NCBI GenBank assembly: GCA_021772135.1
Contig: JADYXQ010000320.1
Span: forward strand, 1-52,998
DNA: 52,998 nt
Direction: 5' to 3'
Source of the DNA: Candidatus Obscuribacter sp.
GTDB lineage: Bacteria; Cyanobacteriota; Vampirovibrionia; Obscuribacterales; Obscuribacteraceae
The notes under the pieces were generated by a model. It had not been told where the DNA came from and made no database searches. It saw only the letters and a list, made by a program, of their open reading frames with translations. The position numbers and the translations under genes are program-made. This document shows, in pieces, positions 1 to 52,998 of the stretch (positions within the stretch are counted from its first letter, which is position 1; each line of letters opens with the position of its first letter).

Positions 1-190
1 ATTATGTTTGATGCATGGACGCGAATTTGTCTCCGCCGCCGGTCGATTGGTGGTACCGGAGGAATTCAGTCATCTGGCCATGTTTATTGTGCCTGAGGCG
101 CTGCTTAATGCATTGATTGCGCCGGTGCTTTTTATTCCAATGCGAGGCTGGTACGAATTCTTTTCCTGGCGGCAGATGTCTACCGACTAA
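1..190 (+). CDS. mreD: C-terminal end of rod-shape protein MreD (partial)
   Basis: The reading frame is open at the left edge of the window and ends at TAA 188-190, so only about 62 residues are visible. They are hydrophobic, with a membrane segment (FIVPEALLNALIAPVLFIPM) followed by an aromatic C-terminus. It lies 22 bases upstream of the PBP2 gene in the same direction. In many bacteria the order is mreB-mreC-mreD-mrdA, and MreD ends in a membrane segment like this one. MreD is an inner-membrane part of the elongasome that links MreB/MreC to PBP2. The identity rests mainly on gene order; the fragment itself is too short to be decisive. Confidence 0.6.
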   Translation, partial: LCLMHGREFVSAAGRLVVPEEFSHLAMFIVPEALLNALIAPVLFIPMRGWYEFFSWRQMSTD

Positions 191-212
191 TTGAGATCAA
201 GGACAAATTTCA

Positions 213-2087
213 GTGGTAATGAGCGGCGACCGAACTACATTTAATACCACTTCAACTCCACCGCGCGACATGCGGCCGAAAGTTGTGATTCTGGCATTGA
301 TCGTAGTATTGGCCATGGGAGCCCTTGTGGCGCGCCTGGTCTGGCTGCAGATTTTGCAGAATAATTACTACAAAAATCAGGCGGTCGAAAATTCAACGAG
401 GGTTACTTTTTTGCGCGCTCCCCGGGGCAATATTTATGACCGCCACGGCAGTTTGCTTGCTACGAATAAACAATCTCTTTCGATGATTGCCATTCCGGCA
501 CAGCTCGATAATGTCAAAGATCTGGCCACCAGACTCAGTCGCGTTCTCAACGAGCCATACGCCAAAGTCTTGCAGGAATTACTCAAGGCCAAAGCTTCAG
601 GTTCGGTATTACCGGTAGTGATTGATCACGACGTCGATATGAATATAGTGTCGCGATTTTTTGAAAACAAACTTTTTTTACCAGGCATCGACATCATGCC
701 GGACATCAGCCGTAGCTATCCTAATGCGGAGGTAACCGCGCACGTATTGGGCTATTGCGGTTCGATTTCGCAAGTGCAGCTTTTGCACAAACCATCAAGA
801 AAAATGGGCGACGTGGTTGGGCAGGACGGTGTGGAAAGACTCTATGACGATCAGCTGCGTGGCACCGATGGTGAGCAAAGAGTAAGAGTGAATGCCATGG
901 GCAATTCTCTTTCTGCCGCTACGTCCCATCCGCAAATTACAAAAGAGCCCGTAGCGGGAAAACCGCTGGTGCTCTCACTTGACCTCGATTTGCAAAAGGC
1001 CGCTTACGAGGCTCTCGGTCCACGCTCGGGAGCAATTGTTGCTATCGATCCACAAAACGGTGAGGTGCTCGCCATGGTGTCCCGGCCGAGCTATGACCCT
1101 AATGTTTTCACCAAGAGAATTACGCCGGCAGTGTGGAAACGCATCAATGCCCCTGACCATCCGCTTTTCAATCGCGCTCTTTCCGGTTATCCGCCAGGTT
1201 CAATCTGGAAGGCAATTACATTATTGGCAGCGCTACAGTGTGGTGCGGTCAAGCCCGACACCAAACTGCACGTCTCAGGCGGTATTTCGCTGGGTGGTTT
1301 CTTCTTTGGCGACTGGACCAGTACCACCGGCCTATTCGATCTAGTCAAATGTTTGGCCTGGTCACGAGATTCGGCCTTTTATCAAATGGCCTTGAAAATG
1401 AAACCGGAGCAGATTAAAGAGTGGGGAGTCAAATTTGGTGCTGGCCGTCCCACCGGATTGGAACTGCGTCATGAAGGTAAAGGTCTGGTTCCGGACTCTG
1501 CCTGGAAAGAACGTGTTTATCACGAGAAGTGGTATCCGGGAAATACTCTGCACATGTCTATTGGTCAGACCTACGTGCAAGTAACGCCGGCCCAGGCAGC
1601 CCGCATATTCGGTGGCCTGGGCATGAAAGGAAAGATCCCAGGGCTGCACCTGGTCATGAAAATTGCCGATAGACAAATTCCGGCACCACGCTGCGAAATG
1701 GTGAAAACCAACCCGGTATATTTAAAAGTTGTTCTCGATGGTCTTAAAGCCGTCGTAGCCAGTGGTACCGGGGGCGCCACCAGGCTCGGGGACGTTGCAG
1801 TGGCCGGAAAGACCGGATCAGCTGAAGCACCGCCGGTGGGAAGCAAGACACACGCCTGGTTTGCCTGTTACGCGCCGGCCGATAAGCCTCGTATTGCCAT
1901 TGCCTGTTTTGTCGAGCATGGCGGCCACGGCGGTAGTACTTGTGCTCCCCTGGCAAAAATTGTTCTGGAGAAATTCTTCGCTGTTTCTAAACCGGTCGCT
2001 GCCGACAAGGAAAAACCCCCGGAAGCTGCTGCTAAAACCAAAACCGTTAAAAACAAGAACAGCAAAAGAAGAGCGGCAGTCCGCTAA
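213..2087 (+). CDS. mrdA: Penicillin-binding protein 2, peptidoglycan DD-transpeptidase
   Basis: Class B PBP that cross-links peptidoglycan during side-wall elongation. It has 624 residues, normal for PBP2. It starts with a short cytoplasmic tail, one membrane anchor at about residues 24-45, then the dimerisation domain containing RAPRGNIYDRHG. The transpeptidase domain shows the three active-site motifs: SIWK with nucleophile Ser330 and Lys333, SRD at 384-386 (the SxN/SxD position), and KTG at 533-535. The C-terminal 25 residues are Lys/Ala-rich. The start is GTG 213 or ATG 219; neither has a strong ribosome site. The gene follows the mreD end, as expected for an elongasome operon. Confidence 0.93.
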   Translation: MVMSGDRTTFNTTSTPPRDMRPKVVILALIVVLAMGALVARLVWLQILQNNYYKNQAVENSTRVTFLRAPRGNIYDRHGSLLATNKQSLSMIAIPAQLDNVKDLATRLSRVLNEPYAKVLQELLKAKASGSVLPVVIDHDVDMNIVSRFFENKLFLPGIDIMPDISRSYPNAEVTAHVLGYCGSISQVQLLHKPSRKMGDVVGQDGVERLYDDQLRGTDGEQRVRVNAMGNSLSAATSHPQITKEPVAGKPLVLSLDLDLQKAAYEALGPRSGAIVAIDPQNGEVLAMVSRPSYDPNVFTKRITPAVWKRINAPDHPLFNRALSGYPPGSIWKAITLLAALQCGAVKPDTKLHVSGGISLGGFFFGDWTSTTGLFDLVKCLAWSRDSAFYQMALKMKPEQIKEWGVKFGAGRPTGLELRHEGKGLVPDSAWKERVYHEKWYPGNTLHMSIGQTYVQVTPAQAARIFGGLGMKGKIPGLHLVMKIADRQIPAPRCEMVKTNPVYLKVVLDGLKAVVASGTGGATRLGDVAVAGKTGSAEAPPVGSKTHAWFACYAPADKPRIAIACFVEHGGHGGSTCAPLAKIVLEKFFAVSKPVAADKEKPPEAAAKTKTVKNKNSKRRAAVR

Positions 2088-2233
2088 TAGTTTCGTTGTG
2101 GGCAGCTTTAATATGCACCGTATATAGAGTCGTGTTTTGCCCAAAAGAAAAGTGGACAAGTGCGCCAATTCTGGCCATAATAGGCCACGCACATAGCCAT
2201 CTTGATTTGTTCGCCAAGTGAGGGGAATTAGAT

Positions 2234-2956
2234 ATGACCAGTCAGCCGCTGCTTTCAGAAACCTTTGCCAACGCTGTCGGAACTTCCGGCGTTGACTCAC
2301 AAGTTGCCGCTGCTGGTGCTGCTATAGCTGATGCAAATTCTGTCGGCGGTGAGACTTCCACGGCCGAACGTGTCTCTACTGAAGACGTAGATCTTGATTC
2401 TTTCAGTGCCGAACCGGAAGAAGTGGGTGTCAGTAAAAATGAGATAACTGCTGTAAAAAATCTTGTCACCGGCGACGATCGCGTTTCTAAAAAAGATCTG
2501 GTGCAATTACTAGAAGGCTTTGTCAGCATTCTTAAAACTGATACGCAAAGCGAACTTGTGCCCTATTCCCAAAATCAACAGCGCACTGAGGTGCACGTCA
2601 ATGATCGCACCGTCGAGGTTGATTCACTACGCAATTTGGTGATTGAAGCTCAGGACACCATTATCAAACTGCTCACCGACCGCGTAGAAGACCGTGCTCG
2701 TATCGCTAGTCTGGAAACACAGTTGAGCATCCTTCCCGACCTGCAAGCTCAAGCTGATCGGGCCATGATGGTTGCAATCAAGACTGAAGATTATCGCTCT
2801 GAACTGACCAAAGTTAAGTTTGAATTGGACCGGTTTCGCTTATTCCGAGTGCGGAGTGAAGTAGAGAAAAAAAAAGGCACCGTTTGGACGAGAATTCAGC
2901 GCTGGCTTTTGCGCCGTCCGCATAACACTGAAGCTGATGCAGTTAAGCCTGTGTAG
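2234..2956 (+). CDS. Hypothetical coiled-coil protein
   Basis: I do not recognise a family for this 240-residue protein. Residues 1-75 are Ser/Ala/Glu-rich and look disordered. From about residue 120 to 215 the sequence has heptad-like spacing (EVDSLRNLVIEAQDTIIKLL and following), which suggests a coiled coil. The last 25 residues are strongly basic (KKKGTVWTRIQRWLLRRP). There is no signal peptide or membrane segment. The start ATG 2234 is preceded by GAGGGG at 2220-2225. It is a single-gene unit followed by a long palindrome at 3019-3046 that could end transcription. Confidence 0.6.
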   Translation: MTSQPLLSETFANAVGTSGVDSQVAAAGAAIADANSVGGETSTAERVSTEDVDLDSFSAEPEEVGVSKNEITAVKNLVTGDDRVSKKDLVQLLEGFVSILKTDTQSELVPYSQNQQRTEVHVNDRTVEVDSLRNLVIEAQDTIIKLLTDRVEDRARIASLETQLSILPDLQAQADRAMMVAIKTEDYRSELTKVKFELDRFRLFRVRSEVEKKKGTVWTRIQRWLLRRPHNTEADAVKPV

Positions 2957-3018
2957 CCGCAAATAATTATAGAGCTTAGAGTTGGCTTGCAGTCGGGTTT
3001 GTTGAAGTATTGAAAATT

Positions 3019-3046
3019 GAAACCTGGATCGATATCGATCCAGGTT
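3019..3046. repeat. Long palindrome, copy 1 of a four-member family
   Basis: Perfect 28-base palindrome with the core CTGGATCGATATCGATCCAG, flanked by an A-rich left arm and a T-rich right side. It lies between two convergent genes (ends at 2956 and 3089), the position expected for a bidirectional terminator. The same 16-base core GGATCGATATCGATCC recurs at 8564, 13792 and 19105. Confidence 0.9.
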
Positions 3047-3088
3047 TTGTCCTGATACCCCAAAAATCTATCTGCACCCTACCCCAAA

Positions 3089-3979
3089 TTAAGGGCCAAA
3101 AATAGCGCAGTCCTTCATCTTTCCACGTAAGCGCGCTATGCCAATTTCAGTCACTTTCGTGTCCCGTAACTCCAGATGTTCCAGCTGGGCCGCTTCCGCC
3201 AGTGAATCAAGGCATTTGTCGGTGATTTGCGTGCCGTTCAAGAAAAGAACTTTTAGAGCAGGCATGTCTTTAACGTATGCCACGCTATCGTCGCCCAGGG
3301 TAGTGTCGTTCACATATAAGGTACTCAAAGTTTTCAGGACAGCAAGAGATTTGATGGCTGCGGCAGATAGCGCCGTGTAAGAAAGGTCCAAGTCTTCAAT
3401 GCTGGCCGATTGTGACAGGGCCTCTGCTCCGTCGTCGGTAATCGTGGCCGGGAGGTGCAGATTTTTTAGTTTGGGCAAAGTGGCCAACGCTTTCATGCTG
3501 CTGTTGGATATTTTGGTGCTTTTAAGAATAAGGCTGGTGAGCGATTTCACCCCTTGCAAAACAGGCAACATCTGGTCGTCAACTGAACTACCGGTGAGCC
3601 AGAGGGTCTCAAGGCATGAACTTTCGTTTAAGTTGATAAAATCTTGAGTGCTCAAAGTGAGGAAATCAAGGCGCAGCTCCCGTAAGGCCGACAATTTCAT
3701 CATAGCGGCTAAAAATGGAGCTGAATACTTTGACGTCGAAAGATCCATGGAGTGTATCTGATTTAAGGCTGCCGCGCTGCCTTCAGCCATTTTTGCGTCG
3801 ACGTCGTGTGACAGTGCCAGGCCAATCATTGATTCCGGAGGCAAATTTAGCTTCGCTTCGCCCGCTGCCTGGCCGACCCAGGTGCGGTTATGCGGGAAAA
3901 CTTGCTTTGATAAATAAAGATTGCCCAGTGTGTGTTGGGCGGGAAAAGTCAGAATCAGCTCTTTAGTCGTCGCTACCAA
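3089..3979 (-). CDS. Leucine-rich-repeat protein
   Basis: 296 residues. From about residue 95 to the C-terminus there are successive leucine-rich repeats of roughly 23-25 residues, of the ribonuclease-inhibitor type, with lines such as LRELRLDFLTLS, LETLWLTGSSV, LTSLILKSTKI, LKNLHLPATI, IEDLDLSYTAL, LSTLYVNDTTL, LKVLFLNGTQI and LEHLELRDTKV. The first 90 residues are not clearly repetitive. There is no obvious signal peptide, so it may be cytosolic. LRR proteins act in protein-protein binding; the partner cannot be told from here. It is transcribed alone, convergent with the gene ending at 2956. Confidence 0.75.
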   Translation of the reverse strand: MVATTKELILTFPAQHTLGNLYLSKQVFPHNRTWVGQAAGEAKLNLPPESMIGLALSHDVDAKMAEGSAAALNQIHSMDLSTSKYSAPFLAAMMKLSALRELRLDFLTLSTQDFINLNESSCLETLWLTGSSVDDQMLPVLQGVKSLTSLILKSTKISNSSMKALATLPKLKNLHLPATITDDGAEALSQSASIEDLDLSYTALSAAAIKSLAVLKTLSTLYVNDTTLGDDSVAYVKDMPALKVLFLNGTQITDKCLDSLAEAAQLEHLELRDTKVTEIGIARLRGKMKDCAIFGP

Positions 3980-4121
3980 GATAAATTCTCCAGTGGATTT
4001 ATGGGAGAAACCGGGGGAGCCATATTGTAAGGCTTAACCGCTCTAACCTATAGTGGTTGTATGGTCAAGTGTTACGGCTGCGCATCGAACCAGCCAAAAC
4101 TTTAAAGAGAAAGTTACAAGA

Positions 4122-4673
4122 ATGTCGCAGTGGAATCGGTACGAAGAAGACAACTCCCGCAGTGGTTATCGCCAGGATGCCACTTATCAAAACGGTATAT
4201 TTGACGACTATGCGATGCCCGGTCGCCAATATGACCGCAGTTACGACCGGAATAATTATGACCGTGGCTACGACCGCGGCAATCTGGCCATGTCGGTCTC
4301 TCTCGGGCCAGTCGATTTGCTTTTAGGTAATGGTAATGCCGGATTTGGATTCAATGGCGGCAGGCGCGATCATCACCATGGCCATAATCAGGTCCAGCAG
4401 TGGGGTCGTCAAACTTACCAAACTCCTGATTACAATTACCGCCGCGGTTACGAAGATTTCGGTGAATCATCTTATAACGTCAACCAGGGCTATCGTCCGC
4501 AACCTAGATTCGATGGTTCTTTCCGCCAGGATATGTTTGATCCGCGCTTCCAGAGACATCATGAGCACGGACAGCGAAACCGGATGAACTGGGACTTGCG
4601 CTTCGACAGCGGCCGTCAATACCGCTCTGAGCAACACTCGCGACCATACATTCAAGAAGATTACAGACGCTAA
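4122..4673 (+). CDS. N-terminal part of an interrupted cysteine peptidase gene (Tyr/Asp/Arg-rich)
   Basis: 183 residues from ATG 4122 (MSQWNRYEED) to TAA 4671-4673. The frame is also open upstream to 4053, but 4122 gives a more natural protein start. Composition is very rich in Tyr, Arg, Asp, Gly and Gln, with short repeats such as YDRSYDRNNYDRGYDRGN, and looks disordered. The same frame continues open after the TAA (EQERYIEPGRRQ...) straight into the peptidase domain of the next entry, with the same composition. The TAA differs from CAA (Gln) by one base, and YRR[Q]EQERY would fit. I therefore read 4122-5507 as one gene with an in-frame stop, either a nonsense mutation, a sequence error or a readthrough site. 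Confidence 0.6.
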   Translation: MSQWNRYEEDNSRSGYRQDATYQNGIFDDYAMPGRQYDRSYDRNNYDRGYDRGNLAMSVSLGPVDLLLGNGNAGFGFNGGRRDHHHGHNQVQQWGRQTYQTPDYNYRRGYEDFGESSYNVNQGYRPQPRFDGSFRQDMFDPRFQRHHEHGQRNRMNWDLRFDSGRQYRSEQHSRPYIQEDYRR

Positions 4674-4781
4674 GAACAAGAGCGGTACATCGAGCCTGGT
4701 CGCCGTCAGATTCCCGAGCGTCAGTATCAAGAAAATTACGACTATGTAGAAGAGAATGTCCAAACTGAGCGCACTCGTGAA

Positions 4782-5507
4782 GTGCAGGCAGATGATCGCC
4801 CTACTCGCACATTGCCGACCAACGCCATGAGTGAGTACGACTGGGCTGTTTACACCAAGCTTTGTGAAACCGCTCAGGGTCTTGTGGGCAAACACACAAC
4901 CGATTACGACAAGAGGCTGCCTTCCGACAGGTTGGGCTGCGTCAAAGCGGTGAGCATGCTTGTAGATCAGGCTTTTGGCTACAACACCAACGACGTTAAC
5001 ACGCGCACTTTCGAAAAAGATTTGCGTGACAAAGGCTTCGCCGAAGTCGCGGTCAGTGACATTAAGCCCGTTGACGTCATTCTCGGCTATCGCGCTGATG
5101 GTGATTATTCTCACTCAGCCTTGTATATGGGCAATGGCAAAATCTTCAATAACGACAGTGACGCAGGCACCATGCAGATTCAGTCGATTGATAAATTCAA
5201 TTCAACTGAATTCAAAAGGTTCGTGATTTTGCGCCACCCACCGAAGGTTCCAGGAGTAACTGGAGCTGAAGGCAAGAACAGTTCTGCCAACAGCACTGTG
5301 GAAAGCGGACAAGTAAACACATCTAGCCAAGAATTTGAATCTGAACCTGCTACTGAACCTGAAATTCAAACTGATGAACGCGCAACTTATGTTGCTCCAC
5401 AAGAACAACGCCGCTCAACAGCAGAGTCAGAGCAAGATTTGAACGTGCCAGATCCTGAACAAGATTTTGAGCAGGCAGTGCCGACCCACTCCAGGGCCAA
5501 GCGCTAA
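4782..5507 (+). CDS. NlpC/CHAP-like cysteine peptidase domain, downstream part of the interrupted gene
   Basis: The open frame runs from 4674, directly after the TAA, to TAA 5505-5507; GTG 4782 is the first start-like codon. Residues LPSDRLGCVKAVSML and GDYSHSALYMGNGKIFNN give a Cys followed about 70 residues later by SHSALYMG, the layout of NlpC/P60 and CHAP papain-like amidases that cut cell-wall peptides. The domain is followed by a roughly 90-residue Glu/Gln/Ser-rich tail. No signal peptide is visible at either possible start. GTG 4782 lacks a ribosome site, which supports this being the second half of the gene starting at 4122 rather than an independent gene. Confidence 0.6.
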   Translation: MQADDRPTRTLPTNAMSEYDWAVYTKLCETAQGLVGKHTTDYDKRLPSDRLGCVKAVSMLVDQAFGYNTNDVNTRTFEKDLRDKGFAEVAVSDIKPVDVILGYRADGDYSHSALYMGNGKIFNNDSDAGTMQIQSIDKFNSTEFKRFVILRHPPKVPGVTGAEGKNSSANSTVESGQVNTSSQEFESEPATEPEIQTDERATYVAPQEQRRSTAESEQDLNVPDPEQDFEQAVPTHSRAKR

Positions 5508-5545
5508 GCCGATCTTCTGGAGCCAAAGGCTTTCACAGGCAATCA

Positions 5546-7102
5546 CTATTTAGCGGTAGCGGGCTTGAGCGTGTCTTCGATGCGCTTAAAAATGGGGCCG
5601 GCGTTTCGTACTTTTTGCCCTGCCGGAATCATGTCGAAGAATCCATCCGGCCGGTCGCTATCGCCGAAGACTTCCAGGTCGTCGTCGTGTCCTAACTGCC
5701 ACCATAAATCTGCTGCCAGCTTCGGTGCGAAAGGATAAATTTGGAAAGCCATCCGCCTGAGCATTTCAACCGAGGTATAGAGCACTTCTTGCCCCTCTTT
5801 GACTTTGCCTTCTTTGAAAAGCGCCCAGGGCTTTTCGTCGGCAAAATATTTGTTGGTCAAATCAACGAGAGCGAGTATGGAGTCGATTGCTTTGGCATAT
5901 TCCAGTTTGACCATGTGCGCGTTGTAGACAACGTGCAATTCGTTGGCATTTTCGCGCAGTAGATTTTCTGGTTTGGCTTCCGGCAATTGGCTGTCGCAGT
6001 TGGTTTCAATCAACTTCAAAGTACGGCTCAATAAATTGCCCATGCCGTTTGCCAGTGCGGAGTTACATGTGCTGATAAACTCCGCCCTGGAGAAATCACC
6101 GTCTTGATCCATGGGCGTGCGACTGAATAAATAGAAGCGCACAGCATCAGCACCATACTCTTCCACAAGCTTATTTGGATCAATCACATTACCCAGCGAC
6201 TTGCTTATTTTCTGACCTTCTACAGTAATGAAACCGTGAGCGAAGATCTGCTTGGGTAGCGGAATGCCGGCGGCTAGCAAAAACGCTGTCCAGTAAATGC
6301 TGTGAAATTTGGTGATGTCTTTACCAATCAAATGCAGGTCGGCAGGCCAGTATTTTTGAAACTGTTCGTCGTCGGTAAGGTAACCGCATCCGGTGATGTA
6401 ATTGCTTAATGCATCCATCCAGACATAAATTACCTGGTCGTCATCTTCAGGCACCGGAATGCCCCAGGTAAGCGATTTTTTCGAGCGCGAGACACTGAAG
6501 TCACCGAGTTCCGGATCGTTCAATTGATTGAGCACTTCTTTGCGCCGGCCATCTGGTTGTACGGCCGTCGGATTGGCCTCCAACCAGGCTTGTATTTGTG
6601 GTTTGTATTTTGTCAGTTTGAAAAAGTAATTTTCTTCTGCCACTTTCTTTGGTGGCTTCAGGTGATTGACGCAATTGCCGCTGGCGTCCAGATCTCGCTC
6701 TCTGACAAAGTCTTCGCAACCTTCGCAATAAAGTGCTGAGTAAGTTGATTTGTAAATGTCCCCTTGATCGCGCAACTTGCGGAACAAACTTTGCACCACT
6801 TTTTCATGATCGATCTCGGTGGTGCGAATGAATCTATCGTAGGAAAGATTGAGATTATTCCAACTCTCTTTAAACATCTCTGAAATTTCGTCACAGAAAG
6901 CTTGCGGTGATTTACCCGCTTGCTCAGCCGATCTCTGGATTTTGATACCGTGCTCGTCCACACCAGTGAGAAACCGGACGTCATAAGCCCGCATGCGGTA
7001 ATAACGCGCAATTACGTCGGCTGCGATTTTCTCGTAAGCATGGCCGATGTGCGGAGCGGCATTGACGTAATCGATGGCTGTTGTGACGTAGAACTTATTC
7101 AT
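5546..7102 (-). CDS. metG: Methionine-tRNA ligase
   Basis: Class I aminoacyl-tRNA synthetase that charges tRNA-Met. The 518-residue protein has the HIGH motif at residues 18-21 (PHIGHAY), a zinc knuckle CEGC...CVNH near residues 125-145 (three Cys and one His), and the KMSKS-type motif KISKSLGN near residue 300. The anticodon-binding helices follow. It ends without the C-terminal tRNA-binding (EMAP-like) domain present in some MetG proteins, so it is the short form. It starts at ATG 7102. It is convergent with the peptidase gene ending at 5507 and divergent from coaBC. Confidence 0.96.
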   Translation of the reverse strand: MNKFYVTTAIDYVNAAPHIGHAYEKIAADVIARYYRMRAYDVRFLTGVDEHGIKIQRSAEQAGKSPQAFCDEISEMFKESWNNLNLSYDRFIRTTEIDHEKVVQSLFRKLRDQGDIYKSTYSALYCEGCEDFVRERDLDASGNCVNHLKPPKKVAEENYFFKLTKYKPQIQAWLEANPTAVQPDGRRKEVLNQLNDPELGDFSVSRSKKSLTWGIPVPEDDDQVIYVWMDALSNYITGCGYLTDDEQFQKYWPADLHLIGKDITKFHSIYWTAFLLAAGIPLPKQIFAHGFITVEGQKISKSLGNVIDPNKLVEEYGADAVRFYLFSRTPMDQDGDFSRAEFISTCNSALANGMGNLLSRTLKLIETNCDSQLPEAKPENLLRENANELHVVYNAHMVKLEYAKAIDSILALVDLTNKYFADEKPWALFKEGKVKEGQEVLYTSVEMLRRMAFQIYPFAPKLAADLWWQLGHDDDLEVFGDSDRPDGFFDMIPAGQKVRNAGPIFKRIEDTLKPATAK

Positions 7103-7144
7103 CGAGTTGAACGTATCCTTATTTGGAATGATTTAGATAGTAAT

Positions 7145-7172
7145 TTGATTTACAATACCAGTAGACCATAAT
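7145..7172 (+). promoter_or_regulatory. Probable promoter of coaBC
   Basis: TTGATT at 7145-7150 and CATAAT at 7167-7172 are 16 bases apart, a sigma-70-like pair in the 170-base divergent gap between metG and coaBC. Transcription would begin near 7179, leaving a leader of about 95 bases. Confidence 0.4.
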
Positions 7173-7272
7173 AGTACAGAGTGAAAGAATGTTGGTTCTT
7201 GAGCCGATTCGTTTCGAGCGTCAGCTCTTAAGAGGATTTGTTCGTGGCGGTTCGTAACAGAGGTAAAGTGCA

Positions 7273-8550
7273 ATGACCATGAAGAAGTCTTCCAAAAAGA
7301 GAGATACCAAATTCGGGTTTGACTCCTTCAATCCACTTGAGAACAAAACGGTGCTGTTGGGCATTAGCGGCGGTATCGCTGCTTATAAGGCGTGCGACAT
7401 TGCCTCACAGTTGAGACACGCGGGAGCCGATGTTCACGCTGTTCTGACACCAAATGCCAAAGAGTTTATTACTCCATTATCGCTGACGACCATCACCCGC
7501 AATCAGGCCCATTGCGAACAGTACGGTCCGGCTGCCGATTGGCGCCCAGAGCATATTGATCTGGCGAAAAAGGCCGATCTGATTTTGATCGCTCCGGCTA
7601 CAGCCGACGTCATTGCTAAGCTTGCCAATGGGATTTGCGACGATTTGCTCACCACCATGGTGCTGGCATCGCCGGCCAAAGTGATGATTGCGCCAGCTAT
7701 GAATCCAGTGATGCTGCAACATCCGGCCACTCAACACAACCTGGCAATTTTAGAAAATCGTTACCGCTACGATGTCATTCCTCCCGAATACGGCGAAGTG
7801 GCGTGCGGTGATTGGGGCACCGGAAAAATGGCAGCGGTAGAGACCATCATTGCTGCTGTAGTAGCCAGGCTGCTGGCCCATTTGACCCTTTCTACCAAGC
7901 GCCTGCTAGTTACCGCTGGTGGCACACGTGAACCTATCGATCCGGTGCGCTTCATCGGTAACCGCTCTTCAGGCAAAATGGGAATAGCCATGGCCGACGC
8001 CGCTCACGGACGTGGGGCCGACGTAACTCTTGTTTCAACTGTAGACGTTGAGAGAGCTTATCCTGTGATTGTCGTCGAGACTGCTCAAGAGATGCAAGAT
8101 TCGGTAGAGTCTGAATTCGACAGTTGCGACGCCCTGGTAATGACTGCTGCCGTAGCCGATTTCCGGCCGCTGACTACCTCCAATCACAAAATTAAAAAGA
8201 CCGATTCAGAAGATCTGGTTTTAGAATTGACGAAAAATCCGGACATCATCGACTTGCTGGGCCGGGTCAAACGCAAAGATCAGGTGATCATTGGCTTTGC
8301 CGCTGAATCTGAAGCATTACTTTCGAATGCCACGCAGAAATTGAAACGCAAGAATCTCGACGTTATCGTCGGTAACGATATTTCAGTGCCAGACATCGGT
8401 TTTGGCTCAGACGATAATGCCGTAATTATTCTCAATTCCGATGGCACGAAAGAGAGCCTTCCGCGTATGCCAAAAAGAGCAATTGCTGAACATCTTTGCG
8501 ACTTGTTGGCGGAACGGTTTCAGGTGATAGAAAAGACACCGGTGCACTGA
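7273..8550 (+). CDS. coaBC: Bifunctional phosphopantothenoylcysteine decarboxylase / phosphopantothenate-cysteine ligase
   Basis: Catalyses two steps of coenzyme A synthesis: ligation of cysteine to 4'-phosphopantothenate (CoaB) and decarboxylation to 4'-phosphopantetheine (CoaC). The 425-residue protein has the flavoprotein CoaC domain first: [15 protein letters not shown], the His in [12 protein letters not shown], the PAMNPVM loop and the [10 protein letters not shown] flap with its Cys. The CoaB domain follows with [28 protein letters not shown] and a lysine-rich KIKK site. The start at 7273 (ATGACCATGAAG) is preceded by AGAGGTAAAG. The first 20 residues are a basic extension. A long palindrome follows 14 bases after the stop. 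Confidence 0.96.
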
Positions 8551-8563
8551 TTGGTGGGTTTTT

Positions 8564-8597
8564 TTGAAACCTGGATCGATATCGATCCAGGTTTCAA
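8564..8597. repeat. Long palindrome, copy 2 of the family
   Basis: Perfect 34-base palindrome with the same 20-base centre CTGGATCGATATCGATCCAG as copy 1, longer in both arms. It begins 14 bases after the coaBC stop codon and is preceded by a T-run, consistent with a terminator. Confidence 0.9.
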
Positions 8598-8770
8598 TTT
8601 GGGCGTCTCATGCCCCACATCTGGCTCGACAATAAAGCATCAATCAGGCGCAAGTTAAAGAAAATGGCGCTAAACAAGCATTCACACATAGACCATTCAA
8701 AGCTATACATAGGCACTGAGTGATATACTCCCTTGTCTGAATATCAGGTTCGGAGGCCAGTAAAAACTTT

Positions 8771-9115
8771 ATGGGTAGAGCCAATCAATCTCAAGACGAT
8801 TTGAGACAAAAAGCCGGTGGCGGCTTTGGATCCCTTCTCACGGGACTGGTGCTGGGCACGCTGGGCGGCGTTACTTTAGCGCTTTTGACAGCACCGAAGT
8901 CTGGTAGTGAAACAATCAATGTAATTCAAAGAAGCGCTAAAGATGTGCCTGAGCGCCTTGGTGAAGTTGTGGACGACTCTCTTGATCTCTACGCTTCCCT
9001 TCTCAACTATTGTCAATTAAGCGTTGAAGAGCAAGGAATGCGGTTCAAAAGAGCTCTCGCTGCCGGCAAACTGGCTGCTGCCAAAAAACGTGAAGAAATC
9101 GAAATCGGCGGATAA
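8771..9115 (+). CDS. YtxH-domain protein, small membrane-anchored
   Basis: 114 residues. A glycine-rich membrane segment lies at about residues 19-42 (GFGSLLTGLVLGTLGGVTLA), followed by LLTAPKSGSET, the typical YtxH sequence in which a hydrophobic helix is followed by an APKSG motif. The rest is amphipathic helix ending in Lys/Glu. YtxH proteins are small envelope proteins linked to general stress in Bacillus; their molecular role is unknown. GGAGG at 8753-8757 lies 13 bases before ATG 8771. It is the first of three small genes of the same type (8771-9997). Confidence 0.75.
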   Translation: MGRANQSQDDLRQKAGGGFGSLLTGLVLGTLGGVTLALLTAPKSGSETINVIQRSAKDVPERLGEVVDDSLDLYASLLNYCQLSVEEQGMRFKRALAAGKLAAAKKREEIEIGG

Positions 9116-9202
9116 CACGCGTCAATTTCAAAGTTCATAGGTAAAAGTTTATTAGTAGTCGACATTTCCAACAGTTTTCAACCTAGATAAAAGGGGTTTT
9201 TT

Positions 9203-9637
9203 GTGGAGCACGTTACGTCTTGGATGGACATCTTAGTGGCCGTGGCCCTTATTTTCCTAGCCGTGTCACTGATGGCGGTGAGCCTGCCATTGATGTCGAT
9301 GGTCAAACAGTCTGAGCGTACACTTTCCGCTTTAGAACGTCTGTTTGGCACCATTGATCGTGAATTAGGACCAACCCTCAAGCAAGTTGATACGTTGCTC
9401 GGCACCGTGCTTGAGCTTAAGACCAGCGCGGAGAAACGCATAACTGAAGTCGGTTCGAAAGTAGGCGATGTTACAGGTGGCTTGACCAAAATTACAGGTG
9501 AAGCCAAGAAGCATTCATCAGTATTTGGAGCCGGCCTTTTCGCCGGTATTCGCTCTTATATCGAACGGCCAGATAAGGCTCGTCAGGAATCAGCAAAAGA
9601 TAGTGAAGCAATGAGACTGTCCGAAGTGGGCAAATAA
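9203..9637 (+). CDS. DUF948-type membrane protein (YtxG-like)
   Basis: 144 residues from GTG 9203, with AAAAGGGG at 9189-9196 as ribosome site. One membrane helix lies at about residues 7-32 (VAVALIFLAVSLMAVSLPLM), followed by a long helical region (LSALERLFGTIDRELGPTLK) with the periodicity of DUF948 proteins. In Bacillus, ytxG (DUF948) and ytxH are neighbours and co-transcribed. Here the DUF948 gene sits between two YtxH genes, which supports the assignment and suggests the products work together at the membrane. Confidence 0.7.
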   Translation: MEHVTSWMDILVAVALIFLAVSLMAVSLPLMSMVKQSERTLSALERLFGTIDRELGPTLKQVDTLLGTVLELKTSAEKRITEVGSKVGDVTGGLTKITGEAKKHSSVFGAGLFAGIRSYIERPDKARQESAKDSEAMRLSEVGK

Positions 9638-9664
9638 TATTCAGTAAGGATAGAGGTGAAACAT

Positions 9665-9997
9665 ATGAGCAGATTTCTAGAAGGGTTGGTCGTTGGCGGA
9701 GTGATGGGCTACATTGTTGGAATTCTTTCGGCACCTAAGTCTGGCGCTGAACTGAGACAACAAATTGCCGACAATTCTGAAGACTTGTACAAACAAGCAT
9801 CTGACTCTCTTGTTGATATTCGTGAGAAAACCGGCACCGTCATCAACGAAGCTCAAACGAAGGGCACCGAGGTGTTTAAGAAGGCTTCCGATTCCGTTGT
9901 GGGCACCAAAGAGCAAATTGCGCAGAAGCTCCAGGAGCTGGCTGGGCAGAGCACTAAAGTAATGGTTGATGATGTGGAAAGCGCCACTTCGGGCTAG
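9665..9997 (+). CDS. YtxH-domain protein, second copy
   Basis: 110 residues from ATG 9665. GAGGTG at 9653-9658 is well placed as the ribosome site, so the GTG at 9656 is not used. The membrane segment is VVGGVMGYIVGILSAPKSGAE (residues about 8-24), containing the same APKSG motif as the first copy. The remaining 80 residues are a long amphipathic helix with repeating SD/SV and KEQ units. It lies 27 bases after the DUF948 gene and forms one unit with it. Function is not known beyond membrane association. Confidence 0.75.
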   Translation: MSRFLEGLVVGGVMGYIVGILSAPKSGAELRQQIADNSEDLYKQASDSLVDIREKTGTVINEAQTKGTEVFKKASDSVVGTKEQIAQKLQELAGQSTKVMVDDVESATSG

Positions 9998-10043
9998 TAC
10001 GTTTTGAGCCGGGCCACTACCCGCTCAGTTAGAGATTGATCGA

Positions 10044-10808
10044 TTGAATAAGAAGAATTCCAGCCCCAAACGGCTGCTGAGGCTTAACCGTGCTTTAGCA
10101 GCTACTGGCCTATGTTCTCGCCGAAAGGCCGATGTGCTCATTACCGAAGGGCAAGTGCGGCTCAATGGTGAGGTGGTGACCGACTTTAATCGCCTGGTTG
10201 ATCTGGGTCGGGATAAGTTGGCCGTGAATGGAGTTCCTCTGCACGGTAAAAGACATGAATACGTTGTCATGAATAAGCCCAAAGGTGTGGTGGTTACTTG
10301 CGATGATGATCGCGGTCGCCGCACTGTGATTGATTTGTTGCCGGAAGAGCTGACGCATCTCAAGCCCGTGGGTCGTTTAGATTCAGACTCAGAGGGCCTT
10401 TTGCTGCTTACCAATGATGGCGACCTGGCGCGTTTCTTGACGCATCCATCTCACGAAGTGCCAAAGCTTTACAGAGTTAACGTGGAAGGCGACATCTCCA
10501 AAAACGCCATAACCGCCCTGCGGCAAGGTGTCAGGTTGTCAGAAGGAATGACCGAACCTGCTTTCGTGCGTAAAATTTCTGCAAATACTCGCTATTCACA
10601 GCTGGAAATAGAATTGACGGAAGGCAAAAACCGGCAAATCAGGCGGATGTTGGCTCAGGTTGGCTACAGAGTGACGCGTTTGGTCAGGGTTGCCATTGGT
10701 GGGTTACAATTAAGTCAACTGGAGTCTGGATCGTGGCGGCATCTGAACAATCAGGAATTAGCTTTCCTGCGGGCAGCCGAGAGCGGTCAAAGTCAAAACG
10801 TAGATTAG
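10044..10808 (+). CDS. rluB: rRNA pseudouridine synthase, RsuA/RluB family
   Basis: 254 residues. An N-terminal S4 RNA-binding domain (LNRALAATGLCSRRKADVLI) is followed by the catalytic domain with GRLDSDSEGLLLLTNDG; Asp113 in GRLD is the catalytic residue of this family. The C-terminal part (EGKNRQIRRMLAQVGY) is the other signature of RsuA/RluB/RluE/RluF enzymes, which convert uridine to pseudouridine in rRNA. RluB (23S) is the commonest form outside enterobacteria, but the substrate cannot be fixed from sequence alone. The start is TTG 10044 with AGAGAT upstream at 10030-10035; no better start fits the S4 domain. Confidence 0.88.
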   Translation: MNKKNSSPKRLLRLNRALAATGLCSRRKADVLITEGQVRLNGEVVTDFNRLVDLGRDKLAVNGVPLHGKRHEYVVMNKPKGVVVTCDDDRGRRTVIDLLPEELTHLKPVGRLDSDSEGLLLLTNDGDLARFLTHPSHEVPKLYRVNVEGDISKNAITALRQGVRLSEGMTEPAFVRKISANTRYSQLEIELTEGKNRQIRRMLAQVGYRVTRLVRVAIGGLQLSQLESGSWRHLNNQELAFLRAAESGQSQNVD

Positions 10809-10882
10809 CAGGCTGATTGCCGGCATCAAAAGCAACACAAACACCAAAATAGTACACTTCGCGCATACCTGGATACGGCTAA

Positions 10883-11941
10883 ATGTCTCTTGAGCAGATT
10901 GGGCAAAAACTGAAGAACACACGTGAGGCACAGAACCTGACTTTAGGGCAGGTTTACGACCGCACCAGAATTCCCACGAATCATATTGACGCACTTGAGA
11001 GTGGAAGATTTGATGACCTGCCGGAACCTGTGTACGTAGCCGGCTTTATTAAGCGCTACGGTGAAATGCTCGGCTTAAACGGGCAATCACTGGCCGACGA
11101 ATATAAACGCGCCGGTCAACCGGCACCAGATACGGGGCGTGGATTATTCAACCGCGGTGGTGCCGTACAACAAGCTGTGGCACCGGTTGTCTATGTATCA
11201 AAAGCACGTGTCGAGACTGAGGCACCAAGCTTTACCAAAACTTTCTTCTATCCGAGCTTGTTGCTGGTAGCCGTTCTTGGTGTAGTGTGCGGCCTGGGGG
11301 CATGGTACCAAGCTCAAATGGCCAATCAGCAAGATCCGGGCGTACTGGCGCTAGGACGTTCGGCCGATCGCTATAACGCCGCTCAAATTCCCGCCACTGT
11401 TAGCGGTGCTGCCGTCAATGGCCAACCGGTGAATGGTACGGCGACAGCGCCTAATACTGACAATAAAATTGCTTTGCTCGCCAGCCAGCATGTTTGGTTA
11501 GAAGTAAAATCATTGGCTTCCGGTCAATCTTTGTATACCGGTTATTTGGAAATGGGCGAGCGTCGTGACTTCCAGGATCCGCAAGGACTGCGTGTTCGTG
11601 CTGGTAATGGCGGCAGCTTAACTGTTGATTATCAAGGAAAATCCGAATCTTTCGGCCTGGCAGGCAAGATTTCGGAACGCGTCTTTGCTCCGGTAGCAAC
11701 TGCAACAACTGGTGATCCCGCTTCCTCCGTCACAGCTACTGGTGCAACCAAGCCTGTAACAACTGTAAAGTGGAAACCGGCTGTGAAAAAAGCATCGGTA
11801 GATGGCTCAGGTAGCCAGGGGCGCCGCTCTCGCCGGTCAGAAGAAGGCACACGCGACATTCCAGGCGTCTCATCTGGAGGCGGGGCTAGATCTATAGATG
11901 TGCCATACCGCTACAATGAGGGTCGTCTTGATAACGACTAG
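10883..11941 (+). CDS. rodZ: RodZ-like cytoskeleton-membrane protein
   Basis: 352 residues. An N-terminal helix-turn-helix of the XRE type (IGQKLKNTREAQNLTLGQVYDRTRI, then GFIKRYGEMLGL) occupies residues 1-70. A single membrane helix lies at about residues 119-142 (FFYPSLLLVAVLGVVCGLGA). The outer part carries the RodZ C-terminal beta domain (DUF4115; VWLEVKSLASGQSLYTGYLE), then a Ser/Arg-rich tail. RodZ binds MreB through the helix-turn-helix and supports rod shape. It lies directly before rimO, the same order as rodZ-like genes in many Gram-positive bacteria. The mreD/mrdA genes are 9 kb upstream. Confidence 0.85.
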   Translation: MSLEQIGQKLKNTREAQNLTLGQVYDRTRIPTNHIDALESGRFDDLPEPVYVAGFIKRYGEMLGLNGQSLADEYKRAGQPAPDTGRGLFNRGGAVQQAVAPVVYVSKARVETEAPSFTKTFFYPSLLLVAVLGVVCGLGAWYQAQMANQQDPGVLALGRSADRYNAAQIPATVSGAAVNGQPVNGTATAPNTDNKIALLASQHVWLEVKSLASGQSLYTGYLEMGERRDFQDPQGLRVRAGNGGSLTVDYQGKSESFGLAGKISERVFAPVATATTGDPASSVTATGATKPVTTVKWKPAVKKASVDGSGSQGRRSRRSEEGTRDIPGVSSGGGARSIDVPYRYNEGRLDND

Positions 11942-12000
11942 AGCAATCAACGTAATTGCAGTTGAGAGCCAAGCGTTAGCGACTCTGGAGAAAGTGAGAA

Positions 12001-13443
12001 ATGCGTAACCCTAAAATAGGGGTGGTTTCTTTGGGCTGTCCCAAAAATGCCACTGACACGGAAGTGATGCTCGGCCTTCTGAACGAAGCCGGATTCGAAG
12101 TCACATTCGACAACGACGATGCCGATATGTGCCTGGTCAACACTTGCTCTTTCATTGGTGACGCCCGCAAAGAATCGGTGCGCACACTGGTGGAATTAGC
12201 CGACCAGGGCAAAGAACTCATCATCGCAGGTTGTCTTGCACAGCACTTCAGAGAAGAATTGCTCGCTGAAATTCCAGAGGCCCGCGCGGTTGTTGGCACC
12301 GGTGACATTACTAAAATTGTTGACGTGATCAAAGCCGTGGCTCGCGACTCTTCACTGAGAGTGGTGGAAGTCAGCGATGTGCCTAACAATTATGATGACG
12401 AGGTCTTGCCGCGGATGGCCATCGGTGTAGGCGCTTCAGCCTATCTGAAAATCGCCGAAGGCTGCGATCACGCTTGTACATTCTGTATCATCCCGATTCT
12501 ACGCGGCAAGTTCCGCTCTCGCACTATCGAATCGTTAGTTAAAGAAGCACGCATTCTGGTGAAAGGCGGAGTCAAGGAAATTATTCTGGTATCACAAGAT
12601 TCCAGCTATTACGGCCTCGATATTTACAGCAAGATGGCTCTGCCAGAGCTTCTTGAAGCGTTACACGAAATCGAAGATCTTGATTGGATACGCATCATGT
12701 ATTGCTATCCCACCGAAACCAATCGCGCATTGCTTGAAACCATTGCGCGCTTGCCCAAGGTAGTGAAGTATGTGGATATTCCGCTGCAACACTCTCACCC
12801 TGCCGTTCTTTCGGCTATGGCGAGACCGAGAAATCCAGAGAAAGTAATGGACTTGATTCGCGAAGTCTTGCCCGAAGTAAAAATTCGCTCTACTTTCATT
12901 GTCGGATTTCCTGGCGAAACTGACGAACAATTCGAGCATCTTGTGCAATTTATCGAGAAATACCGCTTTGACAGATTAGGCGTATTTACTTATTCCAAGC
13001 AGACTGAAGTGCCTTCTGGCAACATGGAAAATCAGATTACCGAAAAGGTGAAAAAAGCGAGACGCAATCGTATTATGCGTCTGCAGCACGACATTGCTTT
13101 TGCCTCCAACAAAGCCATGATCGGGCAAGTGATACCAGTGTTGATTGAGAGCTACGACGAAAGCAAAAATCTCTATATTGGCCGCAGTCCTTGGGATGCT
13201 CCCGGTATCGATAATCAAGTTTATGTCCGTCAATCAGAAGAGGTTCCGGTCTATATGGCCGAAGTAAATATGGTTCTGATCGAAGAGGCCAAACCTTACG
13301 ATTTAATTGGTGTTGCCTGTAGTGACACTGAAAATGCAACCGCCGGCCAGTCTGATACTGAGTCAGGCAGTCAACCTGATACTAAAGCCAAGGTGCAAGG
13401 CGGCGCGAAAGAATTGGTCACGGCAGTGTCAATTTCGAAATAG
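12001..13443 (+). CDS. rimO: Ribosomal protein S12 methylthiotransferase RimO
   Basis: Radical-SAM enzyme that adds a methylthio group to an Asp of ribosomal protein S12. The N-terminal domain starts VVSLGCPKNATDTEVMLG and has CLVNTCSF and AGCLAQ, supplying the three Cys of the auxiliary cluster. The radical-SAM motif is GCDHACTFC with Cys155, Cys159 and Cys162. The TRAM domain follows. At 480 residues it is about 35-40 longer than usual; the extra is a Thr/Asp/Gln-rich tail after residue 440. The start ATG 12001 (MRNPKIGVVSLGC) is fixed by the conserved N-terminus, with GGAGAAAGTGAGAA upstream. Confidence 0.95.
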   Translation: MRNPKIGVVSLGCPKNATDTEVMLGLLNEAGFEVTFDNDDADMCLVNTCSFIGDARKESVRTLVELADQGKELIIAGCLAQHFREELLAEIPEARAVVGTGDITKIVDVIKAVARDSSLRVVEVSDVPNNYDDEVLPRMAIGVGASAYLKIAEGCDHACTFCIIPILRGKFRSRTIESLVKEARILVKGGVKEIILVSQDSSYYGLDIYSKMALPELLEALHEIEDLDWIRIMYCYPTETNRALLETIARLPKVVKYVDIPLQHSHPAVLSAMARPRNPEKVMDLIREVLPEVKIRSTFIVGFPGETDEQFEHLVQFIEKYRFDRLGVFTYSKQTEVPSGNMENQITEKVKKARRNRIMRLQHDIAFASNKAMIGQVIPVLIESYDESKNLYIGRSPWDAPGIDNQVYVRQSEEVPVYMAEVNMVLIEEAKPYDLIGVACSDTENATAGQSDTESGSQPDTKAKVQGGAKELVTAVSISK

Positions 13444-13624
13444 GTCCTTGAGCATTTGAGCATAGCTCGAAGCAATTGGTTCGATGAGCGATTGGTTCAA
13501 TACCCGATTGTATCGATGAGCGACAAAATCGATGACCCACGTTCTACTGCTGCTGAAAGGCAAGCATTTAAACTAGCCGTCGCAGCAGATACAGTTTTGG
13601 AACTAGCTATATGGAGGTGCAGAT

Positions 13625-13792
13625 ATGCTCGAACCCTTATCTGCTCATTTGTTAACTTTTGAGCGCGGAAAATCAGAAGGCACAGTGTTGTGTGAGCGGG
13701 CGCAAGAGATACGTAAGAAATTTGCATGCATAGTTGAGTTTTGTGGCGCTGGTGATGCTTCCGCGACGCGCCGGCATTTGATGATTGGGTAA
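13625..13792 (+). CDS. Small protein of 55 residues, unknown function
   Basis: ATG 13625 to TAA 13790-13792, with an excellent ribosome site (GGAGGTG at 13612-13618, 6 bases before the start). The protein begins MLEPLSAHLLTFERGKSEG, carries three Cys (residues 23, 35, 40) and ends ATRRHLMIG. No family is recognised. The stop codon is the first base pair of palindrome copy 3, so transcription would end right after it. The strong ribosome site and tight terminator make it more likely real than chance. It overlaps a longer frame (13456-13662) that has no ribosome site. Confidence 0.5.
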   Translation: MLEPLSAHLLTFERGKSEGTVLCERAQEIRKKFACIVEFCGAGDASATRRHLMIG

Positions 13793-13831
13793 AACAGGAA
13801 CCCGGATCGATATCGATCCGGGTTCCTGTTT
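13792..13831. repeat. Long palindrome, copy 3 of the family (compensated variant)
   Basis: Perfect 40-base palindrome, the longest of the four. The core GGATCGATATCGATCC is unchanged, but the next pair is C:G instead of T:A on both sides, so the change is compensated and pairing is kept. The outer arms (AAACAGGAAC / GTTCCTGTTT) are unrelated to those of the other copies. It directly follows the 55-codon gene and is followed by a pyrimidine-rich stretch. Confidence 0.9.
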
Positions 13832-13893
13832 CTTATCTATCGGCCTGTGGTTTACTTCTTCAAAGGCACTAAATATGGTGTCAGAAGTCAGCT

Positions 13894-13909
13894 TTGACTA
13901 TATAGTCAA
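13894..13909. promoter_or_regulatory. 16-base palindrome, candidate operator
   Basis: TTGACTATATAGTCAA is a perfect 16-base palindrome about 90 bases before the start of the DNA-binding protein gene at 14000. Its left half could also serve as a -35 element. A self-regulatory operator is a guess from position and symmetry only. Confidence 0.35.
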
Positions 13910-13999
13910 GAATCAACGATTGCCGAATAATATTTTCCTTTTCAATTGAACTTTCGACTCCGATTTTACGTTTTACATAACATGACGGGAGGGTTTGTC

Positions 14000-15055
14000 A
14001 TGACTATGTCAGATGCTGAAATCGCGCTGGAGATTAAAATTAAAAAGGCATATCGGGCCTTCAATCGCAGAGTAAAAACGGATGAGGACGCTTTGGATGT
14101 AATTTATAAAAAGCTGAAAAAGTTGCACCGCATTGGATGCCAGTGCGGTTGCACAGACGTTGTAAGAAAAAAAGGTGCTCGGTCATTCGTCTGCTCGGAT
14201 TGTAAAGAAGAAACACACTTTACTGTTGGCACTGTTTACGAGGGCAAAGTGCGAATTAGAGCGATGCTTGGTGCCATTCACTTAAGCGAGCGAAATTTGC
14301 CTGTGACTTCTTCAAAATTAAGTAAGTTATTCAAGATTGGTTATGGAACGGCACACAATATTCTTTTAAATCAAGGTATTTTGATCAACAAGTCGATGCC
14401 CAGCAGTGCGCTCGCGCTAACAGGTAAAGGATTGCAATCAATTATCTTTCGAAGAAGCAGTGAAACACCAATCAGAAGACATCCAGTCGCGGAGCAAGAA
14501 GAAGTGGAGAAAGAATTGTTCGAAACTACAGCCTCCACAAATGAAAGCTCGAAAGGTTCAAACAAGGATACGGATTCAACCAACGAACTCGAGCTCAATC
14601 TCACAGATGATCAGAAGCGAGTTCTCAAAGCTTTGTCTGAAACTTCACAATCGGTTGATGACCTTTGTATAATTACCGAGCTACCAGCAGGGGCCGTAAG
14701 CAGCGCTCTAGTATTTTTGCACCTGGATAACTTAGTTGACGAATTGCCTGGTGGACGTTACACCCGCAAGGCACCAGTGAAACAGTCGTCAATGGCCAGT
14801 CGGTTTGCGCAGAATCTCGAAGCTCTAAACATTTCGTTGAACGCTTTTATAGCTTTCATCGAATTGACTTCTAAAGGCGTATCGCGAAAATGCCTGCAAC
14901 TGTATCTATCTCAATTTTGGTATCACTTGGACAAAACTTTTTGGCAGAAAGGTGCACTTTCGCTTTTGTACCTCAACAATCCGTCGCCGAGCCCAATGGC
15001 GGTGCGAAATTATGTATCGCCAAATCTCTTAAGGCTACCGGCATTTTCTCTGTGA
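14000..15055 (+). CDS. Transposase-derived zinc-ribbon protein with DprA-like winged helix
   Basis: 351 residues from ATG 14000; GGGAGGG at 13985-13991 is the ribosome site. Residues 45-110 resemble the N-terminal zinc ribbon of IS1595-type transposases: Cys47, 49, 51, 65 and 68, then HFTVGTVYEGKVRIRAMLGAIHLSE. Residues about 200-258 resemble the winged helix at the end of DprA (LKALSETSQSVDDLCIITEL, LVDELPGGRYTRK). Residues about 290-315 (SKGVSRKCLQLYLSQFWYHL) resemble the stretch near the end of IS1595 transposases. No DDE catalytic core is present. I infer a domesticated DNA-binding protein, possibly a regulator. No inverted repeats or target duplications were seen around it. The domain likenesses are recalled, not searched. 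Confidence 0.6.
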   Translation: MTMSDAEIALEIKIKKAYRAFNRRVKTDEDALDVIYKKLKKLHRIGCQCGCTDVVRKKGARSFVCSDCKEETHFTVGTVYEGKVRIRAMLGAIHLSERNLPVTSSKLSKLFKIGYGTAHNILLNQGILINKSMPSSALALTGKGLQSIIFRRSSETPIRRHPVAEQEEVEKELFETTASTNESSKGSNKDTDSTNELELNLTDDQKRVLKALSETSQSVDDLCIITELPAGAVSSALVFLHLDNLVDELPGGRYTRKAPVKQSSMASRFAQNLEALNISLNAFIAFIELTSKGVSRKCLQLYLSQFWYHLDKTFWQKGALSLLYLNNPSPSPMAVRNYVSPNLLRLPAFSL

Positions 15056-15070
15056 GTTAAATAGCTTTGA

Positions 15071-15763
15071 CTAAATCACAGACTTAGCCGATTCCAGCGC
15101 GCGGCTTAGATGTTCGCGAGCAATCTTGAAAAGATTGTCAGCCATGGCGAGGTGGTCATAATCATAGTTTTGGCAGAAGTATTGCAGTTCTTCCAGGCCG
15201 TCGGCAGCCTGGGCGATTGAATGGCGCATCCATTGTATAGCTGGTTTCAGAGTGAGAGGTGGCGGATCGCTTGTGAATTGTTCACTGGCCCGGCGCAGAG
15301 TTTGCTCAATTTCCTCTACATATAGTGAAAATTCTTCCAGCAGCTGGTCATCATAAATATCTTGCGACAGGGCGCCGAGTCGTTGTTTGTATTTGGACAG
15401 AATTGATTCGATTGAACGACGCAAGGGCAAAAAAACCTGCTTCAGATAACGCTCTCTTGCTTTTTCTTCGTCGAGCGAATCTTGCACATGAGTTGGCATG
15501 CGCATTTGCGTACGCGGACGGCTGCGAATTACGACTGAATCGTAATGGGCGCGCTTGTCCGTGTCCATCAAGGTCTCATAGGCCTCGTTAATGGACATCA
15601 TGTGTTCGGTCTCGGTCACAACCTGTGTATCGGGCTTTTTGCTTAAGGACAAGTCAGGATGGACATTTTTAACCAGATTGCGATAGGCCCGCTTTATTTC
15701 AGCCGCGCTCACATCAGGCGCTAGACCAAGTATCTCGTAGTGGTTAGTTTTTCTCAGGGCCAT
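15071..15763 (-). CDS. J-domain protein
   Basis: 230 residues. The first 75 are a J domain (HYEILGLAPDVSAAEIKRAY, then the HPD tripeptide in VKNVHPDLS, then INEAYETLMDTDKRAHYD). The remaining 150 residues are helical and not recognised; there is no Gly/Phe region or zinc-finger domain, so this is not a full DnaJ but a specialised co-chaperone that would recruit DnaK through HPD. It is convergent with the transposase-derived gene (16 bases apart) and divergent from nrdR. A similar single J-domain gene lies at 19204-20013. Confidence 0.85.
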   Translation of the reverse strand: MALRKTNHYEILGLAPDVSAAEIKRAYRNLVKNVHPDLSLSKKPDTQVVTETEHMMSINEAYETLMDTDKRAHYDSVVIRSRPRTQMRMPTHVQDSLDEEKARERYLKQVFLPLRRSIESILSKYKQRLGALSQDIYDDQLLEEFSLYVEEIEQTLRRASEQFTSDPPPLTLKPAIQWMRHSIAQAADGLEELQYFCQNYDYDHLAMADNLFKIAREHLSRALESAKSVI

Positions 15764-15782
15764 AAAGTAATTATGCCCGAAC

Positions 15783-15796
15783 TGCTTATATAAGCA
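15783..15796. promoter_or_regulatory. 14-base palindrome between J-domain gene and nrdR
   Basis: TGCTTATATAAGCA is a perfect palindrome in the 66-base divergent gap. It could be an operator for either gene. It is not a clear match to the published NrdR-box consensus, although its AT-rich core is similar. Confidence 0.3.
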
Positions 15797-15817
15797 AATT
15801 TACTATGGAGGCGCGTT

Positions 15818-15823
15818 TATAAT
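15818..15823 (+). promoter_or_regulatory. Consensus -10 element just before nrdR
   Basis: TATAAT ends 6 bases before the nrdR ATG at 15830. If used, transcription would start at or next to the start codon and give a leaderless message. No good -35 is seen at the normal distance (15795-15800 is CAAATT). Confidence 0.3.
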
Positions 15824-15829
15824 TGACTG

Positions 15830-16366
15830 ATGTTCTGTCCATTTTGTAACCACCGCGAAAGCAGAGTGCTTGAATCACGTTTGACGACGGAGAATTCGGT
15901 CAGGCGGCGACGTGAGTGTGAAGGCTGTGGTAAACGCTTTACTACTTACGAAAAGCTCGAGACGGTGCAGTTTTTAGTCGTTAAGCGTTCTGGCATTCGT
16001 GAACCTTATACAAGAGATAAGCTCAGGGCCGGTATCAGTCGCGCTTGTTCCAAAACCACTGTGACCGCTGAACAAATTGATGACCTGGTTGATTCGGTGG
16101 AGAGTGAGCTGTTGGCTTCGGGCCGTCGCGAAGTGCCGGCTTCGCTGCTTGGTGAGCTTGGTTTGCGATTGCTGAGCGGGCTTGACCAGGTCGCCTATGT
16201 AAGGTTCGCTTCGGTCTATCGCCAATTTCGTTCGATAGAAGATTTCATTGCTGAGCTTAATTTGCTCCGCAACAGCCAGATTAAGGGCAATCAGCTACTC
16301 GAATGTGAAACTCCAGTGGCCGCCGCATCCGCCACCGCCGGTGGTGCCAAGAGCCAAGAAGTCTAG
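15830..16366 (+). CDS. nrdR: Transcriptional repressor NrdR
   Basis: Zinc-ribbon/ATP-cone repressor of ribonucleotide reductase genes, sensing ATP/dATP. It starts MFCPFCNHRESRVLESRL; zinc ligands are Cys3, Cys6, Cys30 and Cys33. The ATP-cone follows from about residue 48 (LVVKRSGIREPYTRDKLRAG). At 178 residues it is about 20-25 longer than usual because of an Ala/Ser-rich tail. The start is fixed by the conserved MxCPxC. GGAGG at 15807-15811 is 18 bases upstream, too far for a normal ribosome site. Confidence 0.95.
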   Translation: MFCPFCNHRESRVLESRLTTENSVRRRRECEGCGKRFTTYEKLETVQFLVVKRSGIREPYTRDKLRAGISRACSKTTVTAEQIDDLVDSVESELLASGRREVPASLLGELGLRLLSGLDQVAYVRFASVYRQFRSIEDFIAELNLLRNSQIKGNQLLECETPVAAASATAGGAKSQEV

Positions 16367-16463
16367 GCAGCTTGGTAACTGGGCTTGTTTGCGGCGAAGA
16401 TGAAAGATCTCCAATCTGGCTTAACGCTTGTTAGCCGAAGCCCCACGGTGGCAGGTGGTGGTG

Positions 16464-16491
16464 TTACAATCGCAGACCGCTTGTCTAGAAT
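16464..16491 (+). promoter_or_regulatory. Probable promoter of rplS-rbgA-rnhB
   Basis: TTACAA at 16464-16469 and TAGAAT at 16486-16491 are 16 bases apart. Transcription would begin near 16498 and leave a leader of about 20 bases before rplS. The gap after nrdR (150 bases) is otherwise empty. Confidence 0.45.
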
Positions 16492-16516
16492 ATCTTGAAG
16501 AACCAATTAGTGAGCC

Positions 16517-16996
16517 ATGAATAGCATTATTAAAGAGATCGAAGCCCCCCTCCTCAAGACCAACTTGCCAAAGTTTGACGTCGGGGACACTGTCAAAGTT
16601 TTCGTTAAAATCAAAGAGGGCGGCAAAGAGCGCACTCAAGGTTACGAAGGCGTTGTAATTAAGCACACCGGTCACGGAGTCGGCGAAACCTTCACCGTAC
16701 GCCGCGTTTTCCAGGGTATCGGCATCGAGAGAGTTTTCCTCGTACACAGCCCCCGCGTAGAAAAAATCACTGTTCTACGTCGCGGTGACGTCCGTCGCGC
16801 CAAGCTCTATTACTTGAGGCAACGTACTGGCAAGGCTACACGTATCAAAGAGAAGCTTGGCGGCAAGAAAATTACCGCTAATATCAGTGCCAATGCTCCA
16901 GCTGCAACGCCTGCCGCCGCACCTGAAAAATCGGCTGCTACTGCTAATGCCACATCTGCTCCATCCGCTGAAGCCGCTGCTCCAGCCGAAAGCTAG
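16517..16996 (+). CDS. rplS: 50S ribosomal protein L19 with a long Ala-rich tail
   Basis: L19 lies at the 30S-50S interface. Residues 1-117 match the family: [89 protein letters not shown]. Usual L19 ends here, at about 115-125 residues. This one has about 40 more, made almost only of Ala, Pro, Thr, Ser and Glu, probably disordered. Followed by rbgA and rnhB in the order known from Bacillus. Confidence 0.96.
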
Positions 16997-17014
16997 ATTG
17001 ATTTTAGAAGTTGC

Positions 17015-18067
17015 GTGAGCACTAAAAAGACTTCGTCCAGATCAAGCAAAGCGCCAACAGGCAAGTTTGCTGCCGGACAATCGTCTGCACGAAAGAACAC
17101 TAACAAAGGCTCTGATGCCATTGCCAAAGCCGCTCAATCGGCCCGAACTGCGGGTGCTGGGCGGCTTCCGGCTAAGTATGCAAGCAGTGCCGGCAGTGCA
17201 CCAGGCGCTGCTAAGGCCGTTCGTAACAAGCCGAAACCAGCCAATACTCCTTTCCAGCGGTTGACAGAGATCGTCAAGTGGGTGGATCTGGTAATTGAAG
17301 TGCTGGACGGCCGTCTTCCTGAGACCACCCGCCATCCCTCATCGGAAGAGATTTTTGGCAATAAGCCTCGAGTGCTAATTTACTCGAAAGCCGATTTGGC
17401 CGATTCGGCCAAACTTCGCGCTTACGTCAAGTTGGCTGGCGAGAGACCTCAGAGCGGACCGCCAGAAAAGCTCTTGATGTTAGATTTAAAGTCCATGGCC
17501 CACAAAAATACCTTTATTGAAGCCGCACTGGCGGTTACCGCTGAAAAACGAGCCGCGCTTGCAAAGAAGGGCCTATTGGAGCGACCCATGCGCGCCTGCG
17601 TAGTGGGTATACCCAACGTGGGCAAGTCGTCTTTGATCAATTGGTTTGTCGGACGTAAAAAAGCAAAAACCGGCGACTCGCCTGGAGTTACCAGAGGAAC
17701 CCAGTGGATCCGTGTGCATCCACAATTGGAAATGCTGGACACTCCGGGAATTTTGCCAGCCAATTTATTTACTGCAGAAGACAGGCAAAGATTAGCGCTG
17801 CTCAACCTGCTTCCGGCTGATGGCTATGACAATGTGGAAATAGCTAAATTCGGTTTGATGTTAATGAAAAAGTACTACGCCGATAGGCTTGAGGTATATC
17901 TAGCGGGGCTATCGGCCATCGAAGATGGGCTTGACTACATTGCCGAGAAGAAGCACTATTTAGGTAATGGCGGCAGACTAGATCACTATCGAGCGGCCAC
18001 CATTTTTCTGCGCGATCTGCGTGCTGGAAAACTTGGCGAACTTACCTTCGATAAACTCAGTCTGTAA
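17015..18067 (+). CDS. rbgA: Ribosome biogenesis GTPase RbgA (YlqF)
   Basis: Circularly permuted GTPase needed for late 50S subunit assembly. Motif order shows the permutation: G4-like YSKADLAD near residue 125 comes before G1 GIPNVGKS at residues 198-205, followed by TGDSPGVTRGTQW (G2) and LDTPG (G3). The C-terminal helical RNA-binding domain follows. The first 75 residues are a Lys/Ser/Ala-rich extension absent from the 280-residue Bacillus protein. It starts at GTG 17015, 18 bases after rplS. The downstream rnhB start at 18084 is 16 bases after its stop. Confidence 0.9.
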   Translation: MSTKKTSSRSSKAPTGKFAAGQSSARKNTNKGSDAIAKAAQSARTAGAGRLPAKYASSAGSAPGAAKAVRNKPKPANTPFQRLTEIVKWVDLVIEVLDGRLPETTRHPSSEEIFGNKPRVLIYSKADLADSAKLRAYVKLAGERPQSGPPEKLLMLDLKSMAHKNTFIEAALAVTAEKRAALAKKGLLERPMRACVVGIPNVGKSSLINWFVGRKKAKTGDSPGVTRGTQWIRVHPQLEMLDTPGILPANLFTAEDRQRLALLNLLPADGYDNVEIAKFGLMLMKKYYADRLEVYLAGLSAIEDGLDYIAEKKHYLGNGGRLDHYRAATIFLRDLRAGKLGELTFDKLSL

Positions 18068-18083
18068 TAATTGCGGGGCAGGA

Positions 18084-18941
18084 ATGGCAAAAGTAGAAGC
18101 TCCATCAAAGCCACCATTGCATAAGCTTCTTGCTTTCGATACTCGAATTTTAAATAAAGCGCAAAAGTCGAATCAGGCTCTTGTGGGAAAAACTGGCCAA
18201 GCTGCCAACAAAAATTTGAGCAGTCGCCTTCTTGCCATGCATGATCATCAATCGCAATTATTCAAAGGTTCATCTTCAGGCATCATCGGTGTTGATGAAG
18301 TGGGCCGCGGCTGTCTATCGGGTCCGGTAGTGGCTGCAGCAGTGATGCTACCGCAAATCGATAAAAAGTCTAAATTAGCGGAAGAATTGGCCGAGCTCGA
18401 TGATTCAAAAGCATTAAAACAAGAGAGGCGCGAGGAGCTGGCGGCGTTGCTGCGAGCCACTTGTCACTATGCAGTGGGCGAAGCTTCACCTGAAGAAATC
18501 GATGAGATCAATATTTTGCAAGCCAGTTTGCTGGCAATGCGACGCGCACTGGACAACCTTTTCATTCAAATATCTTTTGGGCGCGAGCAATTGCTTCTGC
18601 TGGTTGATGGAAATCAAAGAATCAAAGAAATAGATCTGGAGCAGATTACTGTGATTCAGGGTGACAGCCATTCAGCGTCAATTGCGGCCGCATCAGTAAT
18701 CGCGAAAGTATATCGGGATTCATTCATGAGCAACCTGGCTGAAACCTACCCTCAATATAACTGGCACACTAACAAAGGTTATGGTTCAAAACTGCATCGT
18801 CAAGCCATTGCGGTGCACGGAGTGACTGAGTGGCATCGTCTCAGTTTCGGACCGTGTAAAGACCCGCAAAGCGGTTTAAATGACGAACTTGATCTGGAAG
18901 ACGAAGTTCTTGAAAGCGACCTGGAACTCAGCGCTAACTAA
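18084..18941 (+). CDS. rnhB: Ribonuclease HII
   Basis: Removes RNA from RNA-DNA hybrids, including single ribonucleotides in DNA. The 285-residue protein has the RNase HII signature GVDEVGRGCLSGPVVAAAV with catalytic Asp71 and Glu72, the third acidic residue Asp175 in LLVDGNQ, and GDSHSASIAAASVIAKVYRD near residue 195. ATG 18084 is chosen because GGGGCAGGA precedes it and the frame before it overlaps rbgA; the frame is open back to 18021. The first 65 residues before the signature are an extension. Last gene of the rplS operon. Confidence 0.94.
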   Translation: MAKVEAPSKPPLHKLLAFDTRILNKAQKSNQALVGKTGQAANKNLSSRLLAMHDHQSQLFKGSSSGIIGVDEVGRGCLSGPVVAAAVMLPQIDKKSKLAEELAELDDSKALKQERREELAALLRATCHYAVGEASPEEIDEINILQASLLAMRRALDNLFIQISFGREQLLLLVDGNQRIKEIDLEQITVIQGDSHSASIAAASVIAKVYRDSFMSNLAETYPQYNWHTNKGYGSKLHRQAIAVHGVTEWHRLSFGPCKDPQSGLNDELDLEDEVLESDLELSAN

Positions 18942-18974
18942 AACGCTTCCGTGTTTGAGTCTGGCGCAGATTAT

Positions 18975-19011
18975 GCGAGAAAACGGTACAAATTCGGTAC
19001 AGTTTTCTCGC
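18975..19011 (+). terminator. Hairpin after rnhB
   Basis: GCGAGAAAAC at 18975-18984 pairs perfectly with GTTTTCTCGC at 19002-19011. The 17-base loop holds GGTACA twice. There is no U-run afterwards, so it is a weak terminator candidate; palindrome copy 4 follows about 100 bases later. The rest of 18942-19203 shows nothing recognisable. Confidence 0.3.
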
Positions 19012-19104
19012 TGAAAAACAGTGCTTTAGGGTTGTAATTGAACTTTTAAATTGAAGCTCTGCTTGGTTTTGGCGTGTCTAAGTTTGGTCGGGTACTGTCG
19101 AAAA

Positions 19105-19134
19105 AAAACCTGGATCGATATCGATCCAGGTTTT
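19105..19134. repeat. Long palindrome, copy 4 of the family
   Basis: Perfect 30-base palindrome with the same centre CTGGATCGATATCGATCCAG, preceded by a run of A and ending in TTTT, so it can act as a hairpin-plus-U terminator in both directions. It lies between convergent rnhB (end 18941) and the J-domain gene (end 19204). Confidence 0.9.
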
Positions 19135-19203
19135 CAGTCAAACCAGTCGGCCGTCCCTTTAGTCTTACAATACTGAAAAATTGAACCTTTTTTCAGCGCA
19201 AAT

Positions 19204-20013
19204 TTATCGCGTGACCGCAGGCAAGTTCGGAGTGCCGCCGGCGCCACCATCACCGTCATACTTTTTCATTTTTTGTTCTGTTTTACCGCCGCCATCGAGG
19301 ATTTGTGTCTTCGATAGCTGATCAACAATATAATCTACGCCGCGCCACGAGATCATGAACATACGATCGCCCATTTCAATCAAATTGGTTTCTCGTAAAT
19401 ACCAGAGAGCAAATTCAATTTCAACTACGTTATCGATAGAGAGAATATCCATCATCATTTTGGCTGTAGCACCGCCAGTCTGCGGACGCTTCTTCTTGGC
19501 CACCAATAAAATCTGGAGAATGGCCAGACGCAGTTCGATTTCGTTCCACGAAATACCGGTTTTAGGTACTTTCGGCATCGAATCTTTGCCAAATTGTGAT
19601 GGTGCACCGCTAGGTCCGCTGCCACCACCGCCGCCGCCGGCAGGTTTGGCCTCTTTAGCACCAAGTGACATGTCGTAAGCGGCTCGCTTTCCTTCATCTG
19701 AAAGAGAACGCCAGGCTTCGGTGATGATGCGGAATTTCTCTGCGTCGCCTGATTCACCATTGTCCGGGTGATACATCGCTGCTAGAAAACGGTAGGCATA
19801 ACGAATGATGGTGGGATGCGCATCTCTGTCGACCTGGAGTAATTCGTAGTAGCTTATTTCTTTAAAGTTTTTGCCCACCGGGCCACCAGCACCGCCGCCT
19901 GGCTGGCCGCCTCCCTGCTGGCCGCCGCCCTGTTGACCCTGATTACCTTGTTGATTCCCGCCACCCTGTCCGGGTGCGCCTGGTCTGGGAGGAGGAGGTG
20001 GTTGCCACGACAT
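19204..20013 (-). CDS. J-domain protein with Gly/Gln/Pro-rich N-terminus
   Basis: 269 residues. The first 48 are low complexity (poly-Pro, then GQGGG/QQGGG/GGGAGG units). Residues about 53-115 form a J domain (SYYELLQVDRDAHPTIIRYA, HPD in MYHPDNGE, ITEAWRSLSDEGKRAAYD). A second Gly/Ser-rich linker leads to a C-terminal helical domain (residues about 150-245) with ELRLAILQILL and VVEIEFALWYLRETNLIEMG, resembling a winged-helix fold by eye. It is 2 bases from the acyl-CoA dehydrogenase stop-start junction (20013/20016) and likely co-transcribed with it. Confidence 0.8.
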   Translation of the reverse strand: MSWQPPPPPRPGAPGQGGGNQQGNQGQQGGGQQGGGQPGGGAGGPVGKNFKEISYYELLQVDRDAHPTIIRYAYRFLAAMYHPDNGESGDAEKFRIITEAWRSLSDEGKRAAYDMSLGAKEAKPAGGGGGGSGPSGAPSQFGKDSMPKVPKTGISWNEIELRLAILQILLVAKKKRPQTGGATAKMMMDILSIDNVVEIEFALWYLRETNLIEMGDRMFMISWRGVDYIVDQLSKTQILDGGGKTEQKMKKYDGDGGAGGTPNLPAVTR

Positions 20014-20015
20014 TC

Positions 20016-21194
20016 TTATAGTCCCTTCAATACGTTGCTTGCAATTACCAAACGCTGCACTTCAGAAGTGCCTTCATAGATTTCCGTGATTTTAGCGTCA
20101 CGCATATAACGTTCCACTGGATAGTCGGTTACGAAACCATAACCGCCAAAAATTTGTACACATTTTACAGTACTGCGCATTGCCATTTCAGAAGCATAGA
20201 GCTTGGCCTGAGCGGCCAATTTTGTGAATTTCTCACCGCGGTCTTGAGCGACGCAGGCATTGTAGGTAAGCAGCCTGGCTGCGTCGATTTCAGTCTGCAT
20301 TTCGGCAAACATAAATTGAATCGCTTGAAATTGATTGATTGTTTTATTGAACGCTACTCGTTCTTTACTGTATTTGAATGCATGGTCCCAGGCCCCTTGT
20401 GCAATTCCCACAGCCTGAGAAGCAATGCCGATTCTTCCACCGTCTAGAGTGACCATGGAGACCTTGAAGCCATCCCCCACTTCGCCGAGCATGTTCTCAA
20501 CCGGCACCGGTGTGTCTTCGAAGTTAATCTGACAGGTTGATGATCCTTTGATACCGAGCTTGTCTTCGAGTTTGCCGAAAGTAAAACCGGGCGAACCTTT
20601 CTCGACGATAAGAGCGACTAGACCTTTATGTTTGAGTGCCTGATCTGTCTGTGCGATGACCAGATAGTAGTCGGCTTCGATTCCATTCGTAATCCAGTTT
20701 TTTGAGCCGTTCAAAATGAACTGGTCACCTTTGCGAATGGCCATGCATTTTGCCGCCGCCGAATCCGATCCGGAGTCGGGCTCAGAAAGCGCGAAAGCGC
20801 CCATTTTCTTGCCCTGGCACATTGGAGGTAAGAGGCGTTTTTTTTGCTCTTCCGAACCGAAAATATAAATTGGTGTGGCGCACAATGAAACGTGGGCTGA
20901 ATACAATACCGAAGTGGTGGCGCAAGCGCTGCCCAATTCTTCGACCACCACGCTGTATGAAACGTGGTCCATTCCTGCTCCGCCGTATTCTTCAGGAAAA
21001 GGCAAACCGCACAAATCTGATTGCGCTAAAAGGTCCCAGTTTTCTCGGGGGAAGCGATGGTTCTTATCCACTTCAGCCGCTCTTGGTGCGAATTCTGCCT
21101 GGGCTAGCTCTCTGACGGTTTCTTTGATCAATAATTGATCTTCAGTCAGGCGAAATCCAAGAGGCAAGTCCTTATGTGTTGTGGCTGTCAACAT
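20016..21194 (-). CDS. Acyl-CoA dehydrogenase
   Basis: FAD enzyme that oxidises acyl-CoA to trans-2-enoyl-CoA. The 392-residue length is standard. Signatures: LTEDQLLIKETVRELAQAEF at the N-terminus, ALSEPDSGSDSAA, GSKNWITNG, and the C-terminal block TEIYEGTSEVQRLVIA whose Glu (near residue 372) is the catalytic base of short-chain (butyryl-type) dehydrogenases. Chain-length preference is inferred from the Glu position only. It implies beta-oxidation or branched-chain acid degradation, though no other such gene is in the window. ATG 21194 is the start; the downstream J-domain gene follows after 2 bases. Confidence 0.93.
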   Translation of the reverse strand: MLTATTHKDLPLGFRLTEDQLLIKETVRELAQAEFAPRAAEVDKNHRFPRENWDLLAQSDLCGLPFPEEYGGAGMDHVSYSVVVEELGSACATTSVLYSAHVSLCATPIYIFGSEEQKKRLLPPMCQGKKMGAFALSEPDSGSDSAAAKCMAIRKGDQFILNGSKNWITNGIEADYYLVIAQTDQALKHKGLVALIVEKGSPGFTFGKLEDKLGIKGSSTCQINFEDTPVPVENMLGEVGDGFKVSMVTLDGGRIGIASQAVGIAQGAWDHAFKYSKERVAFNKTINQFQAIQFMFAEMQTEIDAARLLTYNACVAQDRGEKFTKLAAQAKLYASEMAMRSTVKCVQIFGGYGFVTDYPVERYMRDAKITEIYEGTSEVQRLVIASNVLKGL

Positions 21195-21376
21195 TTTTCA
21201 CCTGAGTTATGGATACTTGAATTATCGGATCTGCTCCAAGCTCAATGGGGCCCACTCTGGCAAGCGTTTATCCTTTTTTCAGGCTCTGATCATAGCACCT
21301 GAAAGAGCCTCTTGACCGGCTTTAAGCTGCTGACGATGTTGTACAGTATTCAGGAATGAACGTAAGGAAATAAACC

Positions 21377-22849
21377 GTGGCGGATATCAAGGTACTGTAT
21401 GTCGAAGACTCCAAAAGCTCGAGCACGAGCCTGCGGCAGGCCTTAAAAAATGAGGGCCTTACTGTCGTTTTTTGCGGCGGTGGTTTCGATGCTCTTGATG
21501 AGCTAGCCGGTGACGGAGCCGACATTGTGGTAGCCGCTACCAAAGTCAACGATCTCAGCGGTTATCAATTGGCCAGCTTAATTAAATCAAGCGAAGTGGT
21601 GAGCCAGCTGCCTGTGGTTCTGTTTGTTTCCGACGACGCGGCTGCCGACGACTTCTGGATCAAAGCGGCGCGACCTGATGTAATCGTCAGTGTAGAAGAT
21701 CTCAAGGAGCCGGCAAAGGTAGCCTCGATGATTCGCGATCTGGCCGAGAACGCCAGACTGGCCGGCTGGGAAAAGTCAACGGGAAAGGCAGTACTTGTGC
21801 CATCTGAGGGCTTTTCATCGGCGAGCTTAATTGAAAGTTATTCCAGCTTATTGAATGATCTTTTGCTCGAGCGCGCCGTCAATCGCACCGCTCGCACGCT
21901 CACTGCTCTGGTTGAGCCCCGCAGTCAATTCCTCGAAGCATTTTTTACTTTCATCAGTGAAATTTTCGAACCCGATATGTTGGGAATTGTCATCGCCGAT
22001 GTTAATTCGCCCTGGGCCGCAATGCAGGTGAAAGACAACGTTTCGCAATATGCGTACGACTCGGTGATTAAGCAATTGACGAAAGAACTTGATCTGGCCG
22101 ACAGCATCAAAGTGGAGATGCGGGGATGTTTGAGTGAACAGAATGGCGGCAGCACTCTGGGATCGATTGAAATTCTCAATGTCTCATCAGAGAAACAAGG
22201 CATGGGGGCACTAGTATTTGCCAGCAGCGGAAAAAATGCATTCAGCCCTGCCGCAAAATCTTTCATGGCTGTACTGAAGCAAGAGCTCAAGCCAGTTATA
22301 CAAATGCTTTTGGCCAAGCAAGAAATTGAAGAGCTGCACTCGCGCGAAGCCTATCGCGCCGCCATCGATTCGCTTACTGGACTCTATAATTTGGAGTTTC
22401 TGGTGGGATTTTTGCAGCAGCAATTGCTCTTCTCTTTCCGCCAGAGATTACCCGTGGGTATGGCCATAATTGATGTTGACAATTTTGCCAAAATCAATGA
22501 AGAGCATGGCTACGAAATCGGTGACTCCGTGCTCAACACCATTGCCAACAGGCTTTTGCAAATTACCCGTTCAAGCGATCTTTTAGCCCGTTATGGCGGC
22601 GATCAATTCGCTGTGGTTCTACCTAACACTGATCTGGCCGGCACCAAAATTCTTGGTGAGAAGGTGCGTTCCGAAATGGAATTTGTCAACTTCAATCAAG
22701 AGAATGGACGCAAAGGGCCCAGAGTCACGGTTTCGGTAGGCTGTGCCAATTTCAATATGGAAGATTTAAATCCAGAGACAATTTTGCGCGACGCTAAATT
22801 AGCATTGCGTCAAGCTAAAGATGCAGGACGCAATCAGGTTTGTAGTTGA
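21377..22849 (+). CDS. Diguanylate cyclase with receiver-like domain lacking the phospho-Asp
   Basis: 490 residues from GTG 21377 (AAGGAA at 21363-21368 as ribosome site). Residues 4-120 are receiver-like (VLYVEDSKSSSTSLRQALKN), but the phosphorylated Asp is replaced: DIVVAATK places Ala54 at that site. Residues about 150-310 resemble a GAF-like sensor by length only. Residues about 330-490 are a GGDEF domain (DSLTGLYNLEFL, IDVDNFAKINEEHG) with GGDQF at 407-411 and an inhibitory I-site RSSD at 398-401. It should make c-di-GMP with product feedback, but not be controlled by classical phosphorylation. Confidence 0.88.
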   Translation: MADIKVLYVEDSKSSSTSLRQALKNEGLTVVFCGGGFDALDELAGDGADIVVAATKVNDLSGYQLASLIKSSEVVSQLPVVLFVSDDAAADDFWIKAARPDVIVSVEDLKEPAKVASMIRDLAENARLAGWEKSTGKAVLVPSEGFSSASLIESYSSLLNDLLLERAVNRTARTLTALVEPRSQFLEAFFTFISEIFEPDMLGIVIADVNSPWAAMQVKDNVSQYAYDSVIKQLTKELDLADSIKVEMRGCLSEQNGGSTLGSIEILNVSSEKQGMGALVFASSGKNAFSPAAKSFMAVLKQELKPVIQMLLAKQEIEELHSREAYRAAIDSLTGLYNLEFLVGFLQQQLLFSFRQRLPVGMAIIDVDNFAKINEEHGYEIGDSVLNTIANRLLQITRSSDLLARYGGDQFAVVLPNTDLAGTKILGEKVRSEMEFVNFNQENGRKGPRVTVSVGCANFNMEDLNPETILRDAKLALRQAKDAGRNQVCS

Positions 22850-22875
22850 GGATTGACTGCGATTTTCTTCTATTT

Positions 22876-24051
22876 TTAAGTCAAAACACTGTAGAAACTG
22901 TCAATGGTAGTGAGCAAGGTTTGCTCGTCAATCATGGCCATGACACTGGCTAAGAGCAAAGCGGCACCGGCTCCTACTCCCTCTTTGACGTGGCCTTCTT
23001 CGTAAGCGCGTAATCCGGAATGCTGCGATTTACTTAGGCTCAGGCCCGATGCCACATATGGTGCGCCTAGAAGTTGGGCCAGGGCAGCGGTATCGGCAGT
23101 GGTATCACGTGCCACCCATTTGGTTGTCGCCACCAGGGTATCGCTCAATTTGCCGTTTTGATTACTCGCCACTTGTGCTGCCAGTGCATAAACTGCCAGC
23201 ATTTGAGAGCCGCCGGCCAGCACAGTGATTGCTCCGCAAGCGGCTCTGGCACTGACAAGGGCCACAGCAAAAGCCTGCATCGGATCGCCTACTGCGGCGA
23301 TGGCATCCAGCGGCGCGGCCTTGAAATGCGCAATTCTATTTTCGACACTACTACTATGATTATTACTACCATTTAAATTTCTTCTAGCGGCGGCATTGGC
23401 AACGGCGAGAGCGGCCAATGCGATTTTCTGGGCGTGATTATTTTCAACCAGACTACTGGAGAGCAAATGTTCCGCGTCAATACCGAGGGCCATGAAAGTC
23501 GCTTGGGCTGTGGTGGTGCCCCCTGGTACGCACTCTGCTAGAACCACGATTTCTTCCGCGGAGAGTTTCTCCGCCAGGTCGAGCCCAGCTTGATAGAGCA
23601 ATTTAATTTCGGCACTATTTAAGGCGTCGACATGGGCAGCTCCGTCCAGGCGCGACGGTTGGCGACCGGCTTTAATGTGATCAGTTGAGGGGCTGACAAA
23701 TGATCCGCAATCAACGATTGTAGTTTTGTGAGGAATTAGGCTCAGCGCCGCCCTGGTCAGCACCACAGGTGATGCGATGCCGCCTGGCGATTTGGGAATT
23801 TCATTGTTGTTTGCCGACGATACCAGAGCGTCGGCATCAAGAGCCGGCGTCAATCTACGAGCTTGAGCGGTGGCACCGGCAGCTGAAATAAATTCGATAT
23901 CGCTGGCAGCGACTCCGGCCAGGGCCAGGACAAAATGAATTCTGCGCATCTGGCTGACGCGCTTTAATAATTTTGTTGCTTCACCACCGGCGTCAAAAAC
24001 GATGTCGGCCAAACAGTTATTGTTAGGTTTCAAGCGGCACCACGCTGTCAC
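22876..24051 (-). CDS. cobT: Nicotinate-nucleotide-dependent phosphoribosyltransferase, CobT family (archaeal/cyanobacterial type)
   Basis: Activates the lower-ligand base for cobamide (vitamin B12) assembly by transferring phosphoribose from nicotinate mononucleotide. The 391-residue protein lacks the usual CobT sequence and instead matches, from memory, the form seen in archaea and cyanobacteria: FISAAGATAQARRLTPALDA, KSPGGIASPVVLTRAAL, VLAECVPGGTTTAQATFMAL, GDPMQAFA, VLAGGSQML. The start GTG 24051 overlaps the preceding gene by 29 bases; TTG 24012 is an alternative. It is likely co-transcribed with the membrane protein upstream. No other B12 gene is in the window. Confidence 0.75.
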   Translation of the reverse strand: MTAWCRLKPNNNCLADIVFDAGGEATKLLKRVSQMRRIHFVLALAGVAASDIEFISAAGATAQARRLTPALDADALVSSANNNEIPKSPGGIASPVVLTRAALSLIPHKTTIVDCGSFVSPSTDHIKAGRQPSRLDGAAHVDALNSAEIKLLYQAGLDLAEKLSAEEIVVLAECVPGGTTTAQATFMALGIDAEHLLSSSLVENNHAQKIALAALAVANAAARRNLNGSNNHSSSVENRIAHFKAAPLDAIAAVGDPMQAFAVALVSARAACGAITVLAGGSQMLAVYALAAQVASNQNGKLSDTLVATTKWVARDTTADTAALAQLLGAPYVASGLSLSKSQHSGLRAYEEGHVKEGVGAGAALLLASVMAMIDEQTLLTTIDSFYSVLT

Positions 24052-24982
24052 GCAAAACTTCGAGCAGCATAGCTACGCTTATGGGTATGACGATTAAGCT
24101 CGTCAGCCCCTGCCAGATTTGCCAGGCGTAGCTCATATAATTGAGCACGATTGGCGCGTTCTGCCCTGCCGGTTGAAACAACAAAGGCACCGCATATGGA
24201 GTGGTAATGGCACAACTGGCCGCTGATACTACCAGCGATACTATTGTCAGGGCCGGAGAGGCGATAATTGAAAGCCACAAGCCGTCAATTGAAACTTCTT
24301 TGACGGTTTTATTGATCATCGTCGACATGCCCAGCACGGCCATCGAATAATTGGAGAGTATTAGCCCGACAACCATCAGGGCAATAACCGCGCCCTGGCG
24401 CAAGGCATTGATCGGCCCAGGCGGCAATTGCATCGCTTCCACCATTTGCGGTGTCAGGCCGGCCACCACAAATGAGCTTGAGCACCAGACAAAAAGCATA
24501 GGAATCATAATCACGGTGCTTACGAGCCAGGCTTTGAATAAATCGACTTTGTGCGCTTTTACCGTTGCCAGGCCTTCCGCCAGTTGTGTGTCTATTTGTT
24601 TTTTATAATCGGCGCTACCGATTAGTTGCAGCGGGAATTTAAGAAAGGCCCGACTGAAGCCGGCCAATCGCATGACCACCATAAAGATGGCAATCAGCAT
24701 AAAGATTCCGGCGACTATGGAGCAGCTGGCGTAACCGAAAAGAGTAGGAATAGCTTCGTTGCCGTTAATGGATCCGTCGGGCCCCGGTTTGAGCGAGCTA
24801 ATAATCTGAAAGGAAGCCACCAGAAATAGGGAGCCGATGGTGCTCAAAATCACCGGCGTTTTGAAATAGCGCACAAAGGCCAGGGCGAAGGCCAGAGCAT
24901 GACGCCACCAGGAGGCCTTAAAAAAGCGTTTCAGGGCAGCAAAACTCTGCCAGCGCGAAGGTTTGTCGTTGCTATCTGTCAT
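24023..24982 (-). CDS. Hypothetical multi-pass membrane protein
   Basis: 319 residues, family not recognised. After a basic, aromatic N-terminus (KRFFKASWWRHALAFALAFV) there are about six hydrophobic segments, including ILSTIGSLFLVASFQII, ASCSIVAGIFMLIAIFMVVM, STVIMIPMLFVWCSSSFVVA, GAVIALMVVGLILSNYSMAV, SPALTIVSLVVSAASCAI and LTSLIVIPISVAMLLEVL. It has no transporter signature I can name. Its stop overlaps the cobT start region by 29 bases, so the two genes are probably translated together. A role in cobalamin handling is suggested only by that link. Confidence 0.6.
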   Translation of the reverse strand: MTDSNDKPSRWQSFAALKRFFKASWWRHALAFALAFVRYFKTPVILSTIGSLFLVASFQIISSLKPGPDGSINGNEAIPTLFGYASCSIVAGIFMLIAIFMVVMRLAGFSRAFLKFPLQLIGSADYKKQIDTQLAEGLATVKAHKVDLFKAWLVSTVIMIPMLFVWCSSSFVVAGLTPQMVEAMQLPPGPINALRQGAVIALMVVGLILSNYSMAVLGMSTMINKTVKEVSIDGLWLSIIASPALTIVSLVVSAASCAITTPYAVPLLFQPAGQNAPIVLNYMSYAWQIWQGLTSLIVIPISVAMLLEVLRDSVVPLET

Positions 24983-25109
24983 GTTGCTTCAAAATTGGAA
25001 ATCATTAAATGCTATTTACCACTACCCTTTTTAACCAGAAGAGAAACTGAACTGAGCCAGGGTGGCGACTTTTCCTTCCATCTGACCTCTGGCCCCCAAC
25101 TGCTCGGCC

Positions 25110-25115
25110 TATAAT
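25110..25115 (+). promoter_or_regulatory. Candidate -10 element for the DAHP synthase gene
   Basis: TATAAT at 25110-25115, about 170 bases before the DAHP synthase start. The -35 is poor. A 7-base stem (CCGATAC 25230-25236 with GTATCGG 25252-25258) lies in the leader. The 24983-25109 part holds nothing recognisable. Confidence 0.3.
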
Positions 25116-25164
25116 AGGAGCTTACAGTACGAGAGTCTTGGATAGATTCTTGACAAACTGTGCC

Positions 25165-25290
25165 ATGATTTCAACAGGAAGTCTAAGCGAGCGCCGAGCG
25201 ATTTTTGCCGGTACCCCAAAAACAGACGGCCGATACAACTTCAGAGAGTCGGTATCGGAAACACCCCTAACAGGAAACAGACAAAGATGA
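25165..25290 (+). CDS. 41-codon upstream reading frame overlapping the DAHP synthase start
   Basis: ATG 25165 to TGA 25288-25290, where the stop overlaps the DAHP synthase ATG as ATGA. The peptide begins MISTGSLSERRAIFAGTPKT and has two Phe, one Tyr and no Trp, so it is not an obvious amino-acid attenuator. No good ribosome site precedes it (GACAAACTGTGCC). The ATGA junction would couple translation of the two frames if it is used. It may be a chance frame; the exact overlap is why it is listed. Confidence 0.3.
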   Translation: MISTGSLSERRAIFAGTPKTDGRYNFRESVSETPLTGNRQR

Positions 25291-26369
25291 TTCTGTCGCT
25301 GGGAAATGCCAAACAAGAACTGGTGGACAAGGTCTGTCAGAACCTCACCGAGCGCGGCCTGGAAAACAAAGTGGTGCGCTGCGCCAAAACTACCCTGGTT
25401 GTAGTGCTATCCGACGCCGACACCTTGCCTGGACATATCTTTAGTCAGATGGAAGGTGTGCAAAAAGTTGTGCGCATGAGCAGCAGTCCGCTTGTTAAAG
25501 AAGTACCGCACGGCTCAATCAGCATTTCGGGCGGCGCCGATGCCGTAGAACTGGGCGGCGGACTACCTCCGATTATGATCGCCGGACCCTGCGCTATTGA
25601 AGGGCGCGAGCAAATTATCGAATTGGCCAGAGCCGTCAAAAGTGCTGGAGCCGTTGCCCTCCGTGGTGGTGCTTACAAACCACGCACTTCGCCATATGAT
25701 TTTCAGGGTCTCGGTCTCGATGGCCTCAAGTATATGAAAGAAGCCGGTTTGCAGAACGGTCTGCCTGTTGTGAGCGAAGTTGTCTCAATCGAACAAATCG
25801 AACCATCAGCCCCTTATGTCGACGTTTTCCAGGTGGGCGCCCGCAACATGTTTAATTATGAGCTTTTAAAAGAGCTTGGGCGGCAGCGCAAACCGGTTTT
25901 GCTCAAACGTGGAATGTCCGCTACCATCGACGAACTTTTGCAAGCAGCGGAATATATTTTGTTGCAGGGTAATCTGCAGGTGATTTTATGCGAACGCGGT
26001 ATTCGCACATTTGAAAATCGCACACGCAATACTCTCGATCTCTCTGCCGTGGCCATATTAAAATCACTGACCAGTTTGCCGGTAGTGGTAGATCCATCGC
26101 ATGCGGTGGGCAAGCGTGATTTCATCGCCCCACTTTCAAGAGCTGCCATTGCCTGCGGTGCCGACGGTTTAATTGTTGAGAGCCATTGCAACCCGGATCA
26201 ATCGATTTCTGATGCTGCTCAAGCGATTACTCCTGAAACTCTGGCCGCAATCGTCACCGATGCCGCCACCATTTTCAATGCGCTTAATCCTGACTATGCC
26301 GCCACCATTAAAGCCAACGCTGCTGCCTCTATTTCCAGCGGTGCGTCATGCTTTGCCGTCGCAAAATAG
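25287..26369 (+). CDS. aroF: 3-deoxy-7-phosphoheptulonate (DAHP) synthase, type I-beta
   Basis: First step of the shikimate pathway, joining phosphoenolpyruvate and erythrose 4-phosphate. The 360-residue protein has an N-terminal ferredoxin-like regulatory domain (residues 1-70) and a KDSA-like barrel: MIAGPCAIEGREQI, LRGGAYKPRTSPYDFQGLG, VFQVGARNMFNYELL, PVLLKRGMSATIDELL, VVDPSHAVGKRD, GLIVESHCNPD. This layout is that of the Thermotoga enzyme, whose N-terminal domain gives inhibition by Tyr/Phe, so similar feedback is likely. Convergent with the next gene, 9 bases apart. aroB, aroC and aroA lie 20 kb downstream. Confidence 0.94.
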   Translation: MILSLGNAKQELVDKVCQNLTERGLENKVVRCAKTTLVVVLSDADTLPGHIFSQMEGVQKVVRMSSSPLVKEVPHGSISISGGADAVELGGGLPPIMIAGPCAIEGREQIIELARAVKSAGAVALRGGAYKPRTSPYDFQGLGLDGLKYMKEAGLQNGLPVVSEVVSIEQIEPSAPYVDVFQVGARNMFNYELLKELGRQRKPVLLKRGMSATIDELLQAAEYILLQGNLQVILCERGIRTFENRTRNTLDLSAVAILKSLTSLPVVVDPSHAVGKRDFIAPLSRAAIACGADGLIVESHCNPDQSISDAAQAITPETLAAIVTDAATIFNALNPDYAATIKANAAASISSGASCFAVAK

Positions 26370-26378
26370 TCAATTAGT

Positions 26379-29012
26379 TTAGCGCTGACCATTTCTTTCC
26401 GGACCAAATTTATTGAGAATTTGGACGAAATTATCGTTGACTGAAACTTCTTCAGGCACTGCGCCAAAGACATCAGCCACCATCTTTTTATAAACCGGTC
26501 TGCCGCCTGAGTTGTTGCCTTTGTTCAGTTGTACTTTAACGCCGTTTTCGTAAATGGGTTTGAGCACCACCATTCCGGCAATATCATCCACATTGTTGGT
26601 GAAGCGGTTGAAACCAGCTCCGTCAGCGCCTACTCCGTGTTCGGCCAGGCGTGAGACTTCAATGAAGTGCGGCGAACGGGTGCCAGGTTGATTGATGAAG
26701 CGTCCGTTTTTACCGAAGAGAACGATGGTGCCGTCTTCAGGGAGAGTGCCGCCGTTCTGGCGGTCGAGAATTTCTTTGAGAATCGGTTGGTTTTCAGCGA
26801 TATCATGCAATTGACGATTTCTGGTTTCGTCCAGCAATCTGGTTTTGGCTTCAAGGTGCTCTTGAATGTCGGCCAGACGTTTTTCGGGTGAACCATTATT
26901 GACGCCGCGTCCTGGTTCGCGCAAATCGCCCAGTTTTTCGCGGAAGCCTTTGTACGAGTTTGGCAGGCCGTTCATCATGCCTTCCAGTTCGGCGACCGAT
27001 TGTGTGGCTATATGTCCGCGTTTGCCAGAGTCTCCGGTTTGCGCCAGTTCTTTCGACACTGCTTTAGCGTATTGCGAAACTACTTTTAGCGCGCGGGTGT
27101 ACGATGGTCCGCGATCGCCGCCCAGATCTTGTTGTGCTCTTTGAATATTTTGTTCGGCTTTCAGTCTGGTTTCAGCTATAGACTCGCCGGGTCTGGCCCT
27201 ATAGACATTGCTGTCGATATCCAGCACGGTCTTGCGATTGACTTCGATTTCGCGCACCAGCTTGTTCGCGTCCACAATATTGTGGGCATTGCCGCGTGCG
27301 GTTTCTAAAGCTTGGCTGACTTTCACTGTCTCGACAATTACTTGAGCAGGTTTGCTTGCAATTTCACGAGCTAATTCAACCGGTGCCGCTTCTTTAACAA
27401 CGGCAACAGGCTCAGGTTTTGCAGTGACTTCGGCCAGGGCTTCAGCGATTGCTTTGTGACCGTCGGTTGCAGGTTTAACAGCTTCAGGAATTACTTCGGC
27501 AACAGGTACTTCTTTAGCGACAACCTCAGCTACTTTAACTTCAGCAACGGGCTTAGCCACTGGTTTGGCAGCCGCAACTTTTTCTACTTTTTCTACTTTT
27601 TCTACTTTAATTATTTTGGTTGGGTCAGCTTCCAGCTCACCCATACGTTTTTGGTGAGTGGTGACCAGCTCTTGAGCGCTGGCATTCAACGATTGGCGTT
27701 CACCGCGGACGGTGCCCAGTTCGGCTTCGGTGGCTTTGATTTGTTCGTCCAGCAAGGCTATCTTGCCTGGCTTCGCTTGTTCAGCAGCAGTCAGTGCCAG
27801 TTCGGCGTCGCTGACTCGCTGTTTGGCGCGAGTCATTGCTTCAGGTCCGCCCATTGCTTTGGCTTCTTCAAAAGCAGTTTTAGCGTTGCGGAAATCCTGA
27901 TTTTTTGAATCGAAGGCTTGTTTTCCAGCTGTTGGTCGGCCATCTGGTGTAGAGGCTTCTGTAATTTTGCCGCGCAATTCTTCTCTTTCGCGGAACAGTT
28001 TGTCGTGCTCGCGGCGCTTAGGTTCAATGGTGCGAGCCGATTCTTCTGTCGCTTTTAAATTTTCCTGGGCTCTGGTTAGTTGCCCTTTTTCAGCAGGCAC
28101 ACCAGAAAGAGTTTCTTTCTCTTGTAGCTGTTTGGCTATTTTGCTGGTGAGCTGAGTTTCTCTGCCGGCCAGGCTAAGATTTTGTTGGTGAACTTCAGTG
28201 AGCTTGCCTTTGAGGCCGACTATTACGCCGTCTTCATTCAGCGCCGATTTTTTCAGCTGTGCTTTCAGGTCGGCAAATGAGCCTGTCGCTTTAGGTTTGG
28301 TATTGACCAGCTCTTTTACTTGCTCGAAGACACCGGCAGTACTTGTAGTACCGTCTTTACCAGCGAAATTGCGCGACAAGCCGCTGACATTTTCTTTGCC
28401 CAAAAAGTCGGTGACTTTGCCCAGATGACTTTTTCCTGAAGCAAGGGCGTCTACATGCCAGTTGCCTTTAATGGTCGACATGCCGGTCTTCATACCGAGT
28501 CCGCCGGCAGTACCGGCCAGTGCCACGTCAAAGAGGATGGCACCGCCATTATTGGCTACGGCTTTGCGATTGGCTTCCATGTGAGAGCCCGAGTGATAGG
28601 CGTCGGTAACTGCGTCGAAAGTCGCTTGCGGTCTGCCGGCGTTAAATTCGCTGTAGACCCAGGCTGCACCCATGCCGAGGCCGGCTGCTACCGCTCCGGC
28701 TTTGCCAAATTTGCCCATTTTCGAAACTGCTGAAAGGCCGTAACCTACAGCAAAACTCTCGGCCACAGTGGTGGCCGTTTGCAATTTATTCTCTGCCGAG
28801 TGCGAAACCCCATTGGTCATTCCGTCCATTAGGCCGCCAGCCAGGACCGATGTTGCTCTGATGGTGCCCGATACGCCGCCATCAGTCTTTGAACTTGGAT
28901 TGAGCATTTCCAGTGCCAGTCGCGAACGAGCTTCGTTATTGACTGAACCATCACTTTGGATTTTATCAGCGTCGACCGAAATTTCTTTGGCGTGATTAAT
29001 GGTTTGAGGCAT
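26379..29012 (-). CDS. Large low-complexity coiled-coil protein, unknown
   Basis: 877 residues, no recognised family. Residues about 45-200 are Gly/Ala-rich with hydrophobic stretches (SVLAGGLMDGMTNGVSH, GKAGAVAAGLGMGAAWVYSE, AGTAGGLGMKTGM), possibly membrane-active. Residues about 250-470 are charged coiled coil (QLTSKIAKQLQEKETL, REREELRGKITE-like). Then come three tandem KVE units (9-base DNA repeats at about 27578-27610) and a KPVAKPVAEVKVAEV segment. The C-terminal 250 residues are more ordered and include ILKEILDRQNGGTLPEDGTI. There is no clear N-terminal signal. It is transcribed alone. Similar long proteins occur in Obscuribacter-like genomes, from memory. It could be a secreted or cell-surface protein. 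Confidence 0.6.
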   Translation of the reverse strand: MPQTINHAKEISVDADKIQSDGSVNNEARSRLALEMLNPSSKTDGGVSGTIRATSVLAGGLMDGMTNGVSHSAENKLQTATTVAESFAVGYGLSAVSKMGKFGKAGAVAAGLGMGAAWVYSEFNAGRPQATFDAVTDAYHSGSHMEANRKAVANNGGAILFDVALAGTAGGLGMKTGMSTIKGNWHVDALASGKSHLGKVTDFLGKENVSGLSRNFAGKDGTTSTAGVFEQVKELVNTKPKATGSFADLKAQLKKSALNEDGVIVGLKGKLTEVHQQNLSLAGRETQLTSKIAKQLQEKETLSGVPAEKGQLTRAQENLKATEESARTIEPKRREHDKLFREREELRGKITEASTPDGRPTAGKQAFDSKNQDFRNAKTAFEEAKAMGGPEAMTRAKQRVSDAELALTAAEQAKPGKIALLDEQIKATEAELGTVRGERQSLNASAQELVTTHQKRMGELEADPTKIIKVEKVEKVEKVAAAKPVAKPVAEVKVAEVVAKEVPVAEVIPEAVKPATDGHKAIAEALAEVTAKPEPVAVVKEAAPVELAREIASKPAQVIVETVKVSQALETARGNAHNIVDANKLVREIEVNRKTVLDIDSNVYRARPGESIAETRLKAEQNIQRAQQDLGGDRGPSYTRALKVVSQYAKAVSKELAQTGDSGKRGHIATQSVAELEGMMNGLPNSYKGFREKLGDLREPGRGVNNGSPEKRLADIQEHLEAKTRLLDETRNRQLHDIAENQPILKEILDRQNGGTLPEDGTIVLFGKNGRFINQPGTRSPHFIEVSRLAEHGVGADGAGFNRFTNNVDDIAGMVVLKPIYENGVKVQLNKGNNSGGRPVYKKMVADVFGAVPEEVSVNDNFVQILNKFGPERNGQR

Positions 29013-29320
29013 TGGCTAGGTTCTCCAAGAAAATTGTGGCTTGTCAGCTTTCTGACTTTGCCTTCCACGGGTTTCGGGGTTTGTGATAGGCATCTTAAGT
29101 GCCTGTCAAGGGCAAGTCGATTGGGGAAAATCCCCATCACTCCGTAGTCCTCCCATGCCTGAAAATGAAATTGGCACCCGTGGCATTCTCGCCTGAACGG
29201 GCGGCTAAAATTCATTTTGGTACCCTTTTTGATATAGAAGCGGCACATTGCTAAACAGCGGCCGAAATTGCTAGTCTGTGGCAAATTAATGCTGTTCTTA
29301 TATAGAGGGAATTATTCGCT
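29013..29320. other. Divergent intergenic region
   Basis: 308 bases between the 877-residue protein gene (minus) and the permease (plus). Must contain both promoters. TTATAT near 29296 could be a -10 for the permease, and GAGGGA at 29305-29310 is its ribosome site. Nothing else is recognisable. Confidence 0.4.
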
Positions 29321-30718
29321 TTGCTCACTGGAATACTATGCCTGGCAGTTTTTCTGGTCATGGCTATGTTTATGTATGCCAGGCGAATTTCTGCACTTCT
29401 GGCCCTGCCTATTATGGCTTTCGCTATCGCCCTGATTGGAGGCGTCGAGCCCAAACATATCGTTAAAGATGTGTTGAGCGCGGGCTCCCTTAAACTGCAC
29501 GCCGCCTACACCACTACTATGTTCGGCGCCATGTTGGCCGAGCTGATGAACAAGCACGGCATGGCCCGGGCTCTGGTGCGCTGGGTAGCTGAGTTTGCTG
29601 GCGACAATCCTTATTTGCTGGGCATTTTGCTCACTGCGGTGACCGCCCTTTTGTTTTCTACACTGGGGGGCCTCGGCGCTGTAATTATGGTAGGTACCAT
29701 CATTTTGCCGGTGATGCTTTCCCTTGGTATCCCGGCCCTGGCAGCCGCTGGGCTTTTCCTTTTTGGCATTTCTCTGGGGGGAATGTTCAATCTCACTAAC
29801 TGGCAGCTTTATACCGATGTCTTAAAGGTAGAGCAACCGGCCATCGTTTCTTTTGTGGCACCATTTTCGCTGATTATCTGTTTTGTGGTTCTGCTTTTTC
29901 TGGCGATGGAATTAAAGGATCGGCGCAACTTGAAATTTCTTGGACTGGGAGCGCTTTTGCTAGCCGGTCTTTATCCGCTGGTGGCAAACTTTACTCCTGC
30001 TGGAGTGGCCGCTAAAGAACCTCCAGCGGTGTCGTATATGGTGGCAGGTGTGAGCTTGCTTGCTCTCAGCTTGTTTGCCGCCTGGCGCCACTGGCGTAAG
30101 AGCGCAGACCTGCCAGGCATTGCTTTGCTGACGCCTATCATTCCTTTGTTTTTTGTCTTAGTTTTTCGTTGGGAAATTATCCCGGCCTTTATCATCGGCC
30201 TGGTTTACGGAGTGCTCACCACCTGGTGCAATCAGTCGATTAATTTGCTCACCCGCTCAATCATCGACGGTGTCAGCAACGTCATTCCAGCAGTATTACT
30301 CATGATGGGCATCGGTATGTTGATAACGGCAGTGATGGATCCCAAAGTTTCCGACGCCATCGCTCCGATTATCAAAGCTGTGGTGCCAGTGATGCCGCTT
30401 GCTTACATACTGGTTTTCGCCCTGGCATCACCACTGGCTTTGTACCGCGGCCCACTCAGTCTCTGGGGCATGGGTAGCGGTTTAGTTGCCCTCACTGTCA
30501 AAGTGACCACACTGACACCTCAAGCTGTTATGGGCATGCTCATGTCTGTCGGTCAGGTACAAGGTGTGTGCGACCCTACCAACACTCAAAATATCTGGAT
30601 TGCCACATACCTTGGTGTGGACACTCAAGCGATATTGCGCAAGACCATGCCTTACGCACTTGTGGCCGTGGTCATGGGTTTGACCCTTTCGGTGGTCAAA
30701 GGTTTTGTGCCATGGTAA
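29321..30718 (+). CDS. Ion-transporter-superfamily permease
   Basis: 465 residues with about 11-12 membrane segments, from TTG 29321 (GAGGGA 11 bases upstream). The hydrophobic pattern and motifs such as STLGGLGAVIMVGTIILPVM, GISLGGMFNLTNWQLYTDVL and SVGQVQGVCDPTNTQNIW resemble organic-anion permeases (DcuC/GntP/citrate-type superfamily) by eye. Its stop overlaps the start of the hydantoinase/oxoprolinase gene by 7 bases, so the two are translated together. I infer that it imports or exports the substrate of that enzyme. The substrate is not known. Confidence 0.6.
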   Translation: MLTGILCLAVFLVMAMFMYARRISALLALPIMAFAIALIGGVEPKHIVKDVLSAGSLKLHAAYTTTMFGAMLAELMNKHGMARALVRWVAEFAGDNPYLLGILLTAVTALLFSTLGGLGAVIMVGTIILPVMLSLGIPALAAAGLFLFGISLGGMFNLTNWQLYTDVLKVEQPAIVSFVAPFSLIICFVVLLFLAMELKDRRNLKFLGLGALLLAGLYPLVANFTPAGVAAKEPPAVSYMVAGVSLLALSLFAAWRHWRKSADLPGIALLTPIIPLFFVLVFRWEIIPAFIIGLVYGVLTTWCNQSINLLTRSIIDGVSNVIPAVLLMMGIGMLITAVMDPKVSDAIAPIIKAVVPVMPLAYILVFALASPLALYRGPLSLWGMGSGLVALTVKVTTLTPQAVMGMLMSVGQVQGVCDPTNTQNIWIATYLGVDTQAILRKTMPYALVAVVMGLTLSVVKGFVPW

Positions 30719-32922
30719 ACACAAATAATCGCGTCCATGTTGAGCGCGAAAATCTCAGCAGCGATACGCTTTATCGCATTGGTATCGATGTTGGTGGCAC
30801 CTTCACTCACGCTGTGGCCATTGACTCCGCCTCCGCCAGTCTGGTTGCTAAAGCCATGGTGCCCACCAGTCACCGCGCTGCCGCCGGTGTGGCCGCAGGC
30901 ATTGTCGAAGCTTTGCATTTGCTTCTGCAGTCGGCCAAAATTGCTCCGTCTGCAGTCAGTTTTATTGCCCACAGCACCACCCAGGCTACCAACGCACTAC
31001 TCGAAGGCGATCTGGCCCATGTGGGCATTATCGGCATGGGCACGGGTACAAATGCCATTCTCGCCAGGGCTTCGACTAATTTAGGGCGAGTGTCGGTAGC
31101 GGCAGGTTGTTATCTGGAGACAAGCCATCGCTTTATCGACACAGCGGTGATCACACCAGATCTGGTGCGCAAGACTATTCTGGAATTAAAAGAGTTAGGG
31201 TGCACGGCCATTGCCGCCAGCGAAGCGTTCGCTCCCGATCAGCCGCAAAGCGAACAACTGGTGCTGAAAATTGCCGCTGAACTGGGCATACTGGCCACCG
31301 CCGGTGCTGAAGTGAGCCAGCTTTATGGCCTTAAGGTGCGCACACGCACAGCGGCTATCAATGCCGGAATATTGCCCAAGATGATTGAAAGCGCTGACCT
31401 TACCGAAAAGAGTGTGCGCGAAGCCGGCATCAGCGCTCCGATTATGATCATGCGCTCTGATGGTGGAGTGATGGATATTGCCGCCATGCGCAAACGTCCT
31501 ATCCTTTCTATCTTGTCGGGTCCAGCTGCCGGTGTGGCCGCGGCCATGATGTTCTTGCGCATCTCAGATGGCGTATTTTTAGAAGTAGGCGGCACCAGCA
31601 CAGACATATCGGCAATCGCCAATGGCCGCGCTCTAATTAGATCAGCTGAAATTGGCGGCCACCGCATTTATATGCGCACACTCGATGTGCGCACCGTGGG
31701 CGTCGCCGGCGGCTCCCTCAGTCGCATCGGCCGCGAAATTACTCATGTTGGCCCGCGCAGCGCTCACATAGCCAATCTCGCTTACGCCTCATTCAGCCCG
31801 CCTGCGGCCGCCGGTGAGACATTTACCGTAGAGACTTTAAGTCCACTGAAAAAAGATCCGGCCGATTATCTGGCTTTGAGCCGCACAGGTTCTAGTGATG
31901 GTAAGTTCAGCGTCACGCCCACATGCGCCGCCAATTTACTTGGTCTGGTACCAGAAGGTGATTGTGCCCGGGGCAATTTAGAGACTATCAAACAAAGCTT
32001 CACCGCTCTGGCTGCGCATTTAAGGAACGGCTCCGAAGAGCAGTTGGCTGAGCGCATTCAAAAATTGGCCTCGGCTCAGTGTATTCCTGTAGTGAAAAAA
32101 CTGATTGCCGAGCACAAACTCGACCCTGAGCTGGTCACCCTGGTTGGTGGCGGCGGCGGTGCGGCGGCAATTGTTCCATACGTCGCCAGAGAGATGTCGT
32201 TGCGCTTTCAACTGGCCCAACACGCTGATGTTATTTCGGCTATCGGCGTTGCCATGGCCCTGATTCGCGAAACAGTAGAGCGCCAGGTGGCCAATGTGGC
32301 ATCGGCCAACGAAGCCATTCTCGCCATGCGTCAAGAAGTATTTGATGCCGTGCAAAAAATGGGCGCGGATCCTGCCACCATTGAAGTGCATGTAGAAATC
32401 GATAGTAAAACTTCTATTGTCAGAGCCACCGCCAGCGGTGCGACAAAACTGGCTGTCGGGGACGCCCGGGTTGCACTGACAGGAGAGGAAAGAATTGCTC
32501 TGGTGGCCGATTCTTTGCGGGTAACAAAGAGCGATGTGGAAAGCCTTTGCCACAATGAATATTTTGCCGTCTTCGCCGCCCGGCGCAAAGGGCATAGCGG
32601 ATTATTAAGTCTCTTTTCCGCCACCAGACAGGCGCTGCGTGTGCTCGATAAAGAGGGCTCTATTCGCCTGCAAGCGTCCAGCGGAGACGCCTGGGCCGCA
32701 ACCAGAGACGAGGCTGAAGCCGCAGTATTGAGTTTAATTGAGGCTCACGCCACCTGGGGTGACGCCGGCAAGACTATTCCCACCATGATTTTATTTGTGG
32801 GCGCCAAAATTATTGATCTCTCCGGTTTGCTAGATCAAGAACAGGTAATTGCGCTGGCCCGCGCCGAACTGGCCAATGTGCCTGCCGGTTCTACTGTCGT
32901 AATTGTTGCCAAGCTTGCATAA
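30712..32922 (+). CDS. hyuA: Hydantoinase/oxoprolinase-family protein, HyuA-like
   Basis: 736 residues from ATG 30712, which overlaps the permease stop (ATGGTAA); the open frame before it (to 30568) lies inside the permease gene. The ATPase-like start is IGIDVGGTFTHAVA at residues 23-36. It continues with HSTTQATNALLEGDLAHVGI, MRSDGGVMDI, ILSGPAAGVAAAM and VGGTSTDISAI, all typical of the HyuA half of N-methylhydantoinase/5-oxoprolinase. ATP-driven opening of a cyclic amide is the family reaction. No HyuB partner is present nearby, and the C-terminal 190 residues are not the usual ones. The next gene starts directly after its TAA. Confidence 0.8.
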   Translation: MVNTNNRVHVERENLSSDTLYRIGIDVGGTFTHAVAIDSASASLVAKAMVPTSHRAAAGVAAGIVEALHLLLQSAKIAPSAVSFIAHSTTQATNALLEGDLAHVGIIGMGTGTNAILARASTNLGRVSVAAGCYLETSHRFIDTAVITPDLVRKTILELKELGCTAIAASEAFAPDQPQSEQLVLKIAAELGILATAGAEVSQLYGLKVRTRTAAINAGILPKMIESADLTEKSVREAGISAPIMIMRSDGGVMDIAAMRKRPILSILSGPAAGVAAAMMFLRISDGVFLEVGGTSTDISAIANGRALIRSAEIGGHRIYMRTLDVRTVGVAGGSLSRIGREITHVGPRSAHIANLAYASFSPPAAAGETFTVETLSPLKKDPADYLALSRTGSSDGKFSVTPTCAANLLGLVPEGDCARGNLETIKQSFTALAAHLRNGSEEQLAERIQKLASAQCIPVVKKLIAEHKLDPELVTLVGGGGGAAAIVPYVAREMSLRFQLAQHADVISAIGVAMALIRETVERQVANVASANEAILAMRQEVFDAVQKMGADPATIEVHVEIDSKTSIVRATASGATKLAVGDARVALTGEERIALVADSLRVTKSDVESLCHNEYFAVFAARRKGHSGLLSLFSATRQALRVLDKEGSIRLQASSGDAWAATRDEAEAAVLSLIEAHATWGDAGKTIPTMILFVGAKIIDLSGLLDQEQVIALARAELANVPAGSTVVIVAKLA

Positions 32923-33300
32923 ATGGATAATCGCTTCAATTTAGAAGACGAGCTTTTTAGCCGGGGCCTGGCAGAATTCAATCGCCGGGATTTTTATGAA
33001 TGTCATGAGACTTTAGAAGAATACTGGAATACTTTGCCGGCAGATTTGCCTGAGCGCCAGATAGTTCAGGGCATCATTCAAATTGCCGTGGGTTTTTATC
33101 ATCTGGGTCGCGACAATGTCAAGGGAACGCTCAAGCTTTTTACCCGCGGCAATGGTCGCCTTCTGGCCTTTGGCACTGACGATTGCGGCCTCGATTTAGC
33201 CCCGTGCACTGCGGCCGTGGCGGCCAATATCGCTCTGCTTGAAGACGGTTGCCCCTTCGACGACAGCCGCCTGACAGTGCCGCTAATCGGCCATATTTAG
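32923..33300 (+). CDS. DUF309-family protein
   Basis: 125 residues, starting at ATG 32923 directly after the stop of the hydantoinase gene. The helical DUF309 signature is FNRRDFYECHETLEEYWNTL followed by RQIVQGIIQIAVGFYHL, with conserved His/Glu residues. The family (for example TTHA0068 of Thermus) has structures but no firm function. The zero-base spacing indicates it is the third gene of the permease-HyuA operon. Confidence 0.8.
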   Translation: MDNRFNLEDELFSRGLAEFNRRDFYECHETLEEYWNTLPADLPERQIVQGIIQIAVGFYHLGRDNVKGTLKLFTRGNGRLLAFGTDDCGLDLAPCTAAVAANIALLEDGCPFDDSRLTVPLIGHI

Positions 33301-33438
33301 CTTGTGTAATGGCAAATTCAAAACTTACCGCCGATACGTTGTTGAATTGAAGTCAACCAGCTATTATCAGAGTTTGGGCTTGCTATAAATCAGGCCTCGG
33401 TAACTGGCACCATTTCAAAGACTGATTACTAACTGAAC

Positions 33439-34347
33439 GTGAAAAGCAACACTATCCTCGTAGTCGATGACGAACAAGCGGTCACCACTTTATTGAGTGA
33501 GGTGCTGAAGAAAGCCGGCTATGCAGCCAGTGTGGCCAACGACGGCTTCAAAGCAATCGCCGCCTGTAAAGTGCGTACTCCCGATGCCATCATTCTCGAT
33601 TTGCATATGCCCCTGATGGGCGGAATGGAAGTCTACAACCGCCTCAAGGCCGACGATAAAACTTCAGTCATTCCCATAATTTTTCTGGCAGCCCGCGACA
33701 AGCCGCTGCCTACATTCACTGGCGATGCCAGCAACGAAGACATCATTTTCAAACCAGCCGAGGCTAATGAACTGCTTTCGCGGGTCAAAGCAGTTTTAAA
33801 AGAAAAGGCTTTGCGCGACGAATTGCGCCGCAAGGAAACTCAGCTCAAAGAATTATCGCTGACCGATACTTTGACTGAACTGAAAAGCGCCCGCTACCTT
33901 GATGAGTTTATGCAAATAGGCATTCGTCAGGCCAAGCGTTACAGTGTGCCATTCTCACTGGTGATTATGGAAATTGATCACCATCAGCAATTGCTCAAGA
34001 CCGGCCAGGCTAACTTTGACACCGTAGTCAGTCAGGTGGCCCAGCTTGTTGCCAAGCAGATGCGCGAATCAGATATTGTGGTGCGCACCAACACCGCCGA
34101 ATTTACCGTCGTGCTCACGTGCACCACCAAAGAAGGTGCCATTGAAGTTGCTGAGCGCTTGCGCACCTCGGTTGCCACCTCACTTTTTGCTGTGGGCGCC
34201 GAGTCACAGGCGGTGACAGTTTCAGTGGGAATTTGTCAATTTGCCAAACATATGGACGATGAAGGCAAGCTTTTGATGAGCCATGGCCGCGCCGCTGTAG
34301 ATCACGCTCATAGCAGCGGCGGCAACATGACTCTCATGGCCGAATAG
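33439..34347 (+). CDS. Response regulator with degenerate GGDEF domain
   Basis: 302 residues from GTG 33439. Residues 1-120 form a complete receiver domain (ILVVDDEQAVTTLLSEVLKK; phosphorylation site Asp54 in IILDLHMP). Residues about 135-302 are a GGDEF-type domain (LSLTDTLTELKSARYLDEFM), but the catalytic loop reads NTAEF at 218-222 instead of GGDEF. The I-site RESD at 209-212 is intact at the right distance. It should therefore bind c-di-GMP without making it and act as a phosphorylation-controlled receptor. No partner kinase is near. The next gene, ruvA, starts 19 bases later but is unrelated in function. Confidence 0.85.
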   Translation: MKSNTILVVDDEQAVTTLLSEVLKKAGYAASVANDGFKAIAACKVRTPDAIILDLHMPLMGGMEVYNRLKADDKTSVIPIIFLAARDKPLPTFTGDASNEDIIFKPAEANELLSRVKAVLKEKALRDELRRKETQLKELSLTDTLTELKSARYLDEFMQIGIRQAKRYSVPFSLVIMEIDHHQQLLKTGQANFDTVVSQVAQLVAKQMRESDIVVRTNTAEFTVVLTCTTKEGAIEVAERLRTSVATSLFAVGAESQAVTVSVGICQFAKHMDDEGKLLMSHGRAAVDHAHSSGGNMTLMAE

Positions 34348-34366
34348 CAACTGAGACGGTGCGCTG

Positions 34367-35008
34367 ATGCTGGCATATTTAAAAGGCCAAATTGTAGTCA
34401 AAGAAATGTCCGGCGGCCCAGTAGATAGATTGGTGCTGGATGTTAACGGCGTGGGCTATGAGCTGGCTGTAGCTCATTCGACTTTGCTTTTGCTTGGCCA
34501 ACCGGGTGATACCGTCACTGTGCACACGTCGGTCGCTATTCGTGAAAACGAGTGGACGATTTTTGGTTTTCGCGATAACAGCGAGCGTCAGCTTTTCAAT
34601 CTATTGCAGTCTGTCACCGGAATCGGCCCCAAACTGGCCCTGGGTCTCGTTGGCACTCTAGGTATCGAAACTCTGGTCGAGGCTGTTTTAACCGAAAATC
34701 AAAAAATGATCTCGCAAGCGCCTGGCGTGGGCACAAAAGTAGCTCAGCGAATTATTTTAGAGTTGAAAACTAAAATCGAAGCCTTCTCGCAAACACTGGC
34801 TAATAAGACCTTTGAGCCAAGCACTTCAGGCATCGGCAAATCAGCCATCTTTGAGGAAGTGACTGAGATTCTTGGTAATCTCGGTTATACCGCCACTGAA
34901 ATTCATAGTGCTCTGAAAAAAGCAAAAGAAACCGGACTGGCTGCCGACAGCGCTGAAGAACTGGTGCGTTTCTCACTCAAACATTTGAGTGCGCCTCAGG
35001 TTGTCTGA
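34367..35008 (+). CDS. ruvA: Holliday junction DNA helicase subunit RuvA
   Basis: Binds four-way DNA junctions and loads RuvB for branch migration. 213 residues. The OB-fold N-terminal domain (MLAYLKGQIVVKEMSGGPVD, HTSVAIRENEWTIFGF) is followed by two helix-hairpin-helix motifs (VTGIGPKLALGLVG and APGVGTKVAQRIILELK) and the C-terminal RuvB-binding domain (EILGNLGYTATEIHSALKKA). Length and order are normal. The ATG 34367 start is fixed by the conserved N-terminus. ruvB and ruvC are not in the window. Confidence 0.95.
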   Translation: MLAYLKGQIVVKEMSGGPVDRLVLDVNGVGYELAVAHSTLLLLGQPGDTVTVHTSVAIRENEWTIFGFRDNSERQLFNLLQSVTGIGPKLALGLVGTLGIETLVEAVLTENQKMISQAPGVGTKVAQRIILELKTKIEAFSQTLANKTFEPSTSGIGKSAIFEEVTEILGNLGYTATEIHSALKKAKETGLAADSAEELVRFSLKHLSAPQVV

Positions 35009-35714
35009 GCCTGAGCAAACTGGGCCAAAGCCAGGCACCACCGGTAGTGTTGGTGTTAGCACAAGTAATAGCAATAACATTCTTATGCGCCTGAAAGCGG
35101 CTTTGATTTGCACACTGATTGCGGCAGTTTTTGTTTTGACTCCGCCGCTGGGTGTGGGCAAACCGCTGCCGCGCACATTTTTGCAACAGGCCCAATATAT
35201 CTTTTATGCTATCTCTCTTATTGCCGCCTTTCTTATCGGCTTCAAGCTTGACCCGGCCAAAATGGCCGCCTGGCTCAAGCCGCGCACACTGGCCCAGTGG
35301 AATGAGCGCCTCGGTTATCTCACTTATTTTAGCCTATACCTCACCAGCGCCCTTCTATGTATGCGCATGAAGCTCGCGCTCTTTGGCCCCTATGAACTGT
35401 TTTATCCCCTGGCTTATGTTGGCCTGGTGCTGACGGTTTTTGGAGCATGGCTCTTCATCAAGGGAGCGGCCGCGGACAAAGCTAAAGAAAAAGCGGGGCA
35501 AAAGCCGGCTCAAATTGCCTATCCTCATTACCTCGGTATCATAATTGGTGCTGTTGGATTGGCACTTTCTCACCTGACATGGTTTCCACTGGCAGCAATT
35601 CCAGGAATTTTGGTTTTCATGAAGTGGCGCATCGCAAAAATTGAGGGCGCTCAAGAACGCCTGCCTGACCAAGTTCCAGCGCCTCGGTTTAAAATTATTC
35701 CTTTTGTTTTTTAG
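34989..35714 (+). CDS. Hypothetical membrane protein, possibly methyltransferase-like
   Basis: 241 residues from GTG 34989, overlapping ruvA by 20 bases. Other starts are TTG 35001 and ATG 35085; none has a good ribosome site. There are about five membrane segments: ALICTLIAAVFVLTPPLGVG, FYAISLIAAFLIGFKLD, LTYFSLYLTSALLCMRMKLA, LAYVGLVLTVFGAWLFIKGA and YLGIIIGAVGLALSHLTW. The C-terminal part (YPHYLGIIIGAVGLAL ... KWRIAKIEGAQERL) resembles by eye the end of isoprenylcysteine/phospholipid methyltransferase-type membrane proteins, but the catalytic residues are not clear. The first 32 residues are soluble and Ser/Thr-rich. Function is unknown. Confidence 0.6.
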   Translation: MRLRLSEPEQTGPKPGTTGSVGVSTSNSNNILMRLKAALICTLIAAVFVLTPPLGVGKPLPRTFLQQAQYIFYAISLIAAFLIGFKLDPAKMAAWLKPRTLAQWNERLGYLTYFSLYLTSALLCMRMKLALFGPYELFYPLAYVGLVLTVFGAWLFIKGAAADKAKEKAGQKPAQIAYPHYLGIIIGAVGLALSHLTWFPLAAIPGILVFMKWRIAKIEGAQERLPDQVPAPRFKIIPFVF

Positions 35715-35766
35715 AGCAAAAGCGTGATGGTTAGCGTTTCTTTATCTCTACATTAAATGTCAAGCA

Positions 35767-35794
35767 TTGCTTCCTCTTGATATGGCCTTACAAT
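35767..35794 (+). promoter_or_regulatory. Probable promoter of the 71-residue protein gene
   Basis: TTGCTT at 35767-35772 and TACAAT at 35789-35794, 16 bases apart. The leader to ATG 35952 would be about 150 bases; AAGGAGAG at 35937-35944 is the ribosome site. Confidence 0.4.
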
Positions 35795-35951
35795 CGAAAC
35801 AAGGACAAGCGGATTCACTCCTGATGCATGGCTTCAAAAGGACGCTGAATAACTGTTTAGACGCTTGAAAGAGAACTTCCGCTCTACGTATATGTGTTGC
35901 GTATCGGCGGTACGAATTTCCCCTGGTTGGCCTGTAAGGAGAGCAATTAAA

Positions 35952-36167
35952 ATGAACGAGACTACCCTCTCAAATGATGAAAGACGATGCCTACAGATGT
36001 GGTTCAGGCAAGCAATTGCCAAACTTGAACTGGAGGAAGTGACTGACGTGATGTTGAAAGAATATCCGGTCGAAGCTGACGCCCAGGGCGCCCACCGCAC
36101 AACAACCTCGCGCAGACGAGTATCCCGCTCTAGACTTACTTCTCATTTGAAGGAGTTGATAGTCTAA
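35952..36167 (+). CDS. Small basic protein, unknown
   Basis: 71 residues from ATG 35952. The frame is open back to 35865, but AAGGAGAG at 35937-35944 fixes the start. The N-terminal half is helical and acidic (SNDERRCLQMWFRQAIAKLE), the C-terminal half strongly basic (TTSRRRVSRSRLTSHLKELI). No family is recognised. It has its own promoter candidate and a perfect 14-base-pair terminator hairpin 28 bases after the stop, so it looks like an independent, well-defined gene. Binding to nucleic acid is a guess from charge. Confidence 0.55.
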   Translation: MNETTLSNDERRCLQMWFRQAIAKLELEEVTDVMLKEYPVEADAQGAHRTTTSRRRVSRSRLTSHLKELIV

Positions 36168-36194
36168 AAGCTATTTTCAGGCCAATAAGCTTTT

Positions 36195-36224
36195 AGAACA
36201 GGAAGGCTCCAGCCTTCCTGTTCT
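36195..36224 (+). terminator. Terminator hairpin after the 71-residue gene
   Basis: AGAACAGGAAGGCT at 36195-36208 pairs perfectly with AGCCTTCCTGTTCT at 36211-36224 with a 2-base loop, followed by a mixed T-rich tail. A 14-base-pair stem, unlike the GGATCGATATCGATCC family. The rest of the gap to dnaE shows no clear element. Confidence 0.6.
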
Positions 36225-36381
36225 GTTCTGGCTTTAAATTTTGAGAAAATCGGCAAATATTGGCAAAGATATTGAACTTTTGGCTTTGGTTGGACGTAGT
36301 AATAAGAGGGAATTACTTAGAATTAGAGTGGCTGAGTGAAAAATCTCAGTCAAGCGCTATTTGGCATTGCCGGGAGCTGTT

Positions 36382-39300
36382 ATGAGTCCTCGTCCGTACG
36401 TACCACTGCACCTGCACACCGAATATAGTCTGCTCGATGGCGCCACCATGATTAAGGATCTGGTGAAGAAAGCCAAGGCCGAAAATATGCCGGCAGTAGC
36501 GATTACTGATCATGGTGTCATGTACGGTGCTGTTGAGCTGACAAAAAAGTGTCAGGAAGTAGGCGGCCTCAAACCAATCATTGGTTGCGAAGCATACATT
36601 ATCGATGGTGACATCAAAGACAAATCGGCCAAGCAACCGCTCTATCACCTGACTATGCTCTCGCGCAATAAAGAAGGTTATCGCAATCTGGTGCGCTTAA
36701 ATTCACGGGCGCACTTGCAGGGTTTTTATTACAAACCACGCATCAATAAAGAGATGCTTGAGGCGCAAAAAGATGGCTTGATCATTCTTTCAGGCTGTCT
36801 AGGAGCCGAGCTTTGCCAGCACCTGCTCAAAGATGATTACAAAAAAGCTTTAGAAGTAGCCGACTGGTATAAACAAACATTCGGCGAAAACTATTACATT
36901 GAAATACAAGATCACGGCATGCCCGAAGACCGCAAAGTCAACCGCGCTCTTGTGCAAATTGCCCGTGAGTTGAAAATCAAATTGACTTGCACCAACGACA
37001 GCCACTTCACTAATAAGCAAGACGCCAAGGCGCATGATTGCCTGCTTTGCATTCAGATGGGCAAAAACGTCACCGACTCTAACCGCATGAAATTTACCGG
37101 TTGGGAGTACATCAAAAACGGCGACGAGATGGCTTATCTTTTTCGCGATCACCTCGATACTGAAATTATCGAGGAGTCGATTTTAAGCACCCTTGAAATT
37201 GCCGACAAAGTCGAGATGGTTAAGTTAGCCAGCGAGCCGCGCTTGCCTAATTTTGAAGTGCCTCAGGGTCACACTGCCGAAAGCTATCTCAATCGCCTGG
37301 TCTTCGACGGCCTGAGAGAGCGCTTTCCCGAGTGGAGTCAAGAAATTGAAGATCGTGCTTTTCGCGAACTGAAAGTAATCGAAGACATGAATTTTGCTTC
37401 GTACTTTTTAATCGTTGCCGACTTCATTGATTACGCCCGCAAAAAAGACATTCCTGTTGGCCCTGGTCGAGGTTCAGCAGCGGGCTCCATTGTCGCCTAT
37501 GCTCTCGGTATCACCAATATCGATCCACTGCGCTACAACTTACTCTTTGAGCGCTTCTTGAACCCAGAGCGTAAGAGTATGCCCGACATCGATACCGACT
37601 TTTGTATCGAACGCCGTGGCGAAGTAATTAAGTATTGCGCCGAAAAATACGGCGAAGACAGAGTGGCGCAGATCATCACTTTTAACCGCATGACCTCGAA
37701 GGCCGTAATCAAAGATGTGGCCAGGGTATTGGAATTTCCTTTCGGCGAATCGAATAAACTGGCCAAAATGGTACCGGTGGTGCGCGGTAAGCCAACTCCT
37801 CTTGATGAAATGGTAGAGGAGCACCCGGAGTTTAAAAAGGTCTACCAGACTGATGATTATGCCAAGCAAGTAATTGATCTGGCGCGCAAACTGGAAGGCT
37901 GCAACAAAACCTTTGGTATGCACGCCGCCGGCGTTGTCATTTCAGATGTGCCGATGGAAGAAATGATTCCACTGCAAAGAAACAATGACGGCACCATCAT
38001 CGCTCAGTACTACATGGAAGACGCAGCCTACGTCGGTCTTGTGAAGATGGACTTCCTTGGTCTGCGCAACTTGACCATGATCGATAAAGCTTGCAAGCGT
38101 ATTAAAGAAGTGCGCGGCATCGAGATTATTCCAGACAAAATTCCGCTCGATGACGAAAAAACTTTCCAGACAATTTCAAATGGAGATTTAGCCGGTGTCT
38201 TTCAGCTAGAAACATCCGCCGGTATGAAACAAGTGGCGCGCGACATGCGCCCATCTAATATGGAAGACATTTCTGCTCTGATCGCTCTTTATCGACCTGG
38301 CCCACTCGATTCAGGCATGATCGATAAATTCATCGATTGCAAACACGGCAAAACCAAAATTACATATCAAACGCCTCTGCTTGAGACCATTCTCAAACCT
38401 ACTTATGGTCAGATTGTTTATCAAGAACAGATCATGCAAATCGCTCAGGTGCTTGGTGGCTACAGCCTTGGCCAGGCAGATCTGCTGAGACGGGCTATGG
38501 GTAAAAAGCTGCCTGCCGAAATGGAGAAGCAGCGTGCTTTGTTTGTGGAAGGTTGCGCCAAAAATTCGGTCAGCCCGGAAATCGCCAACAATCTTTTCGA
38601 CATCATGGTGCAATTTGCCGAGTACTGCTTTAACAAATCACACAGCGCAGCCTATGGCGTAGTCACTTATCAAACCGCCTATTTGAAAACACACTATCCT
38701 GTGGAATACATGGCGGCGGTGCTTTCATCAGTGTCGTCAGATACCGACAAAGTGCAAGGCTACATTGCCGAATGTCAGGCCATGAATATCGACATTCTGC
38801 CGCCAGATATGAACGTCTCGGGATCTGACTTCACCTCAGATGGTGGCGCTATTCGCTTTGGTCTTTCTGCCACCAAAGGCCTCGGTGATGCCGCTGTACA
38901 AGCCATTGTTGCTGAAAGAGAACGGGGCGGCATCTTTGCCACCATGCAAGATTTTCTTGACCGTATCGACTTGCGCCTGGTCAATAAAAAGTCACTAGAA
39001 TCTTTGATCAAATCGGGAGCCTGCGTCGGCCTCGGTATGAGCCGCAAGCAAGCTCTGACCAATCTTGATTCGCTGGTAGATGCCGCCAACCGTAGGCAGA
39101 CTTCCAAAAACACCGGGCAAATTAGTTTGTTCAGCCTGGGCGAATCGCAGGGAATCAATTTAGAGACGCCTATGGTTGGCGATCCTTCTGAGTTTGGTGA
39201 AGGCGAGCTGCAAACCATGGAGCACGAGCTGCTGGGATTTTACGTCACCAGCCATCCGCTTAAGCGTATTGCCAATCGTTTGCGGTATCTGACCACTCAC

Positions 39301-39828
39301 TCGGTTAAAGAGATGAAAGAGTCGCCAGATGGCACCACTGTCATTCTCGGTGGCCTGGCTAATTCCATTGAGAAAAAACTGACCAAGCAGAACAAACTGC
39401 TCTGCATCATTCACCTGGAAGACCTGACCGGCAAGGCTGAAATTGTTCTATATAGCGAAGCGCTGGAGAAAGTTTCTTCTGACGTGCTTTTGCCTCAGTC
39501 GCTGCTGCTTGTAAAAGGCAAGGTGAAGAAGAACGACGAGAGCACTTCAGTGATGGGCTCCAGTATTCGTCGCATCGGTGACGCGTCTATGGTTGACGTT
39601 ATCTTCAGTACCAATCAGTCGTTCTCCGACTTGCACAGACTGAAAGATTTGCTGATTTTGCACAAAGGCGAAGATCCGGTTTTGCTGCACTTCCCTCAAG
39701 GCAAGCGCTCCTCGGCCATTCTCGTTGGCGCGCAGTTCTGGGTAGATGCGGCCTCCAGTCTGCCCGCCGCCATCGAAACCAACTTTGCCGAAACGGTCAA
39801 AGTGCGCGTCAACAAGATCCATATCTAG
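36382..39828 (+). CDS. dnaE: DNA polymerase III alpha subunit
   Basis: Replicative polymerase. 1148 residues from ATG 36382 (GGGAG at 36371-36375); the frame is open back to 36361 but the conserved start is MSPRPYVPLHLHTEYSLLDG. The PHP domain is N-terminal. The polymerase core has PVGPGRGSAAGSIVAYALGI and MPDIDTDF with catalytic Asp402 and Asp404, then the fingers (GMHAAGVVI, IALYRPGPLDSGMID, ADLLRRAMGKKLPAEM, AEYCFNKSHSAAYGVVTYQ), helix-hairpin-helix (FLDRIDLRLVNKKSLESLIK) and OB domain. No intein is seen, although cyanobacterial dnaE often contains one. No split either. The 1148-residue length is normal. Confidence 0.96.
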   Translation: MSPRPYVPLHLHTEYSLLDGATMIKDLVKKAKAENMPAVAITDHGVMYGAVELTKKCQEVGGLKPIIGCEAYIIDGDIKDKSAKQPLYHLTMLSRNKEGYRNLVRLNSRAHLQGFYYKPRINKEMLEAQKDGLIILSGCLGAELCQHLLKDDYKKALEVADWYKQTFGENYYIEIQDHGMPEDRKVNRALVQIARELKIKLTCTNDSHFTNKQDAKAHDCLLCIQMGKNVTDSNRMKFTGWEYIKNGDEMAYLFRDHLDTEIIEESILSTLEIADKVEMVKLASEPRLPNFEVPQGHTAESYLNRLVFDGLRERFPEWSQEIEDRAFRELKVIEDMNFASYFLIVADFIDYARKKDIPVGPGRGSAAGSIVAYALGITNIDPLRYNLLFERFLNPERKSMPDIDTDFCIERRGEVIKYCAEKYGEDRVAQIITFNRMTSKAVIKDVARVLEFPFGESNKLAKMVPVVRGKPTPLDEMVEEHPEFKKVYQTDDYAKQVIDLARKLEGCNKTFGMHAAGVVISDVPMEEMIPLQRNNDGTIIAQYYMEDAAYVGLVKMDFLGLRNLTMIDKACKRIKEVRGIEIIPDKIPLDDEKTFQTISNGDLAGVFQLETSAGMKQVARDMRPSNMEDISALIALYRPGPLDSGMIDKFIDCKHGKTKITYQTPLLETILKPTYGQIVYQEQIMQIAQVLGGYSLGQADLLRRAMGKKLPAEMEKQRALFVEGCAKNSVSPEIANNLFDIMVQFAEYCFNKSHSAAYGVVTYQTAYLKTHYPVEYMAAVLSSVSSDTDKVQGYIAECQAMNIDILPPDMNVSGSDFTSDGGAIRFGLSATKGLGDAAVQAIVAERERGGIFATMQDFLDRIDLRLVNKKSLESLIKSGACVGLGMSRKQALTNLDSLVDAANRRQTSKNTGQISLFSLGESQGINLETPMVGDPSEFGEGELQTMEHELLGFYVTSHPLKRIANRLRYLTTHSVKEMKESPDGTTVILGGLANSIEKKLTKQNKLLCIIHLEDLTGKAEIVLYSEALEKVSSDVLLPQSLLLVKGKVKKNDESTSVMGSSIRRIGDASMVDVIFSTNQSFSDLHRLKDLLILHKGEDPVLLHFPQGKRSSAILVGAQFWVDAASSLPAAIETNFAETVKVRVNKIHI

Positions 39829-39890
39829 CTTGGCCCAGCCTGAGTCTGAAGCAAAGTAAAGAGCAAGTTCGCCCCTTAAGAGCAATTTTG

Positions 39891-39918
39891 TTTACAGCCG
39901 GAACATTTCCTGTAGAAT
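39891..39918 (+). promoter_or_regulatory. Probable promoter of speD
   Basis: TTTACA at 39891-39896 and TAGAAT at 39913-39918, 16 bases apart. Transcription would begin near 39925, giving a leader of about 215 bases before speD. Confidence 0.5.
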
Positions 39919-39951
39919 ACGTCTTTCGATCTATCTTCATTATGGAGGTTG

Positions 39952-40005
39952 ATGCACCACACAACGCCCAACTCCCAGGCCCTGTCTAATCTTAATCTGG
40001 TGTAG
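39952..40005 (+). CDS. 17-codon leader reading frame upstream of speD
   Basis: ATG 39952 to TAG 40003-40005, with a strong ribosome site (GGAGGT at 39944-39949, 2 bases before the start). It encodes MHHTTPNSQALSNLNLV. It lies inside the speD leader, about 135 bases before the speD start. Short upstream peptides control S-adenosylmethionine decarboxylase in eukaryotes. Whether this one does so here is unknown, but the ribosome site is better than chance would give. Confidence 0.45.
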   Translation: MHHTTPNSQALSNLNLV

Positions 40006-40106
40006 ATAAGCGTTTCGTGTACCCCGCAGGAAAGAGAATATAAAGCAAAAGCCAAGGCTCCCGCTTCTTAAACAACTTCCTGAACTTCTCGGATACCAAT
40101 TTCATT

Positions 40107-40125
40107 GCTGCTCACCTAGAGCAGC
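40107..40125 (+). promoter_or_regulatory. Hairpin just before the speD ribosome site
   Basis: GCTGCTC at 40107-40113 pairs with GAGCAGC at 40119-40125 (7 base pairs, 5-base loop). The ribosome site AAGGGGGAAG begins 3 bases later. Other parts of 39829-40141 show no recognised riboswitch. Confidence 0.35.
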
Positions 40126-40141
40126 CCAAGGGGGAAGAAAC

Positions 40142-40570
40142 ATGTTTGGACCACATTTGATCCTTGAAGCTTATGGCTGCCCAAAAGAACTTTTGGCTGA
40201 CATGACACTAATGAGTCAAGCTCTTGATGCTTATCCAGCAAAGCTTGATATGACTAAGATTATGCCGCCTTACGTCTTTACCTATCACGGTGCTGTAGAA
40301 GACGATTGGGGAGTAAGCGGAGTAGTGTTGATCGCCGAATCACATATCTCGATTCACTCTTTCCCAGAAAAAGGTTTCGCTACACTCGACATTTTCTCTT
40401 GTCGTGATTTCAACGTAGACGATGCCATTGAATACTTCGCTCAAATTTTCAAGCCCGAAAGTTATGAGAAACAAGTATTGATGAGAGGACGCGAATTCCC
40501 ACGCAGTCTGCCTAAAGCCGCAACTATTGTTCAGGCTGAAAGAGAGAGACTGAGCGTAAACGCAGTCTAA
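40142..40570 (+). CDS. speD: S-adenosylmethionine decarboxylase proenzyme
   Basis: Makes decarboxylated AdoMet, the aminopropyl donor for spermidine. The 142-residue protein is the small prokaryotic form that cuts itself at Glu66-Ser67 (ESHISIHSFPEKGFATLDIF) to create the pyruvoyl group on Ser67. Cys87 (FSCRD) is the proton donor in the family. The start ATG 40142 has AAGGGGGAAG at 40128-40137. The leader contains a 17-codon frame and a hairpin. No speE (aminopropyltransferase) or arginine decarboxylase gene lies in the window. Confidence 0.94.
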   Translation: MFGPHLILEAYGCPKELLADMTLMSQALDAYPAKLDMTKIMPPYVFTYHGAVEDDWGVSGVVLIAESHISIHSFPEKGFATLDIFSCRDFNVDDAIEYFAQIFKPESYEKQVLMRGREFPRSLPKAATIVQAERERLSVNAV

Positions 40571-40619
40571 GCTGCAAGCGCTAATTGATTTGTTCATTCA
40601 AACTGAGCGTTCAAATTGT

Positions 40620-40650
40620 ACCGGCCGAGCAATCGGCCGGTTTCTTTTTA
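40620..40650 (+). terminator. Rho-independent terminator of speD
   Basis: ACCGGCCGA at 40620-40628 pairs with TCGGCCGGT at 40633-40641 (9 pairs, 4-base loop), followed by TTCTTTTT. It also lies at the stop (40648) of the minus-strand dehydratase gene. Confidence 0.85.
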
Positions 40651-41625
40651 GGCCGAAATAATGCGAGAGTAGACCGCTGCCTCAACATTGCCGCCGCTGA
40701 CTACAAGCAGTGGTTTGTACCTGGGTGAGTGCAGCATCAACATACTGTCTTGGTCCTGGCCAATCAGTGCCGCCAGCGCCAGAGCGCCCGTGGGCTCGCA
40801 TTTGAGCTGGTTGAGAAAGAGCCGCCGCACAGCCTCTTCAATTTCGCTCTCGCTGGCCACCATGACGCCAGATAGACCGGTTTTTAAAATCTCAAAATTG
40901 TGCTTGCCTAGAGCGAGGGTGCGGGCGCCATCAGCGATGGTGGCAGGCTCAAAATCGTTGGCGATAATTTTGCCGGCAGCCAGTGAACGCCGACCGTCAT
41001 CACCAAGTGCCGGCTCAGCAGCGAAGACCTCTAGTTTAGAGCCTTTCGCCCGCAAGCCCTGAATGATTCCAGCAGTGAGACCGCCACCACCCATAGGGGC
41101 AACCACACAGTTAAAATCATACTGGCCGCTCTTCTCAAGCTCGGCAATTTCTTCACCTAACGTTGAGTTGCCGGCAATGACACGCAGGTCGTCGTAGGCA
41201 CTGAGCACATCAACGTCGTCTATTTGAGCGCCCAGCTCAGCCACTCTTTGAGCACGGCTGACCACGCTCACATCTACAAGCTCGACGCTGGCGCCAAAAC
41301 TTTTTACCGCGGCCACTTTTACCGCCGACGATTGATGCGGCATCACGACAGTGCAGCTCTTGTTGAGCAGGCTGCAAGAATAAGCCAGGGCGGCGCCGAA
41401 ATTGCCGGAAGAGGCGGTCAATAGATGACTGCTGTTACTTGAGAGTGCGGCACAGTATGCCGCGCGAAACTTGAAAGAGCCAGTATGCTGGAATGTTTCG
41501 CTGGCGATGAGCAGCGGCCGGCCCAGTTGCTTTCGCAAGGCCAGCGGGGCAATTAGCGTTGTGGCGCGCACGGTTTGCCGTACACGCCACATATTGCTTT
41601 CTATTTCAGTATTGCTTTGAGCCAA
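40648..41625 (-). CDS. PLP-dependent threonine/serine dehydratase-like enzyme
   Basis: 325 residues, fold type II PLP enzyme. The PLP lysine lies in GSFKFRAAY near residue 51, the phosphate-binding loop is VAPMGGGGLTAGI, and SSGNFGAALAYS is the substrate loop; these match the threonine/serine dehydratase (IlvA/TdcB, serine racemase) family. There is no C-terminal ACT regulatory domain, so it is a short, catabolic-type enzyme rather than feedback-regulated IlvA. Which substrate it uses cannot be told. It starts at ATG 41625, 2 bases after the secreted-protein gene, with which it is probably co-transcribed. Confidence 0.82.
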   Translation of the reverse strand: MAQSNTEIESNMWRVRQTVRATTLIAPLALRKQLGRPLLIASETFQHTGSFKFRAAYCAALSSNSSHLLTASSGNFGAALAYSCSLLNKSCTVVMPHQSSAVKVAAVKSFGASVELVDVSVVSRAQRVAELGAQIDDVDVLSAYDDLRVIAGNSTLGEEIAELEKSGQYDFNCVVAPMGGGGLTAGIIQGLRAKGSKLEVFAAEPALGDDGRRSLAAGKIIANDFEPATIADGARTLALGKHNFEILKTGLSGVMVASESEIEEAVRRLFLNQLKCEPTGALALAALIGQDQDSMLMLHSPRYKPLLVVSGGNVEAAVYSRIISA

Positions 41626-41627
41626 GA

Positions 41628-42788
41628 CTAAAGAGTGTTCTGTTTTTTACCGGCGACTTTCTTTGCAAAAGGATTGAGATTGAATTTCGGTAAAGACAAT
41701 CCACCTTTTTTGCCTCTTTTAGAGTCAGGCACCAGTTCGTCATTCACGCCCAGTGGAACGTTAGCTGCAGCTGTCTTAGGCGCGGGATTCGATTCTTGCA
41801 CCAGATCATCTGGTTGAGCGATGGCGGTTCTGCTTTCAGCGGCCAGACCATCTGGTTGCGAAAGGGCTGATGGAGCTGAAGCTTTAGCTTTTGGCGCTTT
41901 AGCCGCTAGCTTGGCTTTGGTCTCGGCGCTTTGTTTAGGGAATGGTTGAGGCAGACCGTTGTTGGCCACCCGGCTTTCACCTTTTTTGAATAGATGAGGC
42001 ATGTGGGCCATTTTACCCATGCTGCTACCGCCGTCTTTGATTTTCTCGCCGGTGGCTTTAAAGCCATGACCGACCATAGAAGCACCTTTAGCGAAGAAGC
42101 CGCCGGACGCTTTTGCACCGCTGGCGATGCCGCTGCCGATTTTCTTGCTACCGTTGACCATGCCGCTTGTGGTGTTTTTAAGAGTCTTGGTGTACACATT
42201 GCCATCGTTTGAAGGAGCGGCGGCGGTCTTGGTTGTTTCAACTACTACAGTTTCCTTTGCCACTGCAGTTTCTTTGGCTACTGGAGTTTCAGGTTCTAGA
42301 TCACTTAGAACACTGTCTTTTTGAGGAGCTGCTTTTTGAGCTTTGGCTACTTTTACTTCAGGTTCGCTCTTTTCAGATTTTTTACCGAAGCCGGGCAAAC
42401 CTACTTTTGGCATGCTGATGTTAGGCATACCGAAACCGAATACTTTGCCGCCTTTGCCCGGTGCAGAGCTTTTAGACTCGGCGATATCGTTGCCTTTGAC
42501 CACTTTCCCGTTGCCGCCGCCTGGAGCAGTGACATAAGTAGTCGGGCTCAAAGTTGCGTCTTCCACCACTGTGGAGCTGTTTAATTGAGCAGCGTGAATC
42601 GGTGGCAGACCCTTTTTGGCTCTGGCCTTATTGGTTTTTGCTTCGATTTCTTTAGCCGTGGGTGCTTGAACGCCGCTATACGGATCGAGCATGGAAGTGG
42701 GGCCGGCCATGGCTGCACTCGTGCCTGCTATTAATAGACAGACCAGGCATACGGGTACGTACCGTTTTGAAGCTGTCATCAGTGCCAT
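41628..42788 (-). CDS. Secreted low-complexity protein, unknown
   Basis: 386 residues from ATG 42788 or 42776 (MTASKRY). The N-terminus is a signal peptide (VPVCLVCLLIAGTSAAMA) with a likely cut after AMA, before GPTSMLDPYSG. The rest is Ala/Lys/Pro/Gly-rich and probably disordered, with repeated phrases such as GFGMPNISMPKVGLPGFGKK, VAKETAVAKETVVVE and GKKGGLSLPKFNLNPFAKK. No enzyme motif or repeat domain is recognised. It could coat or link cell-wall material; this is a guess from composition. The dehydratase gene follows after 2 bases. Confidence 0.6.
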   Translation of the reverse strand: MALMTASKRYVPVCLVCLLIAGTSAAMAGPTSMLDPYSGVQAPTAKEIEAKTNKARAKKGLPPIHAAQLNSSTVVEDATLSPTTYVTAPGGGNGKVVKGNDIAESKSSAPGKGGKVFGFGMPNISMPKVGLPGFGKKSEKSEPEVKVAKAQKAAPQKDSVLSDLEPETPVAKETAVAKETVVVETTKTAAAPSNDGNVYTKTLKNTTSGMVNGSKKIGSGIASGAKASGGFFAKGASMVGHGFKATGEKIKDGGSSMGKMAHMPHLFKKGESRVANNGLPQPFPKQSAETKAKLAAKAPKAKASAPSALSQPDGLAAESRTAIAQPDDLVQESNPAPKTAAANVPLGVNDELVPDSKRGKKGGLSLPKFNLNPFAKKVAGKKQNTL

Positions 42789-42857
42789 TCTCCCTGTGAG
42801 CGGAATTCCAATCTAATCGATGGTAACTGAGAAGTTATAGCACATAAGTTCTGGTAG

Positions 42858-42871
42858 TAAGGAGCTCCTTA
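42858..42871. other. 14-base palindrome upstream of the secreted-protein gene
   Basis: TAAGGAGCTCCTTA is a perfect palindrome about 70 bases upstream of the minus-strand start. Next to it GGGCC...GGCCC (42873-42889) forms a second short stem. Possible operator or attenuator; no further support. Confidence 0.25.
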
Positions 42872-42953
42872 AGGGCCGCTAATTGGCCCCCTTGGGTAAA
42901 TTACAAGGGGATCGGGTTTTATTAAAATACCTACGGTTTGAAGTTCAAATGTT

Positions 42954-42959
42954 TATAAT
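42954..42959 (+). promoter_or_regulatory. Consensus -10 for the 42-residue protein gene
   Basis: TATAAT at 42954-42959; the -35 is poor. An inverted repeat TTTGAA/TTCAAA (42937-42949) overlaps the -35 region and GTTCAAA recurs just downstream, which could be an activator site. Confidence 0.3.
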
Positions 42960-43015
42960 TTCAGTTCAAAGGTATTATTGGATATAGATGGATCAGTCTT
43001 TTGTGAGCTAATTAG

Positions 43016-43144
43016 ATGACAACTTTTCAGACAGACCCGGTAATTTTCATATTCATCGTGCTTGGATTCAGCACTTTTACTTTTCTTGCCCTGGGCGCAC
43101 GTAAGGCCTTCTTTGAGCCTTACTCAGGCCCAGACGAGACATAA
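43016..43144 (+). CDS. Small single-pass membrane protein of 42 residues
   Basis: ATG 43016 to TAA 43142-43144. It has one membrane helix at about residues 9-29 (VIFIFIVLGFSTFTFLALG), a positive ARK after it and an acidic, aromatic tail (FFEPYSGPDET), so the N-terminus should face outside. No family is recognised. Size and layout are like small subunits of respiratory or other membrane complexes, but no such complex is encoded nearby. The ribosome site is weak (GTGAG at 43003-43007). It lies alone between oppositely oriented genes. Confidence 0.45.
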   Translation: MTTFQTDPVIFIFIVLGFSTFTFLALGARKAFFEPYSGPDET

Positions 43145-43180
43145 AACTGCCCTGGCTTTAGATATTCAGCGCTCAGCTCT

Positions 43181-43645
43181 TTAATTAGACTGGGCGTTTG
43201 TTTTGACAATTTCTACCGAGCACGGCGCCTCTGTCAGAACAGCCTGCGAAACGCTGCCCAGAAACAGCTTTTCGATGCCCTGGCGACCGTGCGAGCCCAT
43301 CACAATCATGTCTGCGTGCCACTCACGGGCGCATTCGACAATTCTTTCTTTGACATTGCCTTCCAGAACTTCGCTACTCACAGCCTCAGTGCCCGGCTGC
43401 TGGCAGCTTGTCGCCAGCAAGGCGGCGGTTTCTTCTACCAGTGTTCTGGCCTCGTTCAGACGTTCTTGCTGAGCTTCTAGGGCCAGCGGCACATAGCCTG
43501 AATGCCAACCGGCCAACTCAGGGTGAAATGGTTCTAATACCGTTAACACTTTGAAAACTGTGTCAGCAGGCCAGACCCGACCGGCAATCGAATCGATTGC
43601 TAACTTAGAGCAAGGAGAGCCGTCCACTGCCAGCAATACTTTCAT
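43181..43645 (-). CDS. uspA: Universal stress protein UspA family
   Basis: 154 residues from ATG 43645 (MKVLLAVDGSPCSK); the ATG overlaps the stop of the preceding gene as ATGA, so this start is favoured over the longer frame to 43747. The ATP-binding signature of the Usp fold is GSHGRQGIEKLFLGSVSQAV. Usp proteins bind ATP or AMP and help survival in stress. It is the last gene of the sigma-factor operon and is translationally coupled to the membrane-protein gene before it. Confidence 0.85.
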   Translation of the reverse strand: MKVLLAVDGSPCSKLAIDSIAGRVWPADTVFKVLTVLEPFHPELAGWHSGYVPLALEAQQERLNEARTLVEETAALLATSCQQPGTEAVSSEVLEGNVKERIVECAREWHADMIVMGSHGRQGIEKLFLGSVSQAVLTEAPCSVEIVKTNAQSN

Positions 43646-44298
43646 TCTTCGCCCTTGAACCTCAAGCGGAAATGGCAAATCAGTCCACCTAATCCAATCA
43701 TAGCAACCAAAATCACTACGCGATTGCCGATGCGCGGAAAGCGCCATATTTCAGGTACCGTTGAAATCAGAGTGAGCAGCGCCACAACTGCCAGGAGGCA
43801 AACTATATAGAGCAAATTGTTTTTGACCGTACTGAGCTGCCTGGCGCCAATAAACTTAAGCTGCAAAATGGTGGCAAAAAGATTCGCCCCCAGGCCAAGG
43901 CCAACCACAAAACCACCCTGCACCAGAGCCAGACATAGAAGTGCCAACGGTTCAAAGCCGGTGGTGTGAAAGGCAACTCGAGCGGCGCTAAACAATATGG
44001 TGGAATATAAAAGGGCGCAGGCCACAGCGGCGAAAAATTTCTGCCGGATGCGCCTGAGGCTGCCGCCTACCAGACCAGGAATTATAAGTTTGGTCAGCCC
44101 AGCGGTAAGCAAAAGCAAAATGAAAAACCTGCCCACCGGCCATTTCTGGTTGATCATTTCGCGCACAAAGAGAAAAGGTCGGCGCAGGGCTGGGTCGAGC
44201 ATTAGCGCTGCGGTATCGTGCTGTACTGTGACTGGTTGAGCCGTTGCCGGCAACAGCGTCAGGCCCAGTGCTAGAAAAAGTGCGATCAAGTATTTCAT
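43642..44298 (-). CDS. Membrane protein of the sigma-factor operon
   Basis: 218 residues, no recognised family. It starts with a signal-like helix (IALFLALGLTLLPATAQP), a short outside segment, then four to five membrane helices including FFILLLLTAGLTKLII, AVACALLYSTILFSAARVAF, LLYIVCLLAVVALLTLIS and VVILVAMIGLGGLICHF. The start (ATG 44298) overlaps the anti-sigma stop by 4 bases and its stop overlaps the uspA start by 4 bases. A part in signal transfer or envelope defence is inferred from that tight arrangement only. Confidence 0.65.
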   Translation of the reverse strand: MKYLIALFLALGLTLLPATAQPVTVQHDTAALMLDPALRRPFLFVREMINQKWPVGRFFILLLLTAGLTKLIIPGLVGGSLRRIRQKFFAAVACALLYSTILFSAARVAFHTTGFEPLALLCLALVQGGFVVGLGLGANLFATILQLKFIGARQLSTVKNNLLYIVCLLAVVALLTLISTVPEIWRFPRIGNRVVILVAMIGLGGLICHFRLRFKGEE

Positions 44299-44798
44299 GC
44301 CGGCACTTCTTTTTCAGTAGCTTTTTCAATTAGCGGTTTCAGCGCCAGCAAAAGCAAAAGTGAAATCAACCAGGCCGTGATATTGCAAAACGATTCGTCT
44401 AGAGTGCTGCCGTAAGCGGTCATGGTCGCAAAAGCAAGGCATGATGTCGACAGTAGCCAGAGATCGTGTTTGCGCGCAGACGCGCCAGCATGCACTGGTA
44501 TCGCTCCTTGTGCAGCCAAGTAGTTGTCGCTGCCTTTTTCAGCCATGACCGCTTGCATAATGCTTGCGGTCAATTCTTCATGCCGGGGTACTGCCAGCGT
44601 GGGTAGCGTTGAAGCCGCTTCAAAAAACATCAAATTAGCAGAGTGATAATCGCGACAGTTCTGACAATGAGAAAGGTGAGCCTGACAGATGGCCGGCAGC
44701 GAGAGGCTAGCTGCATCTGCACCAGAGAGTGACGTGTCGACAATTTGATCAAACAAACTGTCGAGATCTTCTTTGATTTTATTACAGACCATTGACAT
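44295..44798 (-). CDS. Zinc-containing anti-sigma factor, membrane-bound
   Basis: 167 residues from ATG 44798 (GGGGAAAG lies 7 bases upstream, inside the sigma gene). The N-terminal half has HLSHCQNC, an HxxxCxxC zinc motif (His41, Cys45, Cys48) as in zinc anti-sigma (ZAS) domains. Two hydrophobic segments follow (LWLLSTSCLAFATMTAYGS, ITAWLISLLLLLALKPLI). It should hold the ECF sigma factor at the membrane. It overlaps the sigma gene by 17 bases and the next gene by 4. The sigma-then-anti-sigma order is usual. Confidence 0.8.
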   Translation of the reverse strand: MSMVCNKIKEDLDSLFDQIVDTSLSGADAASLSLPAICQAHLSHCQNCRDYHSANLMFFEAASTLPTLAVPRHEELTASIMQAVMAEKGSDNYLAAQGAIPVHAGASARKHDLWLLSTSCLAFATMTAYGSTLDESFCNITAWLISLLLLLALKPLIEKATEKEVPA

Positions 44799-45405
44799 TG
44801 TCGGCTTTCCCCGTGGTGAGAATCAGTTTGCGCAAGCGTTCTTTGGCCCTGAACAAAAGTGTGCGCACCGTGTTTTCGTTTTCTTGCATGGCTTTGCCTA
44901 TTTCATCGTAACTAAACTCATATTGATAGCGCAGAATAAATGCTTGTCTGTATCGCAAAGGTAAAAGACTCAGTGCTTGATTGAGTTTTTCGACAAACAA
45001 AATTCGCTCAACATCAATGCTGGTATCGCTGGCTGAAATCGGCTCCAGATAGGGTTCTTCGCTCATGATTTGTTCAAACGAAACCGTTGATTTGACCTGG
45101 CGCAAATAATCTAAAGCGCTGTTGGTGGCAATTTTTACCAGCCATGGCCGCACTGCTCTATATTGTTTTTGATCGAACTGGCGCAAGTTGCGAAATGCTT
45201 TGAGAAAAGCATCTTGAGTGAGATCTCGTGCCACTTCTTGCTCGGTTACCATACGTGCCAGAATATTGAAAATGAGATTTTGATGTCGCACCACCAGCCT
45301 CTCAAAGGCGTGACGATCTCCTGCCAGAGTTTCTTTCACGGCAGCGAGATCATCAATGTCACCTTCGGTGCGCCCTTGCATATTAGAGAGCTGTTCCTGA
45401 TTCAA
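44782..45405 (-). CDS. ECF-family RNA polymerase sigma factor
   Basis: 207 residues. Region 2 (FERLVVRHQNLIFNILARMV, then VARDLTQDAFLKAFRNLRQF) and region 4 (SLLPLRYRQAFILRYQYEFS, then YDEIGKAMQENENTVRTLLF) are clear; region 3 is missing, as in ECF sigma factors. The start is TTG 45405, overlapping the Spy-like gene by 23 bases, or ATG 45381, just after its stop; both leave the domains intact. It is between a periplasmic sensor-like gene and its probable anti-sigma gene. An ECF-like promoter before the operon suggests self-activation. Confidence 0.9.
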   Translation of the reverse strand: MNQEQLSNMQGRTEGDIDDLAAVKETLAGDRHAFERLVVRHQNLIFNILARMVTEQEVARDLTQDAFLKAFRNLRQFDQKQYRAVRPWLVKIATNSALDYLRQVKSTVSFEQIMSEEPYLEPISASDTSIDVERILFVEKLNQALSLLPLRYRQAFILRYQYEFSYDEIGKAMQENENTVRTLLFRAKERLRKLILTTGKADNVNGL

Positions 45406-45907
45406 TGGCTTTTGTCAGCCGGGGCCGATGTTGCGCGAATTTTTTCAAATTTTCTTTTTGTTCACTTGTGAGCATAGCGCGAATTTTCAAGAATGTTTCC
45501 AGGCGATCGTCCATTAACTTCTCGTGCATAACCCTCAAGCTCGCCGCTTTGTCGCGCAGGCTTTTGTCTGACTCGGGCGAATTTTCGAGGCTGCCGGCCG
45601 CGTGCATAAAGTCTTTGAGGCCGGCTCTCAGCGCAGCTCGCTCGCTGCTATTGGCCTCGCGTCTTTTTTCTACCAGGGCGGTAATTTCTTTTTTCTGAGC
45701 AGCAGTGGCATCGATGCGCGTACAAAAGCGTTTGATTATGTGTTTGACTATCGCTTCTTGAAATTCAGGATCGGCCTGCTCTAAAGCTGTGTCTGCTTTC
45801 CCCTGCCCGTCGTCTGCCCAGGCACTGATTAAGGCTGCGCCGGATGCACAAGCGGCAATAGATGACACCGAAGTAAGCGCCAGTTTATGCCAAATTTTGA
45901 TTTTCAT
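45383..45907 (-). CDS. Spy/CpxP-like periplasmic protein
   Basis: 174 residues from ATG 45907, with GGGAGAGGG immediately upstream. A signal peptide (KLALTSVSSIAACASGAALI) is followed by a helical, charged domain. It has LTSEQKENLKKFA, an LTxxQ-type motif of the Spy/CpxP family, and an earlier partial copy (ATAAQKKEITALV). Such proteins are helical chaperones or metal sensors of the periplasm. As the first gene of the sigma operon it may be the sensor or the main protective product. The family assignment is by pattern only; single Cys 66-68 region is the only metal-like site. Confidence 0.65.
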   Translation of the reverse strand: MKIKIWHKLALTSVSSIAACASGAALISAWADDGQGKADTALEQADPEFQEAIVKHIIKRFCTRIDATAAQKKEITALVEKRREANSSERAALRAGLKDFMHAAGSLENSPESDKSLRDKAASLRVMHEKLMDDRLETFLKIRAMLTSEQKENLKKFAQHRPRLTKAIESGTAL

Positions 45908-45947
45908 AACCCTCTCCCGCAATAGTGTTTTGGTCCTGCACTATTCA

Positions 45948-45973
45948 TTACGAAAGCGGCGCGAAAAAGTTTC
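45948..45973 (-). promoter_or_regulatory. ECF-type promoter of the stress operon
   Basis: On the minus strand GAAAC (45973-45969) and CGTAA (45952-45948) are 16 bases apart. This resembles the GAAC...CGT promoters of ECF sigma factors and suggests self-regulation. A hairpin AATAGTG/CACTATT (45921-45945) lies in the leader. Confidence 0.4.
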
Positions 45974-45993
45974 AGGTGAGCTTTAAACTAGCT

Positions 45994-47145
45994 TCAAACT
46001 AATTTTGCCAGTTCGGTAAGCGGTACGGCAGCTTCAAAATCGACCTGACCCAGTTTGGTCGTAGGCAGCACCAGCTTGATATTGTCGCCCGAGCGCTTCT
46101 TATCTGCTGTCATCAATTGAACCAGTTTGTCTTTGGCCAGGCCCTTAGGAATTTCGTGAGGCAGCTCGGCCCGAATCAGAATTTCTTTGACGCGCTCAAG
46201 GGCATCTTTGCCGATTTTTTTCTGCGCTACGGCATACTTGGTTGTCTGCGCCATGCCTATAGCAATGGCTTCACCGTGATTAAGAGCGCCGCTGCTGTCG
46301 CTTGTGGCGGTCTCCAGTGCATGACCTAATGTATGACCCAAATTGAGCACACGTCTGATGGAATTTTCTTGTGGGTCGCGAGCGACAATGAAAAGCTTCA
46401 TCTTAATGCAGCTGGTAATCAGCCCAGAGAGCACCGGATCGTCATACTCCACCACATTGCGCAGCATGTCTTCGACAATATCTATTAACGCCCGCGGGCC
46501 TTTTTCGTAGTCGCAAGCCCTAGCGGCGGTATCTTCAATTAAAGCGTATTTCAAAATCTCAGCCAGGCCGGCAGTGAGCTCGCGGCGGGGCAAACTTTCA
46601 AGCACTTCTTGATCGGCCAGCACCGCTTTGGGGAAGAAAAAAGTACCGGCTAAATTTTTGCCCGAAGGTAAATTGATGGCATTTTTGCCGCCAATGGCGG
46701 CGTCTACTTGCGCCAACAGTGATGTCGGCACCAGCACCAGATTCAAACCACGCATATATGTAGAACAGGCAAAACCGGCCAGGTCTGAAAGCGCACCACC
46801 ACCCAGAGCGACAATGGTGTCCTGGCGATCAAAACCGCGAGCCTCTAAGTGCTCCCAGATGCGCAAGAGCCATTCGCTGGTTTTGCAATTTTCGCCATCA
46901 GGCACTTCTAAAGTCGTGACCTGAAAATCTTCAGAGGGCAGAGTGTCGAGCACGTCTCTGAGCCAGTGCACAGCAGTTGACGGTTGGCAGAGCAAAAGCA
47001 CCCGGCGACCGGCACCGATTTGGGCCAGTATGGCCGATAATTTGTGCCTTGCACCGGCACCCACCGCCACTCTCGTCTTTACCTCGAGAGTAGTGTTCCA
47101 GTTCATTGTGATGACTGGCCCACGATGCTTAGACTTATGGCGCAT
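45994..47145 (-). CDS. aroB: 3-dehydroquinate synthase
   Basis: Second step of the shikimate pathway, NAD- and metal-dependent. 383 residues from ATG 47145, chosen because AAGGAT precedes it (overlap of 11 bases with the aroC end); ATG 47106 is an alternative and the frame is open to 47241. Motifs: GVALSDLAGF-like VALGGGALSDLAGF, YMRGLNLVLVPTSLLAQVDAAI, GGKNAINLPSGKNLAGTFFFP, NLGHTLGHALE and NHGEAIAIGM with metal-binding His residues. The length is normal. Translated together with aroC upstream. Confidence 0.94.
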   Translation of the reverse strand: MRHKSKHRGPVITMNWNTTLEVKTRVAVGAGARHKLSAILAQIGAGRRVLLLCQPSTAVHWLRDVLDTLPSEDFQVTTLEVPDGENCKTSEWLLRIWEHLEARGFDRQDTIVALGGGALSDLAGFACSTYMRGLNLVLVPTSLLAQVDAAIGGKNAINLPSGKNLAGTFFFPKAVLADQEVLESLPRRELTAGLAEILKYALIEDTAARACDYEKGPRALIDIVEDMLRNVVEYDDPVLSGLITSCIKMKLFIVARDPQENSIRRVLNLGHTLGHALETATSDSSGALNHGEAIAIGMAQTTKYAVAQKKIGKDALERVKEILIRAELPHEIPKGLAKDKLVQLMTADKKRSGDNIKLVLPTTKLGQVDFEAAVPLTELAKLV

Positions 47146-48370
47146 CTGCTCTATCCTTCTGATTGAGATTTTGACAATAGGAACGGTAGTCTGTAACTGA
47201 GGCTGAAAGCTCGCGCATACTGTCGGCGGCAAACTTGTCAATAATGGAATTGGCCAGGGTCAAGCATACCATTGCCTTCGCCACAACTGAAGCAGCAGGC
47301 ACAGCGCAGACATCGGAGCGCTCATAGTGCGCCTGACAGGGTTCAAACTGGGGAAAAGTGACCGAGGGCAGGCCAGCTTTGAGGGTGGGAATAGGCTTCA
47401 TATATGCTCTGACTATAAGTCTTTCACCATTGGTCATGCCCCCTTCCACCCCGCCGGCATGATTGGTCTGTCTGACCACAGGTAAGGTTGATTGACGGGA
47501 ATTATCCACAGCAAACATAGCATCGTGCACCTGACTACCTGGTCTTTGAGAACCGGCAAAACCATCGCCGATTTCCATGGCTTTCATAGCTTGAATGCTC
47601 ATCAGGGCTTGCGCTAGCTGACCGTCCAAGCGGCGGTCCCACTGGCTGTAGCTGCCCAGTCCCACTGGTAAATTATCAGCCAGTACTTCTACTCTTCCGC
47701 CCAAACTGTCCCCGGCGGTAAGAGCTTGTTTGATAGCGGCTTTCATGCGCTCTGAAGTTTCAGGGTCGATGCAAAACACTTCAGAGCTGCGTGCCAGCTC
47801 GGTGATTTGGCCATTGGCCATGGCGCTCACTGATGCCGGTGAAATTACATCGGCTATGGCAATGACGTGGCTCGCTACTTCAATGCCAAGTGCCCGCAAT
47901 AAAAGCATGGCAAAACCACCGGCCGCCACCCGAGCAGCAGTTTCTCGCGCGCTTGAGCGCTCGAGCACATCACGCACATCGCCCTGAGCATATTTAAGGG
48001 TGCCGGCATAATCGGCATGACCGGGGCGAAAGCGTTCGATATTTTTTGCCGCCATCTGCGCAACGGCTTCATCACTGCCGTTCGGCTCGTCGACTGACAT
48101 GACGTGGGTCCAGTTGGCAGCATCTTTATTGTGAATGAGCAGACTAATTGGCGCACCGGTAGTGATACCATGCCGCACTCCGCCTACAATTTCGATTTGG
48201 TCAGATTCAATTCTTTGCCTGCCGCTTCTGCCGTAGCCACTTTGCCTGGCAGCCAGTTCAGCGTTCACGGCAAGCTGATCAATCGTTAAGCCAGCTGGAA
48301 AGCCCTCGAGAATCGACATTATTGCTTTGCCGTGGGATTCGCCGCCGGTAATTAAGCGCAGAGCTGGCAT
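47135..48370 (-). CDS. aroC: Chorismate synthase
   Basis: Last step of the shikimate pathway, FMN-dependent, making chorismate. 411 residues from ATG 48370; the frame is open to 48424, but the family starts MPALRLITGGESHGKA. Signatures: GGESHGKAIMSILEGFPAG, RQSGYGRSGRQRIESDQIEI, RPGHADYAGTLKY, RETAARVAAG and QRPGSQVHDAMF. It is slightly longer than the common 360-390 residues. It overlaps aroB by 11 bases and lies divergent from aroA, 72 bases away, so a shared control region is likely. Confidence 0.95.
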   Translation of the reverse strand: MPALRLITGGESHGKAIMSILEGFPAGLTIDQLAVNAELAARQSGYGRSGRQRIESDQIEIVGGVRHGITTGAPISLLIHNKDAANWTHVMSVDEPNGSDEAVAQMAAKNIERFRPGHADYAGTLKYAQGDVRDVLERSSARETAARVAAGGFAMLLLRALGIEVASHVIAIADVISPASVSAMANGQITELARSSEVFCIDPETSERMKAAIKQALTAGDSLGGRVEVLADNLPVGLGSYSQWDRRLDGQLAQALMSIQAMKAMEIGDGFAGSQRPGSQVHDAMFAVDNSRQSTLPVVRQTNHAGGVEGGMTNGERLIVRAYMKPIPTLKAGLPSVTFPQFEPCQAHYERSDVCAVPAASVVAKAMVCLTLANSIIDKFAADSMRELSASVTDYRSYCQNLNQKDRADAP

Positions 48371-48442
48371 GAAAGTAATACCTGTTATTGCAATTGGTGC
48401 GATACTAACATTTTGGCAGTCCACTTTTAATAGGCTTCTTAC

Positions 48443-49774
48443 GTGTCGGCAAAACTGTATTTAAGTGGCAATTTAGAGCTTCCGGGCGATAAATCGATTA
48501 CCCACCGGGCTCTGATACTCTCATGCTTTATCAAAGGCGAAATGCTTGTTGAGGGCGCTCTGCTCTCTCAAGACATACTTTCTACCATCAGAGGGGTACG
48601 CGCTCTTGGCTTGAAAATAAAGATATCAGGAGCCGGCCCCTCCAAGCACACCAATCTTTTAATTCGGGGCGGTGGCATCGAGACCATAGCTCTTGGCAAA
48701 AAGCCTTTCGTCATTGACGCGGGCAATTCGGGCACGACTATGCGCATCTTGTCAGGAATGCTGGCCGGGCGACTTGGAGTATTTAGTTTTGACGGTGATG
48801 CCTCCTTAAAGCAGCGCGACATGTCGCGTATGCTCGACCCGATTGTTTCAATGGGAGGCCAGGTAACTTATCAGGGCACAGCCGGCAAAGCTCCGTTTAC
48901 AATTACCGGCGGCAATTTGACCGGTGGCGAATTTGATCTCGACGTCAATTCGGCGCAAGTTTCAACAGCTTTAATATTGGCCGGACTTTCAGCTCAGGGT
49001 AAAACTTCAGTAAGCACCAAGGCCAAAATTCGCGACCACACAACGCGCATGATGACTCATTTGCGCTTGCCTTTTGAAAGTGAAAATGATGGCTTGAAAA
49101 TTACTGTTGAACCTCTGCAAGGCGATCTGCGCGCCCGCGATTTGCAAGTGCCGGCGGATCTCTCTGCTGCCTCCTTCTTCATGGTTGCTACGCTTCTTCT
49201 GGAAGGATCTGAAATTGAACTGAGTGATGTGGGAGTAAATCCGGGACGCAATCTAATTATTGATGTGCTCAAGGCCATGGGCGCAAATATTGAAATTACC
49301 AATGAACGCAATTTTGGTTTAGAGCCGGTTGTAGATTTGAAAGTTTCTTATACGGGTTCACTTAATGCCACCAATATTGAAGCCGAGCATATTCCGCGCG
49401 GCATTGACGAGTTGCCGATAATCGCTCTGGCCATGGCTTTTGCTAAGGGTGATTCGACCGTGCACGGTGCTGCCGAGCTGGTCGAAAAAGAGTCGGACAG
49501 ACTTAGTTTGATCGTGCAAAATTTAAAATTGCTTGGTGTGGAAGTGACACGCAATGGCAGTACATTTACGGTGCACGGTACCGGTGCCATCAAATCTGGT
49601 GCCGCACCTAAGACCGGCGTCTGGACTACCGCCGGCGATCATCGTTTGGCGATGATGGGTCAAGTGGCTAAGCTTGTCACTCATGGCGAATTTGAAGTCG
49701 AACAGCCTGAATGTGTTGATGCTTCGTATCCGGGCTTTATGATCGATTTGCGCGAGCTGACCTGCGAAGATTAG
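48443..49774 (+). CDS. aroA: 3-phosphoshikimate 1-carboxyvinyltransferase (EPSP synthase)
   Basis: Transfers enolpyruvate to shikimate 3-phosphate. 443 residues from GTG 48443. Motifs: LPGDKSITHRALILS (substrate-binding Lys in DKS), DAGNSGTTMRILSGML, SAQVSTALILAGL, RDHTTRMM, DLSAASFFMVATLL, GIDELPIIALAMAFAKG (Asp/Glu pair) and GDHRLAMM. The GNSGTTMR loop is like the Bacillus-type enzymes by eye. The divergent arrangement with aroC-aroB suggests coordinated control of chorismate supply. The start has no strong ribosome site. Confidence 0.94.
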   Translation: MSAKLYLSGNLELPGDKSITHRALILSCFIKGEMLVEGALLSQDILSTIRGVRALGLKIKISGAGPSKHTNLLIRGGGIETIALGKKPFVIDAGNSGTTMRILSGMLAGRLGVFSFDGDASLKQRDMSRMLDPIVSMGGQVTYQGTAGKAPFTITGGNLTGGEFDLDVNSAQVSTALILAGLSAQGKTSVSTKAKIRDHTTRMMTHLRLPFESENDGLKITVEPLQGDLRARDLQVPADLSAASFFMVATLLLEGSEIELSDVGVNPGRNLIIDVLKAMGANIEITNERNFGLEPVVDLKVSYTGSLNATNIEAEHIPRGIDELPIIALAMAFAKGDSTVHGAAELVEKESDRLSLIVQNLKLLGVEVTRNGSTFTVHGTGAIKSGAAPKTGVWTTAGDHRLAMMGQVAKLVTHGEFEVEQPECVDASYPGFMIDLRELTCED

Positions 49775-50144
49775 GGCATCAAAATTTTCTTTTAGTTAAA
49801 ACGCACCTACCTTAGGCCGAAGAACGCAACAAAAGATTTCGGATGAATCGTTCCGACGCATTTTCTAAGGAAATCTTGATCTAGAAAGTAGTTAGTTTCT
49901 TCGATGTCGAATTCATCGATTACAAAGCTAAGGACTATCATTTGTGGCCCTCAATGCTGCTTCACCGCAGGTGGTGGCGCTGTGTAATTTGCGAGATTTT
50001 TCTGTTACAGGCGATCAGCTTGCATGAAGAAAAAATGAAAATTCCGAGGAGCCAGTTGCATGCAATCAGCAGGTGAAAACTGCCAAGAATTACAAGACCC
50101 CAGAATTCAAGCATCTTCTGATGCCTCGTTCTGAACTTTTATGT
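49775..50144. other. Gene-poor stretch
   Basis: 370 bases without a clear gene. It holds the small minus-strand frame at 49807-49941, and otherwise nothing recognisable. It is the left edge of a decayed region that runs to the end of the window. Confidence 0.4.
49807..49941 (-). CDS. Possible small protein of 44 residues
   Basis: ATG 49941 to TAG 49809-49807, with GAGGG a few bases before the start. It begins MIVLSFVIDEFDIEETNYFL and ends KSFVAFFGLR. Protein-like in composition, but it has no known family and may be a remnant, since the neighbouring region contains broken genes. Confidence 0.25.
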   Translation of the reverse strand: MIVLSFVIDEFDIEETNYFLDQDFLRKCVGTIHPKSFVAFFGLR

Positions 50145-50611
50145 TCAAACCTGCATGCTACTTAGAACCGCTCCGCGCACCGCAACTTCTATTTCGGCCA
50201 CGTCGATTTTGCGCATTTCCATCATCGCTACGAATGCGCGCTTCGCTTCATCGCCACCTCTGTACATGGCGTCAGTTAGCACGCGCGGACTAATCTGCCA
50301 CGACACGCCCCATTTATCTTTGCCCCAGCCACACTCGCCCTCGGTGCCGCCGTTGCCGACGATAGCGTTCCAATCTGAAAGGAGAATGCTTCGCTGTGCT
50401 TAAACGAGTCTCCACCATTCAAACCAATACAAGATATGCCGCAAACCGTGAACTCGACCGTAAGCACGTCGCCAGCTTTTCCGCTGGGATAGTCAACTGG
50501 TGCGCGCATTATTGCACCTACTGTGCTGTCAGGAAACGTCCAGGCCTAGAAGCTCGCGGCCTCCTCGGCATCTTTCTCGTACCACACGCAAATTGTGTTG
50601 TTGTTCATCAT
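50145..50611 (-). pseudogene. Broken VOC-family (PhnB/glyoxalase-like) gene
   Basis: Read from ATG 50611, the translation is a typical VOC protein (MMNNNTICVWYEKDAEEAAS; FPDSTVGAIMRAP; KAGDVLTVEFTV; CIGLNGGDSFKHSEAFSFQ; then WNAIVGNGGTEGECGWGKDK; WGVSWQISPRVL; DEAKRAFVAMMEMRKIDVAE). Two lesions disable it: a TAG at 50548-50546 where the family has Tyr (SFYA), and a frameshift near 50371-50380 where about 11-12 expected codons between SFQ and WNAIVG are missing. Function of intact relatives is not established. The part upstream is undamaged in frame, so decay is recent. Confidence 0.8.
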
Positions 50612-50797
50612 CAGTGGTCCTCACTGTTCTGTTTGCGCCGCGCTAATTGGTTACTGAACAAAAGTTTTTATCATGAATTGTTCCGCGCACATTCGTCGAG
50701 GCAACGAATTTAATGGTATGTGTAAAAGCGGACGATTTTTTACCTTAGCAGAGACTCTTACCTGCTCGATTCACACGGTATCCCATCTTCTCGCTGG

Positions 50798-51361
50798 ATG
50801 GCTCGCTCTGCTCAAATGTGTGTCATCATGGTATTTTCCTTTGGAATACTGGCTTCGCCGCTTGCGCGGTTTTTAAAACCGACCATGAAGCCTGGTGAAT
50901 TCTTTCAAGCAGCTGATATGCCAGCGGCTGTTCGCAATGTCGAGTTTAACCTGACGGATTTTCCCGCTGATTGGACGTGCAGGCCGTTTGAATTTCAAAT
51001 GAAATATGTTGTGTTCAATCCAGAGCAGGAGCAAATTCGCAAAATACCGGGCTTTGCCGTGCGGATAGCACCGGGGAATATCGTTGCCTTTAGCCGTCTC
51101 TGTCCAAATGGCCGGGGTTGCATTCTAAATTACAAAAGTGAATCATGTTGCGGGTGTATAGAAAGCACAGTCGAACAGTGTATTTGCGCCGCGAAAAGAA
51201 ATCATGCGATTTTGGTTTGTCCCAGCCATCAAAGCACATTTGATTTGACACAGGGTGGACGCGTGCTCGCTGGTCCAGCTCCCAGGCCTCCACTGCAGTT
51301 TGATGTAATTCGACAGGGCGACGTCATTTCCATCAACAGACTTGAGGTTGGAATCTCGTAA
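50798..51361 (+). CDS. Rieske-like protein with altered cluster ligands
   Basis: 187 residues. A hydrophobic N-terminus (CVIMVFSFGILASPLARFLK) looks like the end of a membrane anchor. The Rieske domain follows: CPNGRGC at 102-108, then CPSHQSTFDLTQGGRVLAGPAPRPP at 141 on. In active proteins the motifs are CxHxxC and CPCH; here the His of the first is Asn104 with an extra residue, and the middle Cys of the second is Ser143. Cys102, Cys141 and His144 remain. Several extra Cys lie between the motifs. Neither ATG 50798 nor 50816 has a ribosome site, and no twin-Arg signal is seen. It may be decaying or hold a different cluster. Confidence 0.65.
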   Translation: MARSAQMCVIMVFSFGILASPLARFLKPTMKPGEFFQAADMPAAVRNVEFNLTDFPADWTCRPFEFQMKYVVFNPEQEQIRKIPGFAVRIAPGNIVAFSRLCPNGRGCILNYKSESCCGCIESTVEQCICAAKRNHAILVCPSHQSTFDLTQGGRVLAGPAPRPPLQFDVIRQGDVISINRLEVGIS

Positions 51362-51518
51362 ACTACATTGCCACTAATGGCTCTCGAAAAAATTTAGCGC
51401 CATCAAGGTCACCGGCAAAGTATGTTCAGACCTGTCATAGTGTTGATACACATGCGGCTGTCTTTGATTAATCGACTCAGCCAACCGTTCGGATGTTACT
51501 TCTACCACCGGTGCTGTT

Positions 51519-52250
51519 ATGAATTTCGATGATCCGCAAAATTTGATTTTACGCAGTTTATCCGAAGGCGTTAGAACAGCCGTGATGGCTGCTGCCGAAC
51601 CTGTTCACTTCAATTTGCGTGAGCGCGCTTGCGAGCCCAATAGTGACTGCAAATATGTAGATTTCATCGAATCGGGAGTGATGTCGCTTCTAACCGTAAT
51701 GGACGACGGCACCTTAGTGGAGCTGGCCACTATCGGCCGCGAAGGCATGCTCGGCGTCTCAGTTGCCCTTGGTGTATCTTCAATTGCTGAACTGGTTATT
51801 TGTCAGGTAGAAGCATCGGCCTGGAGGGTTCCAGTAGCTGTATTCCAACGCCTTTTAAGCGAACATCAAGAACTTGTCGCAATCTGCGGACATTTCGGCA
51901 TGGCTCTTTTTGAAAATGTCTCGATCAACACCGGCTGTAATCGCTTACACCCTGTAGAAAAGCGTTGCGCTCGTTGGATGCTGCTCACTCACGATCGCTG
52001 CGACAGCGATTCTTTCACGCTTACACAAGAATTTTTGGCAACAATGCTCGGTGTTTCACGCACCAGCGTAAATTTTGCCGCCGGTTTATTGCTCAAGGCG
52101 AGAGTAATTTCGTACACCAGAGGCAAGGTTACAGTGCTCGACCGCGACAAATTGGAAGTTATAAGCTGTGCTTGCTACAAGGGCATGAATGCGTGCTACA
52201 AAAAAATCATGGGTTTCGAACCCACTAACTCTGTCGCACTAGCGAGTTGA
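51519..52250 (+). CDS. Crp/Fnr-family transcriptional regulator
   Basis: 243 residues. A cyclic-nucleotide-binding-type domain (VDFIESGVMSLLTVMDDGTL, IGREGMLGVSVALG) is joined by the dimer helix to a winged helix-turn-helix (TLTQEFLATMLGVSRTSVNF, LLKARVISYTRGKVTVLD). There is no Fnr-type N-terminal Cys cluster and the cAMP-contact residues are not clear, so the ligand is unknown. It starts at ATG 51519. The Rieske-like gene lies upstream in the same direction (gap 158 bases); one might control the other, but this is only position. Confidence 0.88.
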   Translation: MNFDDPQNLILRSLSEGVRTAVMAAAEPVHFNLRERACEPNSDCKYVDFIESGVMSLLTVMDDGTLVELATIGREGMLGVSVALGVSSIAELVICQVEASAWRVPVAVFQRLLSEHQELVAICGHFGMALFENVSINTGCNRLHPVEKRCARWMLLTHDRCDSDSFTLTQEFLATMLGVSRTSVNFAAGLLLKARVISYTRGKVTVLDRDKLEVISCACYKGMNACYKKIMGFEPTNSVALAS

Positions 52251-52275
52251 ACCGCATCTAGCTGAGTGGGTCTGT

Positions 52276-52329
52276 GAACCAGACCGTGAACTCGACCGTA
52301 AGCACGTTGCCGGCTTTACCGCTGGATAC
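52276..52329 (-). pseudogene. Fragment of a second VOC-family gene
   Basis: The minus strand reads VSSGKAGNVLTVEFTVWF, matching YPSGKAGDVLTVEFTVCG of the pseudogene at 50145-50611. 25 bases are identical (50445-50469 and 52283-52307, same direction), and nearby differences are mostly at third codon positions, so it is an older paralog, not a recent copy. No more of the gene is recognisable. Confidence 0.6.
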
Positions 52330-52351
52330 GCCTCCGCGGCTAGCGCGCGTT

Positions 52352-52591
52352 TTACGTTTCCGGTTTGTTGCCGTCGTGGGCAAATGCATCACCCGGGTGA
52401 ATCCAGCCGTTTACATAGTTCGGATTGAAATCGAGTGCCTTCTGCATGGTTGCTTCAGTTTTGAATTGACCGGCTTTGAAATATAGCCTAAATAGTATAG
52501 CTAGTCCTAACTTCGTAGAGCAGCTCTGGAAAAATCTGACCGCCTCACTTATAACTGGGACAGCAGCGAAATCTGTGGGAGCCAGTTGCAA
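52352..52591 (-). pseudogene. TPR-like protein fragment
   Basis: Minus-strand frame of 79 residues. Its end (YFKAGQFKTEATMQKALDFN, then PNYVNGWIHPGDAFAHDGNK) resembles one and a half tetratricopeptide repeats. There is no clear start, and the rest of a TPR protein is missing. Probably a remnant. Confidence 0.35.
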
Positions 52592-52692
52592 GCCATAGGA
52601 CCCAGTGCCTACAATCGGTAAAAAATTGCTTTTTCTATTTTTGGCTTTGCTAAAACGACCGCGAGAATATCGACAACAAAGAACTCACACCG

Positions 52693-52803
52693 ATGAAGTA
52701 TTTTGCAACGAAATTATTGGCTTATACAGACAATCAAATCAAGGAAGCTATTAAAGGAGGCGCTTTGATTGAGATTAAGAACGAGGTAGAAAGACATGGT
52801 TAG
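52693..52803 (+). CDS. Possible 36-residue reading frame
   Basis: ATG 52693 to TAG 52801-52803, beginning MKYFATKLLAYTDNQIKEAI. The frame is also open upstream of the ATG. No ribosome site and no recognised family. Listed because the region has no other content. Confidence 0.2.
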   Translation: MKYFATKLLAYTDNQIKEAIKGGALIEIKNEVERHG

Positions 52804-52998
52804 TCGCATACTAAAAACGATACATGACAGTGCACAAGACCTGTGCATGTGTTTGGCAAATTAAATGTAGACCACCGCGGCAGTCGAAAAGTGTACCACT
52901 TGACGGTCTGATAACTGCTTGAGCGCGAGTAGCGCCCGCCGGACGCTTTCCGTAGACTCGAAGAAGCTATCGGAATTGATGGAGGTGGGTGATGCTAC

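Follow-up and report, generated by a model that had tools for sequence, protein, structure and literature searches.

Four long, perfect palindromes with a common 16-base core lie a few kilobases apart in the window (the whole stretch of DNA analysed, 52,998 nucleotides). Throughout, the window's own genome is G000 (5,918,230 bases in 333 contigs), which forms the window's genus set together with five same-genus genomes, G001–G005, and G011 represents another genus of the bacterial family. The four palindromes were placed as follows.

3020..3047, no strand: palindrome 1, 28 bp, perfect; placed by core search, ORF context and an orthologous G003 site
8564..8597, no strand: palindrome 2, 34 bp, perfect; the orthologous G003 hairpin has arm mismatches
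13792..13831, no strand: palindrome 3, 40 bp, perfect; the 'master' copy, preceding the family gene at 14000-15055
19105..19134, no strand: palindrome 4, 30 bp, perfect; a palindrome stands at the orthologous G003 place, at a contig end

These palindromes are far beyond chance. The exact core lies at 3026, 8573, 13804 and 19112, and no further copy was found in the window even when 3 mismatches were allowed (0.07 expected; a count of 4 was reached in 0 of 100 shuffles). The next-longest perfect palindrome in the window measures 16 bp. From centre to centre, the palindromes are spaced by 5547, 5231 and 5308 bp. The initial annotation had described four perfect palindromes with this core, spaced about 5.5, 5.2 and 5.3 kb and absent from the remaining 34 kb, and this was borne out with a shift of one base for palindrome 1 (described at 3019-3046, found at 3020-3047).

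All four palindromes had also been placed at gene ends, which holds without reserve for three of them: palindrome 1 lies between the convergent ORFs 2234-2956 (+) and 3089-3979 (-), palindrome 4 between the convergent RNase HII gene 18021-18941 (+) and DnaJ-domain ORF 19204-20013 (-), and palindrome 2 begins 13 bp past the stop of the CoaBC-like gene 7273-8550. Palindrome 3 touches an ORF stop, its first base also closing the stop codon of a possible 55-codon ORF, but it also precedes the promoter-like element of the next gene, 114 bp away, a position that the initial annotation had not noted.

13625..13792, + strand: possible 55-codon ORF with GGAGG upstream, proposed from sequence only
13946..13971, + strand: promoter-like element TTGAAC-N17-CGT; the form TGAAC-N17-CGT is common among family genes
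14000..15055, + strand: family gene, 351 aa, with a likely start at ATG 14000 after GGGAGGG

Among the neighbouring genes, ORF 3089-3979 (-), which converges with ORF 2234-2956 over palindrome 1, encodes a leucine-rich-repeat (LRR) protein, and the gene at 12001-13443 encodes a RimO that shares 83% identity with its counterpart in 'Candidatus Obscuribacter sp.' and resembles those of other Melainabacteria-group MAGs. To judge by these names, the window would come from the Obscuribacter group.

Outside the window, the exact core proved rare. The 5.9 Mb of G000 hold five copies, the fifth being on contig C192 and likewise at an ORF end, and a 22-base pattern with up to 3 mismatches occurs at 10 places. 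Only 1 of the 99 genomes searched, G000 itself, contains the exact core. In public genomes (257 Gb) it was found in at least 116 stretches from very diverse organisms, against roughly 60 given by simple chance, and thus there is no sign of a shared element. The expectation of many copies fails, the copies being few and, in the window's genus, local. The proposal of a methylase target is likewise unsupported, because the exact core has five genome copies and cores differ between many paralogues of the window's genus. A search for the exact core alone would have hidden the finding, as it was the relaxed pattern and a covariance model that revealed related sites. The covariance model, built from 11 related hairpins and searched in six genomes, gave 38 strand-counted matches at E ≤ 1 (150 of 3275 candidates scored), and matches lay just upstream of several paralogues of ORF 13946-15055, for example on contigs C60 of G004, C191 of G003, C332 of G000 and C60 of G002.

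These positions direct attention to the protein encoded beside palindrome 3. The family proteins have a zinc-ribbon-like N-terminus (CxC..CxxC), a helical part, a DprA-type winged helix and a conserved C-terminal motif. In an alignment of 31 members, the winged helix was present in 30 and four Cys were invariant in a zinc-ribbon pattern; the invariant residues are C47, C49, R61, C65, C68, R152, K297, D311 and W315, with no invariant Tyr or HxH among them. For the window protein, PF17782 was the only Pfam family above its cut-off, and neither the DprA core domain PF02481 nor a ParB family was matched. Pfam and NCBIfam showed no family for these proteins beyond the winged helix (25 of 52 Pfam families listed for the 31 members). 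The structure model of the window protein had a mean pLDDT of 90.3, and searches of two structure libraries gave no match at E ≤ 0.001; the fold searches listed winged-helix proteins, with solved folds aligning to the winged helix. Relatives of about 280–330 residues that skip the winged-helix middle were also seen in G001 (contig C93, locus L242, 9566-10444), with similar short matches in G002, G004 and G005.

The family is concentrated in one bacterial family. A profile search with the 31-member alignment at E ≤ 0.001 gave a match in all 50 genomes from that family, the weak matches possibly being DprA itself, and at E ≤ 1e-15 homologues were present in 41 of these 50 versus 1 of 239 other genomes of the class (up to 7 candidates scored per genome). 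Genomes of the window's genus have 8–18 protein matches each, pieces included. Among 5.8 billion proteins, a single query gave 6 matches and an alignment query gave 18, comprising 5 family members and 13 proteins with a DprA core domain (about 8,000 candidates scored); the DprA matches cover 16–28% of the query. Comparison of neighbouring genes revealed no partner gene family beside most family genes, and the neighbours that recur mainly reflect orthologous synteny.

The family proteins diverge unusually fast. The window protein is 54% identical to its G003 counterpart, whereas the neighbours compared are 92–96% identical, and nine G000/G003 pairs showed 54–68% identity against a median of 91.5% for their neighbours (32 comparisons, one of the nine pairs being without a matching neighbour). 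At the orthologous place the gene of 14000-15055 is absent from G001, G002 and G004, and the G005 contig ends short of it.

To relate palindromes to genes, we compared 48 members of the gene family: 38 from the window's genus, of which one is in pieces and one lacks the winged helix, most short split matches being omitted, and 10 of the 11 matches in G011. The upstream-palindrome test covered 47 of them, as one lay too close to a contig edge. Of these 47, 23 had an upstream palindrome scoring at least 14, compared with 14 of 1328 control ORFs, and 17 versus 5 of 1328 had one scoring at least 20. The pairing of gene and palindrome is not universal, since 15 of the 47 genes had no upstream palindrome scoring 9 or more; in a 12-gene G000/G003 clade, 10 genes were of this kind. 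Among 24 best-gene loci, one from each further genome and G011 included, 11 had an upstream palindrome scoring at least 10, in each case centred on CG-WTAW-CG or TGATATCA, and the others had no such palindrome. In G011 the stems reach 32 bp without mismatch, their arms varying around AACCGATATCGGTT (8 of 10 genes) or AACCGTTAACGGTT (the other two), with AACCGATATCGG plus TT common to the eight. An identical 18-base core stands at two genes of G004. When 65 proteins were placed on a tree, GATNGATATCNATC was common to the clade that includes the window's gene. Half-site style thus agrees with the tree in one clade. The centre shows no such agreement, TTAA being scattered with 7 changes against a shuffled mean of 6.8 (500 of 500 shuffles as low).

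The promoter-like element was found at similar positions across the family. TGAAC-N17-CGT lies between palindrome and gene in 41 of 48 family genes versus 9 of 1367 control ORFs, and 3 of the 48 have the 16-base spacing instead. We take this element to resemble promoters of ECF sigma factors. Another TTGAAC-N17-CGT stands at 36272-36297 of the window, after a 30 bp hairpin (36195-36224) and upstream of ORF 36361-39828, which we take to read like dnaE, so that the palindrome-element layout presumably also occurs at an unrelated gene. At position 224245 of G004 contig C36 and 9236 of G002 contig C29, an extra TTGAACTTTTT box lies beyond the master palindrome and points away from the gene; both master palindromes therefore sit between two divergent TTGAACTTTTT boxes.

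Copies away from the genes, termed solo copies here, were local in the window's genus. Excluding the masters and allowing up to 2 mismatches, 29 copies of the genes' own 18-base cores lay within 20 kb of their gene, in 11 of 19 genes (the other 19 of the 38 genus genes had no usable core and were left out). When cores were shuffled among loci of the same genome, the mean was 9.5, and 1 of 20,000 shuffles reached 29. In G011, none of the 10 genes had an extra core copy within 20 kb, and a pattern covering both cores occurred 20 times in the genome, at the 10 upstream sites and as 10 solo copies, 7 of which lie outside mechanical ORFs of at least 80 aa. On contig C9 of G011 (positions 207869, 244597 and 280213), the upstream palindrome of gene C9b is accompanied by two solo copies of the extended core about 36 kb either side; the profile match flags a TAA in this gene, but read from the match start its first stop comes at the very end.

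The solo sites favour, and some keep, particular places. In ten stretches, masters included, 34 of 54 sites lie outside ORFs, where 11% of the sequence is found. Family genes and some solo sites keep orthologous places between species, and four species have a solo array at a matching position, made up of 4, 3, 2 and 5 palindromes that are mostly 42–43 bases apart. The sites within genes include short cores, and two of them recur in three species. These cores are better conserved than most of their surroundings, with 23 of 996 and 25 of 932 comparison windows (2–3%) equally conserved, and the conservation of in-gene copies may be partly protein constraint.

These results point to a multi-copy family of candidate DNA-binding proteins that likely recognise these palindromes. 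For the window itself, we give an even chance to the reading that the four palindromes are local recognition sites of the protein predicted from gene 14000-15055, a member of a family often having a long upstream palindrome; its candidate target would be GGATCGATATCGATCC. The initial annotation had proposed selection for structure with the core kept as if bound by a protein, and this combination of paired arms and a kept core fits, as a candidate DNA-binding gene adjoins site 3 and long palindromes are frequent beside homologues of that gene too. In the mechanism we propose, a dimer would bind the dyad core, in most cases with the centre CG-WTAW-CG. At the master site, which precedes the promoter-like element, the bound protein would control its own gene; at solo sites, spread over about 10–40 kb, it would link or mark a chromosome stretch in the manner of ParB at parS. 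The outer arms would owe their continued matching either to selection for a hairpin or cruciform or to template switching, in which one arm serves as template for its partner, and rapid joint change of protein and sites would follow. Counting against recognition by the adjacent protein are the 15 of 47 genes lacking a palindrome, the cores shared between genes in G011 and G004, the non-local extra copies in G011, a TTAA centre that does not follow the protein tree, in-gene copies whose conservation may partly be due to the encoded proteins, the lack of a structure match at E ≤ 0.001, and arms longer than a dimer footprint. Arms of 20–32 bp exceed what such a footprint needs, and the long matched arms require a second explanation.

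One such explanation, compatible with protein recognition of the core, is that the arms are matched by mutation: through template switching at a quasi-palindrome, one arm is rewritten from its partner, the two drift jointly, and selection acts on the core only. Paired changes in the arms, as claimed for the window, were confirmed over 11 related hairpins, with 12 cells altered on both sides and 0 of 500 shuffles as high, a count that leans towards pairing as the hairpins had been collected with a palindromic pattern. The orthologous master palindromes on G004 contig C36, G002 contig C29 and G001 contig C125 keep the apex TTTTACCGATATCGGTAAAA and have different basal arms that are nevertheless fully paired, as template switching would produce, and the process is known in E. 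coli (PMC7202029). One contig of G003 runs collinear with the window's left part (DNA 78–84% identical) and carries all six relaxed-pattern sites of that genome, four being orthologous to the window's four and two lying beyond the window's left end. Where the window has the C:G pair, G:C stands at two of the six and C:G at one, while the other three lack pairing there. A mismatch near the apex persists in three of five G003 sites examined, so that correction would be incomplete, and template switching leaves the placement of palindromes beside this gene family unexplained. We regard it as a tentative account of the arms, somewhat below an even prospect.

A second alternative is a RAYT/REP-like mobile system, in which the protein mobilises short palindromes and the solo copies are non-autonomous insertions at gene ends near their source. 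The palindromes are missing from the orthologous gaps of G001, G002, G004 and G005 at sites 1 and 2, and of G002 and G004 at site 4 (the other two contigs end short of it). The gap at site 1 measures 24–31 bp in the palindrome-free genomes versus 132 in the window and that at site 4 measures 39 bp versus 262; overall the palindrome-free gaps are about 100–220 bp shorter, the site 2 gap being an estimate as the start of the next gene is uncertain there. Mobility would explain dispersal and evolutionary speed, and fast protein evolution with palindrome-gene pairing is as in RAYT (PMC2817692). However, copies are few, the flanks of the four window sites are little alike (2 of 48 comparisons at no more than 2 of 100 shuffles), the family protein has no match on plasmids, and the family genes, like some solo copies, occupy orthologous positions in different species. 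No transposase domain was found among the Pfam matches listed, save a weak IS1595-type zinc-ribbon match in 2 of 31 members (best E 0.0085). For the window protein and its orthologue in G003, the Pfam matches up to E 10 included no Y1 (HUH) tyrosine transposase, nor did such a domain appear for the 31 members among the matches listed (25 of 52 families). Mobilisation by this protein is thus judged unlikely. The early idea of a DDE-type transposase was given up because the IS1595 link consists of that weak zinc-ribbon match and of the C-terminal motif GVSRKxLQLYL, which we take to resemble IS1595 proteins. No DDE catalytic domain appeared among the Pfam matches listed, and fold matches, which aligned to the winged helix, would not prove its absence.

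The least probable alternative, and one we hold to be quite improbable, is that of ordinary bidirectional intrinsic terminators whose sequence is common by descent or gene conversion: although solo copies lie at gene ends, two between convergent genes and several with the stem preceded by A and followed by T or with 3–5 T, and 4 of 28 upstream palindromes directly precede at least 3 T (some having T in their own outer arm), only 1 of the 4 window sites passes a simple terminator scan, such a T-run is missing from the other 24 of the 28 (in G011, 0 of 9 have one), cores cluster near their gene with some inside ORFs, and other strong hairpins of the same stretches are mostly unrelated in sequence. 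The terminator hairpin of the initial annotation is therefore possible for the solo copies, to which it is better suited than to the upstream copies, and weak as a general explanation. A second set of long hairpins was seen in sister genomes (G004 contigs C60, C36 and C9 and G001 contig C51, at loci L246, L248, L258, L173 and L181 and their neighbours), with arms CTGTCATATTTTC or CAGTCAGATTTTC, up to 52 bp long, similar among themselves and unrelated in core.

Extending recognition of palindromes by the family proteins to whole chromosomes, Obscuribacter-type bacteria might have up to about two dozen fast-evolving predicted DNA-binding proteins per genome, many marking their own chromosome stretch via palindromic sites, as a centromere-like conflict or an addressing system. 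We consider this wider picture doubtful; if true, it would be a bacterial counterpart of such conflict or addressing, with protein and sites changing together. The many paralogues, many with a readable candidate site adjoining, offer natural data on how DNA recognition changes alongside a protein, palindromes of 40–64 bp are material on how perfect ones are kept or made, and proteins with no Pfam or NCBIfam family beyond the winged helix gain a testable function. A search of one literature library, covering titles and abstract starts, returned no description of such palindrome-gene pairing, and to our knowledge palindromes paired with a protein are hardly known outside tyrosine transposases and ParB.

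Among known systems, bidirectional intrinsic terminators share the hairpin at convergent gene ends, and differ in that here the core is tied to a nearby gene and locally clustered, with upstream copies mostly lacking a T-run. IS1595-type transposases share the weak zinc-ribbon match of 2 of 31 members, whereas here no DDE domain was found and a DprA-type winged helix lies mid-protein. REPs usually number more than 100 copies per genome, against five exact cores in 5.9 Mb here, and rayt is flanked by two REPs and evolves faster than its neighbours (PMC2817692). The likeness lies in extragenic palindromes tied to one fast-evolving gene; here, in contrast, copies are few, genomes of the genus have 8–18 protein matches and no tyrosine-transposase domain was found. 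In the ParB-parS system, several near-identical palindromic sites are grouped in one chromosomal region near the gene of the binding protein ParB (PMC7022226). Our locus differs in that no ParB domain was found, many paralogous genes occur per genome and the window core is unlike B. subtilis parS TGTTNCACGTGAAACA, and it resembles that system, in the window's genus and not in G011, in having multiple palindromic sites near the gene of a candidate binding protein.
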